From Lepas anatifera (taxonomy: Eukaryota; Arthropoda; Thecostraca; Lepadidae): a DNA stretch of 64,000 nt. Below, in pieces: positions 1 through 64,000 of the stretch. Positions within the stretch are counted from its first letter, which is position 1, and the number at the start of each line of letters is the position of its first letter. Below the pieces are notes generated by a model. It made no database searches and was not told where the DNA came from. It saw nothing but the letters and a program-made list of their open reading frames with translations. A program made the translations under genes and the position numbers. The DNA is taken from the NCBI GenBank assembly GCA_034440635.1, contig JAOTON010000897.1, positions 248,001 to 312,000 of the forward strand. The letters are read 5' to 3'.

Positions 1-30
1 ATATATATATATATGTATATATATATAGTT
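1..30. repeat. AT dinucleotide run at window edge
   Basis: Short alternating AT/TA tract cut by the window start. From 31 to 191 nothing is recognised except a few imperfect repeats of a short CATCAACG-type motif. Confidence 0.8.
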
Positions 31-189
31 TCGTATACTGGAACGTTTGTGAACAAACTTTCAACATCCAGCGAGGCGATGATGCCTTGTGGCTTGTGAG
101 ATCTCAAATTTTCAAGGAATTTCATCACCATCAACGAAAATATAGAAACTATAGAAATCATCAACGGAACCATAGAAATTATATTGAAC

Positions 190-191
<2 letters not shown>

Positions 192-248
<57 letters not shown>
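192..248. repeat. (TA)n microsatellite
   Basis: Uninterrupted TA dinucleotide tract of about 57 bp. The tyrosine/isoleucine-rich open frames across it are artefacts of the repeat. From 249 to about 726 the sequence is AT-rich and I see no gene or recognisable element. Confidence 0.95.
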
Positions 249-251
<3 letters not shown>

Positions 252-726
252 TATACTTGGGTAGCAGTTTATTGTTGATGCAAGTTTGGTTGAAAATGAC
301 CGCGTTCCGGGAGTTTACCAGCTTTTTTTGTATTTTTTCTAAAGAACACATTCTTACATTCTTCCTTATCTTACACTTTCATTCTTACTCTTACTCTTCC
401 ACATTCTTACTCTTATTGTCAAGTTCTGATATAATATTCCCAATAAAGTCATACAGTTTGACTACCGGTTTCGTCTATTCATGAGACATTATCAAGTCCT
501 ACATGTTTTACTGGAAAATAGAATTGTAACGATTCGTTCTATCTACATACGTTCGAAAAGTATCTAATATTTGTGCAAACTGTTATCATTTCTTTTAACA
601 AATTGGGTATCAATATGCATGCTAGAATTCCAAGATCTCCTTCCTTTTCAAAGACACCACATATATAAGAACACTATATAAAACACGCAAATAAGACACT
701 TGCTCAAATCACTTATTTTTGCCGAT

Positions 727-1650
727 TCAAGTTATGGAGACCCATCGCTTAACGTCAAGATCCCTAGGTGCTCCCGCTGGTTGTTGAGCGCAGGTCGGCG
801 GATTTGGATCAGGACTGCCTCCATTATCTTTAGACTTCGCGGGTTGCTTTCGTGGGCGAGGATCCGTGTGTTCTCCACCAAAATCCTGGTGTCTGATGTT
901 GGTGTTTTGTTCTGTGGCCATGTGTTGTTGAGGGCCGCCATTCTGGAGGTGACAAGTGAGGCGTCTTGATGGGGAAGTTGTTGTGTGACCAATATAGGCT
1001 ACTCGTGGGTTTTGAGGCTTGCAGTCCTCATGAGGGCAGGTAAATTCGTAAACTATATTGGTGCACTTGAGTGTTGGGCTTGGGGTCGAGTTATTTTTTA
1101 AGATGAGGCTGGATGTTGTTTTCGTTTTGTAATTGATACGCAGGTTGAGAAGGTCATTGTCCTTGGGGATGACATTCCTGCGGATAATGTTTTTGAGGAC
1201 CTGCTCATCAATTTCATACGACGATGTCATTTGGTTTTTTGTAATAGAGGACATGGGTTTGTCCTTGGTCCTTGTGCTGCATTTTGGTCGGGTTCATAAA
1301 GTTATTCAGGAGAGTTTTTATTTCTCGGTCGATTTCTGCTGCTGGGTAGTTGTTGTTAGTAAGCAGTTGTCGGACGGTGTTTAGTTCCTGATCCAGCAGG
1401 TGCCACGAACTGCATGTTTTTAAGGCGCGCCGTATGTACATTTTAATGACGCCCTTCTTGTACCGTGCTGGGCATTCGCTTAATGCATTTAAGCAGCGTC
1501 CTGCATCTGTTTTTTTCTGTGGACGGTTGTGTTGCAGTGCCCATGTTCCGTGTCTAGGGCTATGTCAAGGAAAGACAGCTTTCCATTCAGCCGTATTTCA
1601 TAAGTGAACTTCAAAACAGATTTCTTTTTCAAGCTCGCTTTGTAAGCGAG
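727..1650 (-). pseudogene. Penelope-like element, 3' part: RT thumb and GIY-YIG endonuclease (broken)
   Basis: Read on the minus strand, 1650 to 1214 gives LSFLDI followed by a TTVHRKKTDAGRCLN-type block and a CSSWHLLDQEL-type connecting region. These are typical of the thumb and linker of Penelope-like reverse transcriptases. The frame then shifts near 1235 into a GIY-YIG endonuclease with an IVYEFTCPHEDC cysteine cluster and a YIGHTTTS core. A second shift near 950-990 leads into the conserved end (ILAHESNPRSLKIMEA, then RPALNNQ). Penelope-like elements carry RT and GIY-YIG on one protein, so at least two frameshifts make this copy dead. The upstream RT palm is missing; the fragment abuts a (TA)n tract. 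The family call comes from motif order and is confident. The exact clade is not resolved. Confidence 0.8.
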
Positions 1651-1672
1651 CTTGAAATCCAATATCCAATAT

Positions 1673-1674
<2 letters not shown>

Positions 1675-1729
<55 letters not shown>
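1675..1729. repeat. (TA)n microsatellite
   Basis: Pure TA tract directly next to the truncated end of the Penelope-like fragment. It may mark the original insertion junction or a later expansion. Confidence 0.95.
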
Positions 1730-1730
<1 letters not shown>

Positions 1731-1844
1731 CATTCGATTCGGATTGCTGCGAGGATTCGAAGAGCTTAAATTTTTTCTCTATCTTTACTTGTTCAGATGT
1801 AATGACCGAAAACCTTCGTTGACATGTTATCCCTATGACGAAAA

Positions 1845-1992
1845 ATGGTTCAAACGTTTTTGATAGAGACGTGGTGGGCTACCCAACGCCGTTTACCGTT
1901 TTTGCTATCTAGCGTGGTTTTCGAGATCTTAGGGGGTCGGGTACCCCCGTCAAAGCGAAGGTGGCTCAGACCCCCGTCAATGCGCGTGTTAA
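1845..1992. repeat. Element terminus ending in TTAA; inverted copy at 4929-5085
   Basis: This block ends in GCGCGTG followed by TTAA (1989-1992). Its reverse complement recurs at 4929-5085, which starts TTAA then CACGCGC. Both contain the same stretch around CGTTTACCG and CAACGCCG. A TTAA border with a GC-rich inverted end resembles the other TTAA-bounded elements in this window. The left copy lies outside and the right copy inside the hAT-like element at 3989-9873, so they are probably two ends of different copies. No transposase is visible. Confidence 0.5.
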
Positions 1993-3060
1993 CACCCGCA
2001 CTGGAGAGGGATCTGACACTAACGCGCGTTGGAGGGGGCCTGGTAGGCTTCCTCTCCTAAGGTTGGGGTGGGTGGGGGCTATTGTGTTCTACTAAATGAC
2101 CAATTCTCATTGACCCAGCCAATATCTTCAAGGCCTGACGAGGTCTTAAATGTCAAATATTGGCCATGCTGGAGACCTATTGGGAAATGCCGTGACTATG
2201 CGGGAAAAAGGCGGGAATACGCTTGAGGCGGACCAGGGTCATAGAGGGAAGGTCGCAAAGAATTTTTCCTACAATTTTAGGGTCCAATCAGGTCATTCAA
2301 GGTCATCGACCTATGATTAATAATAATAATTGTTGTTGGGGTTTAACTACGCACCAACTGCCAGGGTCATACGGCGTCGCCAACTCTCACCCTGTTGGAA
2401 GGGATTTTGGGGATCAGATCGACTTATTCAGAGGCTCCGCCTGGACTTGAACCCGGAACCAGTGGCTTAGAAGACAAGGGTGCTATCCACTAAGCCACCT
2501 CATCCCCTCGACCTATGAGGTCACAATATGGTATACTACCTATAATGTACACTATGACTATCACTATAGCAACTGTTTAGCGGAAAATGAGGATTGATCT
2601 TTGTCAATGACCTTTGACCTTGACCTTTTCATTGAGGCACCTTAACTATGACGTCATAGCATAATATACGTCAAAACGGGTAACGCCATTTGACCAGAAG
2701 CACTGGGGTCAATGACCGTGAAAGTGCTGATGTGGCCTTGACATGTGAGCTTTGACCTTGATCCTTAACCTTCATGTGAGGTGACCGTGACACATAATTC
2801 CGGTTATATGACGTTATAACGTCACCACTCGGTCTCCAATGCAAGCGAACTGGTCCGACCGCGCGTTTGTGGCCATTTCAAAGTGCTGGTCTGACTTTGA
2901 AAGCTTATAAGTTAAAATCCAATTCGACCGATTTTCAAAGTTCTTGCAGCAATTGACGGACCGTTACATTCTGTCAAATGTGGCGCAGTATCGTTTTTCG
3001 GCTACGACCGGTTCGCTGGCCGCCTTTGGAAAAATAGGTGGGGGCCTGCGAGCCCCCCCG
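1993..3060. repeat. Non-coding repeat region rich in TGACCT/AGGTCA hexamers
   Basis: Apart from the SINE at 2317-2507, this stretch has no gene. It holds many TGACCT and TGACCTT motifs, for example around 2605-2640 and 2750-2770, and resembles the interior of the TTAA-bounded elements seen later in the window. It is probably a decayed member of that group. I cannot set its right border; it is drawn at the G-rich tract near 3045-3060. Confidence 0.4.
2317..2507 (-). mobile_element. tRNA-derived SINE with 11-bp target duplication
   Basis: On the minus strand the element begins with a tRNA-like head with an A-box-like GGCTTAGTGGATAGC and a B box GGTTCAAGTCC. The body follows with the core CAACAGGGTGAGAGTTGGCG. 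It ends in a short ATT-rich tail. The 11-bp repeat TCGACCTATGA flanks it on both sides (2306-2316 and 2508-2518), which is a target-site duplication expected of LINE-driven insertion. The same core recurs near 17350, 24250, 6560 and 43070, so this is a family. It is non-autonomous and has no ORF. Confidence 0.85.
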
Positions 3061-3988
3061 TTCAGTGCGCATGATTTATAAAGCACATAACATACAGGAT
3101 AAAGATAAAGGTAAAACAACAGCTAGAATGCCAAAACAATTCCTCGGATTAGGTAAGTCTTGCTTTAGAACCTTTAAGAAGCTGAAGTATGTACAAGGCA
3201 GGACAATTTCCAAAGCTTGTCCATTGGAACAAAATGTTTTCAAACAAAAGTATTTTTGAAATCATACATACATCAGCAGGATTCACCCCCTCTGTTTTCA
3301 CTTGAATTCACGGAGACACTCCCTCTGTTTTCACTTGAATTCATGCAGAAATTGTTGTGTGCAATCAGAATAAAAAATTAAAATAATGAAATGGACACCA
3401 TGGTAATAATTATTTTCCTGAAACCCTTTCCCAAGTGCCTGGCTTTTTCAAAATTGAAATATATTGCCCTGATTGAAATAAAAATGAACTACAGGTTTAG
3501 AATTAGCCCTTCGAAAGGGAATGTGGCACCTTGGTCGAATCTCGGAATTTAGTTTAATTAGGGGAACTTTTAGCCGAAGATCAAGGAGGCGTCCATGATT
3601 TCTCTGAAAGATGTACAATGAGCTCAATATTTTTATTTTTAAAATGCTCTTAGGGAAAGAAATAAATATCTGCCTGTGGATGATGTAATGATCTGGCAAC
3701 CACCACCATGTTCAATACGCTTCAAGGGCTTCGATTGGCTGATACTCACCGTGACGTCAGCATATGTCGTCTCAACAACAGCCATGGCAAGTGTGGCGTG
3801 CTGCTAAGGGTACATGAGGGGTAAATTTCAGGTAGGTTTTGGCTTTTTCTACGGAAACCCCGAGTTCCAAGACAAATGATATATTGAGTGCCGGGTTTTC
3901 CGACTTGCTTTACAATTTGGCTATCTCAGTTAAAATCACGTTATGAAGGTGCCACATTCCCTTTAAGCAGTAAAGCATACTGGCTACA
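3061..3988. other. No gene recognised
   Basis: AT-rich unique-looking sequence. It contains a short tandem duplication of a CTCCCTCTGTTTTCACTTGA motif near 3286-3345. No open frame resembles a known protein and no element boundary is evident. Confidence 0.5.
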
Positions 3989-4928
3989 CAGGGGCGTAGG
4001 AACGGTTTGAAAAGTGGGGGGCCAGCCCTAGAGGGGGCCCACCTCAAGGCAGGCCATTTTTTAACATGTTAAGTGGGGGGCATTTGCCCCCAGTCGGCGA
4101 AATGCCCCCCCCCAGTGAAATAGACAGGACATGACTTAAAAGTGCCCGAATGCAGACTCACCTAACGAAAATAAGACACACTACTACTCTATAATTATAA
4201 CTTTGTTCTATTTCTGGTCCCGAATCGGCAATCTCAAAAATTGTGTTCACCTGTGGCTGTATACTTCATCCTGCAAAGACGAAACAAAGCGCGAAGCTAC
4301 AGGAAATCCCGGCAAAGCAGCCTCAGCATCAACTAATAACAACACTAGAGATGAGCGCTGGCCTACAACCAATCAAACATCCTGTTCTATCCGACCGGAA
4401 ACCCACATCCCAGCCAGTACCGTGACATTGCATAATGCTCTCATTTCACACGCAGTCAGTTGTCAGCGCTAAGAGCTCGTTCGTGGATAAGACGAGACAT
4501 GGTGTAGTCAAAGTGCTTAAGTCTGGTTGCTGGTGTGGTGGTATGAAGTTATTCATTATTGTGGTGCATAAATAAGGGTCGCCACCGACAAAAAGTGAGT
4601 GGGCCAGCCAGACTTCCAGCTGGTGCTGACAGAAAACTTTCCACGTTAGTACCAAACCACTTTTCGAATTTGGGCTCCTTGTTGCCTTCCGAAGCGGCTG
4701 GCTATACAAATTTCCGGTTTGCTCCCATTTTGACTGAGATCGGGAAATTGTTAGTAAAAAATTGGGAGGGAGGAGGGGGTGATTGATGATGCTAAGAAAT
4801 CTTCTGGTTATGTGGATATAATCATTCGATGGCCATGCGGGGTTGGAGTGGCACCCCTAGCTTCCTATTAGATGGGTAGTGCGCTTAAGATATTGCGTCA
4901 AGTCGATATCAAACTGTCAACAATTGTT

Positions 4929-5085
4929 TTAACACGCGCATTGACGGAGGTCTGAGCCGCCTTCATTTCGACGGAGGGGGCATGTAACCCCCTCCCCTAG
5001 GATCTCAAGAACCACGCTAGATAGGGAAAAACGATAAACGGCGTTGGGTAGCTCATATACTTCTCTATCAAAAATATTTGAGCCA
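4929..5085. repeat. TTAA-bounded inverted-repeat block (partner of 1845-1992)
   Basis: Starts TTAACACGCGCATTGACGG and is the reverse complement of 1845-1992. It lies inside hAT-like element B1, directly upstream of the Penelope-like fragment. Confidence 0.5.
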
Positions 5086-5289
5086 TTTTTGTCAGGTCAC
5101 ATTTAAACGTTGATAAGTTTTTTTTTAAACGTTGATAAGGGCAGGTCGCCTTCCAAACCTCTCCTTTAGATTTCCTGATACCGGTAAGACGTTTCCAGAA
5201 CCTTCGAACAGGATCGTAGAGTCTAGCCTTCAAAAACTAAAACGATGATCTTCTGCGTACGTATAAAAGTCACAGAGTAGCTACCCATA

Positions 5290-6327
5290 ATGTAACGGCT
5301 GAGCAACGTAATCTTGTCCATGAAGTCGCAAAAAACAAAAATTTCATAGTTAAACAGAGCGACAAATGTAAGGGTTTTGTAATTCTAGACAAAGATGCCT
5401 ATATAAACAAGGTGAACACTATCTTAGATGACCCAGAGAGCTATGAAAAGTTAAGAAAGAATCCTGTTTAGAATGTGGAAGCCAAAACCAAACGTACGCT
5501 TAAAAAGCGTTGCGAGGGGAAAACTGCCGGATGGGACAGTAACAGATCTAACCCCCGCGCATAGTAGAACCCCCGTATTTTATGGCTTACCTAAGGATCA
5601 TAAACCATTAGTCCCTCTCAGACCAGTCATATCTGCCTGTGGAGGGCCCACAGAGAAAACTTCCTGTTTGCTTGAGAGAATACTTAATCAACTTCTCCAG
5701 TTTGTGCCTACGCATATTTGGGATACCAAAGACTTTTTAAGGAGACTCTCAAATCACACTCAATCAGAAGGCATACCAGCAGGTAGCATTTTCTTCAGCA
5801 TAGACGTTGTCAATTTGTATGGAAACATACCCGTTCCTGAGGCTATCAAAGCGGTAGAAGCAAAGCTAGACAATCATTCACAGAATATTGATACTTTTGG
5901 CCTGACCAAAGACGACATTTCTAAACTTCTCGACCAGTGTCTGAGTGACAATGTTTTCTCATTTGGGGATCAGTACTACCGACATAAATTAGGGTTAGCT
6001 ATGGGGAATCCATGTGCACCTGCCTTGGCCATTCTGTTCTTAGATATGTTTGAAACCAATACGTTAGCTACATGTCCTGTCAAACCAGAGTTCTTGGTAA
6101 TGTACATTGACAATTATGCAGGTATCTTCTCGCATGGGCAGGAAGCTTTGGATGACTTCCTTAGCTACATGAATAGTAGACATCCACACCTAAAATTTAC
6201 CATGGAGCACACGGGTAGTGGGAGTGGGGTGCCCTATTTGGATACGTTAGTCACAGCAGAAACACACGGCCAAAACTCTAAGATGGCTTATAAAGATATC
6301 CTTCTTTACAGCATTATGTATTGAGTT
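5290..6327 (+). pseudogene. Penelope-like reverse transcriptase relic, active site mutated
   Basis: The first part (5290-5470) encodes a KQSDKCKGFVILDKDAY-type block, then meets a TAG stop just before 5473 and a frame change. The main open frame, 5473-6324, has PVFYGLPKDHKP, PLRPVISACGGPTEKTS, FFSIDVVNLYGNIPV and AMGNPCAPALA. This is the usual order of RT motifs in Penelope-like elements. The catalytic YxDD box reads YIDN, so the second catalytic aspartate is lost. The frame stops after a LKFTMEH...PYLDT block, well before the thumb and GIY-YIG domains. The stop, the frameshift and the YIDN box all indicate a dead copy. Its 3' end abuts the block conserved between the two B elements. Confidence 0.85.
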
Positions 6328-6338
6328 AGCTAAAGGGT

Positions 6339-6600
6339 GGTCACAATTAACCCATCTAGCTGAATTTCGATGCCTAAGATGTAGAGTTCCAGTACGGCTG
6401 CAAGTGCAACGTACTTGATGGCCAGCTTTGTGATGCCGAAAAGGTGGAGGCATGGTATTATAGTGGTTAGCAGCCTTGCTTTCCACGCGGCCCACTGGGG
6501 TTTAAGGCCCGGTAGATTCTTTGAGCAAGGAGCAATTTGGCTCCCGAGAAACCCTTCCAACAGGCAAAGAGTTAGCAATGCCATATAATTGGTCGTTGTT
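6339..6600. repeat. Conserved block of element B with tRNA-like SINE segment
   Basis: Matches 42840-43110 in copy B2. It contains an A-box-like TATAGTGGTTAGCA, a B-box-like GGGTTTAAGGC and then the SINE core CAACAGGCAAAGAGTTAGC. This looks like a SINE absorbed into the hAT-like element before the two copies separated. Its first ~97 bp recur inverted at about 7360-7455. Confidence 0.6.
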
Positions 6601-6689
6601 GCGTCGATAGGGCCCAAAAATATTGTTATTGTACCAAGGAGGTCCAGATTGCTGTTGATCCTTGGCACGAGTTTGATGTGCTGCACCCT

Positions 6690-7260
6690 TCGCCGCTTTT
6701 GTGCTGAGACCATGGACTACAGCGCAAGGTGCTGGCAAGACTCAAGGAGCTGGTCACCCTCATCACCGAGTTCCGATTTCCCTCACTCACTCCAGATGAA
6801 GATTAACAACAAGTTGGTAAACAGTCCCAGAAACGTCCTATTCTAGCTCTCCTGCCTCAGGATCCAGCCTTAGATTGTGCAATTGACTGTGATGCTGACC
6901 GTGTGCTCCTCTGAATCGTTCGCTGACTCCGAGGAGATCCTGATGACCATGGCACGCTCTGCAGCGAGGAGGAGAGGAGGATCATCTTCTACAAAAATCA
7001 TATCTATCAGAGGGGAGCAGGAGGTGGGGAACACCTCTCTCAGGCTGCGGACCCTGCCCTACGTCAGCACACAGATGAGCACCCTCAAGAAGATGGTTGA
7101 CTGAGACGGGGCCACCGAACCTATCATCACCTGCAGCTTGATCAAATCCAAGTTCCCAGGGTTCATGGGGAAGCCCATGGAGCTAGAGCACTTCGTCTGC
7201 CACACGCAGGCCATGGAGCTGTCTCTAGCTCCCACGTCTGTAAAGCAAATGACAGCTGCC
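6690..7260 (+). pseudogene. Unidentified coding-like segment inside element B1
   Basis: I do not recognise a family. One frame reads KVLARLKELVTLITEFRFP. After breaks it continues with QDPALDCAIDCDADRVLL, a segment with EEILMTMARSAARRR and IISIRGEQEVGNTSLRLR, a stop near 7104, then KSKFPGFMGKPMELEHFVC. Its base composition differs from the flanking AT-rich and satellite DNA and it looks like former coding sequence with stops and shifts. It is absent from copy B2. The best reading is a captured or retroposed host gene fragment carried by the transposon. An inverted copy of the 6339-6435 block follows at 7360-7455. Confidence 0.35.
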
Positions 7261-7359
7261 AGTAATGCCTCTCGTGCTGAAAGAGGGGTGATTTTATCGG
7301 ACGATGGGCCCAGCTCACCAAATTGATGCCCAGGATCAGCTGCAAGCAGGACCTCCTCG

Positions 7360-7455
7360 GCATCACAAAGTTAGCCATCAAGTAGATGGAACTTGCAATT
7401 AATCGGAAACTCTGTATTTTATACCTCGAAATACAGCTAGACTTATTGTGACCAT
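7360..7455. repeat. Inverted copy of 6339-6435
   Basis: The reverse complement of this stretch matches 6339-6435, both sharing GGTCACAAT, the TTTCGA block and CTTGATGGC(T/C)A. It brackets the unidentified coding-like segment with an inverted repeat of about 95 bp. From 7456 to 7960 the sequence is AT-rich and I see nothing further. Confidence 0.6.
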
Positions 7456-8319
7456 CCTTTGCCTGAATCAATCCCTACTGCTCTAAAGGAGCCCGTAATT
7501 ACCTAAATAGTGGTTTTCGTTTGTGTCACGAAATAGGTGGTTCAGGGCTAACTAGGTATAGAGAAGTGTGGTCATTTAGTATTAAGGCACTCTCTGTGGT
7601 TTTCTAAATATTGTTTCCCATTTTTTGAATGCGGTAAAAAAGCCGAAACATCTGCAAATATAAGGGAATTGCACTTGGTGAAAATGGTTTAAATGCCCCC
7701 AAAGACTTAAAAATACATTTTTCAGTCAAAAACGGGATAGGTATAAAAGCTTAAACAAATTTTGCTTTTGATTACTGTTTAGTATACCACAATAGAACCG
7801 GAAATCGTGGGGGAAAATCTCATTTCCCAATTTTTCATACATTGGCACAACCACCAACATGCACTAGATGTTTTTATACATGACTTCTTGCGTTCTTTTC
7901 TGCCGTTTCCTTTCATTGAATAGTTCCGTGTGGTTTTTTCGATTTTGTAGTTGAAGACGGCCGATCTCGTCACGCCTTTCGATGGCTGAGGGGCGGCTGT
8001 TGCTGGGCATTTGGTGCGGGGTGCTTGTCCAAATTAATTATCTTGTGATGGGAGCGATATGGGATGGCGTTTTATTGGGTTCAATTATCGGGGCTCTTTT
8101 GGAAACAGTCGAGCATTAGGTGTCTTGGGCTTTTCCACGAAGCGCTCCCCATCCAGGGGCTTGCAGGGGGCGTACTACAGAATTGGAACGTTCCCAGACA
8201 AGCTATCGGGCTAGCTTGGTTTTCTGTTTTATATTACAGTTGCTGTTACTTGTATATTCGGTGCGGGGGCCCACCACAGGAAAGTGGGGGGAGGGGCAGT
8301 AGCCCCTTGGCCCCCTGTG

Positions 8320-9720
8320 CGGCTCAGAGGCCGCCAAATTATCTTAGACGCCCCCAAGACCCAGACCATGGCTCAGGAACCCAAATCAGTCAGCTCAGGG
8401 GGCCCCAGACCAGTTCATGGTTCTCGAGACAAGCTTATCAAGAGACCCCACACAACACAGGGTCCCTAGAAGCTCAGCACAGAGAGCCCCAGACCCGCAC
8501 AGGGGGCCAAATTAACTTAGGGGCCCGGTTCAGCTCAGAGGTCCCAGGTCGGCTTCTATAGGGTCTCAAAACAGCTCTCAAGAAGCCTGTCCAAGCTCAC
8601 GGATCCCATCTCAGCTCAGTGACTCGAGAAAATTTCAAGGGCCCCAGACCAGCTCAGGGCCCCAGTTTAGCACAGTGGGCCCCAGATTAGCTTTGAAGGC
8701 CCAGCTTAGCTCAGGACCCCCAGATTGGCTGATATAGGGTCTCGTCGCAAACCAGCTCAAGGGACTCCATTCAAGCTCACGGTCCTCAGCTTAGCCCAGG
8801 GACCTTAAAAGATTTTAGGGGCCCCATGCCAGCTCAGAGGCCCCAGTTGAGCACGGGGGGTACCTCATTATCTTACGATCCCAGCTCAGCTTAGGGAGCC
8901 CAGGGTGGCTTACATATGGTCACAGAACAGCCCAAGAAACCATTCAAGCTCATGGCCCCGAGCTCAGCTGAGGAGCCCCAAAACTGTTCAGGGGGCCCAG
9001 ACCGTTTTAGGAGCCGCCCAATCCAGCACGGGTCGCCAAATAAGCTTAAGGCCCAGACTAGCTTTGAGGGCCCAGCTCAGCTCAGGGGCCCCAGGTTGGC
9101 TGATATAGGTTCTCAGAACAGCTCAGGGGCCCATTCAAGCTCACGGCCCCAGGTCAGCACCTGTAAAGTATTATAAAGGTTCCTAGACCACCTCAAGGGC
9201 CTTCAGTTCAACGGAGGGGCCCTTATTAGCTCATACGATCAGATAAGCTTAAGACCCCGGCTTAGCTAAGGGGCCCTTGTCGGCTTAAATAGGGTTTCGA
9301 AACAGTTCAGGGGTCGTATTAAAGCTTATCACCCCAAAGCTCAGCTCAGGGATAATCTGGGGCCCTTACTGTTTAAGGGCTCCAGATTAGTTTGGTGCCT
9401 CCCTTGCAGCACAGGGGCCCAGATTAGCTCAGGGGCCAATATCAACTTTGTGATGACAGCTCAGGTCAGGGGCGCCCACGATCGGCGAGTATAGGGGCTT
9501 TGGCCAGCTCAAGGGGTCCCCGTTCAAACTCACGGCTTCTAGCTCATCTTATGGACCTTAGAACACTTCATGCTGCCCAAGCCATCTCAGAGGTACTCAG
9601 CTCAGCTCAAGGGGCCCCAGATTAGCTCGTATAGCATCATAGGCCAGGTCAGGGGCCCCGAACAGGTCAGGGGGTCTTAAAATTGACTCATTAGACCTCA
9701 GATCAATCGGGGGCACAGGT
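8320..9720. repeat. Degenerate tandem array in the right part of element B1
   Basis: Many diverged units built on CAGCTCAGGGGCCCC and CCAGATTAGCTCAGG, roughly 30-40 bp apart. Similar units occur in the matching part of element B2 (43480-43884 and 48658-49250). The open frames here are chance products of the repeat. Confidence 0.75.
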
Positions 9721-9881
9721 GAGTTTAAGAGGTTTTCCAGGCAAGCTATTTGGTCAGTTTGGGTTTTTTGTTTGATATTACAGTTTCCGATATTTTTATC
9801 TCCCTTGAGGGGGGCCCACCGCAGAAAAATGGGGGGGGCATTGGTCCCCTGCTCCCCCATTCCTACGCCTATGTGGCTACA

Positions 9882-10240
9882 TATAACTTACCAACTCTCA
9901 AATACCTATGACCTTCAATACCATCCTGCCAGGGGTGCAGCCAAGCACCCCTGGCAGGGTGCACAGGGGGCATGTGGCCCCCCCATCGGTGCCGGAGTAC
10001 CCTTTGATCGGTAGGTGGTGTACCCCGTTTTGGCTGTGCCACTCGAAATTTAGTGCCCTACGCCGTTGAACCTGCATTCAAATAGACTGCATGTAGCGAT
10101 TAAAACTATTGTTTTACAATTTAGTGCCGTTTTGGTCAGCTAGGGCATTCAGTCGCGTTTCCAAGCACCCGGGGAAAGTATGGGCACCTAATCCGTGTCC
10201 AGCTAACGCCTCAATGCCTCTTCGTCGCCAATAATCGTAC
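9882..10240. other. No gene recognised; short GC-rich palindrome
   Basis: Contains the palindromic stretch AGGGGTGC ... GCACCCCT near 9932-9951 followed by a C-rich tract. It may be a remnant of a short TIR element. No coding sequence is seen. Confidence 0.4.
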
Positions 10241-11540
10241 GGGCGGAGCTAATTTGGTGCCCTTTCAGTTCATCTGTTGGCCCCTGAGCGCTGGTCTTGA
10301 CCCCTGAAGCTGATCACGTGCCCTCTGAGCTGATCTGGTGTCCTCCTGGGCAAATCATTGTGACCCCTGAACCTATCTAAAGATCTCTGAGTTAGTCTGA
10401 TGCCCCCGAGCTTGCCTGGTGCCCTATTAGCTGTTTTAGTGCCCCCTGAGCTGATCCGGGCCTCCTGAGCTGTTCTAATGCCTCCCGGAGTTTATTTGCT
10501 GTCCTCTGGGCCAATATGGTGCCTCTTGAGCTGATCAGGTGCCCCCCTGAGCTCATTATTGATGTCTCCTTAGAAGCTCTGGTGCCCCTGAGCTCGTCTG
10601 GTGCGCCCTGAGCCGATGTTGTGTCCCCTGAGCTGGTATATTGCTCCTTGAGCTGATCTAGGCCCCTGCTTTTGTCTGGGGGCTAGGAGCTGATCTGGGC
10701 CCCCGAGCTGATCGATCTGGTGCCCCCCCCCCCTGAGCAGATATGTTGCCCCTAAGCTGAACCAATGCCCCCTGAGTCGATCTTGGGTCTACTGAGCCAT
10801 CACTGTCCCTTCTGATCCCATATGATGCCCTCTGAGCTATTGTGGTGCCCCCTGAGCCTTGGTCTGGTACCCCCGAACTGATCTGGGCCCCGAGCTGGTC
10901 GAGGACCACTGAGCTGATCTGGTGCGCTATGGGCCGATCTTGTGTCCCCTGAGCAGCTCATGGGCTCCTGAACTTATTGAGCCCCGTCTTGATGATGGAT
11001 AAAGGGCTCCTGAGCTGATTTAGTGCTCCTGACTTGATCTGGCCCCCCAGATCTGACTTAGGGCCCCTGAACTGATCTGGGATCCAAGAGCTGATCTGAG
11101 GCCCAAGAACGGATCTGGGTCCTGGGGGTTACCCTGGCCTGGTATTGGCCCTGGGGGTACGTTGAGCTGGTCTGGGCGCTGCGCTTGTGAGAGCCCTTAA
11201 GTTAGCCTGAGGCCCCTGACGTGATCTGGCGCCTTAAATTAGTATGGGGCTCCTTGAGCTGGTTCAAGGCCCTATGAGCCTATCTGGGCTCATTCAGCTA
11301 TTCTGATGACCCCCATCTCTGGGGGCCACTGAGTTAGTCTAGTCCCAGGGCGAAGTATGAGCTGCTCTGGGGGGGGGGCTCTGATCCACCTTAGGGGTTC
11401 CCTGAGCTAGTCTTGAATGACAGAGAATAAGAACTCAGGGCCAACTCCCACCATCTTGGGGGGAGGGGGAGACCCTGAGCTAGTCTAATCCCTGGTGATC
11501 TGATCCCTGGGGGAGAGGGGGCAGCTTCTTCGAAGGGTTC
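10240..11540. repeat. Degenerate satellite array, GAGCTGATCTGGTGCCCC type
   Basis: About 1.3 kb of diverged ~30-bp units with the theme CCCCTGAGCTGATCTGG. It is the reverse-complement flavour of the arrays inside the B elements, so it is probably the inside of another, opposite copy that has lost its ends. No gene. Confidence 0.75.
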
Positions 11541-11569
11541 TGATCCTCACTAGGAGGCCCGCCGGCCTG

Positions 11570-12165
11570 TTTACCTTTATTACTCTTACTGGGACCGATC
11601 CTTTGAAAAATGGAACTTTATGAATAGGTTGAAAAGGTATCTTCAAAATTATTCTGGCAGCAAAAATTTTACCCTTTCAATGTCACGATGCCATTTCTCC
11701 TCCCACGGCTCTTGTGGGAGCCGCGGAAGATAATCTGCCTTCAACCATGGCACACTCGTCACGACAAAACCAGTGAGCACAACAAATGATTTTTCAATTC
11801 AATTCATAACAAATAAATATTGGTGCTAATATAAATAAATGGCTAGTTTTTTTTTACAATTTTCAGCCACGTTACACCCTCACCATCCAACCCATCCACC
11901 TGTTTACATTTTCTTTACCCCTGCTTTGAACGATCGTTGAAAATATGGAACGTCATAAACACGTTAAAAATAGGCATCTCCCAAATTATTCCGGCAGCAA
12001 AGATTTTACTCCCCCGATGTCACTCCTCCCAAGACCCTTGCGGGGACCGCGACACTTAATTTGCGTTCAACCAGGGCTCACTCGGCACTAACAATTATGG
12101 GTAATTGTACGGGCAAATCTGGTCGGCATAACAAATGCATTTTCGACTCGAATATGTCTTAGCTT
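11570..12165. repeat. Diverged tandem duplication of ~250 bp
   Basis: The stretch 11570-11815 recurs in the same direction at about 11915-12165. Shared landmarks in the same order are CCTGTTTAC, GAACTTTATGAATA / GAACGTCATAAACA, AATTATTC(T/C)GGCAGCAAA, a GGGA(G/C)CGCG block and TTCAACCA. It is non-coding. An intermediate AT-rich segment separates the two copies. Confidence 0.65.
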
Positions 12166-13070
12166 ACACTTAGTGGTAAAATCACAGGCTCCGCTGATAG
12201 CTCAGATGTTAATTACTTCCTTGAGTTGGCTGACTTGTCCTTAAAATCTATCCAAAACAGTTGTGTTTTGACGCCTTTCATGAGATTTCGGTGATATTTG
12301 TTACCTTTTTCAGTTGTAGCCGAGTTTTCTTTCTCTGTCAATGCCTGATTTGCATTTTCTTGGACCAAAGGTGCCCAAAAGTGAAGATAAACTAAGGTTT
12401 CGTAAGTTTTTTTAGGTTACGTTAATATTTGGATACTTTTATCAAACTCAGACAGCACGCTTTTCTATTATTATTTTTTATTTATTTGGTAGACCCATAG
12501 AGATTATCTGTTACTACTAATAACAGTTTATATCTATTGGTAAACCACAAAACATCGTGAGGGTGTTATATTTATATTTCAAGCCAAGGATTTCGATTTT
12601 TTGGCAATGCTTGCATTGCTCCACTCACAATTCTGAGTGGCATGGCCAAAACTATGGCTATAAAATATTGTTCCCAAAAAGAACAGATCCTGATTTCGTA
12701 TTCCTGGTACTTTCAATCGTTTTTTTGCATTTAAGCTTCAAAATTTAATATTATAATTCACCCTGAACGTCGCATTTTTTTGAAGGATGTCGAAATTCAG
12801 TCGTTAGGAGCTGACGTTATCAAAGCATGTATTACGTCATGGGTACCCCCAAAAATGGTGGCGACGATTGCTCGGCCTTCCAGCAGGGTGACGATGCATT
12901 GTACCAAGCCTAATCAAGCCTTAGCCTGGGGCTATCAGTTTTGGCTAGCAAAACTGCGGGCAATATTTCGGGTTTCTGATTTGTTCGTGAATTTCATTTG
13001 TCCGCGAATCAGCGCTGATGCTAGTTTGCGCGTTTATTTTGAGCCCAGCTATACGTTTAAGGCGAAGATG
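12166..13070. other. No gene recognised
   Basis: AT-rich sequence. The open frames at 12557-12748 and 12780-13100 show no family features, and the second runs into the TIR of the next element. I see no element borders inside. Confidence 0.5.
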
Positions 13071-13658
13071 TACAGTCCCCCGCAATTGAAATTGCCATGA
13101 CTAGGCTCGACCGGTTTAGGATGAATATCTCACAACCTATGGCGTCTAGAGCTTAATAAATGGGTTCTTCTTATGTATTTTAGGAAGAGCTTTCCAGTGG
13201 TCGCCATTATTTCCTAATCTGACATCTGCGTGAGAAAATATTACACAATTACTGATTTTGCTGCATTCTGACGGGGTAGTCTTCGGCTGACTTGCCACCG
13301 CCCCTGATAATCCGCGACCCTTCGCTCGACTGGTACGATTACCTGGGTCACGTGATTACTACGTGTTTACAACGACAGGTGCAAGGTCACACGTAGTAAG
13401 TAGTGTGTCGCGCGCAGGGGGCACAGTGTTTTGAACCGAGGTGATCAGTACTGTCTCGCAGATGTCTAGGCCCCAGGCGGTCCGTCCAGTGACCGAGGCA
13501 CCTGGGCACGAGAGTCCAAGACTGGGTATGCCTGAGTTATGGCTTCAAACAATGTTTTCAGTCTCATAAGGCTCACAGGATCACTGCTGAAATATTTATT
13601 CGGGTGAAATAGAGTTCATGGGGCTTAAAACGGCACCCTGTGGTCGAATTTTTGTTAT

Positions 13659-15147
13659 TTAACACCCGCCCCGGTGGGTCTCCGAGCCATCTTCCCCTGT
13701 TGGGTAGAACACTTCCCCTCGAACCCGGCTCCTATGCAGGATAGAGAAAAAACGTGAGCACTGGTAGATAGCTCATAAGAATTTAATTCGAAACTAAATT
13801 AGTCAATTTTTGTCTCAGGTCAATATTTAGGTCATGACAGGTCAAAAAAATGTGATAGGGTGTAGAGGAATTTCTGGGGCCTATCGTCTGACTGAATTCA
13901 GTTAGTATAAACTGTATGGCGCCATTCGCCTCCTCTTTTTACGGAAAATCGACCATGTATATGTAATGTAACTATACTACATGAAAACATAAAAGTAACG
14001 TGACCTAAAGTTAGGTCAAGGTCTTCATCTGATCTAGCATAATAGATATGCATATCAATCAACTTGAAATAACAATCCTAACGTAATGGTATCAAAATAA
14101 AACTTATTCATAATTTCCTGCGAAATTATTGACCTAAGTCTACCTGTTTAACCCTCGTCCCCGTGGAAGGTGTTTAAACACCCCCTCGGGTGTTTTCCGG
14201 CGGCACGAAAAAACGGCGGCGCGAAGCGCCACCGTACTTGGCACGCTTTATCCTTGATTGGTTAGGCAGCTTTTCCCAATGTTTTAAGGTTGGGTCATCT
14301 CAGGTCAGGTCACCAGTGCAGGTGACCTCACCTCCAAATATGTTTAAGCGGCATAAGTAAGAAATGGGTAAACTTATCGAATTAAAACTTATTCCATATA
14401 ATGGGCCCAACGAGTGCTACAATATATATTCCGGGATTTTTCATATAGATGACCTAAGGTCAACTACGGACCATGACCTCGCTATTGTAAATATATGGGA
14501 AAACAGAAATTTGGCTGTATTTGTGACTCAACAGTTGAGAAAACCTCAATATTCCCCAAATCGTAGTATCCTGGGACCCTTTCCAGGCTCATGTTGAAAT
14601 TTTTGACCTGGGACCTCTGAGAGGTCATCTGGGGCTATTTAAGCAGTTTTCAGACTTATGTCAATAACTTTGCATGAAATGATCAAGCTTTTATTTTGAT
14701 ATCATTGCATTTAGATTGCTATTGCGAGTCGATTGATTGCATATTGACTATGCTAGGTTAAAAAGTGACCGTGAGCTGAGGTCAGATCATTTTTAGGTTT
14801 TGACCTAGTATGGGTCGTTCGATTTTCCGATTCGATTCATCATTCGATTTTCCGTGACGAGAGGAAGCGAATGGTGTCTAAAAATTATTCTCACTCAACT
14901 CTGTCAGACGGTAGATCCCAAAGACTCTACTCAAAATCCCACCTTCTTTGACCTGTCATGACCTCAAAATTGGCCTGAGTCAAAAAGTGACAAATATAAT
15001 TTCTTCGTGAATTTGCATGAACTATCCAACAGTGTTCGCTTGTTTTCACTATCCCCCATAGAGGCCGAGTTAGAGGGGGTATTCAAACACCCCCCTCCCA
15101 CCAGGGTAAAGATGGCTCGGAGGCCCACTGGGGCGCGGGCTAAGTAA
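13659..15147. mobile_element. TTAA-type inverted-repeat element
   Basis: The left end TTAACACCCGCCCCGGTGGG, with CTCCGAGCCATCTT close behind, is mirrored at 15060-15147 by the reverse complement CTTAGCCCGCGCCCCAGTGG with CTCCGAGCCATCTT. The interior is rich in AGGTCA/TGACCT. It is non-coding and overlaps another inverted-repeat pair at 14147-15620, so the two structures interlock instead of nesting. Confidence 0.55.
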
Positions 15148-15620
15148 TCCAAGATGACCTCTCAGAGATCACAACAAGAGAGAGGCTTAAGCTACTACGA
15201 TTTGGAGAATGCGAAGGTATTAAACTACATATCAACAGAAATAAAACCATTTCCCTAAATTTTTGTTTCCCATGCATTTCCAATGGAGAGGTCATGATCT
15301 GTATTTGATCCTAGGTCATCGATATGTAAAATCCCGAAATGTATTTTGCACTATTTGATGGGGCTATTATGTGATATGAGTTTTAAGAAGACAGATTCAC
15401 ACCGTTCGTACTCATGAAATCTTAAACTTTTTGAAGTTGAGGTAACTTGACCTGCACTGTTGACCTGACCTGAGATGGTGCAACCGTAAAATTCTAGAAA
15501 ATGTTGAAGAATTAATTACGGATAGGATGCACCACGTACGGCGGCGCTTCGCTCCGTAATTTTTGTGCACAGTTGGAAAAAACCTGAGGGAGGGTGTTCA
15601 GACCCCCCGCCTCCGAGGCG
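14147..15620. mobile_element. Second TTAA-type inverted repeat, interlocked with the previous one
   Basis: The left end TTAACCCTCGTCCCCG is mirrored by the reverse complement TTCACCCTCGCCTCGG at about 15620. Inner arms also pair: 14195-14240 with 15535-15580 (GGCGGCGCGAAGCGCC type) and 14285-14335 with 15430-15490 (GACCTGAGATG type). No ORF. It is rich in TGACCT/AGGTCA hexamers. Confidence 0.5.
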
Positions 15621-16726
15621 AGGGTGAAGACGACGCCAAGAAATTTTTGATTTGACTGAATCCAGTCAGGTGCAAGGGATAATAATGGGAAAAGCCAAGT
15701 ATGTCAACCAGACACCACCTGGCCTCTTTACGCACCCACTACGGCGTGGGACGTCAGTCCATCTCCCTTCCCCCTGTTAACTCAGGAGGCAAAGGTGATA
15801 CGAAAAATAGGAATGACACTGAAAGCTCCTTGCCGTCTTATTCTAAAGATATGAGCACAAACAAGCTCGAAACTATGACCTTCGGTGATCCCTGGTAGCG
15901 TCATTATTGAGGTGGTCTCAAAATAACTAGACGATATCTGGGCAATTTTTATTGCGAGGAGCTTTTGAATGAGGAGGAAACTCGACCTAGGCCTGCTATA
16001 AGAGTCGCGTTTTTCACTTGCTTTGTCGTCCTTATCTAAGAATAACAAAATTGCCCCACATGGGCGTGAAAGTCACGTTAAAACTCGTTCGCCTCACCTG
16101 AACTGTTATAAATTTACAGTTATAAGTTGTCAGGTTGATAACCATAAATTGGTGTAAGTCGACTAGTCTATCATTAAAATCGGCTCCGAATAACTCGCCA
16201 AAAAATGAAGATATATTTTTTTGCTCTACAGGCCTAGTGTGAACACCTTTTTCAAAAATTGTTCCGGCGTTTGGAGGGAAAGATAGTTTGGCCCCTCTCC
16301 AGCGCTTTGGGGGGGGCACGGCCGGAATGCCCCCCACCTGCGTCCGCCAAAGGTAGGCTTTGGTAAAAGGTGCCCCGGGTAATATTCTGGTTTCGCCCAA
16401 CCAGAATATGTAAACAATATTTATCCTAAAATATTTTCATTTCAGCGACACATCGAAAACTTTTACCAGAAATAATAGCTGGAACCAATGTCGTGCTAAA
16501 TTTCGAAGAGTAGTAGCTCTCGAGTTGGAGAATTTCATCAGAGAAACATTCACTATTCACTGCCCTTTTACCCTCGGTGGTCGCACGTGGCAACGAGACC
16601 CCTCAAACAGCACCCAGTTCTAATGGAGGACCCAAGGGGAGGGGGACAATACGTATTTCTCCCCGAACGAAAAAGCTCGGAGCAAAACCATAATGTTATC
16701 CCACTCCCCCAAGCTGTCGACCTTTT

Positions 16727-16766
16727 CACCGACACCTTGCTTAAGTTCATAAGCAAGGTGTCGGTG
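16727..16766. other. Perfect 17-bp stem-loop
   Basis: CACCGACACCTTGCTTA at 16727-16743 is followed by a 6-nt loop (AGTTCA) and its exact reverse complement at 16750-16766. It lies in otherwise unremarkable sequence inside the Tc1-like element. No poly-T or coding context identifies its role. Confidence 0.85.
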
Positions 16767-17214
16767 CTTTAACTGAAGAAATCATTTTCAAACAGAACCA
16801 GTCAACTTCAGTGTGAATATTGGAGCCTGGTCCTCTTGATATTTAAAATCGTATTTGGTTGAATGATCCTTGGATATCGAAAGCAAGCATTTCGTGGCCA
16901 CATATTTCACCCAGTGACACCTGTTTGTTTTGCTTTTTTACTCATATTTGCTACCCACTCCCCGCCTCCCCACCCTGCCGGCTAGTTAGATTTTTGCAAA
17001 AGCTTTCACTGCGTGACGTTTTTTCTTGCGTTTCGATTTTTGTTTGTCCCACCAAAACTACCGCCTAGATCCATCACGGACCAATTTACCGCTAATGATA
17101 CGCACAACAAAGATCACTATCGCCGCTAAAGCTGCTACATGGGCTTCTATGCCTTTGTAATACTGCTAAAAAGTATCTAATGTTTTCAGCATAAAATATG
17201 ATCATATCCTTCCT

Positions 17215-17435
17215 ACAAGTGAGGGTGCTGCCAAAGGGCCGCAAAAAACCTAGCGCTAATTCCCTGGCTCAGCTCCACCGCGGGTTCATCTCCTTAGGTT
17301 CATGTCCCGGCAGATTCTCTGAATAGGTATGCTGATCAGATGCACCAAATCCCTCCTTACAGGGTGAGAGTCGGTAACGTCATATAACTTTGAGAGCTGG
17401 AACGTCGTCTAACCCCAACAATTTTTATTAGAGAC
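17215..17435 (+). mobile_element. tRNA-derived SINE, diverged
   Basis: A B-box-like GGTTCATGTCC at about 17298 is followed by the family core ACAGGGTGAGAGTCGGTAACG and an AT-rich tail near 17430. The head is too diverged to assign a parent tRNA. It is the same family as the SINE at 2317-2507. Confidence 0.5.
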
Positions 17436-17885
17436 CATTGGAAACGCTATGCCAAGCTTGCACCGTGTGATGTCAGTCTAGAGGCCAGTTCATGGAAACT
17501 CCACCCTCCCCAGTTAGGGCAATTGTTGCCGTTCGTTGAGAGGAGACGGCTGCGTTATTTTATTCAAGCGAGGGCAGATTTTTATGCTCCCGAGAAATAG
17601 GCTCTACAAAGGTTCTCAAGCTGGAAATTAAAAAATTTTCTGTGGACGGAATAGAGCCCATTTAGTTGGAAACAATTGACCCATAATAAACAATCGCCGC
17701 CACCGACGAACAGTGATAGAGCCAGTGAATCGTCACCCTTGACAAGAAAATGTCCCTTCTAAAAACAAAACCTCGTCAGGTCCAGGCTTCTTGTGACCTT
17801 CGCAAAATACTGCCCACACAATGTCCGATTTTCCCATTGTTTCTTAAATCGGGATGTTTAATGAAAATTGGGGGCCTGCCCCCAC

Positions 17886-18154
17886 CATAGGGGGATCCAG
17901 GATCGCCTATGGGGGTCACCTTGCCGGGGGTGGGACGCCATCCGTACCAATTGAGTGCCACTTTTGGCCGGTAAAAGCTTTCAGATGGGTGCCAAATCCT
18001 ATGGCGGGGTGCCGCTTTTCGCATCCTGGGGGAGGGGTGGAAGTGACATTTCAGGAAGCACCATCGACCGTTTAGAGGAATGTTGTGATCATTTTAGGGA
18101 CGCCGAGGGTCAATGAGGGGGACCTGCATTCCCTTACCCCTGGATCCACCTATG
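17886..18154. mobile_element. Short hAT-like MITE
   Basis: The ends CATAGGGGGATCCAGG and (inverted) CATAGGTGGATCCAGGGG enclose 269 bp. The flanking octamers GCCCCCAC and GCTCCAAC match at 6 of 8 positions, as expected for an old 8-bp duplication. No coding capacity. Confidence 0.5.
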
Positions 18155-18876
18155 GCTCCAACTGTCCCTTCTTCTGACGAGTATCTGAAAATATGATTTT
18201 AATGAAACCTCCAAACAAAGTTGCATCACTGTATCAGCCGTTTTACCAGAATCATCTCTAAATAAGCAGACAGGTGAGGGGAGCCCCGGCAGCCAGTGAC
18301 AGCTTACATGTTTCGCAACCCAAGCACAAGGACGGATCCAGGCGGGAAAATTCGTTTGCTTCCCCGCAGCAAAATATATTCCGATGGTTTGCCCCATCTG
18401 TGCCCATCTTATTGGATATTGCCCCCCCCAAAAGCAACTCGTGGTTCTGCCACTGCATTGCCCCAGCTCAGTGACGTCAGTTGTCCAGCACACAGCAAAA
18501 CAGTGGGAGCAATTGCAATACGAGTGCCCCTCTGACACGACAAGATTAGTGAGAGGGATGAATGAGCTGGCACAATGCCAACCGCCCATTCATCTGTGAG
18601 GTCACGTGGTCCAGGTATGGGCGAGAGGGTCAGGGATTATCAGAGGCGGTGGCAAGTCAGCCGAAGACTACCCAGTCAGAATGCGGCAAAACCAGTAATT
18701 GTGTAATATTTTCTCACCCAGATGTCAGATTAGGAAATAATGGTGACCACTGGAAAGCTCTTGAAAAAATACATATGATGAACCCGTTTGTAAACCTGTA
18801 GGTACCATAGGATGCAAGATATCCTTCCTAAACTGGTCGAGCCTAGTTATGGCAATTTCAATTGCGGGGGACTGTA

Positions 18877-20499
18877 CATCCCAAACGTGGGAAGCGTGGG
18901 GGGTTTTTATTGTTGAAAGAGGAGGGAGGAGAGTGTTGTTGAGAAGGTGGGACATGTTATTGCCATTCTTTCCTATATTAGTACGCTAGGAGATGGGAGG
19001 GGTTAATGACTTATTTTGTTTGTGTTATATGGTTCAATCAGCTTATTGTATCCGCGATTTAAACGTGTGGTTGGTGAGGTATTGACTTCAACATCCTGTG
19101 AGATCTTTCAGCGTGCTTGTGAAGAGGCGATTCTTAGGAATGTTCTCTTTTACAGGCTTTCGTCCTTTTGTGCATTTATTATAAAATATTCGTGCTAGGA
19201 TCCTTCAGTATTTGAACTTCCTTCTCTCTACAAAGATGACGTGATGTGTTGTTTCATTTTCACTCGGAATCAAACCTGATAGGCCTATTTTAAGAATGCT
19301 GCATAACACAAAGCTAGTGTTGCAGAATCTTTATCCAATGTTATGTTGGCTTCAATTGCTGTTCTGGCCCTGCTTCTGATTCTCAACTTCTGAAACAATG
19401 AATCTGATAACCTTTCTTATTTAATGATTTTGTTTAGGATGCCAAAATCCAAGGCTTAGGATGTTAAAAATTCATCAAGTCTGGGTATGGTTTTCCACGT
19501 AAAATCTCAATTTCAGGGCACTGGTAGCACCTGTTGTCGTTGGCCTTTCAGGCCATTGCCGTCGGTGACCTGTGTGGTTGGAGTGCAGTAGGACCTGAGC
19601 TCTTGTTTAGACCATGGTTTTTGCCCTGGTACATACTGCTGCAGGCATTGTACCTGCAGCAGTCTTGTCCTGTCGATCTTCACCCTTCAAGCTTCGATTG
19701 CTGCCATTTTCTGTCATCATGACTGAAAATTTTCATTTGTGTGTGTGTGTGTGGGGGGGGGAGGTGTATTACGATAAGATCTGGCGGGCAGTGTATTTGC
19801 ATGTGTGCAGTGTCGTTTGGCACTACAATGCCTTTTCATTTGCTTCTCTCTCACTGCTCTGACTGCGCTGTAGTCTGCCCCGTTGTATGCTCTCTCGGCG
19901 ACGCCCCATGTTGTGGCATCACCATGATCAAAGAACACATAAATCGTATCGAGAGTCTGACCAAATACCAAGCTCCCGAGAACCTCAATGTCCGTCACTG
20001 CAGCGTACAAGCGCAGCTCCCCTCTTTCTTTACATTTTCAACACACGAAAATATTTTGTACACTTAAAGTTGATCCTATATCGATTTGGAATAGCATAAT
20101 CGCGATTCCAGATACTGGGTCTGACGCTCCTGTTGTGAGTTAATGCACTGAGCAACACCTGGAATGTACAGGTGAAACCTATCAGTCATGTTCACGATAA
20201 ATGTCAGTAATTCGATATTCTTTTCTTTTTTGCTGGGCTCTGGGAAATTTGGTATCATTGGCTGTAGGTAATTATCCGGTTTTTTAACGGATGTGCTGTA
20301 GCTAATGTGAGCTTGCGCTCTGGATTATTTACCACCTCCGGCTATGTATCGGGTACGCCCGAGTTACCGGAGAGCTTTGTCAGTTATATCCTAACATCCT
20401 TGGCCCTCGGGACTAGACTATCACTCGCCAGTCGTCTAGAATGTGCTGCTCTGCACTACGCTCTTCGACTGCAATTTTTGGGACTTAGACTCTGGCTGA
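18877..20499. other. No gene recognised
   Basis: Unique-looking sequence with a (GT)n/G-run near 19737-19760. The open frames at 19016-20099 have no domain features and overlap on both strands. The frame at 20307-20570 is leucine-rich and runs into the 37-bp satellite; I cannot assign it. Confidence 0.5.
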
Positions 20500-22734
20500 A
20501 CTCCGTGCGCGTCCTTCCAGTTATCTGTGGCGATGAACTCTGTGCGCGTCCTTCCAGTTATCTGTGGTGATGAACTCTGTGTGCGTCCTTCAGTTATCTG
20601 TGGTGATGAACTTGTGCGCGTCTTCAGTTATCTGTGGTGATGAACTCTGTGCGTCCTTCCGTTATTGTATGAACTCTTGGGTCTTCAGTTATTGTTGATG
20701 AACTCTGTGCGCGTCCTTCCAGTTATCTGTGGTGATGAACTCTGTGCGCGTCCTTCCAGTTATCTGTGGTGATGAACTCTGTGCGCGTCCTTCCAGTTAT
20801 CTGTGGTGATGAACTCTGTGCGCGTCCTTCCAGTTATCTGTGGTGATGAACTCTGTGCGCGTCCTTCCAGTTATCTGTGGTGATGAACTCTGTGCGCGTC
20901 CTTCCAGTTATCTGTGGTGATGAACTCTGTGCGCGTCCTTCCAGTTATCTGTGGTGATGAACTCTGTGCGCGTCCTTCCAGTTATCTGTGGTGATGAACT
21001 CTGTGCGCGTCCTTCCAGTTATCTGTGGTGATGAACTCTGTGCGCGTCCTTCCAGTTATCTGTGGTGATGAACTCTGTGCGCGTCCTTCCAGTTATCTGT
21101 GGTGATGAACTCTGTGCGCGTCCTTCCAGTTATCTGTGGTGATGAACTCTGTGCGCGTCCTTCCAGTTATCTGTGGTGATGAACTCTGTGCGCGTCCTTC
21201 CAGTTATCTGTGGTGATGAACTCTGTGCGCGTCCTTCCAGTTATCTGTGGTGATGAACTCTGTGCGCGTCCTTCCAGTTATCTGTGGCGATGAACTCTGT
21301 GCGCGTCCTTCCAGTTATCTGTGGTGATGAACTCTGTGCGCGTCCTTCCAGTTATCTGTGGTGATGAACTCTGTGCGCGTCCTTCCAGTTATCTGTGGTG
21401 ATGAACTCTGTGCGCGTCCTTCCAGTTATCTGTGGCGATGAACTCTGTGCGCGTCCTTCCAGTTATCTGTGGCGATGAACTCTGTGCGCGTCCTTCCAGT
21501 TATCTGTGGTGATGAACTCTGTGCGCGTCCTTCCAGTTATCTGTGGTGATGAACTCTGTGCGCGTCCTTCCAGTTATCTGTGGTGATGAACTCTGTGCGC
21601 GTCCTTCCAGTTATCTGTGGTGATGAACTCTGTGCGCGTCCTTCCAGTTATCTGTGGCGATGAACTCTGTGCGCGTCCTTCCAGTTATCTGTGGTGATGA
21701 ACTCTGTGCGCGTCCTTCCAGTTATCTGTGGTGATGAACTCTGTGCGCGTCCTTCCAGTTATCTGTGGTGATGAACTCTGTGCGCGTCCTTCCAGTTATC
21801 TGTGGCGATGAACTCTGTGCGCGTCCTTCCAGTTATCTGTGGTGATAAACTCTGTGCGCGTCCTTCCAGTTATCTGTGGTGATGAACTCTGTGCGCGTCC
21901 TTCCAGTTATCTGTGGTGATGAACTCTGTGCGCGTCCTTCCAGTTATCTGTGGCGATGAACTCTGTGCGCGTCCTTCCAGTTATCTGTGGTGATGAACTC
22001 TGTGCGCGTCCTTCCAGTTATCTGTGGTGATGAACTCTGTGCGCGTCCTTCCAGTTATCTGTGGTGATGAACTCTGTGCGCGTCCTTCCAGTTATCTGTG
22101 GCGATGAACTCTGTGCGCGTCCTTCCAGTTATCTGTGGTGATGAACTCTGTGCGCGTCCTTCCAGTTATCTGTGGTGATGAACTCTGTGCGCGTCCTTCC
22201 AGTTATCTGTGGCGATGAACTCTGTGCGCGTCCTTCCAGTTATCTGTGGTGATGAACTCTGTGCGCGTCCTTCCAGTTATCTGTGGTGATGAACTCTGTG
22301 CGCGTCCTTCCAGTTATCTGTGGTGATGAACTCTGTGCGCGTCCTTCCAGTTATCTGTGGTGATGAACTCTGTGCGCGTCCTTCCAGTTATCTGTGGTGA
22401 TGAACTCTGTGCGCGTCCTTCCAGTTATCTGTGGTGATGAACTCTGTGCGCGTCCTTCCAGTTATCTGTGGTGATGAACTCTGTGCGCGTCCTTCCAGTT
22501 ATCTGTGGTGATGAACTCTGTGCGCGTCCTTCCAGTTATCTGTGGTGATGAACTCTGTGCGCGTCCTTCCAGTTATCTGTGGTGATGAACTCTGTGCGCG
22601 TCCTTCCAGTTATCTGTGGTGATGAACTCTGTGCGCGTCCTTCCAGTTATCTGTGGTGATGAACTCTGTGCGCGTCCTTCCAGTTATCTGTGGTGATGAA
22701 CTCTGTGCGCGTCCTTCCAGTTATCTGTGGTGAT
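20500..22734. repeat. 37-bp satellite, about 60 copies
   Basis: A head-to-tail array of a 37-bp unit, GATGAACTCTGTGCGCGTCC followed by TTCCAGTTATCTGTGGT. Most copies are identical. A GGTGAT/GGCGAT variant recurs every fourth unit over 21656-22100 (148-bp spacing), a simple higher-order pattern. Copies between about 20570 and 20705 carry several small deletions, which are either degenerate edge units or assembly error. Each unit contains a pyrimidine stretch followed by CAG that resembles a 3' splice site. There are no variable spacers, so it is not a CRISPR array. Confidence 0.95.
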
Positions 22735-22990
22735 TCCGCCTATAGTGGGTGATTATTTTCTCCATAAAAGAATCGTCGGTAAACTCCATGTTCGTCGTTT
22801 TAAAAGATTTTGAACATAGGGAAATAAGAAGATAATGATTTTATTGTTACTGCTGGTGGTGACGGAGAGAGAGAGAGAGGAGAGTGTGAAGGAAGACGAG
22901 ACGATTACAAGACAGAGGTTATAAACAACGACGACACATTGCAAATTAAGGGACTAGACGTAGAAAACAAAGCAGGGACGCTACGAAGTG
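22735..22990. other. No gene recognised
   Basis: Short AT/GA-rich stretch with a (GA)n run near 22866-22880. No coding or element features. Confidence 0.5.
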
Positions 22991-22991
22991 G

Positions 22992-23055
<64 letters not shown>
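22992..23055. repeat. (ATT)n followed by (TA)n microsatellite
   Basis: Compound microsatellite: about eight ATT units, then about 19 TA units. Confidence 0.95.
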
Positions 23056-23057
<2 letters not shown>

Positions 23058-23339
23058 AGGTAGAAGTGGATATTTTTACCGCAAGGCGTGCTGCAAATGG
23101 ATCACGGCCATCATTAGTATATCGTTGTATTCGGTACCTCGGCTGACCTTGGGCAAGAAGGTGGGCGCCATTTCTACTGTCTGCTCGCCTGATTCGGCAC
23201 TGGCTCACTATTGTTCGCTCCTGCCAACAGCGTGACTCGGCATGACACGCGGGACTGCGGCTTCGCACCTCACCGTGCTGGTCGCATGAAGTGCCTGAGA
23301 GTGAGAGCGGGGCGGAATATTCCGCAGGTCACTCTCAGT

Positions 23340-23714
23340 CAGTGGTGGATCTAGCCGGCCGGTTTGGGGGGGCAAACCAAAGTCGAAAAAACGTCACGCA
23401 GTGAAAAAAGCGCTACAATATGACTTTCCGGTAGAATTTCGGATATTTGAGGCGAAAAGCAAATTAAAAAACGTCACGGAGTGAAAAATATGGGCTCAAG
23501 GTGCCTTTTTCCTACCCAAGGCCCAATATTGACACTGAACTTAACTGGTTCTGTTTGAAGTTGAGAGTTGAAGCACCAAAATCTTGCTTAAAAACTAAAA
23601 GGGAGTCGGGGAAAGAGAGGTAGATCGCTTGGGGGGGCAAACATACTTTTGCCCCGAGCTTTTCCGTTTGAGGGGGGGCGGCAAATGTTTTTTTGCCCCC
23701 TGGATCCGCCACTG
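23340..23714. mobile_element. hAT-like MITE just upstream of a GGT exon
   Basis: The ends CAGTGGTGGATCTAGCC and (inverted) CAGTGGCGGATCCAGGGGG enclose 375 bp. The flanking octamers CTCTCAGT (23332-23339) and CGCTCAGT (23715-23722) differ by one base, fitting an 8-bp hAT duplication. The interior has a G-run and repeated AAAACGTCACG motifs. It ends 115 bp before the GGT exon at 23830. No ORF. Confidence 0.8.
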
Positions 23715-23829
23715 CGCTCAGTCTCACGGCTAGTCCGCTTTCAAGAAGAATCACCCTCACAATGTATTACCACTTCGATATGCCTTGACCGGAATGTGTG
23801 ACCCAGTCTAACTGGTCGCCTGGTTTCAG

Positions 23830-23959
23830 GTGGTGTTATGAAGATGCCCAGGCAGGCCGTGTTCAGCAACGCCACCACCGGGACGTCAGCGTCGAAGCTG
23901 GGCCGATACCGCTCGGCCGCAGTGTGCGCCGACGCTGGGATCTGCGCAACAGTAGGACG
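23830..23959 (+). CDS. GGT: GGT exon, N-terminal part of the large subunit
   Basis: The frame gives about 43 residues ending RSAAVCADAGICATVGR, matching the family's start of the ectodomain (AAVA.DA..CS.IGR). It contains a possible N-glycosylation site (NAT). The acceptor is GGTTTCAG before 23830. The last two bases, CG, plus the first base C of the next exon form the Arg codon, so the donor is GTCAGC at 23960, a weak but phase-correct site. The preceding exon, which should carry the membrane anchor, must end in phase 1 and is not identified. The 8-kb intron that follows holds a SINE, a non-LTR RT relic and hAT-like element A1. Confidence 0.8.
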
Positions 23960-24109
23960 GTCAGCACTGCGCACGTGACTGCTGTAACTGGTGTATAGCC
24001 ACCGCCTGTCCAGCCACGTGGCTGGGCCCGGCAGGCTACTGAACTGTATCAATTGTGTTTTAATTTGATAGCTTTCTCTGCTGGGTGTCATGAAATTTGA
24101 ACGAATAGG

Positions 24110-24170
24110 GTAATAATAGGGATAGGGAATAATAGGGAAATAATATGGAAAATAACAGGGAAAATAAATC
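24110..24170. repeat. Short imperfect GGGAATAATA repeats
   Basis: About five tandem, slightly varied units of GGGAAATAATA within the GGT intron. Confidence 0.7.
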
Positions 24171-24214
24171 TAAAACGAAATGAGGTGTGCATCACGAATT
24201 CAAGCAACTTCGGG

Positions 24215-24350
24215 ACTTTGCGACACAGTGACTGTTTAGGTCACACGGTGTCGCCAACTCTTACCCTGATGGCATTCCCGGGGATTCGAACCGGGGTCAG
24301 CGGTGTGGAATTCGAATGCTCTTCCCGCACGCCCCTGTATTCGCGGGGCA
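24215..24350 (-). mobile_element. tRNA-derived SINE
   Basis: On the minus strand there is a tRNA-like head with a perfect B box (GGTTCGAATCC), then the family core CATCAGGGTAAGAGTTGGCG. The head differs from those of the SINEs at 2317 and 42955 while the core is shared, so the same body has been joined to different tRNA heads. Confidence 0.65.
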
Positions 24351-24509
24351 ACACAGATTCAAAAGTAACCAGGCGTACTGGGATTCATGTCTGTTGAATG
24401 GCGCCGTAACGCTGCGGTTACTCAGTGACGCTGTGTCTTTCCGTTCCTCAACCGGGCATAGGTGGATCCAGGGGTGAAAGGAGGCACCCCCCCATGATTG
24501 AAAACTTAT

Positions 24510-25486
24510 CGGAACCGGCCAGAATATCCATCGGCACATTTCAAGGTACTTGCTTAGGACCTTTGCTTAGCAACATTGCAACCAATGATCTTGCTTGTCA
24601 TATTTCCAGCGAAATCAACGGCTTCAAAGTCACACTAGTGCGCTATGCTGACGATTGTCAGTTAGCGATCACTGGACCACGGAATCGTTTGGATGAGATG
24701 AGGACTAGCCTTGAATCAGTTTTAGAAGTTATGAGTCAATGGTTTCAACAGCATGGTATGTTAGTGAATGCTGGAAAAACTGAGCTTATTGTATGCGGCG
24801 ATCGACGTCAACTAGCCCGCATTGAGCAAACACCCTCAATCATGTTCATGGGACAACAATTAGAATGCAAATCTGCCGTCAAAAATTTAGGGGTGATGAT
24901 GGACAGCCAACTTGGATGGGAGAACCACGTGAAGCTCGTATGCGATCGATGTTTTGGTATATTGAAAGGACCTGCCCATTCAAAACATGTGCCGCCTCGA
25001 GATGTGTTGCCACGGTTAAATGATTCTCTGGTATTCTCTCAACTTAGGTACTGTATTCAGGTTTTTGGAAGTACAAATAGTACCTGTTTTGGAAAAATTC
25101 AAAATGTTTTCAATTTTGCTGCTAGGGTTCTGTCTGGGCGTCGAAAAAATGATCATATTTCGGATGTGATGGGACAGCTTGGCTGGTTGAATTCTAGTCA
25201 GTTCTTGGTTTACAGTGACCTTTGCTTGCTCTACAAGGTGCTTACATCAAGCAGACCTCGTGCACTATATGCAATGTTCCGTTTCAATCATGAAGTGAAC
25301 CATCGTGAGACTCGACAGTCAAACCATCTTGCTGTGACTAGGCCTAGAACAAACCATGGAAAAAGAACGTTTTGTTATCGAGCGTCTCAATTATATAATC
25401 ATCACACTGGTCGTTTTAATGACCTCCTAGACATTCCATGGAAGATGTTTAAAACAATAGCCAGGGAAATAAATAAGAACACTTGA
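24510..25486 (+). pseudogene. 5'-truncated non-LTR retrotransposon reverse transcriptase (jockey/CR1-like group)
   Basis: The open frame starts inside the RT domain with GTFQGTCLGPLLSNIATNDL (the family's QG..LGP.LF..Y.ND block). It continues with the catalytic LVRYADDCQL box (YADD intact), VNAGKTELIV and the LGVMMDSQLGWENHV block, and the C-terminal region runs to a stop at 25486. The endonuclease domain and the first RT motifs are missing, the usual result of 5' truncation on insertion. The part of the frame before 24510 belongs to another sequence, a TIR-like CATAGGTGGATCCAGGGG at about 24459. AT-rich 3' sequence follows to about 25690. It lies in a GGT intron in the same direction as the gene. 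Confidence 0.85.
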
Positions 25487-25706
25487 TGACCAGCCAGGAT
25501 AGTATTTTAATGTCTTTTATCCATTGTCTCTTTTATAATATTTTATATATTAGTGTGTCGACGGATAGCGTGTTGCTTACGTTTCGTTGTCATATTGTAC
25601 AGAAAAATGACGATCTCGGTAGAGTGAAAGAGAGATGAATATGCATACCTGTATGACAACAACCAAAGAATAGCCCAATCTGTGTGGAATGGTTGGATGG
25701 TGTCAC

Positions 25707-28700
25707 CAGTGGCGCAGCCAGGATTCGGCCAAGGGGGGTCCGACTACCGTCGGAGGGCCCCCAGGCTGGGGGCCCCCTTAGTAGTCGGGGCCCATCTCCT
25801 ATATGTGTCGTATAATATTTTGGCATTATAACATTTACATGACGGAAATTTTTATATCCCTTTTAAGTGTTTGTTATTATTTTGTTTATAGTTTGATTTT
25901 GCTCGATCCGACCAAGTGTGGGTAAATTTAGGTCACCAAATATTAAGGCTGGCCCATACCTATATGGCAGCGTCGCTATAATAACAGCTTTGTGGGGCAT
26001 TTCGGGGAAATCAACTGTTGCTGCGTGCATGATGTTATACCTGACTCTACCTCAATTCACTCTGCTAATCAGGCATGAGTTGTTCAAGGTCAGTCGTTTT
26101 GAGTACGAAGAAATGGTCTTCTACGGGAAATGATTACCAATTCTTTCCGGGTGCCGAATTCATGAACTCTTTAATCAGAAAGTTTCCAAAGAAATGGAAA
26201 AATGAATAAAAATACAAGGGATATGGTGGATGGTGGTGTGTTCCGGACGTCATATAACGTCTATTCCGCGAAAAGATCCTGGTGAATTCACCACAGTTAC
26301 TTTCTTACCCTTGCTACGTTGTAAATGAGCAAATTACCAAAACAATAGGCGCCTGAGATAACTATCGCCTTGGATTACTCTGTCATTGTTTTTTTAAACC
26401 TTCAATATTTATTTTTCTTTTTGGAATTATGCTCATCAATGTTTGTCCTTTTCCTTGTTTGTCTGGTTTCCTAGGAAATATTTGAAAGTTGTTTATTTCA
26501 GAATATTTAGGACGGTAGTAATTGGGACTAAGCTAATAGATTGAAAACCAGCTGAAGTTCCAAATTCCCTGTTCGATTTGCTATTATGGATGCTAGAATT
26601 AGATTAATTTTTGCCTTTTGTTCAGTAATGGTGCCTGATTGACATGTTTCAATTTGTCCTTTTTGGTACGCAATGGGAAAATATAAATTTTCGAAAATAT
26701 GATTTTCGAAAATCTTCTTTGAGCCTAGGATCTCAAGCGATATCTCTGGATTGTATTCTAAAATCTAAAAGAAATGGAAAGGAAAAAGGACGCTCAATAA
26801 AAAGGATATATGAGTGTGCCCCAGATGCTATATAAAACCTATTCCATGGACGGTCCTACTGGTGAAACCACTCACTTACTCCTCCCTAGCCATTGGTTGG
26901 AGAGCCCGGGGACTTGGGGAGGTGAGTACTTCCTTGGACTTTGGGTCTCTGATAGGCTTTGTACAGGGCTTGTATTGCTATGCCAGTGTTAAGCCATCCA
27001 GGACCATCACCCACCGCCCCCGCCCCCCCCCCTGGCTCCAGCAGAGATCTCCAGGTGCCTAGCACTTGACACGGCGCCAAAACCAGTATCTGGGGACCCC
27101 CGAAAACAACCCTTTTCCCTCAAATCAGTAGTTACGTCCCCCAAAACCAGCATTTGGGGGTACCATGAGACTACCTACTGGGACCCCCTGGAACTTACTC
27201 TCGTGGGGCCCTGAGGATACCTTTGAGGGGAGGGGGATGAGGGAGAGGAATGCTCGCTGAGACTAGCTTTTGGGGAAACCTGAGGGCAGCTTCAGGGGAT
27301 CCCTGAGACTAACTCCTGGAGACCCCGTGAGACTAATTGTCGGACCTCTGAGATTAGCTCTCCGGTCCTCCTTACACTAGAACTGAAAGGTCTCCTGAAA
27401 ATATCTCGGGCTTCCGAGATCAGTTCTTGGGGAACCTGAGACTAGCTCTGGGGCCGCCTAAGACCAACACTTGGCGCTACTCACAAGGTTAATTTCCGGC
27501 CTCTCTCCCGATTAGATCTCAGGGAGTCTCTGATACTGATTCACGGCGCCTCTTAACCAAAATTGTGGTCTCCTGAGAATCTCGGGGCTCCCTAGATTAG
27601 TTATCGGCAGCACCTCTGGGCCTATTCATCGGGCCCCGCAGATTTGATGTGGGGAGGAGGCTGAGACTGACTCTAGGGGCCATCCAGATAAGCTCTTAGG
27701 GGTCCCCTGAGGCTGTCTCTGGGGTGGGGGGGGGGCTGGGAATGACTTCCGACAGCCCTCTGAGGCTAACCCTGGGGCGCCCCCTGAGACTAACACTCGA
27801 GGAGGGAGGTGTAGAAGCACCCCTGAGACTGAGTATTTGGCACGGCACTCCTGAGACTGCCTCTCGGAAGCCCAGATTAGCCCTCAGAGGCCTAAGGCTA
27901 ACTCGGGGCCGTGAGACCAAAATTCGGGAGCACCTCTGGGAATTACTCTCAAAGACCCAAAATTAGCTCTTGGACGAATCGTAGACTAGCTCCCGGGAGC
28001 ACTCTGAGACTAACTTTTAGGTGCTCCCTGAGATTGACTCTCGGGGTCTCTTATGCAACAAATAGGGAGGGGGGGGCACAGCCTCAGGCTAATTCTCGAG
28101 GGTTCCCAACATTACCCCCGGGGGCCTCCTGAGATATGCACTCTGCGGATCAAATGAGACTAACTCTCGGACCCCCAGATTAACTCTCGGGGCCACCTGA
28201 AAGTAAATATTGACTCCTGAGAGAGACGCCCGTAAGACTATGGGACCGAATATCGGGGATCCTCTAAGACTGACTCTCGGGGTCCCCTTGACTGACTCTT
28301 GGGGTTCTCTTAGACTGACTCTCATGGAGCCCCCTAAAATAAACTGTCGTGGGGCCCTGAGAACCACTCTCTGGGGGACCCTGGGACGAGCTCGGCCCCT
28401 GAGACCGACTCTGGGGGCCCCTGAGACCGACGTTCGGGATCCCCTGAGACTAACTCTCAGGCACCCCTGAAGTCCACTTTTGGGGGTCTTGAGACTGACC
28501 CTCAGGGCGGGCCCCTGAGGCCGACTCGGGACGCCCTGTGAACGAATCTTCAGGGGCTTCTGAGACTGATTTTGGGGGCCCCGTGATCAGAGAATGCTTT
28601 GCAGTGGTTAGATTGGCCCAAATGGGGGTCCTCGGACTCCTAGAACCCCTTGGCTACGCCACTGCATCCCACATTCGGGGGCCCGCCGAGATCAGCACTT

Positions 28701-30825
28701 GGAGGCCCCTGAAAACATTGCTTCCCCCCGATACCAATACTCCGGAGCCCCTGGATACTGATGCGCGGGGCTCCTAAGACCAAGCTCGGGGTTCCACTTA
28801 GATCGGGTTCAGGGGCCCATGCTTGCGCTTTCTCAGGAGTAACTCGACACCGTTGTTCGGGGGGCCCCAGATCAACATTCGAGCCCCCCCGAGACTAATG
28901 CTCGGTACTCTGGAGCCCCTCGATACCAATACTCGGGGACCCTGAGCCCAAGGCTGGGCCCCTAAGACCAAACTCTGGGTCCCATGGGGCCAATTCTCGT
29001 GCCTCGCTCATAAGTCCCCTCGATATCGATAGTCGGGGGGCAACCCGAGATCAATATTGTCCCCCCACCCCACTTCCCGAGATCAATGTTCGCTCTTCCG
29101 GAGCCATCGATACCAGTGCTCGGGGATCCCTGAGACCAGCTCTGGAGCCCTCTAAGACCAAGATCGAAAGGCCCGTGAGACCAAGCTCGGGGCCCCTGAG
29201 ACCAAGCTTGGGGGGACCGGAGACCAAGCTCGAGGAGCCCCCTGAGACCAGGCTCGGGGGCCTGAGACCAAGCTCGGGGGTCCCCTGGTACCAAACTCGG
29301 AGGGCCCCGTGACACCGAGCTCGGGGCCCCCTGAGACCAAGATCGAAAGGCCCGTGAGACTAAAGCTGGGGGGGGGGGGTGAGACCAAGCTCGGGGCCCT
29401 TGAGATCGAGCTCAGGGGGCCCCTGAGATCAATGTTCGGTACTCTGGAGCACTCAATACCGATGATCGGGGTCCCCTGAGACCAAGCTCGGAAGGTCCGT
29501 GAGACCAAGCTCGGGGGCCCCTGAGACCAAACTCGGAGGGCCCTCTGAGACCAAGATAGAAAGGCCCCTGAGACCAAGTTCGGGGTCCCCTAAGACCAAT
29601 CTCGGGGGCCCCTGAGACCGAGCTCGGAGTCCCCCTGAGACCAAACTCGGAGGGCCCCCTGAGACCAAGATAGAAAGGCCCCTGAGACTAAGCTCGGGGG
29701 ACCCTGAGACCAAGATCGAAAGGCCCGTGATACTAAAGCTCGGGGCCCCTGAGACCAAGCTTGGGGGCCTTGAGATCGAGCTCAGGGGCCCCCCGAGATC
29801 CATGTCTGGTTCCCTAGAGTCTCGATACCGATGATCAGGGGCCCCCTGAGACCAAGTTCGGGGGTCCCCTGAGACCAACCTGGGGTGCCCTGAGACCGAG
29901 CTCAGGGGCCCCCTGAGACCGAGCCCGGGGGACCCCTAAGACCAAGCTCGAGGGGGCTCTGAGACCAAGATCGAAAGGCCCGTGAGATTAAGCTCGGGGG
30001 CTCCTGAGACCGAGCTCAGGGGCCCCCGAGATCCATGTTTGGCACTCTGGAGCCCTCAATACCTATGATTGGGGCCCCTGAGACCAGGCTCGGAAAGCCC
30101 GTGAGACCAAGCTCGGGGGCCCCCTGAGACCAAGCTCGGGGGCCCTGAGACCAAGCTTGGGGGCCCCTGAGACCAAGTTCGAGGTCCCTTGAGACCAAGC
30201 TCGGGGCCCCTGAGACCAAGCTCGGCCCCTGAGACCGAGCTCGGGGCCCCTGAGACCAAGCTCAGGAGGCCCGTGAGACCAAGCTCGGAGGACCTCCTGA
30301 GACCAAGCTGGGGGGGGCCTGAGACCAAGTTCGGAGGTCCCTTGAGACCAAGCTCGGGGGCCCCCTGAGACAAAGCTTGTGGGCACCCCAGAGATCAATA
30401 TTCGGTACTCTGGAGCCCTCAATACCGATGATCGGGGGCCCCTGAGACCAAGCTCGGAAAGCCCGTGAGACCAAGCTCGGGGCCCCCTGAGACCAAGCTC
30501 GGGGGGCCCCTGAGACCAAGTTCGGAGGTCCCTCGAGACTAAGCTTGGGCGCTCCCTGAGACCAAGCTCGGGGGCCCCTGAGACCGAGCTCTGGGGGCCC
30601 CTGAGACCAAGATCAGGGGGGCCGTGAGACCAAGCTTCGGGGGCCCCCTGAGACCAAGCTCGGAGGTCCCTTGAGACCAACCTCGCGGGGGTCTGAGATC
30701 GAACTCGGAGGGCTCCCTGAGACCAAGCTCAGGGGGCCCCTGAGACCAATGCTCGTGTTTTCCAGTGCATAAGGTCAGCCCAGGGGGTTCGCGGACCCCA
30801 ATGGCCCCCCTTGGCTACGCCACTG
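25707..30825. mobile_element. hAT-like element A1 (5.1 kb) filled with tandem repeats
   Basis: The left end CAGTGGCGCAGCCAGGATTC and the inverted right end CAGTGGCGTAGCCAAGGGGG are flanked by a perfect 8-bp duplication GGTGTCAC (25699-25706 and 30826-30833). That fits hAT. The first ~1.2 kb is unique AT-rich sequence shared with copy A2 (43893-48649). Nearly all the rest is a degenerate tandem array. No transposase is visible, so it must be mobilised in trans. An extra copy of the right-end motif (TTGGCTACGCCACTG) sits inside at 28650-28664. It lies in the GGT intron between exons 23830 and 31988. Confidence 0.88.
27050..30770. repeat. Internal tandem array of element A1
   Basis: About 3.7 kb of diverged units of roughly 25-35 bp. 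In the left part the theme is CCCCTGAGACTGACTCTCGG. Toward the right it becomes CCCCTGAGACCAAGCTCGGG and is more uniform. The long minus-strand open frames here (up to about 205 codons, rich in LGLRGP and WSQG) are by-products of a GC-rich repeat with few stops. Confidence 0.9.
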
Positions 30826-30833
30826 GGTGTCAC

Positions 30834-31311
30834 AATATACAATATACAATATTCAATCCCGGTGCTCCCTGAAATTGTGACTGTGCCCCTTGAAAGTTCA
30901 ATGGTGCCCCCTGAAATGTAGGTTCTCATCCCGCCACCCTCCCCTTTGCGCCCCCGCGAAAGAATGTGGCGCCCACCGGGTGGGTTTTGCTCCCAACAAT
31001 GAGACTCCTTTGATACGGATGCCCCCCCTTCGGTCATGTGCCCTCCTTCCCATCGGGAATCCAAGACCTGCATATGCGACCGAATATGGAATTGTTTATA
31101 AAACCCAGCAAATTGTGGCAGCTTTAAATCTGCAGAGTGGCAGCTTTAAATCAGCTTTAAATCTCCACCTGAGCCTTGGGTGTTTTGGTCCGAGCTACTT
31201 GCAGTCCTGAATAGAAAATCGCATCAGCACTCGCCACATATGTCACGAAAAAACCCAACTGCGGCCAAACAGCTGCTTTTCAATGATGCAACTGTGTTTT
31301 CACACTGGCGC
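30834..31311. other. GGT intron, no gene recognised
   Basis: Contains a short direct repeat of GTGGCAGCTTTAAATC (near 31107-31150). No exon that fits GGT is seen. Confidence 0.5.
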
Positions 31312-31987
31312 AGTGTCGGTTGAGACAGAGACAGTTGCGTCACCTCTGCTGCACCTCCGTACGTGACTCGGCAGCTCGATGTTGGAGCGCGGAGGCAACG
31401 CCGCGCGGTACAGGGTGTCGGTTGTGACAGAGCTTGCGTACCTCTGCTACACCTCCGTACGTGACTCGGCAGCTCGATGTTGGAGCGCGGAGGCAACGCC
31501 GCGCAGGTACAGGGTGTCGGTTGAGACAGAGACAGTTGCGTCACCTCTGCTACACCTCCGTACGTGACTCCGCAGCTCGATGTTGGAGCGCGGAGGCAAC
31601 GCCGCGCAGGTACAGGGTGTCGGTTGAGACAGAGACAGTTGCGTCACCTCTGCTACACCTCCGTACGTGACTCCGCAGCTCGATGTTGGAGCGCGGAGGC
31701 AACGCCGCGCAGGTACAGGGTGTCGGTTGAGACAGAGACAGTTGCGTCACCTCTGCTACACCTCCGTACGTGACTCGGCAGCTCGATGTTGGAGCGCGGA
31801 GGCAACGCCGCGCAGGTACAGGGTGTCGGTTGAGACAGAGACAGTTGCGTCACCTCTGCTGCACCTCCGTACGTGACTCGGCAGCTCGATGTTGGAGCGC
31901 GGAGGCAACGCCGCGCAGGTACAGGGTGTCGGTTGAGACAGAGACAGTTGCGTCACCTCTGCTACACCTCCGTACGTGACTCGGCAG
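31312..31987 (+). repeat. Splice-acceptor array: ~103-bp unit, exon start copied 6 extra times
   Basis: The unit is the intron end plus the first 29 bases of the following GGT exon. Each copy has TACGTGACTC(G/C)GCAG, the acceptor, then CTCGATGTTGGAGCGCGGAG and GCAACGCCG. Exon-like starts are at 31375, 31473, 31576, 31679, 31782, 31885 and the genuine one at 31988; spacing is 103 bp except 98 bp for the first. In the extra copies the exon sequence is followed by CGCAGGTACAG, which itself looks like a 5' splice site. Only the last copy runs on into the full exon. Confidence 0.95.
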
Positions 31988-32205
31988 CTCGATGTTGGAG
32001 CGCGGAGGCAACGCCGTGGACGCCGCGCTGGCCAGCCTGCTCTGCGACGGCCTGGCCAACCCCCACAGCATGGGCATCGGCGGCGGCTTTGTCATGACCT
32101 TGTACAACCACAGTACCGGCCTGGCGGAGTCGCTGATCGCACGAGAGATGGCGCCAGCGGCGGCCGCCAAGGACATGTACGCCTCCAAAGAGCAGGCGCA
32201 GCGAG
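31988..32205 (+). CDS. GGT: GGT exon with substrate-binding Arg
   Basis: Encodes ERGGNAVDAALASLLC, HSMGIGGG and IAREMAP, the highly conserved first half of the large subunit. The Arg of IAREMAP corresponds to the residue that binds the alpha-carboxylate of the gamma-glutamyl substrate in characterised GGTs. The acceptor CGGCAG precedes 31988; the donor is GTGGGT at 32206. The phase is 2 in and 1 out, matching both neighbours. The first 29 bases are the part copied in the upstream array. Confidence 0.93.
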
Positions 32206-32396
32206 GTGGGTGTCTGGCCCTGTGTGTCTTGATGTTTGCGATTTGGGGGTAGTTAAAACGATAAGCCATAACCACTTTGTGTAGCAAACTCGACATATTT
32301 CCGGTAAGATAGATACAGACTTTTTATGTGTAGTGAGTTTACAGTTTAACGGTAAACTCTTTTTTAGTCTCTAGTCTCTACAGTTTAATAGACTTT

Positions 32397-33425
32397 TTAA
32401 CGGTGGGGCGAACCGCGCCCCACCGGGGGTTTGGCACCACCTTCGTCCCACCGAGGGCCATCGATGGCCCCCTTCTAACTCCGAAAATTTGAAGATTAGT
32501 GCAAATATGTAAAGTGCATTAGAAAGCTCGCGTGAAATCTTTAAGAAATTACTGCACATGTCTAAGCGCTCAGGTCAATGTTATAACATCTAGAGGTCAA
32601 GTTAGGTCATCATAGGCTATTTCCACTGAAGTATGCAATGCCTAAGCAACCTGTGCATAGCTCTCATGCCGATAGAACTATTGCAATCTGGTAAAGTACA
32701 TTTAATAATAAAAAGCCAGATCTATTTCCGCTATGTAGAACATAATGACCCCTCGCCAGTGGTTTGAACTCCAGAGGTCAAACCACTGGCCACCCCTCGT
32801 GACCTAATATTACCTGAGGTCACGAAAGGTCAGAAGGTGGCCTTGCCGTATATCAATTGAAAGTCCATAATGAGACAGATACAATAACTTTATTTCAGTG
32901 CTCTGGCTTGATTAGGTCAAAAGTTATCGTCCAAATACTGTTTTGATCCCCTGGTGACCTGTGATGACCTCAGATAGTTCAAAGGGTAACTATCACCTCT
33001 GGGATCCGTGAAAGGGTGTCCAAGGACGTTTTTCTATGCAATCTGAGCAGTTGCGATAATCTTTGTGTCTTTTAGATGATAATTTTAGTTTTCCCCATGC
33101 TTTTTCAATGGGAGAGGTCCCCTCGTGACCTGACCTCAGCTCTCGAAATAGAAAAATCCCGGATATGTACTTTTTAGACCCTGGAGGGGTCATGAAATGT
33201 AGGAAGTTTCAAATCCATCGGCTCAGAAATGTAGCTATGGTAGAGCTCAAAAGTTGAAGTGAGGTGACCTTTGTTGACCTCGCCTGGTGACCTGACCTTG
33301 TGTGACCCGGGGTAAAAATATCAGGGATGATGAAAAAATGATGAAGTGAGAGATCAAGGCAACTGCGCTGCTGCACCTCGTCGTTTTTCTGCTATCCTGA
33401 AAAAGCTTAGGGGGCCATCGATGGC
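32397..33425. mobile_element. TTAA-type MITE (right end lost) rich in AGGTCA
   Basis: Starts TTAA (32397-32400) followed by a GC-rich end with GCGCCCCACCGGGG. The interior aligns in order with 49960-50973: CTAACTCCGAAAAT, GTAAAGTGCATTAGAAAGCT / GCAAAATGTATTAGAAAGCT, and CCATGCTTTTTCAATGGGAG. The right end stops at CCATCGATGGCC without the terminal GC block, so it is truncated. A TTAA target fits the piggyBac superfamily. It contains an exact direct repeat AGGTCA-N4-AGGTCA at 32594-32609. It sits in the GGT intron. Confidence 0.7.
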
Positions 33426-33511
33426 CAAGAACATGATGATGTAGTTTTCCACATTGCGGCAAAGTAGGCTTTAGCTATCAGGTTATGATTCCGTGATGTA
33501 CTGTTTGGCAG

Positions 33512-33713
33512 GCGCGCTGTCTGTGGCGGTACCGGGCGAGATTCCCGGGTACTGGGCGGTACACCAGCGGTACGGCCGCCTGCCCTGGCGCGTCATCTTT
33601 CAGCCCGCCATCAGCATGTGCCGGTTCGGCATTCCGGCCTCCAAGCATGTGGTAGAGGCCCTGCAGAGCCCCACCGTCCGCACGCTGCTCAGTAACGACA
33701 GCTTAGGCCTCGG
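33512..33713 (+). CDS. GGT: GGT exon, SVAVPGE block
   Basis: Encodes SVAVPGEIPGYW and the following helix (YGRLPWRVIFQPAI), both strongly conserved in GGTs. The acceptor is TTTGGCAG before 33512; G + GC makes the joining Gly codon. The donor is GTGGGT at 33714, leaving phase 2. It ends in SNDSLGLG, continuing in the next exon as DIFLKAANKTL. Neither border shows tandem repeats. Confidence 0.92.
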
Positions 33714-34719
33714 GTGGGTGTTCAGTCATTTTTGTGCCGGTTTTTTGGCCATAGCGATGTACCTGACCATACATCGTTGAACACTGCCCCAGAGAAGTTT
33801 CGGACCAGTCATAATTGCCAGATGGTAGGGCTTGTAACCGATATTTAAGAATTTACCTTAAACAGAAGCCTCATTGCATAAAAAGTACTGAGCAATGCGT
33901 TGAAATGCTTGAAATAACATGATGAGGTTACCTTGAACACCCTGCTCCCCTATGAACTGACACTGAACTAGCTGCTGGCCGTGTTCAGCTGTGGCGCGGC
34001 CGTGTTTCCGAGATTGTAACGTCTCCTGCAGATGGTGCTAAGCTGTGCTCTCTAATAGCTGCTGAAAAAACAGCACTTCCCACTCTCGAACGAACCAGTA
34101 GTCGCTCTGATTGAGATGTGTCACATCGACCGGTGTCAATAGTTTTAAGTTACACACGGTTGCCATCAGTTTTGTATCGTGGGACTATTGCAAATATTGT
34201 ACACTAGAGGGAAAATACTTTTTACCGGTGGGACGCAAGCGTCACCACCGGTGAAAAGGATTTTTCCAGTCAATATTTTATCTCCTGGTGCCAAGAAACT
34301 TTCCCCTGTGTAACTCGTTGGAATTGGACCCGTGACTACCCTTTGCACTGACTGATTACAGCATCATTAGATTAAAAAAACTTGCTGAAAACGAGATATT
34401 TTTACATGCAAAGTGTGGGGATGGGATGAGCAAATCCCAGCCTCTCCTATTTTGACGCGCTTTGTAGGAGAGACATTGCTTCTCTTGACGTCGCGCTCCC
34501 TTTGGAGGCTCTGCGTGGCGTCAGTAGATCCCCCGATCGGTGTGTGGCAGGTAGACCCTCAAATCCCTCACCTTTCCATTTAAAGCCTCGATGAGGAGGG
34601 ATAAGGGCCAAAGGGCGCAAAGCGCCAAAGCCTAACGCCTTAGTACAAGGTGGCTGATATCACACGAAAGACGAGCGCATAATTATGTTTTCATCTCTTG
34701 CCGGTTGTTTCACCCCCAG
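33714..34719. other. GGT intron, nothing recognised
   Basis: No gene, SINE or clear TIR. It has a modest inverted repeat around 34216-34256 (TTTTTACCGGTGG ... CCACCGGTGAAAA). Confidence 0.5.
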
Positions 34720-34911
34720 AGACATTTTCTTGAAGGCCGCGAACAAGACGTTGGAGGTGGGTGACGTATTCCGTCGCCCAGTCCTGGCCAACACTCTGGA
34801 GAAAATAGCGGAGGGAGGACTGCAGGCCTACCAGGACTTGGGGGCAAAGCTGGCCGAGGACATTCAGGCACTGGGCGGCATCATCACCCATGAAGATATC
34901 GCAAACTACAC
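34720..34911 (+). CDS. GGT: GGT exon, mid large subunit
   Basis: Encodes LANTLEKIAEGGLQAYQ and GGIITHEDIANYT, matching the family's LA.TLE.IA..G...FY and GGI.T.EDL..Y blocks. The acceptor is CACCCCCAG (ending 34719); the donor GTGAGT at 34912 is near consensus. It ends in phase 2 (AC), which needs a first base from the next exon. The G at 37567 gives Thr-Pro-Glu-Trp, fixing where the next exon starts. Confidence 0.92.
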
Positions 34912-35960
34912 GTGAGTAGAGATGGTGAATGAGGGCTGAAGTCTACGGTGGCGACAATATAGCTGAAGTGCATGGAGCAAAGATGCAAAAAGGTGTGTTT
35001 CTCCGTCTGAAGCTGTGATGTCAACTCTGGCGTGGAATCTACCGCTGGAGGAAAATAACCTCCATGGGCCCCATCATCTAAACTAGAATTAGCCAAACGT
35101 GAGATTTATCATCATATTTAGGCTTTGCTGTCGCGTATGCCTTCCGTCGTGTTCATGTTGAACCTATTATGAAATCCTTGCAATATAATAATGCGCTCCG
35201 AAGATTGCGCTTTGCCTGTCATTACAGTCGACTCTTCGTGGGAACCGTTGAAGATATATTCCATTCCCCTGTGAGTTATTTGCATCGGTGCATTGGACCC
35301 CATGTCATGCTAATTTCCAGGCGACCCCATATGCATGCAAGGGTGTCGCCACGGATTTTCGAGTGGGGGGGATGGTTGGAGCCGGTGGTGAAAAGCTTGA
35401 AAACCCTACGTCCGCTTACATTCGGCATTTGCAATGGTATTTCCAGCCAACAGTGGGGAGGCCAGCTGCCCCAGCCCCCTCCCCCGGTGACGACGCCCCT
35501 GTCTGCATAACAGCAGCAGTTGTGCACAGAGCCGTGGATTTCCAAAAATCATTGGAGGTGCCCAAAATTGAAAGAATGCCAATAACCAATGCACAAAAAC
35601 AAATAGCATGATATGTTTTCTGTTTGGCCCTCACACAGCACTGCTGAAGCAAACAAAACCAATTTTAAGTCCTGAAAATGATAAACAATTTAATTTAAAT
35701 GAATTTGTAACACCAACTCAACGTTTCATTGGGGGTGCCCGGGCACCCCAAAGAGATATAGATCCACATCCCTGGTTGTCTGTCATAAGTCCCAAGGCTT
35801 CTTCTATGCCAATCCTCAAATCAAGGGCAGTGTTTACGACTCACCAACAAAAATACATAGTTCCAAACGAAAATTTATTCGGATGTGAGACCTGATGTTC
35901 AAGTTCGCAAAAACGTTTGCATTTTGCCGTATGTGGACGAAACCAACATTTTAACAAAAT
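34912..35960. other. GGT intron with a possible small MITE
   Basis: At 35338-35501 CAAGGGTGTCGCCACGG and the inverted CAGGGGCGTCGTCACCGG enclose 164 bp, with flanking octamers TATGCATG and TCTGCATA (6 of 8 alike). It is possibly an old hAT-like MITE. The rest is unassigned. Confidence 0.45.
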
Positions 35961-35968
35961 GTGTATAT

Positions 35969-36111
<143 letters not shown>

Positions 36112-36507
36112 ACATTCATGATAAGCAGTCTGTCAGGATCGACAATGGACGAGTAGTAAGACACCAGCTGTATTGACACCGTAAACGTGAAGTTGAATCA
36201 GGCAGAAAAACGCAGGAACTAGTGATACGTCGTAGTAATAAGCTCTTTCAGTAGCCTCATATTTTCATTGATGATATCTTAATAAAAAAATCGACCCTGC
36301 CGAAGCATGAGGCATGTCATGCACGAGTATGCGGATGCAGAATTGCTATACCACCTAAAAATCGTCAGCCCTGAAAAAAGAGTACACCCGGTAATGTTCC
36401 ACGTGATACAAGTGGCGGAGGGTCGGTAAGGAGTGGGCTGAATCTCACAACCCACCTCTGATACCTCTCCTCCTTGTATTTAATCCGCCAGATCTGTAAC
36501 AGCAGCA

Positions 36508-37616
36508 GCTGAAGTGTGTTCCGTCCGTCAGGCCGGAGTGGACGGCGGCGCTGCGAGTGCCGCTGCCGTTCCATCAGCTGAAGTGTGTTCCGCCCGTCAG
36601 GCCGGAGTGGACGGCGGCGCTGCGAGTGCCGCTGCCGTTCCATCAGCTGAAGTGTGTTCCGCCCGTCAGGCCGGAGTGGACGGCGGCGCTGCGGGTGCCG
36701 CTGCCGTTCCATCAGCTGAAGTGTGTTCCGTCCGTCAGGCCGGAGTGGACGGCGGCGCTGCGGGTGCCGCTGCCGTTCCATCAGCTGAAGTGTGTTCCGT
36801 CCGTCAGGCCGGAGTGGACGGCGGCGCTGCGAGTGCCGCTGCCGTTCCATCAGCTGAAGTGTGTTCCGCCCGTCAGGCCGGAGTGGACGGCGGCGCTGCG
36901 GGTGCCGCTGCCGTTCCATCAGCTGAAGTGTGTTCCGTCCGTCAGGCCGGAGTGGACGGCGGCGCTGCGGGTGCCGCTGCCGTTCCATCAGCTGAAGTGT
37001 GCTCCGCCCGTCAGGCCGGAGTGGACGGCGGCGCTGCGGGTGCCGCTGCCGTTCCATCAGCTGAAGTGTGCTCCGCCCGTCAGGCCGGAGTGGACGGCGG
37101 CGCTGCGAGTGCCGCTGCCGTTCCATCAGCTGAAGTGTGCTCCGCCCGTCAGGCCGGAGTGGACGGCGGCGCTGCGAGTGCCGCTGCCGTTCCATCAGCT
37201 GAAGTGTGTTCCGCCCGTCAGGCCGGAGTGGATGGCGGCGCTGCGAGTGCCGCTGCCGTTCCATCAGCTGAAGTGTGTTCCGCCCGTCAGGCCGGAGTGG
37301 ACGGCAGCGCTGCGGGTGCCGCTGCCGTCCCATCAGCTGAAGTGTGTTCCGCCCGTCAGGCCGGAGTGGATGGCGGCGCTGCGAGTGCCGCTGCCGTTCC
37401 ATCAGCTGAAGTGTGTTCCGCCCGTCAGGCCGGAGTGGACGGTGGCGCTGCGAGTGCCGCTGCCGTTCCATCAGCTGAAGTGTGTTCCGCCCGTCAGGCC
37501 GGAGTGGATGGCGGCGCTGCGAGTGCCGCTGCCGTTCCATCAGCTGAAGTGTGTTCCGCCCGTCAGGCCGGAGTGGACGGCAGCGCTGCGGGTGCCGCTG
37601 CCGTCCCATAAGCTGA
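36508..37616 (+). repeat. Splice-acceptor array: 69-bp unit, 16 copies, in frame
   Basis: The unit combines the last 17 bases of the intron (TGTGTTCCGCCCGTCAG) with the first 52 bases of the next GGT exon (from GCCGGAGTGGACGGCGGCGC to AGCTGAAG). Acceptor positions recur every 69 bp from 36531 to 37566, that is 1035 bp or exactly 15 intervals. Because 69 is 23 codons and no copy has a stop in the GGT frame, every acceptor would give an in-frame protein. Copies vary at a few sites (GTGTTCC/GTGCTCC, GAGTGCC/GGGTGCC). The octamer AGCTGAAG occurs in the intron just before the array and in the exon at its end. The other long open frames over this array, on both strands, follow from its GC content and 69-bp period. 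Confidence 0.95.
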
Positions 37617-37819
37617 AGCTGTACTCAGTGCCGCCCCCTGCCAGCGGCGCCGTGATCGCCGCCATTCTGGGTGTGCTGGACGGCCTGCAGCTGACGCCGG
37701 CCCACATGGCCAGCGACCAGCGGCAGGCGCACACCCTCCACCTCATGGCCGAGGTCTTCAAGTTCGCCTACGCACAGCGGAGCCGGCTCGGCGATCCGCG
37801 ATTCGCCGATGTTGACGAG
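37567..37819 (+). CDS. GGT: GGT exon, LYSVPPPASG block (acceptor choice ambiguous)
   Basis: Encodes PEWTAALRVPLPSHKLK, LYSVPPPASGAVIAAIL and HLMAEVFKFAYAQRSRLGDP, ending DVDE. These match the family's Y..PPP.SG...L and H...EA.RFAYA.R..LGDP blocks. The start at 37567 gives the family's usual spacing. Fifteen equivalent upstream acceptors exist; use of the first (36531) would start the exon at 36532 and insert up to 345 residues as repeats of 23. The donor is GTAACC at 37820, phase 0. The foldback element begins 64 bp downstream. Confidence 0.9.
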
Positions 37820-37883
37820 GTAACCGTAACTGATTTGTGCGATTTTTCTCCTGAGTATGCTGTTAAGAGTGAGATGGTCTGTA

Positions 37884-40800
37884 GGGTGGTGCATATTTGA
37901 TGAAGTTTTGAAATTGTTTATAGGTGGGGGTGACTTTTCCCATTATTTGGATCATTCTGAGTCCATTGAAACCAAAATCAGCAAAATCAAATAATTTCTA
38001 GGAGTCGCTCATCGAGCTCAAAGTTTTCGATTTTGACAAAATTGTGCATAAAAACGGACAAAATTGTTTATAAATATTCAACCACATATTGCAGTCTAAT
38101 TCTGACCTTTTCATGTTCAAGAGGGGCTAATTATCTTTCAATCTATGCCAGTTTGACTTGTTTACATTGGTTGGTTCACCTTGCAGGTCATTTTTGTGTA
38201 ACCTTTTACGTTTTCCTGAACTTGGGCCTCAATGCGCCTATACATAGGACAGACAACCCTACAGCTCGAGTTTTCACCACTATTTTTCTTTTTAGGGACT
38301 GCGCAACTGTTGTTTTATACACTAGCGGATTCAGGGGGGATTGAGCCATGGCCCCCAAAACTCGAAATATCATCCTTTGATCCCTACGAAAAAGGCACAT
38401 TTTTTACCATTTTTCTTGCAAAAACACTGCAATTTTCATTGGATACTAATATCTAATCGGTTTTCTTCACGATGTTCACTATTTTAACTCCTCCCCCTTA
38501 GCTGTTGATTTACCCTCCCTAAAAGGTGCTTCCCAAATCCACCAATCCCATTAATCATCTTTAATTGCTTCGAGACACAATTTCTAGAGTAGTTATCGAG
38601 AATTCTCACTATCGATCAAATAACATAGCCTCGGCTGTTCAATAATTTCTCTAAGAACTAGGTCATATCTGTCCTAAACAGATGTGTAGAACCTCGAACT
38701 ATCACAGGAAAAATTACTTGAAAAAATAACATTCCAAAACTCTTTTGAAACAGAAATATAGGACTTGAAAGAAATCAATTCAATCGGAAGCCCAGGCATT
38801 CCCATACCTGGGTCACGAGCCCTATCTGACGCAAAAGTTTCCTCATCCTGGGAATTTTGTAGAAAACGACTGAATACCTGAGGTACGAAACGATTGAAGG
38901 CTTGATGAATTATTTTATGCTCCACTTTTAGGGCGAAGTTATTCATTTTTAGTTTTTTATAGGCTAGGTAAAATTAATTCAGATACAAATGCAGGCGAAC
39001 AGACCTTTTATTACAAAAACGATTACTTGAAAACATTTAACAGCTTTTGAAAACATTGAGATGAAGAGCAGGTTCCAGCCTTTTACCGGGAGAGCTAACA
39101 TATCTCAATAGTAGTTAAGTAGCCTCCATAAATTTTGCCAAAGATACAAAAATAATTGAGTTTCGTAATCAAGATTTGTCAAATAGCAGGAGACCTCAAT
39201 AAAAAATTTCGCGTATCCCCCTTTAACTCAGCCAGGACGCGTCGAAGCAGGTTTGACTGGCTTGTGCCTCATAACACCTGCGTAAGAAAGCACCCTCAGG
39301 AAGTTCCAGCTATTTGACCAGACTCCTCTTTTCATGCAGAATCCATTTTTTCATAGATGCCAAATAAAACAAGCGTCAACAACCCCTTTCTTGACCAACC
39401 GAGGGCATAATATGGCTAATGAGGGATCCAAATCCACACAAGGAGGGGAAGAAAAAGCTGCTCCACTGAGCGTTATTTGGTGGGCCAATCAGCATCTTCT
39501 ATTGGGGCACCAAACTGCCCACAAAATTTCAAGTACTGGCATGCTTCTTCACGCTGTACATAAATCCGTCGACATGCAAGAGCCGTTCGAAGGAACCGTG
39601 GAAAATAGCATAGTGTTCTGGAGCATGGCATGCACTAAGGCAATTTCTAACAGAGGCTGTTTCTACAAGCTTTCACAACTTTGGGATGAGTTGCGTGGTT
39701 TACGAATAGCAACAGTCCCCACCAAATGACACCGCAAGACGCGAGAAGTTCCGGGAAACCTGGTAAAACTTTGAGATATAGGAGCTCCTGATTTCATTGA
39801 AGAGACCAAGAAAAACCGACTGCTCACACCCACCAACAAAACGAAGGACGTCATAGTCTTCTACATACTATACATCTTCTACGATGTGTCCTTCTACATT
39901 TTAGAAGGATATGACCTTCGTTTTTGTATCCGTTATCTCGGCTATGTCCTCCACACCTTTTTAAGCCACGCAACTCCTCCCAAAGTTGTGAAAGCTTGTC
40001 GCAACAACTTCTGTTAGAAATTTTCATAGTGCGCTCCATGCTTCAGAACACCATGCCATCTTCCACGGTCCCTTCGAACGGCTCTTGTCTGTCGACGGAT
40101 TTATTGCACAGCTTGGAAGAAGAATGTCTGTACTTGACGTTTTTTTGGCAGTTTGGTGCCTCAATGCAAGATGCTGGTTGACCCACCAAATACCATTCAG
40201 GGGAGGAGCTTTTACTTCCCCTCTTGTTCGGATTTTGATCCCTGACTACCCATGTTCTGCCCTTGGTTGGTCAAGGAAGGGGTTATTCATGCTTGTTGTA
40301 TTTGGCATCTATGTTAAAATTGATTCCGCAGGAAAAGAGATATCTGGCCAGATAGTTGAAACTTTGTGTGTGTCGGGCTTTAGGGTGGTTCAGTGACTTG
40401 GCTATGTTCCCTTTCTGAAGGTGCTTTCTTACATAGGTGTTATGAGACACAAGCCAGTCAAACCTGCTTTGACGTGTCCAGAATGAGTTAATTGTTTTTC
40501 GAAAAAATAAAGATAACCATCGGTGGATCTGGGAAAAACTTTTTAGGGAGGGTAAATCAACAGCTAAGGGAGAGGGGTAAAAATGGAGTACATCGTGAAG
40601 AAAACCGGTTAGATACTAGTATCGAGTTAAAATCGCAAAAAGCGTTTTTCAAGAAAATGGCCAAAATGTGCATTTTTGTTGGGGGTTAAAAGATGATATT
40701 TCGGGCTTTGGGGATCACAGCTCACTTACCCCCCCCGTAAATCTGCTAGTATATAAGAGCAATTACGCAGTCCGTAAAAAGAGTAATAGTTGTGAAAACT

Positions 40801-41176
40801 CCTGCTGTATGGTTGTCCTATGTATAGGCGCATTGAGTCCAAAGTTCAGGAAAACGTAAAAGGTTACACAAAAATGACCTGCGAGGTGAACAAACCAATG
40901 TAAACAAGTCAAACTAGACCAGATTGAAAGATAATTAGCCCCTCTTGAACATGAAAGGTCAGAATTAGGCTACTATATGTGGTTGAATATTTATCAATAA
41001 TTGTGTCCGTTTTTGGCCCATTTTTTGCAAAATCGAAAACTTTGAGTTTGATGCGCGACCCCTAGAAATTCTTTGGTTTTGCTGATTTTGGTATCAATGA
41101 ACTCAGAATGATCCAAACAATGGGAAAAGTCACCCCCACCTATAAATTTAAAAACTTCATCAAATATGCGCCACCC
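37884..41176. mobile_element. 3.3-kb foldback (long inverted repeat) element, TA-flanked
   Basis: The ends GGGTGGTGCATATTTGATGA and its near-exact inverse, flanked by TA (37882-37883 and 41177-41178), suggest a Tc1/mariner-type target. The arms pair almost throughout: 37884-38560 with 40500-41176, 39210-39330 with 40395-40500, and 39330-39740 with about 39940-40390. The left arm has an extra ~620 bp (38560-39200). The centre is near 39840. No transposase is visible. A transcript across it would fold into a long hairpin. It is in the GGT intron. Confidence 0.8.
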
Positions 41177-41178
41177 TA

Positions 41179-42283
41179 ATGGTCAGGGAAATTATTATCT
41201 ACTCTGGTGGCTCCGAAATTTCAAGATCGTAAAGCCTGGTTATCAGTGTTAATCCAATTTATGCCGAAGCAAGATGTTGCTAAAAATGAGAAGCCGATTT
41301 CACGCGGAGATCTGGAATAAGGAAGATTTTCTGGTCAATCGAAACTAATCTGCGAACGTTTCCGGGATGTTTTTAGATTCGCGAACTGTAACTTGTGCTA
41401 TGTGTTGTAAATGTTTACTCTCCATCACGTCAATTATTAGTGCCCTACGCCGAGTGTTAACAAAATCCAGGGTTTTGGATGAGTGACGGCGCCCACTCAT
41501 CGTTAACTATTCACCCACTGGTCATCAGATGTAGGCGCCGCTGCCAAATTTTCAAACTCGCTGCTTCCGCTTCCTGAGCTAGCTGAGACCGCTGCCGCTA
41601 CTAGCGCTACTTTTTTCGAAATCGTGAAACCTGCGCCCACAACTCCGCTCCTCTGCTGCTCCTTCTTATTAAAAAGCGCCAGGAAAATGCTATCCAAAAA
41701 TTTTGAAAGTTCAAAGTAAAAAAAAAATATTTTATCGCCAAAACATTGGAGCCTTTGCGTGACAGAATTGCTTTTCATTATTCTTATAAAACCAATTTAA
41801 GGAAAACTGCCGCGCCTATCTGTATGTTTCGTCACAAATTAGCAGTTTTATTGTAAGATATGCTAAGTAAATCCTAGATCAAAAACGTAATTCAATGTGT
41901 TTGTTTTTCCATGATTTTTTTATATCAGTGTTTATTTGGGAGTTCTTAGGGGCTGACGATATTGGTAGTGATTTTGAATTCGCTTCTGGCCGCTACCCAC
42001 TACTTCATGGTTTTAGAAGCCACTACCGCTACTCCGCTATCATATGGCGGGTCCGCAATTAGCGAATAGCGGAGTGGCGGACCACCCGGCACTGTCAATC
42101 GCAATTGGTGGCTTAGTATTCTACTCACTTCCATGTTCAATGTCTGTTTTTCCACCTTATCTTGAATAGACACCATTCCTCACATGAGCAGGATCAAGTC
42201 AAGTGGAAAAGAACGACAAGGCTGATTCCTCTTCAGGCACGCCGTCACAAAGCTTGATAATTCACATGAAACGTTTACCTGTC
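41179..42283. other. GGT intron, no gene recognised
   Basis: AT-rich sequence. Near 41985-42085 there are repeats of GCTACCGCTACTCC / AGCGGAGTAGCGG type (TCCGCTATC...GCGAATAGCGG). No ORF with family features. Confidence 0.5.
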
Positions 42284-42954
42284 ATAGTGAGCAGGGGCGT
42301 AGGAACGGTTTGAAAAGTGGGGGGCCAACCTTAGAGAGGGCCCACCTCAAGGGGGGCCCCAGTCCACGGGGGCCCATAATTATAAAAAAGATTAGTTGGC
42401 TCGTTTGGTGTCAATAAGGCACGCATGCACACAAGGATGTCAATATATGGAAAATTGAGAAAATAAATTTTGCCCTATGATTTCGAGTTGTACCAATTAT
42501 GATCTAATAAATCATAGTAAAACGCCAAAAAACATTTTTTGGTTTTTTACCAAGACCCATTTCAAATACGAAATACATTTTTAAGCTTTTTTGGAGGATA
42601 TCAATCATTTTTTACCACGAGCGCGTTTTTTATATTTAGAGATGTTTAGGCCCTTTTCATCACATTTACAAAATTAAGAACTGTTTAGAAAACTACAGAC
42701 AATGCTTTGATACCAAATAGCCTCACTTTGCTATGCCTAATCAACTTGTAATTGCTTATTCAATGACGAAAATGGGAACACTTATTTAGGTTATTACAGA
42801 TCTCTTCTTGCCATCATTAGATATTGATTTAGGTGAAGCCTGATCACAATAAATACGCCTAGCTATATTTCGATGCCTAAAATGCAGAGTTCCAGCATGA
42901 CTGCAAGTGCAATGTAGGTACTTGATGGCCAGCTTTGTGATGCCGAGGAGGTGT

Positions 42955-43110
42955 GGGCATGGTGTTATAGTGGTTAGCAACCTTGCTTTCCGCGCGACCA
43001 ACTCGGGTTTAAGGCGCAGCAGATTCCTTGTGCAAGGAGCAATTTGGCTCCCAAGAAACCCCTCCAACAGGGAAAGAGTTGGCGACGCCATATAACCCTG
43101 GCATCGAAAG
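42955..43110 (+). mobile_element. SINE-like block carried in element B2
   Basis: An A-box-like TATAGTGGTTAGCA and a B-box-like GGGTTTAAGGC, then the core CAACAGGGAAAGAGTTGGCG. It is colinear with 6440-6600 in B1, so the SINE was already inside the ancestor of both. Confidence 0.65.
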
Positions 43111-43479
43111 ACGTCGCGCCTTTCGATGGCTCAGGGACGACTGTTGCTCGGCATTTGGTGCGGGGTCCGTGTCCGATTCATATTTTGTGTTGGGATTGGG
43201 ATGGAGTTTGATTGGGCCCAGTTCTCGGGACTCATTTGGAAACACTCGGGTAGTAGGTGCCTTGGCTTTTTTACGAAGCGCTCCTCCTCCAGGGGCTTGC
43301 AGGCAGCGTACTACCGAACTTGAACGTTCCCTGACAAGCTATCGGGCCCGTTTGGGTTTCTTGTTCTATATTACAGTTGCTGATAGTTGTGTATTCGTTG
43401 CGGGGGTCCACCTCAAAAGGGGGGGGGGCAGTATCTCCCTGACCCCCGGTTCCTATGCCTATGCCGCCCAGGGACCGCT

Positions 43480-43884
43480 AAATTATCTCGGAGGGCCCCA
43501 AGGTCCAAACCATGGCTCAGGAACCCAGACCAGTCAGCTCAAGGGCCTAGACAAGTGCATTAGCCTCGGGACCAGCTTATCAAGGGCCCCTACATAAGCA
43601 CAGGACCCCTAGAAGCTCATCACAGGGGAGTTCCAGATTCGCACAGGGTGCCAGATTAGCTTAGGGGCCCGGTTCAGCTCGGAGGTCTCCAGGTCGACTT
43701 ATGTAGGGTCTCAAAACAGCTCAAGGGACTTGTTCAAGCTCACGGATCCCAGCTTAGCTCAATGATGCTAGAACAGTTCAGGGCCCCCATACCAGATCAA
43801 AGGCCCCAGTTAAGCACAGCGGTACCCAGATTAGCTCAGGGCCCCAGCTAAGCTTAGGGGTCCCAGGGTGGCTGATATAGAGTC
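43480..43884. repeat. Degenerate array of element B2, left of the A2 insertion
   Basis: Units of the GCTCAGGGGCCCCAG type, continued after the insertion at 48658-49250. Confidence 0.75.
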
Positions 43885-44889
43885 TCAGAACACAGTGGCA
43901 TAGCCAGGATTCGGCCAAGGAGGGGTCCGACTACCGTCGGGGGGGCCCCAGGCCAGGGGTCCCCTTAGTAACCGGGCCCATCTCCTATATCTTTTGTATA
44001 GTATTTTAACATTATAACATTCACACGAAGGAAATTTTGTTGTGCGTTTTTAGGCATTCATTCTTATTTTGTTTATTGCTTGTTTTTTTCGATCCGACCA
44101 AGTGTTGGTAAACTAAGGTCACAAAATATCAAGGATGACCCATACCTTATATGGTAGCGTGGCTATAATAACAGCTTTGAGCCATATTTCGGGAAGTTTA
44201 ATGTTGATGCGCGCATGATTTTAAACCTGAGTCTACCTCAATTCACTTGGGTAATCAGACATGAAGTTATTGGAGGTCAGTCGTTTTGTGTACGAAGATA
44301 TGATCTTCTACGGGAAATGATTAGCAATTATATCCCGGTGTCGAATCCATGAACTCTTTAATCAGGAAATTTCCAAAGAAACGAAAAAAACGAATAAAGA
44401 TACAAAGGATATAGTAGTGTGTCCCGAACGTTACATAACCTCTATTCCGTCGACAGATCCTGTTGAGATCCAGTTACTTTCTTACCCTTGCTATCTTTTA
44501 AACGAGCAAATTACCAAGTCAAAAGGCGCCCAAGATATTTATCGCCTTGGCTCACTCTGTTATTGTTATTTTCAACCTTTCATACCTATCTTTCTTTTTG
44601 GGATTATGCTTATCAATTTCTGTCATTACCCTTGTTTGTCTGGTTTCCTACGAAAATATTGGAAAGTTGTCTATTTCAGAATATTTAGGAATGTAGTTAT
44701 TGGTGTTAAGCTAATATATCAAAAATTGACTAAAGTGCCAAATTCCCTGTTCGATTTTCTCTTATGGTAAAATTAGATTAATGTTTGCCTTTCCTTCGAT
44801 AATGGTGCCTGATCGACATGTTCCAATTTGTGTCTTTTTTAGTATGCAATAGGGATAGGTACATTTTTTCCGAGGCATATGATTTTGAA

Positions 44890-47800
44890 ATTTTTTATTT
44901 GAGCTCTGGGGCCACCTAAGACCAACACTTGGCGGCGCTCACCAAAGCTAATTTTCGGCCGCTCTCCCGATTAGATCTCAGGGGGTCTCGGAGACCGATT
45001 CACGGCGCCTCTTGATCAAAACTGGGGGGCCCTGAGAATCTCGGGGCTCCTGAGATTAGTTATCGGCAACACCTCTGAGACTAATTATTGGGCCCCCCAG
45101 ATTTGCTCTGGAGGGGGGGCTGGGACTGACTATCGTGGCCATCCAGATTAGCTATTGAGGTCCCCTGAGGCTGTCTTTGGGGTGGGGGGAGGGGGCTGGG
45201 AATGACTTCCGACAGCCCTCTGAGACTTACTCTAGGGCGCCCCTGAGACAAACACCCCGGGGGGGGGTGGAATCACCTCTGAGACTGAGTCTTTGGCGTT
45301 CCTGAGACTGACTCGGAGGTTCCAGATTAGCTCTCGCGGGCCTAAGGCTAACTCCGGGCCCGTGAGACCAAAACTCGGGAGCACCTCTGGAAATTACACT
45401 CAGAACCCCGAGATTAACTCTCGGATGTCTCTGAGACTGACAACCGGGAGCCCTCTGAGACTAACTTTTGGGTGCTCCCTGAGATTGACTCTCGGGGCCG
45501 CTTATTTTTTTAAAATAAATTTTAGTTCAAGTTGTTCCTGGTAAGGCTGCTGGCGTTGGAGTCTCACTAAAGTCATCAAGGGACTTGTCACGGAGACCCC
45601 GACCCCACCACCCGAACGAGCAACTCCCTCAATGGAGGGTTAATTTAGAAGCCAAAGTTTAACGTCCCACAAAGCACAGGGACGGCCGCCCCGCTCAGGT
45701 CATCCTCTCACCAGTCAGTTGCCAGCCGACCTGTACGTCGGGTAAACTATTGAGCGCCGGAGCGTCTCAGGGGAACCGATCCCAAGCCTGGACATGCACT
45801 GCCACTGCATGCTTCTGAGCAGCGGGCCGGAGCCCAACGCTCTACCAACTGAGCTACCGGGGCGGCTCAGTTATACCAAAACTCGGGGGGGCACAGCCTG
45901 AGGCATCTCGAGGGCTCCCAAAATTACCCCTCTGGGGCCCCCTGAAACCAGCACTATGCGGATCAAATTAGACTAACTCTCGGACCCCCGGATTAACTCT
46001 CGGGGCCACCTGAAACTAAATATTGACTCCTGAGAGAGAAGCCCGTGAGACTATGAGGGCCCCCTGAGACCGACTCTTGGGGTGCTCTGAGACTGACTCT
46101 TGGGGTTCTCTGAGACAGACTCTCAGGGGGACCCCGAGACCGAATCTCGGGTTTCCCTAAGACAGACTCTTGGGGTCCCCTTGGCCGACTCTTGGGGTTC
46201 TCTGAGACTGACTCTCAGGGCCCCCCTGAAATAGACTATGTTGCAGGGCCCTGAGAACCACTCTCTGGGGGCCCCTGAGACTAGCTCGGCCCCCTCCCCT
46301 GAAACAGACTCCCGCGACCCCTGATACCGAATTTTGGGGCCCCTGAGACCAACCCTCTGGGGCCCCTAAAATCTACTTTCGGGGGCCTTGAGACCGACTC
46401 TCAGGGCGGGGGCCGTGAGGCCGACTCGGGACGCCCTGAGAACGAATCTTCAGGGGCCCCTGAGACTGACTCTGGGGGCCCCGTGATCAGAGAATCCTTT
46501 GCAGTGGTTCAGATTGGCCCAAGGGGTGGGGGTCTGCGGACGCCTAGGCCCCCTTGGCTACACCACTGCATCCACACTTTCGGGGGCCCTCTGAAATCAC
46601 CATTTGGAGGCCCCTAAAATAATTGCTCCCCCTAGACCAATACTCCGGAGCCCCTTGATGCTGATGCCCGGGGCGTCCTAAGACTAAGCTCGGGGTCCCA
46701 CTTAGATCAGGCTCAGGGGCACCCTTAGACCCATGCTCGCGCTTTTCTCAGGAGTAACTCGACACCGATGTTCCGGGGCCCTCAAGATCAATATTTCGAG
46801 CCCCCCCCGAGACTAATACTCGGTGCTCTGGAGCCCCTCGATGCCGATGCTCGGGGGTCCTGAACCCAGGCCTGGGGGCCCCTGGGACTAAACTCTGGGT
46901 CTCATGAGGCCAATATTCGTGCCTCACTCATGAGTCCCTCGATATCAATAGTCGGGGGCACCCCGAGGGGGGCCCTGAACCCCTGAGACCAAGCTCAGGG
47001 GCCCCTGAGACCAAGCTCGAGGGGACCCTGAGACCAAGCTCGGATGCTCCCTGAGACCAAGCTCGAGAGCCCCTGACACCAAACTCGGGGTTCCTTGAGA
47101 CCAAGCTCGAGACCCCGTGAGACCAAGATCGAAAGGCCCATGAGACCAAACATCGAAAGGCCCATGAGACCGAGCTTGCCCCCCCCCTAAGACCAAGCTC
47201 GGTTGTCCCCTGAGACCAAGATCGGGGGCCCCTGAGACCAAGCTCACGGACCCCCGAGATCAATATTCGGTATTCCAGAGCCCTCGATACCAATGATCGA
47301 GGTCCCCTGAGACCAAGCTCGGAAGGCCCGTGAGACCAAGCTCGGGGCCCCTGAGTCCAAGTTCAGGGGTCGCCTGAGACCACGCTCGTGGGGCCCTGAG
47401 ACAGACCAAGCTCTGGGGCACCCTGAGACCAAAATCGAAAGGCCCGTGAGACCAAGATCGAAAGGTCCGTGAGTCCGAACTCAGGGGGCCCCCGAGATCA
47501 ATGTTCGGTACTCTGGAGCCCTCGATACCGATGATCAGGGGCCCCTGAGACCAAGCTCGGGGGTCCCCTGAGACCAAGCTCGGGCGTTCCCTGAGACTAA
47601 GCTCGGAGGGCCCCTGACACCGAGCTCAGGGCCCCTGAGACAAAGCTCGGGGGCGCTGAGACCAAGCTCGGTGGCCCCCTGAGACCAAGATCAGGCCCCC
47701 GAGACCAATGCTCGTGTTTTCCAGTGCATACGGTCAGCGTTATGAATCAGATGCCCTCGGATGCCCCCTGAGGCCAAGCTCGAGGGCCCCTGACACTAAG

Positions 47801-48600
47801 CTCGGGGAGAGGGGGCCTGAGACCAAGCTTGGGGCATTCCTGAGACCAAGCTCGGGGTCCCCTGAGACCAAGCTCAAGGGCCCTGAGACCAAGCTCGGGG
47901 TTATCTGAGACCAAGCTCGGGGGGCCCCTGAGACCAAGCTCGGGGGCCCTGATTCCAAACTCGAAGGGCCCCCTGAGACTAAGCTCGGGAGCTCCCTGAG
48001 ACCAAGCTCGGAGGGCCCCCAGACACAAAGCTCGGGGGCCCTGAGACCAAACTCGAAGGGCCCCCTGAGACCAAGCTCGGGAGCTCCCTGAGACCAAGCT
48101 CGGGGGTCCCCTGAGACCAAGCTCGGGGTTATTTGAGACCAAGCTCGGAGGGTTTCCTGACACCAAGCTCAGGGAGCCCCTGAGACCAAGCTCGGGGGCC
48201 CTGATTCCAAACTCGAAGGGCCCCCTGAGACTAAGCTCGGGAGCTCCCTGAGACCAAGCTCGGAGGGCCCCCAGACACAAAGCTCGGGACCCCTGAGCCC
48301 AAGCTCAGGGGGCCCCTGAGACCAAAATCGAAAGGCCCGTGAGACCAAGATCGAAAGGCCCGTGAGACCGAGCTCGGGGGAAGGGGCTCTGAGACCAAGC
48401 TCGGGGGCCCTGAAGCCAAGCTCGGGACCCCCTGAGACTGAGCACAGGGGTCCCCCAAGATCAATATTCGGTACTCTGGAGCCCTCGATACCGATTATCG
48501 GGGGCCTCCTGAGACCAAGCTCGGGAGGCCCCCTCCCCGAGACCAAGCTCAGGGGCACCCGAAATCAATTTTTGTGTTTTTAGTGCATAAGGTCAGCCCA
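44890..48600. repeat. Internal tandem array of element A2
   Basis: Diverged units on the CCCCTGAGACTGACTCTCGG theme passing into CCCCTGAGACCAAGCTCGGG, interrupted by a SINE at about 45525-45880. A block of about 240 bp is itself duplicated (47935-48025 resembles 48185-48275, with the same order of variant units), showing recent local amplification. Confidence 0.9.
45525..45880 (-). mobile_element. tRNA-derived SINE inside the A2 array
   Basis: On the minus strand it begins CCCCGGTAGCTCAGTTGGTA then GAGCGTTGGGCTCCGG, a clear tRNA 5' half with the A box. A GATCGGTTCC-like B region follows, then about 250 bp of non-tRNA body ending in an AT-rich tail next to 45510-45530. It interrupts the satellite cleanly. 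It is a different family from the CAACAGGG-core SINEs. Confidence 0.7.
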
Positions 48601-48657
48601 AGGGGAGCCCGTGGACTCCTGAGACCCCCCTTCCCTGGCTACACCACTGTCAGAACA

Positions 48658-49250
48658 TCTCAAGGGGCCCATTCAAGCTCACAGCCGCCCGGTCAGTGGC
48701 TGTAAAGCCTTATAGGGGTCCCAGACCATCTCAGGGGCCCTCAGTTCAACACAGGGGCCCATATTAGCTCTGATGACCAGATAAACTTAAGGGCCCGGAT
48801 CATCCAGGGGCCCCTTGTCGGCATATTTGGGGTTTCAGAACAGTTCAGGGTTTCAATTAAAGCTTATAACAGAATTTCAGAGCATGGGCCCTATTCCTGT
48901 GCAGGGGTCTCAGATACGTTTAGGGTCTTCTGTGCGTCACAGGGGATCCAGATTAGCTCAAGGGACATTATTAACTTTACGGTCCCAGCTCAGCTCAGGG
49001 GCCCCCAGGTCGGTGGATATAGGTTCTGGCCAACTCACGGGGCCCTGTTTAAGGTTACGGCTCCTAGCTCAGTTTAGGCACCCAAGAACAGTTCATTCTG
49101 CCCAAACCATCTCAGGGGCGCTCATTTCAGCTCAAAGGACCCAGATTAGCTCGTATGGCATCAGAGGCCAGTTCAGGGGCCCCGAGAAGCTTAGGGGACC
49201 TTAAAATCAACTCATAGAACCTCAACTTAGTTTAGGGGCACCGGTAAGTT
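48658..49250. repeat. Degenerate array of element B2, right of the A2 insertion
   Basis: Continuation of the array at 43480-43884; units such as CAGCTCAGGGGCCC recur. Confidence 0.75.
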
Positions 49251-49404
49251 TAACGGGGTTCCGGGGCAAGCTATCGGGCCAGTTTGAGTTTCTTGCTTGA
49301 TATTACAGTTGTTGATATTCTTATCTCCGTTGCGGGGCCCATCCCAGAAAAGTGGGGGGCCAGTGGCCCCCTGGCCCCCCGGTTCCTACGCCTATGATAG
49401 TGAG

Positions 49405-49959
49405 TACAAAGGCATAAATTTATCACAAATACTTTTTTCCTAGGGCAACATTTTCCACTCCATCATTAGAAACTTTTCCCTGTATTTTCCCCTCCGCAAC
49501 CAGGTGCAAAAACTATGTTGGGTCGCTGATTTCATCCATTATCATTTTCTCAAGTGGGTCACAGCAGATACCGTCCAAGTTGCCCAGGTAGCATGAAACC
49601 ACGTCAGCATTCCAAAAGGGTGTGGAAGGAAAACTGCGGAAAACAACCGCTCCCCCGGCGTCTGCCCTATCGTGGGGTGGCAGCACTAAACCAGAGTGGG
49701 CTTCAGCCGGGTGATCCACATTTTAGGACCAGTCTTAGGAATTTTATAAAATCTCCGGCATGGTTGGGCTGATTTGATGTGGGGTTTGGTGCTGCGTGAT
49801 GTGCGAGTGCATAGGTGTTGATATTATGTCTTTTACGTCATCTTTTATTGTTTTATCATGGCGACGTGGACAAGTGAAAAGCCCGCCTGAGTGGACCTTG
49901 TTTGAATATATCTGAATCTAAATCTGATTCCGTTGAAAGTTATTTTGCTTAAAAGCTCT
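49405..49959. other. GGT intron, no gene recognised
   Basis: No family-like ORF. Unique-looking sequence between element B2 and the next TTAA element. Confidence 0.5.
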
Positions 49960-50973
49960 TAACCCGCGCCCCACCGGGGTCCGGCGCCACCCCGTGGCCA
50001 TCGTTGGCCCCCTCTAACTCCGAAAATATAGACGTTAGCGTAAATCTGCAAAATGTATTAGAAAGCTCGCGTGAATTCAGTAAGAAATTACTTCACATGT
50101 TTTAGTGCTCAGGTCAATGGTTTGACCTCCAGAGGTCAAATTAGGTCAAGATCGCCTATTTTCACTGAAATATGCAATGCTTAAGCAATCTGGGCATAGC
50201 TCTTATACTATTAGAGCTATTGAGATGTGGTAAAGTACTTTGGATAGGAAAATGTCAGACCTTTTCCCGCTATGTGGAACGTAACGACCTCCCGCCAGTG
50301 GTTTAACCTCTAGAGATCACCTGGTGACCTAAGATGACCTGAGGTCACGAAAGGTCAGAAAGTGACATTGTTGTATATCAAACGAAAGCCAGTGACGAGA
50401 CATACACGATGGTGTTTGATTCAGCGCTCTAGCTTATATAGGTCAAAAGTTATTGTCAGAATACTGTTTTTGTCCCCTGGTGACCTTGGATGACCTTGGA
50501 GAGGCCAAAGGGCAAATATGGCCCTGGAATCCGTGAAAGGGTGTCCAAGAACGCTTTTCTGATCAAATCGAACATTTTCAATCGTTTTTTGTGACTTTTA
50601 GATTACAAGACAGCTTTTCCCCATGCTTTTTCAATGGGAGAGGTCGCCTCGTGACCTGACCCCAGGTCACGAAATCGAAAAATCCCGGATATACATCTTG
50701 TAGACCCTGGGGGGTCATGAAGTGTAGAGAGTTTCAAATCGATCGATATCGAAATGTAGCTCTTACAGAGCTCTAAAGTTGAAGTGAGGTGACCTTGGTT
50801 GACCTCGTCTGGTGACCTGACCTTGGGTGACCCGGGGTAAAAAATTCAGGGATGGTGGGAAAATTATGCAGTGAGAGGTAGAGCTCTCAATCGCGGTGCT
50901 GCGCCTTGTAGTTTTTCTGCTATTCCGGGAAAACATTGGGGGGCATCGATGCCCCCGGTGGGGCGAGAGTTAA
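49960..50973. mobile_element. TTAA-flanked MITE, intact, rich in AGGTCA half-sites
   Basis: TTAA at both ends (49960-49963 and 50970-50973) with inverted GC-rich termini: CCCGCGCCCCACCGGGG and (inverted) CTCTCGCCCCACCGGGGG. 1014 bp, no ORF. It is colinear with 32397-33425. It carries AGGTCA-N4-AGGTCA at 50133-50148 and a TGACCT-N6-AGGTCA pair near 50656-50673. The TTAA target suggests piggyBac-type mobilisation. Confidence 0.8.
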
Positions 50974-51434
50974 GGTTTTCTGTCCGAAACTTGCATTAGA
51001 TTTTTATCTTCAGAAACTTTTAAAATACAATTTTAGAAGTTGAAGCAACATGGTGTCTTAGGACCTTGAGAAAATACTTATGTGTGTTTGCTGTAATTGA
51101 CACTGAGATAAGATATTTAGTTATGTTTGCTCAAGTCAATCGGGGGGGGACAAGGGCTCAGTTTCATATCACTTACGTCGAAATGATCCTCCAACTTGCT
51201 ATTGCCTTTCTACTTGCTGGGCAGAAAGTGATAACTCGCAATGCCGTACAAAGTGGAGACAACATCGATGTCGTGTAACAACACCCGTTGTTGTTACACG
51301 ATATCCATTCCTGGTCAGCTCTCTCTAATCACGTAACAGGCTCCTAAAGCCTTACACACACCACGGATGGTAACTAATAAAATTCCTACACTGGCTGTGA
51401 TTTGACGCTGAGGGTTTTGTTCCCGCCACCTCAG
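50974..51434. other. GGT intron with a perfect 12-bp hairpin
   Basis: TCGTGTAACAAC at 51271-51282 pairs with GTTGTTACACGA at 51290-51301 over a 7-nt loop. Nothing else is recognised. Confidence 0.7.
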
Positions 51435-51625
51435 ATCGTGCGCAACATGACTTCGGAGGCGTACATGGCGGACGTGCGGCGGCGGGTGCGGGCGGAGGGG
51501 GTGCTGGGCTCTCCGGAGGCCTACGGCGCCAGGTTCCACAGCGCCAACGAGAGTGGCACCGCGCACATCAGCGTGGTGGACGCCCAGGGCAGTGCCGTCG
51601 CCGTCACCAGCACCATCAACCTGCG
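51435..51625 (+). CDS. GGT: GGT exon with autoprocessing/catalytic Thr
   Basis: Encodes IVRNMTSEAYMADVRRRV and GTAHISVVDAQGSAV, then TSTINL. In characterised GGTs the Thr of GTAH is the cleavage site that separates the subunits and becomes the N-terminal nucleophile of the small subunit. It is intact here. The acceptor is CCACCTCAG before 51435; the donor is GTAGGT at 51626, leaving phase 2. The last 50 bases of the exon plus 4 intron bases are the unit of the array that follows. Use of any later donor would read an in-frame TAG at the first junction, so only the first donor gives full-length protein. Confidence 0.93.
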
Positions 51626-54171
51626 GTAGGTAGACGCCCGGGGCAGTGCCGTCACCGTTACCAGCACCATCAACCTGCGGTAGGTGGACGCCCAGGGCAG
51701 TGCCGTCACCGTTACCAGCACCATCAACCTGCGGTAGGTGGACGCCCAGGGCAGTGCCGTCGCCGTCACCAGCACCATCAACCTGCGGTAGGTAGACGCC
51801 CGGGGCAGTGCCGTCACCGTTACCAGCACCATCAACCTGCGGTAGGTAGACGCCCGGGGCAGTGCCGTCACCGTTACCAGCACCATCAACCTGCGGTAGG
51901 TGGACGCCCAGGGCAGTGCCGTCACCAGCCCCATCAACCTGCGGTAGGTGGACGCCCAGGGCAGTGCCGTCACCGTCACCAGCACCATCAACCTGCGGTA
52001 GGTAGACGCCCAGGGCAGTGCCGTCACCGCACCAGCACCATCAACCTGCGGTAGGTGGACGCCCGGGGCAGTGCCGTCACCGTTACCAGCACCATCAACC
52101 TGTGGTAGGTGGACGCCCAGGGCAGTGCCGTCACCGTTACCAGCACCATCAACCTGCGGTAGGTAGACGCCCAGGGCAGTGCCGTCACCGTCACCAGCAC
52201 CATCAACCTGCGGTAGGTGGACGCCCAGGGCAGTGCCGTCACCAGCCCCATCAACCTGCGGTAGGTGGACGCCCAGGGCAGTGCCGTCACCGTCACCAGC
52301 ACCATCAACCTGCGGTAGGTAGACGCCCGGGGCAGTGCCGTCACCGTCACCAGCACCATCAACCTGCGGTAGGTGGACGCCCAGGGCAGTGCCGTCACCG
52401 TCACCAGCACCATCAACCTGCGGTAGGTGGACGCCCAGGGCAGTGCCGTCACCGTTACCAGCACCATCAACCTGCGGTAGGTAGACGCCCAGGGCAGTGC
52501 CGTCACCAGCACCATCAACCTGCGGTAGGTGGACGCCCAGGGCAGTGCCGTCACCGTTACCAGCACCATCAACCTGCGGTAGGTAGACGCCCAGGGCAGT
52601 GCCGTCACCAGCACCATCAACCTGCGGTAGGTGGACGCCCAGGGCAGTGCCGTCACCAGCACCATCAACCTGCGGTAGGTGGACGCCCAGGGCAGTGCCG
52701 TCACCGTCACCAGCACCATCAACCTGCGGTAGGTAGACGCCCGGGGCAGTGCCGTCACCAGCACCATCAACCTGCGGTAGGTGGACGCCCAGGGCAGTGC
52801 CGTCACCGTTACCAGCACCATCAACCTGCGGTAGGTAGACGCCCAGGGCAGTGCCGTCACCGTCACCAGCACCATCAACCTGCGGTAGGTGGACGCCCAG
52901 GGCAGTGCCGTCACCGTCACCAGCACCATCAACCTGCGGTAGGTAGACGCCCAGGGCAGTGCCGTCACCGTCACCAGCACCATCAACCTGCGGTAGGTAG
53001 ACGCCCAGGGCAGTGCCGTCACCGTCACCAGCACCATCAACCTGCGGTAGGTGGACGCCCAGGGCAGTGCCGTCACCGTTACCAGCACCATCAACCTGCG
53101 GTAGGTAGACGCCCAGGGCAGTGCCGTCACCAGCACCATCAACCTGCGGTAGGTGGACGCCCAGGGCAGTGCCGTCACCGTTACCAGCACCATCAACCTG
53201 CGGTAGGTAGACGCCCAGGGCAGTGCCGTCACCAGCACCAGCACCATCAACCTGCGGTAGGTGGACGCCCAGGGCAGTGCCGTCACCGTCACCAGCACCA
53301 TCAACCTGCGGTAGGTAGACGCCCGGGGCAGTGCCGTCACCAGCACCATCAACCTGCGGTAGGTAGACGCCCAGGGCAGTGCCGTCACCAGCACCATCAA
53401 CCTGCGGTAGGTGGACGCCCAGGGCAGTGCCGTCACCGTTACCAGCACCATCAACCTGCGGTAGGTAGACGCCCAGGGCAGTGCCGTCACCGTCACCAGC
53501 ACCATCAACCTGCGGTAGGTGGACGCCCAGGGCAGTGCCGTCACCGTTACCAGCACCATCAACCTGCGGTAGGTAGACGCCCAGGGCAGTGCCGTCACCG
53601 TCACCAGCACCATCAACCTGCGGTAGGTGGACGCCCAGGGCAGTGCCGTCACCAGCACCATCAACCTGCGGTAGGTGGACGCCCAGGGCAGTGCCGTCAC
53701 CGTCACCAGCACCATCAACCTGCGGTAGGTGGACGCCCAGGGCAGTGCCGTCACCGTTACCAGCACCATCAACCTGCGGTAGGTAGACGCCCAGGGCAGT
53801 GCCGTCACCGTTACCAGCACCATCAACCTGCGGTAGGTAGACGCCCAGGGCAGTGCCGTCACCGTTACCAGCACCATCAACCTGCGGTAGGTAGACGCCC
53901 AGGGCGGTGCCGTCACCGTTACCAGCACCATCAACCTGCGGTAGGTGGACGCCCAGGGCAGTGCCGTCACCAGCACCATCAACCTGCGGTAGGTGGACGC
54001 CCAGGGCAGTGCCGTCACGCCAGCACCATCAACCTGCGGTAGGTGGACGCCCAGGGCAGTGCCGTCACCGTTACCAGCACCATCAACCTGCGGTAGGTAG
54101 ACGCCCAGGGCAGTGCCGTCACCGTTACCAGCACCATCAACCTGCGGTAGGTAGACGCCCAGGGCAGTGCC
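51576..54171 (+). repeat. Splice-donor array: 54/48-bp unit, roughly 50 copies
   Basis: The unit is the last 50 bases of the GGT exon plus GTAG of the intron: it opens GTGGACGCCCAGGGCAGTGC, passes CACCATCAACCTGCG and ends GTAG. Most units are 54 bp; a subset lacks one GTTACC/GTCACC hexamer and is 48 bp. Each carries CTGCG followed by GTAGGT, a usable 5' splice site. The array fills nearly 2.6 kb of the intron start and ends in a truncated unit at 54171. Variants (GTAGAC/GTGGAC, CAGGGC/CGGGGC, GTTACC/GTCACC) are interspersed, suggesting repeated unequal exchange. Long open frames on both strands here (up to about 730 codons) are repeat artefacts. Confidence 0.95.
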
Positions 54172-54417
54172 AGCACTATTCACCAGCACTATCCGTGCTA
54201 AGTTAGGTCTCAAGAGTGCTGCTATATTTCACTGTCCCACTGCATAACAGTCTCCAACTACTCTGCAAAGGTGAAGCCACGCATGTCCTTGGCGAAACGC
54301 ATGGACCGTACGTGGTTCGACCTGTGCATTACAGTTAAGGTTTCAGATAGATACTGTCGTAGCCAGATACCCCGTTAGAGCCCACTATTGCGTGAATCGA
54401 ACAGTCCTATTCACTGA

Positions 54418-54603
<186 letters not shown>

Positions 54604-54881
54604 TAAATACCAATGCGCTGTGCTTATTTGTTCAGGTGTTTGACAGGGTTGGCATTTTTGCCAGTTGAGAAGGGTTTCTGCCGCCAGCCGGTTTTTACCG
54701 GTTTAAACCGGCAAAAAGTGGCAGAAAGTGGCAAAACTCGGGGAGGCCAAATTCGCCATTATTTATGGAAACTGAACTTTAAGCGTTTTTTAATAGTTTT
54801 TACCAACATCATGCTGATAATTACTTTATTTCCGGTATTCTGATCATCTTATTTAACATTCTACATCTTCTAGTCTTAGTC

Positions 54882-55893
54882 TTAACACGCGCCCCGCTGG
54901 GGACCCTTGCATGACGCGCCCCGCTTGGGGGGCGTTTTTCACCCCCTCCGTATCTCGTTCCCCACGAAAGCTAAAAGAAAATTACGGGCGGCGTTCGAAA
55001 GCTCTTGACAAGACGAAGATATTTTATACGATGAATTGTTATGTCAGGTCAATATTGAGGTCACCATAGGTCAAAGAAGGCTCCATAGGCTTACAACGGA
55101 GCAGTGTACGTTTCCCCCTCTAGATCTGCCTTCAGGGGAGCTAGAGCAAAACTTTATGAATCATTGGATTTCTCTCATCGCGGCAAATCCAATGATGTAT
55201 AATATGACCTTGCTAGGTCAAATAGTCAAAATGACCTGACCTCGAGCTAGGTCAGGGTCGCAAACTGACCTGGTATGATCATGTTGCATATCAATCGACT
55301 CCCCGTGACAATATAAGCACAATGCAAGCAGAATGGGAGCTTTATCTCAATTCAGTGAGAAGTTATTGGCAAAAAATCACTCTGCTCCCGTGACCTGATA
55401 TGACCTTTGAGGGGTCAGATGCTCAAAAACTCAACTTAATGGTCAAGATTGCGGTAAGAATAGACGGTTTGAGGATTTTCAGCTTTATCTATCCAGTATT
55501 TACTGAAAACAAGCCCATTCTATGTTTCACCATAGACTGGGGTGGCCAAAAAATTGACCCCACCTTAGGTCAACAATATAAAAATTCCAAGATAGCAGAT
55601 TTGTAGACCGTAATAATCTTATCATATTGTGGAAGTCTTGAACTGATCGGTTTGCTAATGTTCCCTGGGTGCCGCTTCAAACTCGTAATTTTAGGTTTTG
55701 AGGTCGGGTCACTTGACCCTGAATAGCTCTTTGACCTGACATGACCTTAACTCAAAATTTTGGTCAGATGTGTAAAATTGATCAGGAATAAGGAAGTATA
55801 AGTTTCGTTGTTCTGCGTCTCTTAGTTTTTTTAGCTATCTAGGAAGAACCAGGAGGGGGGCGAATTTCGCCCCCTCAGCGGGGCGCGTGTTAA
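54882..55893. mobile_element. TTAA-flanked MITE, intact
   Basis: TTAA at 54882-54885 and 55890-55893 with inverted termini CACGCGCCCCGCTGGGG and (inverted) CACGCGCCCCGCTGAGGGGG. 1012 bp, almost the same length as 49960-50973 but a diverged subfamily. Dense in TGACCT/AGGTCA. No ORF. Confidence 0.82.
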
Positions 55894-56302
55894 GCCTAAG
55901 TGCAGCAAATGCAGATAGGATCGCATGCTATCCACATTTTAATCAGTTCAATTGTTAATCATCGATAATATTATCAGCTGAATCAAACAGGGGCTAATTC
56001 GGATATCTGGTGGTAGTCTAAATGAAATATGACGGTTTTCCTGACACGAAAGTCAAGCCGCTCGAACTCAGTAAGAATCCAGCCCATGCGTTGGGGTTTC
56101 CGATGCAGTTCTCCATCGGAGGCAAGGCAAGCGCCTTTTAGGTGCACGACATATTACTGCGAAGACTGTTATTATTTTACATGTCGTATTTGGTGGCAAT
56201 ATTGAGTCTTCTTCAACGCCGAACAGTGGCGAACATTAGAAAGGGTACAAGCTGGGGATTCCCAAGCCCCTCTGAGTGACTGGTGTACTGGATCTTTTAT
56301 GG
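55894..56302. other. No gene recognised
   Basis: Short unassigned stretch between the TTAA MITE and the Gypsy LTR. Confidence 0.5.
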
Positions 56303-56516
56303 TGAAGGGCGCATGCCCCACCGGGTCGCGGGCGGCCTCCGCCCCTGCTCGGTCACGCGTGCCGTGGCCGGAGGCGGTGGTGTGACCGGCCGGCCGGGAG
56401 GCGGTGGCGGCGGCGGGCAGTCAAGCCCGGGGAGCCGAGGGGTGCGGTACTGTGTGGGGGCGGTCGGGGAACCGGCGCTAATACAGCAAGGAACGACCGT
56501 CAAATTGAGTCTTACA
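56303..56516 (+). repeat. Ty3/Gypsy 5' LTR
   Basis: Starts TGAAGGGCGCATGCC; the same 48 bases open the 3' LTR at 63953-64000 with no difference. Its end at TTACA (56516) is inferred from the TG...CA rule and from the primer-binding site three bases later. The 5' half is GC-rich with G-runs (GGCGGTGGCGGCGGCGGG near 56400). Confidence 0.8.
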
Positions 56517-56519
56517 TAA

Positions 56520-56531
56520 TGGCGCGGTCGG
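56520..56531 (+). promoter_or_regulatory. Primer-binding site, tRNA-Ser type
   Basis: TGGCGCGGTCGG matches at 11 of 12 positions the complement expected for the 3' end of tRNA-Ser species ending CCGACTGCGCCA. It lies 3 nt after the predicted LTR end, the usual place for priming minus-strand DNA synthesis. Confidence 0.65.
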
Positions 56532-56983
56532 TAAGTAGCAACTGTTTCGCTATTTATTTTGTCGTTTATTTTGTGAGAACATTGGCTTAAAGTGACGGTA
56601 CGTCATTGTCCTTGGATGGTAGCCAAACCGCAGTTGATTTTTCTCTGAATACCTAGTAGCGGCGTCCGCTCGGGGATAAATTTGTGCCCTTTAAATTTCT
56701 CTCTTAAGCGTAGGAGTTAAAACAAACGCTGCTAGCGCTAGTTGAAAATAGACAATGCCTGGGATTTAATAGCCAAAACTGGTGGTTATTTACTGATAAT
56801 TAGTGTTATTTATATTTAGTTTGTTTGGCAATCGGCAAATGGATTCGTCTGCTGGAATTTTTCTCATTACGATGATTCTAATCTTTGATTCCCTATTGGT
56901 CGGAGCAGTTTGAAATTTAGACTGCAGTATTACAGAACGGGAATAATTTGAGGAATGGTTAGCCTCAGGCGTAGCAAGACATG
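56532..56983. other. Gypsy leader, no gene recognised
   Basis: Untranslated region of the LTR element upstream of the inserted MITE. Confidence 0.5.
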
Positions 56984-57692
56984 AGGGGTGTTCACGGCGC
57001 ATGTGTACAGTGTGGACGTAAACATGCCTCAGGCTATGTAGGCCCCGCCCATCTGTGCCATGACGTCAGACTCATGTGTACGGTGTGCACGGTCAAATGA
57101 ACAGAACGAACACATGTGCTTGGTGTCTGACGCATGAGCCCTGGATGCTGAGCTTCTGAAAACACCATCATCAACAGTATAAATGTCCTTTTCCTATGAC
57201 TGTTTGCAAAAACACCAACAGCCAACTTGCAAGATTCTTCCACCAGAACAGGCACCGGCTAATTCTAAAACCGTTGGCAGTACCAAAGCAATAGAGACAC
57301 TGGCAGTACGAGATATCCTTGAGGAAGGGCTAAATACATTTCTATATTTGATTATTTCACACAACCACGTGCCTAGAATAAATTTCCCTCGAGCCACAGT
57401 CCTTCACCCACGATTGATTCCTCTTTTCAACTTCAAAATGGAGAACTGACGGTTTCTGCGGCCCTCTGCTTGTCGGGATCGAAATGTCGTAAGCGCGCCA
57501 CTTGCGTCGCTTTTTTCATGTGTACGGTGTGCACGGTCTCCAACCGTCCACACTGTACACAGGTTTGTGACGTCATACCCTCTTCGCGCCAGATTAGGCC
57601 CCGCCCCATGACCTAGTTCTGCTCGACGCTGATTGGCTGTACTCAGACCGTACACACTGTCCACACCGTGCACATGCGCCGTGAACACCCCT
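56984..57692. mobile_element. 709-bp TIR element (MITE) in the Gypsy leader, with two CRE palindromes
   Basis: The ends AGGGGTGTTCACGGCGCATG and its inverse are exact over about 20 bp, followed by repeated GTGTACGGTGTGCACGG motifs in both arms. The flanking trinucleotide ATG (56981-56983 and 57693-57695) is a possible 3-bp target duplication. TGACGTCA occurs in each arm (about 57061 and 57567). No coding capacity. The superfamily is unclear. Confidence 0.7.
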
Positions 57693-57932
57693 ATGATTAG
57701 ACATCCACTTTACATTTCGGTTCTCTTTCTACTGGCAGAGTGGTGAATCCACAAATTTTTTACCGGATTTGAATTTTTGAAGACGGAGTAGCAGGTCATT
57801 TTTGGCGGGCAACGCATCCGTTTTCACAAAGAGGCCTTGGTCTTCCAAGCCAAACCCGTTCGCGTTGGTGAACCGTCCGTTTTGCGCGTTCCTTTGGAAT
57901 AAATTACCCGGTGAACCAGTGGATCAGACAAC

Positions 57933-58823
57933 ATGGAGGCATCACAGACTTTGTTCCTGAGTCGGACACCGAAGTTTTCCGGCGAGCACGATGAAAGCTG
58001 GGATACCTGGATACATCGCTTAGAGGCACTCACCGAGAGTAGCAACCCCAAGGAGCGCATGAGCTTTCTTTTTGGACTGTTGGACGGAAAGGCACTTGAT
58101 GTTGCTGTTGCCCTTCCGCCAAAGCAGGGCAAGGATTACGCAACAGTTAAAGAAGCGCTCAAAGAACGCTTTGCGGTACCAGTAGGCTCCCTGCAAGCTT
58201 TCGCCATGCTGAGTGGAACGCGAAGACAACCAGGGGAGGCCATTTGTGATTTTGGGGACCGAGTTAGCAAGTTGGCTGGTCTCGCTTTCCTGGAGGGAGA
58301 CCTTGCATACGTTAGCAGGGGCGCCGTCCACCAGTTCACTTGCGGCCTAAACGACACCCGCCTTCAGGCATTGCTGATCGAGAAAGAACCGACTTCGATG
58401 GAGGAAGCAGTAAGGATAGCCACAGCGGCACATAAAAAACAGCAAATCTTGCAGAGCTTGGAGAGCACTGACAGCGTGGCTGCAGCCGCCCATCAGGGCG
58501 CCGGCTATCCGGATTGGAAACCATCGAATTCCGGAAGTACAGATGACAGGCTAGAAATGCTACAGCAGAACATGATCGCCATGACGGCGTCCATTCAAGC
58601 ACTGCAAAACCAGGCGAACCAGAAAGAAGACCCCCGACGCCCACCAAGGATGGTCCTCTGCTTCAAATGCCAGGAAGTCGGACACTTTCGGCGCAACTGT
58701 CCCCAGCTTGGAAGCTCTGGGGCACAAGGGCAGGTGCGTCGAGCACCCCTGGCGCAACAGAGCGCGCGGGGTAAAGTGTTTGGCCTGCGGAGCCGGCGAT
58801 CACTGGATGGTAGAATGTCCTAG
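57933..58823 (+). pseudogene. Ty3/Gypsy gag (capsid and nucleocapsid), frameshifted
   Basis: The open frame begins at ATG 57933 after the leader. It has a capsid-like helical region (SWDTWIHRLEAL ... FRQ-type core, LDGKALDVAVALPP, LKERFAVP), typical of retrotransposon gag, and a zinc knuckle CFKCQEVGHFRRNC (CX2CX4HX4C) around residues 247-260. A second knuckle, CLACGAGDHWMVEC, is present at about 58777-58818 but in the +1 frame, so a shift near 58700 separates them. In an intact element gag packages RNA into particles. This copy would lose its second knuckle unless frameshifting occurs. Confidence 0.85.
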
Positions 58824-58961
58824 GCTTCCTAATATTGTAGCAGCTCAGGGGAATCTCCCTACTGCTCAGCCGAGACACAACCAGGGAAACTAAAAGGGAC
58901 AGTTTCTAAGGGGCAGGGCCCTGGTCCGGAAGGGGAGAAGCGCCCCGAAAGGAGACCTGCG

Positions 58962-59318
58962 ATGGTTCGAATCAACACCAATGGAAGGCACCTGTGGGCA
59001 CTGATTGATTCAGGCGCAGATTTCTCCCTCATGAAGGAAGGGGTCGCGGTAGGCACACTGAACCCTTCAACCCGGTCCCGCCCGGCGGGTACAGCAGTCG
59101 GAGCGGGAGGAGAGGTACTAAATATCTTGGGAACCGAGATGTTGGACTTTTATATCCGGGACAAGGTGTTCTGCTGTCGCATGGCAGTAGTAAGGGGCCT
59201 GATCTACGATGTGATATTGGGACGCGACTTCTGTTGCCAAAACGGGACCATTTTGGATGACAAGCAGGGCGACCTCTATGTGGGTGACATGACTACCACT
59301 GCCGACTTACGATGAGAT
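58962..59318 (+). pseudogene. Ty3/Gypsy aspartic protease
   Basis: Contains ALIDSGADFSLM, the DSG active-site motif of retropepsins, and the later VILGRDF block that replaces the ILG flap-side motif. About 117 residues, a usual size for this domain. The frame ends in a stop at 59313-59315, before RT, and RT continues in another frame. The start position is arbitrary because the domain is normally released from a polyprotein. Confidence 0.8.
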
Positions 59319-59349
59319 ACGGCCACTGCGTTCGCGAGCCACAGGTACG

Positions 59350-60640
59350 GTGGTGATTGTGCCACCCAGGAGCGAACAGATTGTTTGGGCTAAACTCCAG
59401 CCAATAGATAGACACCTGCTGCATCACCCAACCTCGCCGATAGCGGGAGTCCTCGAACCAGCGAAGATGAAGACGGACACTGGGGACCTCGTTATTTCCA
59501 GAGCGGTCGCCACCGTTGACGACGAATTGATGGTGCCGGTCCGCATGGCCAACATCGGAGCAACTGAAATAAGAATGGTAGAAGGAGAAGAGCTTGTGAC
59601 AGTATTCACTCTGCGAGGTGACGGTGAGGGTATCTACCAAGTCTGCGAGGACGACGATCCTGCTGACGACGAAACCCAAGACGACGTTGGCCGAGATCCC
59701 GAACTAGCCGTCGACCTGGAGGGGAATGATTTTTCCGCTGAGGGTGAGAGGAAGCTTCGATTATTGGTTGGGGAGCACGATTCAATATTCAGCCGCGGTC
59801 CTAACGATATAGGTAGAACTCACCTGGTCGAACATCACATAGACACTGGCGACGCAGAACCGGTAAAACAAAGGCCGAGGCGGGTACCCTGGCGTCTGAG
59901 AGATCAAGTCGAGAGTCAGAAAGAACAAATGCTTAAAGACGGCGTAATCGAGGAGAGCAACAGCCCCTGGTGTTCACCAATCGTGATGGCCCAAAAGAAA
60001 GATGGGACTTTCAGGTTCTGCGTAGACCTAAGGGCCCTGAACAAGTTCACGAAAGGGTTCTCCCACCCTCTACCAACCGTGCAGGATTCACTCGACTTTT
60101 TGGCGGGAGCAAAGTTCTTTTCGACGCTTGATATGGCGTCCGGTTATTGGCAAGTGGGCCTAGACGAGTCAGCAAAAGAGAAGACGGCTTTCACGACAGG
60201 GAGAGGTCTACACCAGTTTACGGTCATGCCGTTTGGGTGCAAGAATGCTGGGCCCTACCTACCAGAAGCTGATGGAACTCGTCATCTCTGGGATGGACGC
60301 AAAATCGTGTCTGGTGTATCTAGATGATGTAATCCTATTTAATCAGACAGAAGAAGACCACCTAAGTGATCTAGAGGAGGTATTCGCCCGAATCAAGAAA
60401 GCTGGCTTGAAACTCAAGCCAAGTAAGTGCTCCTTGGCTCGGAAAGAGGTTCGGTTCCTTGGACACTTGGTGTCACGCGATGGCGTGCGCCCCGATCCTC
60501 ACAACACCCAAAAGGTTCCATTATGGCCAAGGCCAGAGACCGCAGAAGACCTCCGCAGCTTTTTGGGGCTGTGTGGGTATTACAGCAGATTCATCCCAAA
60601 ACTACGCAGAGGTGACGAAGCCACTAAGGGAAACTTTGGA
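59350..60640 (+). pseudogene. Ty3/Gypsy reverse transcriptase, split by a frameshift
   Basis: 59350-60240 holds the linker and RT motifs EESNSPWCSPIVMAQKKDG, FRFCVDLRALNKFT, FFSTLDMASGYWQVGL and FTVMPFGCKNAG. At about 60235-60245 the frame shifts and continues with CLVYLDDVILF (catalytic YLDD intact), LKLKPSKCSLARKEVRFLGH and LRSFLGLCGYYSRFIP. Order and spacing are those of Gypsy RTs. Another shift near 60600 leads into RNase H. The catalytic residues survive but the chain cannot be made in one piece. Confidence 0.9.
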
Positions 60641-61130
60641 CAGACCTGGTGAATTAGAGTGGACGGAGAGGATGGTGGAGGCCATCGCAGTCCTGAAGAG
60701 CAAGCTGACATCCAGCCCTGTCCTGGCACTTCCGTCGTTTCGAGGCGTCTTCAGGCTGGCAACGGACGATTGCCAGTCATCCGTGGGCTCGGTACTTTCC
60801 GAGGTTGTTTGGGGAGAGGAGAAAGTCGTGGCCTACGCAAGTAAGGTGTTGTCCAAATCCGAGCGTCGCTGGCCACCGTATGACAAGGAGCTCTGGGCCG
60901 TGGTGTGGTCGAATAGGCATTTTCGACAGTACCTAGTAGGTTCCTCCTTCGAAGTGGTGACCGACCACAAGCCTCTGTCCAACCTTCCCTAATCAGTAGC
61001 CGTCGAGAAGGACGCCACGGGCCGAAGGGGCAGATGGGCCATCGAACTCAGCTCCTATGAGTTTGTGGTCAGTCATAAAAAGGGGTCTGACCACACTAAT
61101 GCCGACGCGTTATCCCGTCGTCCTAAGAAC
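60600..61130 (+). pseudogene. Ty3/Gypsy RNase H and linker
   Basis: Encodes TDDCQSSVGSVLSE, VVAYASKVLSKSERRWPPYD, KELWAVVW and VVTDHKPLSNL, the standard RNase H order in Gypsy pol. A TAA stop at about 60990-60992 interrupts it. Past the stop the same region continues with GRRGRWAIELSSYEF and SDHTNADALSRRP, the usual end of the domain. Confidence 0.85.
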
Positions 61131-61256
61131 GATTCGGGGGAAGAGGTGGAGGCTAGAATAGTGGAAGACCACGAATGACACCGGTCCATTACAGTCACCA
61201 CCGACGGATGATTCGAGAAACGAGACCTGAAGAGTGAATAGGAGCTGGACCCAGTC

Positions 61257-62777
61257 TTGTCGGTCGTCCGACGTTGGGTCCAGGACAGTTCTCCGCCAAA
61301 CAAGAAGGAAGCCAGGAAACTAAGCTGGGAACTTCGGCTGCTAGCCAGGAGTTTCGACAGGTTGAGCATCGTCGACGGTGTGCTGGGCATGGACGGGCAT
61401 CATAATGGGGTTGCCGGGTTCCGGATCCTGCTTCCGGGGTCATTGAAGCAGAACCTCCTTGAGCTCCTACATTACTACACCTGCACTCATGGTCACCTCG
61501 GCACTCGAAGGACGACAAACCGAGTGCTGGAAAAGTGGTACTGGCCGGGGGCGTACGGCGATGTCAGGGTTTATTGCGAGACCTGTGAGGCATGCCAACG
61601 GAGATCTCGCTCCGTAACGGCCAGGAAAGCAGTCCAGGTGCACGAACCGGTTTCATCGCCCTTGGAAAGGGTCGCCATGTATATAACCGAGTTGCCGATG
61701 TCGAGCAAAGGACATAAATTTGCCCTCGTCTTCATGGACTATTTTACAAAGTTTGTACGAATCTTCCCGATGAAAGACCAACGTGCCGAAACCGTGGCTG
61801 ATTGTCTGATGCAATGGGTGTGCGATTTTGGGGTACCTGAGAGGCTACATACCGATCAAGGGCGACAGTTTGAGAGCTCAGTATTCCAGACCCTCTGTCG
61901 GAGGTTGGGCATACAAAAGACCAGAACGACCCCCTACCACCCTCAAAGCGACGGCATGGTGGAGAGATTTAACCGGACGATGAAAGACATGCTGGCGAAG
62001 TGTATCGACAGTGACGGTACCAATTGGGACCAGCAGACGGCGGCTCTCGCCATGGCCTACAACTCGTCAAAGCATGCCAGCACGGGGTTTTCCCCTTTCT
62101 TTCTGGCTTACGGCAGGGAAGTTAGAGCGCCTGCCAAGGCGATGTTATCAGCTGCTCCCCCGCCCGTCACGATCCGTACGCTCGTGACGGATCGGGAGAG
62201 GTTGCTGGCACAGACCTTCCGAAGGGTGGCCGACTACACCGGGGAGAACATGGAAAAAGCGTAGAGGGTTAAACCTCGCAAGGCTGAGGTGTTCAACGAG
62301 GGGCAGAGAGTATGGCTGACAGACCCATCGGCACACGTGGGCGGTAGTAAAAAGTTAGCCTACAAATACAAGGGACCATATACCATTGTCCAGTCAGTTG
62401 GGGGTTCTAATCAGCCCCGGATCGTGTGGAAAGTCAGATCAGAAAGGGGCAAGGAGATCAATGTTCACTCCGACAGACTTAAATTGTACAAGGTGCCCTC
62501 CCGGACGGATGAGGAGAGGCCTCACCCGGGAGAGTCGGCCTCAGTAGGCGTACGGAAGAGCCAGGGGTATCCCCGCACAGGTGAGAGTATACCTTGTCGG
62601 GATGAGCCCAGCGCCGGTGCCGGCCTGGAGGAGGCATGGCTCCAGTATGCACGGGCCGTAGAGGCGCAGGGAGCCGCTGGAGGTGAAGGGAACGAGGTTG
62701 GAGCACCTCCACCCTACGTAACACGGTATGGTCGAGTTGTTCGGCCTCCTGCTCATTTACAGGAGTTTGTATTATAA
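61257..62777 (+). pseudogene. Ty3/Gypsy integrase, first catalytic Asp replaced by Tyr
   Basis: The zinc-binding HHCC motif is clear: H...H then CETCEAC near 61470-61595. The core has HTDQGRQFES with the second Asp and SDGMVERFNRTM with the Glu. The first Asp, normally in a VA.DITELP-type block, is Tyr here (RVAMYITELP, about 61673-61696), so the DDE triad is incomplete. A TAG stop at 62262-62264 splits off the C-terminal part (62289-62777), which has FNEGQRVWL and YKYKGPYTIV (GPY/F module). This copy cannot insert DNA by itself. Confidence 0.9.
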
Positions 62778-62925
62778 GGTCAGGCACTTCTTACGTGCAC
62801 AGACATGTTGAGGTTGTAGCAGTACGCCGCGTTGCTTAATTACGTGTTATTGTCACACGGTTGCATGTGTTATGTGATCTGTGCCACAAACTTGTGCGTG
62901 AGGGCCATATAAGTAACTTATTCGT

Positions 62926-63880
62926 TTCAGGAGGCCGACGATGAGCTCCTGGAGTTCGGCATCCTAGCCGGCGACAGCGAGGCGTTGCTGGACGTCGTCC
63001 GTGAAATCCGGTCCGAGGTCGCTGCCCTGAAGCGCCGCGTCGACCGACTAGAGGACGGGGGTCGCCCGGGGAAGGGCGCATGGAGTGCTCCATCCACGAG
63101 GCGGGTGACCCACTTGCCAACGGAGCCGCACGAGAGGTTCCTCTGACCGGGGTTGACGTCGGTGAGAACCGAGTAACCACCGGTGGACCTCCGGCTGGGT
63201 GCGATGATGCGGCCTCGGCAGAGGTGGACCACGGGTGTGATGCTGGAGGAGCGGAGGAGGACTACGGATGCGATGGCGAGGATCCTGGTCGGGAGTCGGG
63301 GGAGACCGACGCGGCGTCGCGGGGGCCGGAGCTCCCTCCGGCGCCGCAGCTGGATCTTCTCATCGGCGACGCGCTGGTCCGCGATTCGCCGCTGTCCCGG
63401 ATGGTGTTCTCATTGGCGAAGGGAGGTAACACCGCCTCCAAGGAAAAAGAGTGCGGGGAAGAGAGGCTGCGGAGATGGGTGGGCCAGGCTAGGGAAACTG
63501 GTGCGTCGCTGGGGGAAGTGATAGTGTGGCTCGGGGCCAACGATGTTTATCGGGCCGGAGGTAGCGCAGTCGATCTGCGCGCGGTGGCGCGGGATGTCAA
63601 GGACATTGTAGGGGTGTTTCGTGACGTGGTGCCGGTGGTGGTGTTGGGGCCGCTCTCGCGCTACCGCTTTGATATAGGCTTGGTGTGGGAGCGGACCCCG
63701 GCCTTCGCCCTGGAACGAACGCTGTGTCGGGAGCTGGCCGCCCCCGGGGTGAGGGTCGTGCCCCTGGGTAGGCGCCTGGCCACTGCCGTGGGGGCCGGCG
63801 CCGTGTCCTGAGGGCTGATTACTTCGCCCCGGACGGGGTACACCTCACCCCTTGGGGTACGGCAGGGTAGCGTACCCGTG
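62926..63880 (+). pseudogene. Extra ORF of the Gypsy element: coiled coil plus SGNH/GDSL-like domain
   Basis: After integrase a heptad-rich segment (62937-63060, with VVREIRSEVAALKRRVDRLE) leads to an acidic linker. The frame 63080-63811 then has LLIGDALVRD (block I position), VIVWLGANDVYR (block III, GxND) and VVPVVVLGPLSRYRF. Across a +1 shift near 63800 follows DYFAPDGVHLTPWG (block V with Asp and His). That order is the SGNH hydrolase fold. The block I serine is Ala (GDAL instead of GDSL), which would remove the nucleophile. SGNH domains are known in ORF1 of some CR1-type non-LTR elements; a place between integrase and the 3' LTR is unusual. Function unknown; the domain call is by motif only. 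Confidence 0.6.
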
Positions 63881-63940
63881 ATTGTTGTGTTGATTGTTGT
63901 TGTATTGATTATGAATTATTGGTTTGTTCAAAAATAATTT

Positions 63941-63952
63941 AGGGTGGAGGGG
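63941..63952 (+). promoter_or_regulatory. Polypurine tract
   Basis: AGGGTGGAGGGG lies directly before the TG that opens the 3' LTR, the expected site for plus-strand DNA priming. Confidence 0.8.
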
Positions 63953-64000
63953 TGAAGGGCGCATGCCCCACCGGGTCGCGGGCGGCCTCCGCCCCTGCTC
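63953..64000 (+). repeat. Ty3/Gypsy 3' LTR, start only
   Basis: Identical over all 48 visible bases to 56303-56350. The remainder lies beyond the window. Confidence 0.9.

Follow-up and report, generated by a model that had tools for sequence, protein, structure and literature searches.

The 64,000-nucleotide stretch of Lepas anatifera DNA that was analyzed (the window) carries a gamma-glutamyltransferase (GGT) gene on the forward strand. The first exon located (23830..23959) lies upstream of exon A (31988..32205), and these are followed by exons B (33512..33713), C (34720..34911), D (37567..37819), E (51435..51625), and F (54453..54577). Exon E ends with TSTINL and two bases of the following codon. 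Joining all of these exons gives a single open frame of 436 amino acids, and stretch L004, 3' of the window, contains three more (matches 1935-2072, 2422-2538, and 3249-3395). The splice sites were predicted from protein homology and AG/GT signals; of the 19 exon borders considered, 14 lie in the window with exact splice sites, and the five in L004 were placed from match ends only. The identity of the gene is indicated by part of exon A, which aligns with the heavy chains of solved GGT structures. In a protein search, its closest relatives were barnacle proteins from Amphibalanus (67%) and Pollicipes (65%), and Branchiostoma entries matched at 47–48%.

Three borders of this gene, two acceptors and one donor, are occupied by tandem arrays, all on the forward strand. 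Array 1 (31313..32016) consists of a 103-bp unit repeated 6.9 times according to TRF. Each unit combines the intron tail, the acceptor GGCAG, and the first 28 bp of exon A, and the final copy continues into the real exon. Array 2 (36506..37618; 69-bp unit, 16.1 copies by TRF) is built in the same orientation from a short intron tail, the acceptor GTCAG, and ~43–52 bp of exon D, and here too the final copy runs on into the real exon. The 8-bp sequence AGCTGAAG is found at both of its ends. Array 3 (51575..54193) has ~50 copies of a 54/48-bp unit (TRF: 54 bp × 49.8), made of the last 50 bp of exon E followed by the donor GTAG. Its first copy is the real exon end, and its final copy is degenerate, with the donor gone. 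Cutting the arrays into units gave 7, 16, and 50 copies for arrays 1, 2, and 3, respectively. The acceptor AG was kept in 7/7 copies of array 1 and in all 16 matched copies of array 2, and the donor GT in 50/51 copies of array 3, where 49 donors read CTGCGGTAGGT or CTGTGGTAGGT. In all three arrays, one end is formed by the genuine exon, which is intact. TRF detected no array at the remaining 16 of the 19 borders, while the introns of this gene also contain arrays away from borders (28253-30755, 46062-48438, and L003 1980-2151). The original prediction, which had described the three arrays with these unit lengths and copy numbers, each copying a genuine junction of the gene and leaving its other borders free, is borne out in these respects.

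The sites within the arrays differ in the reading frames they would produce. All six upstream acceptors of array 1 and 48 of the 49 donors of array 3 lead to a stop, and in these two arrays the frame is kept only from the exon-contiguous site. In array 2, all 16 acceptors are open and in frame, giving a protein of 436 to 781 amino acids for the in-window part, so its inclusion in the protein is possible. Since 69 equals 3 × 23, array 2 could be read as a coding repeat, with a variant GGT protein containing as many as 16 copies of a 23-residue segment. We think this improbable. The openness of the array is weak evidence because two further frames, one per strand, are also open across it, and the segment is present once in the Amphibalanus GGT protein and absent from the Pollicipes model. 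Moreover, the copies differ mostly at amino-acid-changing positions (five against two silent among the seven variable sites, as read by eye), which argues against the coding repeat and also against selection for redundant splice sites, to which the 16 in-frame options of the array lend some weight.

Selection for redundant splice sites, which the original prediction had raised, or for splicing regulators was considered for the other arrays as well. It gains some weight from the AG or GT kept in most copies: the splice dinucleotide was better kept than the other columns in 11/13 arrays in a junction-centered comparison, although such windows favor their own middle. In whole-unit alignments (nine alignments of eight arrays), it was above the mean adjacent pair in 7/9, but 31–100% of the adjacent pairs were kept at least as well as the splice pair, which was not uniquely well kept in any aligned array. 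At L022 2436-3098, where decay is the most advanced, the splice pair was the least kept, at 0.33 compared to a mean of 0.68. The splice dinucleotides within arrays are thus kept at most slightly better than other bases. With the stops that follow interior sites in arrays 1 and 3 also taken into account, maintenance by selection is a quite improbable explanation, and that part of the original prediction is not well supported.

Contrary to what had been supposed, the architecture is not confined to one gene. Junction-spanning arrays occur in the same 1.04-Gb assembly at both 5' and 3' borders of several genes, namely CCT chaperonin, ABC transporter, myosin, and paralogous GGT genes. Among the CCT exon matches (54/54 fetched), three clear junction-spanning acceptor arrays were found (L038, L043, and L052 at 355). 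A further array crosses its border by only 4–8 exon bases (L040), and three abut acceptors (L051, L052 at 2503, and L055). The ABC matches (24/33 fetched) yielded two clear cases, both in L022, and one, L030, that we counted as doubtful because its two copies also read through as a single open exon from an AG upstream of them. The nine ABC matches left out comprise one single-exon gene and eight on C1795 and C524 that resemble second copies of C1052 genes. The GGT family gave 26 matches (seven in the window gene, 16 fetched, and three left out). Its paralogue L056 has an 11-copy donor array, whose exon lies outside the family match list and outside the 188-border test described below. An inverted pair of GGT paralogues on C244, which are not alleles of the window gene, carries a 33-bp near-acceptor array of 14.5 copies in one and at least 24.9 in the other. 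Two donor arrays were found in the myosin gene L067, which supplied the five matches examined out of 79 and stands outside the 188-border test because it was selected on account of its numerous exons and its long open-frame figures. Cytochrome P450 was unused as an exon panel, since many of its top matches were long single open stretches. When the flanks of 19 arrays (the three GGT arrays and 16 others) were scanned for codon bias, one further acceptor-side candidate was found adjoining a predicted exon (L016 1929-2043), along with one doubtful case (L015); most other arrays had no strong coding signal alongside. A unit length that is a multiple of three proved uninformative as a sign of coding, being found in 6 of 12 spanning arrays by hand count.

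Because of this recurrence, chance in one gene was rejected, in line with the original prediction. The recurrence also bears on whether the assembly could have collapsed or expanded the repeats. A few units do have indels resembling read errors (31415-31513), but the units differ from one another, conservation varies between arrays from near-identical copies down to 0.68 of adjacent base pairs kept, and several genes on separate contigs carry such arrays; an assembly artefact is therefore highly improbable. The arrays span a range of ages: at L052, two copies still match at 97%, whereas an array in L022 has decayed strongly. A transposon origin was likewise rejected on the basis of array 1: when its unit was searched against the genome, there were seven matches, all of them in array 1 and none elsewhere.

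Whether junctions are favored depends on what is counted. Minisatellites might have no special link to junctions, arising anywhere in a repeat-rich genome, with those inside exons purged and those crossing borders surviving. We regard this as a serious possibility, though one with less than an even chance of being right. In its favor, arrays cover 8.0% of a background sample of 16 hand-picked stretches, eight of them on the window's own contig. Splice sites in the junction-copy test were placed by a rough rule (88/99 acceptors and 89/99 donors, myosin included); the test missed some arrays, such as a 34-bp myosin array, and its L030 match lies at a guessed site. By coverage, 6/88 placed acceptors lay in a repeat compared to 8.8% of sampled points (P 0.71), and 0/99 exon midpoints did so; at intron points, the figure was 13.7%. 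Donors were depleted (1/89 compared to 8.8%, P 0.004), and a uniform origin would not by itself account for this. However, coverage counts all copies, whereas only the founding unit hits a junction. Founding units, in cases classified by hand in a small sample with several borders from the same genes, lay at five of 188 borders (six with L040, seven with L030), compared to 1.30 expected under a flat model and 1.48 under a GC-matched one (P 0.011–0.018 for five, 0.002–0.004 for six, and 0.0004–0.0009 for seven). Under permutation, the contact of 7/8 CCT arrays with acceptors was equalled in 0/5000 shuffles under both schemes, and acceptors and donors together gave P 0.007 and 0.003. For ABC, 3/8 arrays at acceptors was not significant (P 0.19 and 0.08), and the pooled CCT and ABC values for acceptors and donors were P 0.06 and 0.005. 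For the window gene, which was chosen for its striking look, 3/19 borders compared to the chance of a sampled point falling in a founding unit gave P ~3e-4. As there is no enrichment by coverage, the junction excess rests on the founding-unit count, by which founding duplications seem to be about three- to five-fold commoner at junctions than at other points. The junction-favoring process that had been suggested is thus partly supported, by founding units though not by sequence coverage.

Taken together, we have considerable confidence that the GGT arrays are mirage-type minisatellites, founded by in-place tandem duplication across a junction and expanded into the intron, with the exon-contiguous site predicted to be the one used. 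The founding event was likely a local duplication of a segment crossing the splice junction, and growth into the intron would have proceeded by slippage or unequal exchange. Because splicing is predicted to keep using the site that adjoins the intact exon, the arrays are likely tolerated, and they are probably near-neutral. A tandem duplication inside an exon would change the protein and be lost, whereas after a duplication across a border there is still an intact exon with a functional site, which would allow such arrays to persist. The reading without a junction link departs from this mirage-type explanation only by denying a hotspot.

Intron gain and sliding have long been debated, and one proposed route is tandem duplication across junctions, of which, to our knowledge, there are few recent examples. 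Because junction duplications of every age are present here across several genes, the route becomes observable, and the frequency with which an array turns into a new spliced intron could be counted. We tentatively extend the mirage-type explanation, while considering the extension rather unlikely to be right in full: in the barnacle lineage, splice junctions would be hotspots of minisatellite birth, with a few percent of all junctions, those of chaperonin and myosin genes included, bearing fresh or decaying self-arrays. After amphioxus, this would be the second lineage to have acquired mirages independently, and its junction arrays, of which some form AG-GT ladders that could be removed one unit at a time, would be a constant source of raw material for sliding, new, or lost introns. 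The arrays could in this way feed intron evolution. They suggest that mirages of the amphioxus type are no peculiarity of chordates and that barnacle gene models may break at array-bearing borders.

Intron gain by tandem duplication resembles the present case in that the duplication crosses an intron-exon border, but there a single duplication yields a new spliced intron, whereas the barnacle arrays have many copies. Our literature search found no earlier report of junction-spanning arrays in barnacles. The original report of an amphioxus mirage, in Adh, was reportedly that of Canestro in 2002. The claim that such arrays have no described precedent is contradicted by these mirage minisatellites, which are described as tandem repeats of intron/exon borders in amphioxus Adh3, the globins BflGb6 and BflGb9, troponin C, PGBD5, and other genes (PMC3087553, PMC3902484). 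The two systems share minisatellite-like units that cross borders on both the 3' and the 5' side, splice signals in many copies, and occurrence in several genes. The barnacle arrays differ in their host, in one array of ~50 copies, in the presence of three arrays in one gene, and in affecting conserved housekeeping genes. They are known from genomic sequence, whereas for amphioxus there are normal splicing by RT-PCR and allele-length data (PMC3087553, PMC3902484). Polyubiquitin (UBC) has tandem arrays of dual-specific AG-GT splice sites (PMC10809524). The differences are that its units are coding and that array 2 contains no AGGT; the likeness lies in array 3 and array 1, in which AGGT is repeated 49 and 5 times, respectively.

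The gene carrying the arrays was identified as gamma-glutamyltransferase (GGT) from its translated exons, 67 aa of exon A (31988-32205) matching solved heavy chains with E 4e-18. Among the best 120 of 4315 protein matches, the nearest came from two barnacles, Pollicipes pollicipes (65%) and Amphibalanus amphitrite (67%), and the remaining 118 did not exceed 48%. The assembly (1,044,440,039 bases in 2126 contigs, with the window at C846:248001-312000) was searched by tblastn with the Pollicipes protein, which placed one upstream exon, six exons (A-F) between 31988 and 54577, and another three in L004, 3' of the window. The seven in-window exons, the first at 23830-23959, give a single open frame of 436 aa when joined. 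The 10 GGT exons have 19 borders, and the exact splice site is established at 14; no N-terminal exon was found. The GC content of the coding exons was 65% (83% at third positions) and that of the introns, with arrays 1-3 left out, 44-48%.

As originally noted, three splice junctions of this one gene are each copied in an array, and the arrays are real. Array 1 (31313-32016; seven copies of 103 bp) ends in the acceptor of exon A, array 2 (36506-37618; 16 copies of 69 bp) ends in the acceptor of exon D (37567-37819), and array 3 (51575-54193; 50 copies of 54/48 bp) starts at the donor of exon E (51435-51625). In each of them, the outermost copy is the genuine exon. The 8-bp AGCTGAAG stands at the intron end of array 2 and is repeated in the exon where the final copy stops, as expected for a duplication joining two short direct repeats. 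By eye, such end homology was absent from a two-copy duplication in a CCT chaperonin gene (stretch L052). In array 3, the final copy has decayed and no longer carries a donor. A genome search with the array 1 unit gave no match beyond array 1 itself. In the Pollicipes GGT model, ~46 residues are missing where the exon of array 2 is placed (barnacle models P0001 and P0002 compared), and the Amphibalanus model ends at TSTINL, the last residues ahead of the donor of array 3; both models could have been broken by similar arrays.

The GGT introns also carry arrays away from borders (28253-30755, 46062-48438 and L003 1980-2151). GC-rich 22-23-bp arrays of the CCCCTGAGACCAAGCTCGGGG type occur at 29118-30755 and 46062-48438 in the window and at L019 3805-4935; in contrast to the junction arrays, this type is dispersed, with one unit common to two contigs. 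A 37-bp minisatellite of 61 copies lies at 20497-22734, where a codon-bias scan gave no strong coding signal beside it and some units at 20600-20700 resemble uncorrected read errors. Judged by eye, the open frames at 57915-62777, 5455-6324 and 24410-25486 resemble a gypsy-type retroelement (gag, protease, reverse transcriptase, integrase) plus two further fragments of reverse transcriptase.

Splicing outcomes for the in-window exons were computed from sequence. All six upstream acceptors of array 1 are predicted to lead to a stop, with the frame kept by the last acceptor only, and 48 of the 49 donors of array 3 likewise give a stop, the sole exception being the first. Making the full protein is thus predicted to require the site contiguous with the exon, in array 1 as in array 3. 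In array 2, each of the 16 acceptors is computed to be in frame and open, yielding 436 to 781 aa for the in-window part. If the extra sites were useful, interior copies should retain their AG or GT better than any other bases. The dinucleotide was kept above the other columns of junction-centred windows, which are biased towards their middle, in 11 of 13 arrays; it was level with them in one array and below them in one. In whole units, the splice pair exceeded the mean in 7/9 alignments (8 arrays), and 31-100% of adjacent pairs were kept at least as often as the splice pair. The oldest array, in L022 (9 copies), kept its splice pair least of all (0.33 vs a mean of 0.68). Near-neutral decay fits this retention better than selection does; weak constraint on the interior splice sites may nevertheless act.

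Other genes were sampled by exon family, blind to repeats: all 54 exon matches of the CCT chaperonins (PF00118), 24 of the 33 of the ABC transporter membrane domain (PF00664) and 16 of the 19 GGT paralogue matches outside the window gene were fetched. Five arrays clearly span an acceptor junction: L038 (82 bp x 3.6), L043 (54 bp x 7.5), L052 at 355 (134 bp x 2) and two in L022 (39 bp x 12, and 60-73 bp with 11 matched copies including the genuine one). Judged by eye, L040 (28 bp x 19) crosses its border by 4-8 exon bases only, and arrays in L051, L052 at 2503 and L055 end at most ~15 bp from the acceptor. An ABC gene case, L030 254-419 (78 bp x 2.1, near-identical copies), reads as one open frame and is doubtful, being either an in-frame duplication within an exon or a two-copy junction array. 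No spanning array was present in any of the 16 GGT paralogue matches fetched. Outside the match list, an 11-copy 33-bp donor array was found at a GGT paralogue locus (L056), at the exon before exon A, and a myosin gene (L067), picked for its many closely spaced exons, has two donor arrays of 34 bp and 22 bp.

On the reverse strand of L067, another myosin array (3256-3710) ends shortly ahead of the next exon, and C1580 181295-186771 holds one myosin exon in four successive copies (family positions ~377-436), resembling mutually exclusive exons. On contig C244 (688495-818880), two GGT paralogue copies lie inverted to each other; the 33-bp near-acceptor array that both carry counts 14.5 units in one and at least 24.9 in the other. 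The same ABC exons are present on C1052, C1795 and C524, which suggests alternative haplotypes or recent copies.

The background for chance expectation was 16 hand-picked stretches of ~10 kb (L006-L021; 159,546 bp), 8 of them on the window's contig, and arrays covered 8.0% of it. The coverage test asked whether the 30 bases round a site recur within 350 bp. They did so for 6/88 placed acceptors (one being L030), 1/89 donors and 0/99 exon midpoints; the corresponding rates were 8.8% for 4000 background points and 13.7% for 2635 intron points. By coverage, acceptors thus resemble ordinary noncoding sequence (P 0.71), whereas repeats are depleted at donors (P 0.004) and exons are free of them (P 0.0002). 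The founding-unit count rests on the point that only the first duplicated unit, and none of its later copies, can take in an exon border. With a background rate of 0.69% per point, 1.30 founding units were expected at 188 borders (1.48 GC-matched), and 5 clear ones were observed (P 0.011-0.018), 6 with L040 (P 0.002-0.004) or 7 with L030 (P 0.0004-0.0009). In whole-array permutation, 7/8 arrays at CCT loci touched acceptors vs 1.4-1.7 expected, with 0/5000 shuffles as high; at ABC loci it was 3/8 (P 0.19 and 0.08). Pooled, 10/16 arrays were at acceptors (P <=0.0002) and 0 at donors, while acceptors and donors together gave P 0.06 and 0.005. The coverage and founding-unit counts disagree, and we favour the latter with moderate confidence: founding units seem to strike junctions three- to five-fold more often.

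Two questions make these arrays interesting: do minisatellites truly have birth hotspots at splice junctions, and does an array of this kind ever turn into an intron? In potato, an intron is described in PMC4974935 as gained via tandem duplication across a border, and PMC10809524 reports AGGT dual-specific sites arrayed in tandem in polyubiquitin. Two papers on barnacle genomes (PMC8917513, PMC8270832) use neither "tandem" nor "minisatellite" in their main texts, and among the matches listed from the open-licence literature none was seen to report multi-copy junction arrays for a crustacean. No precedent for the arrays was known at first; their kind is, however, already known from the amphioxus "mirage" minisatellites, whose unit crosses an exon-intron border. 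These described cases include globins (PMC3087553) and, according to PMC3902484, PGBD5, with troponin C cited there. The junction arrays of Lepas anatifera are not unique to GGT, and they place this known kind in a phylum other than that of the described cases, where it is present in several genes.
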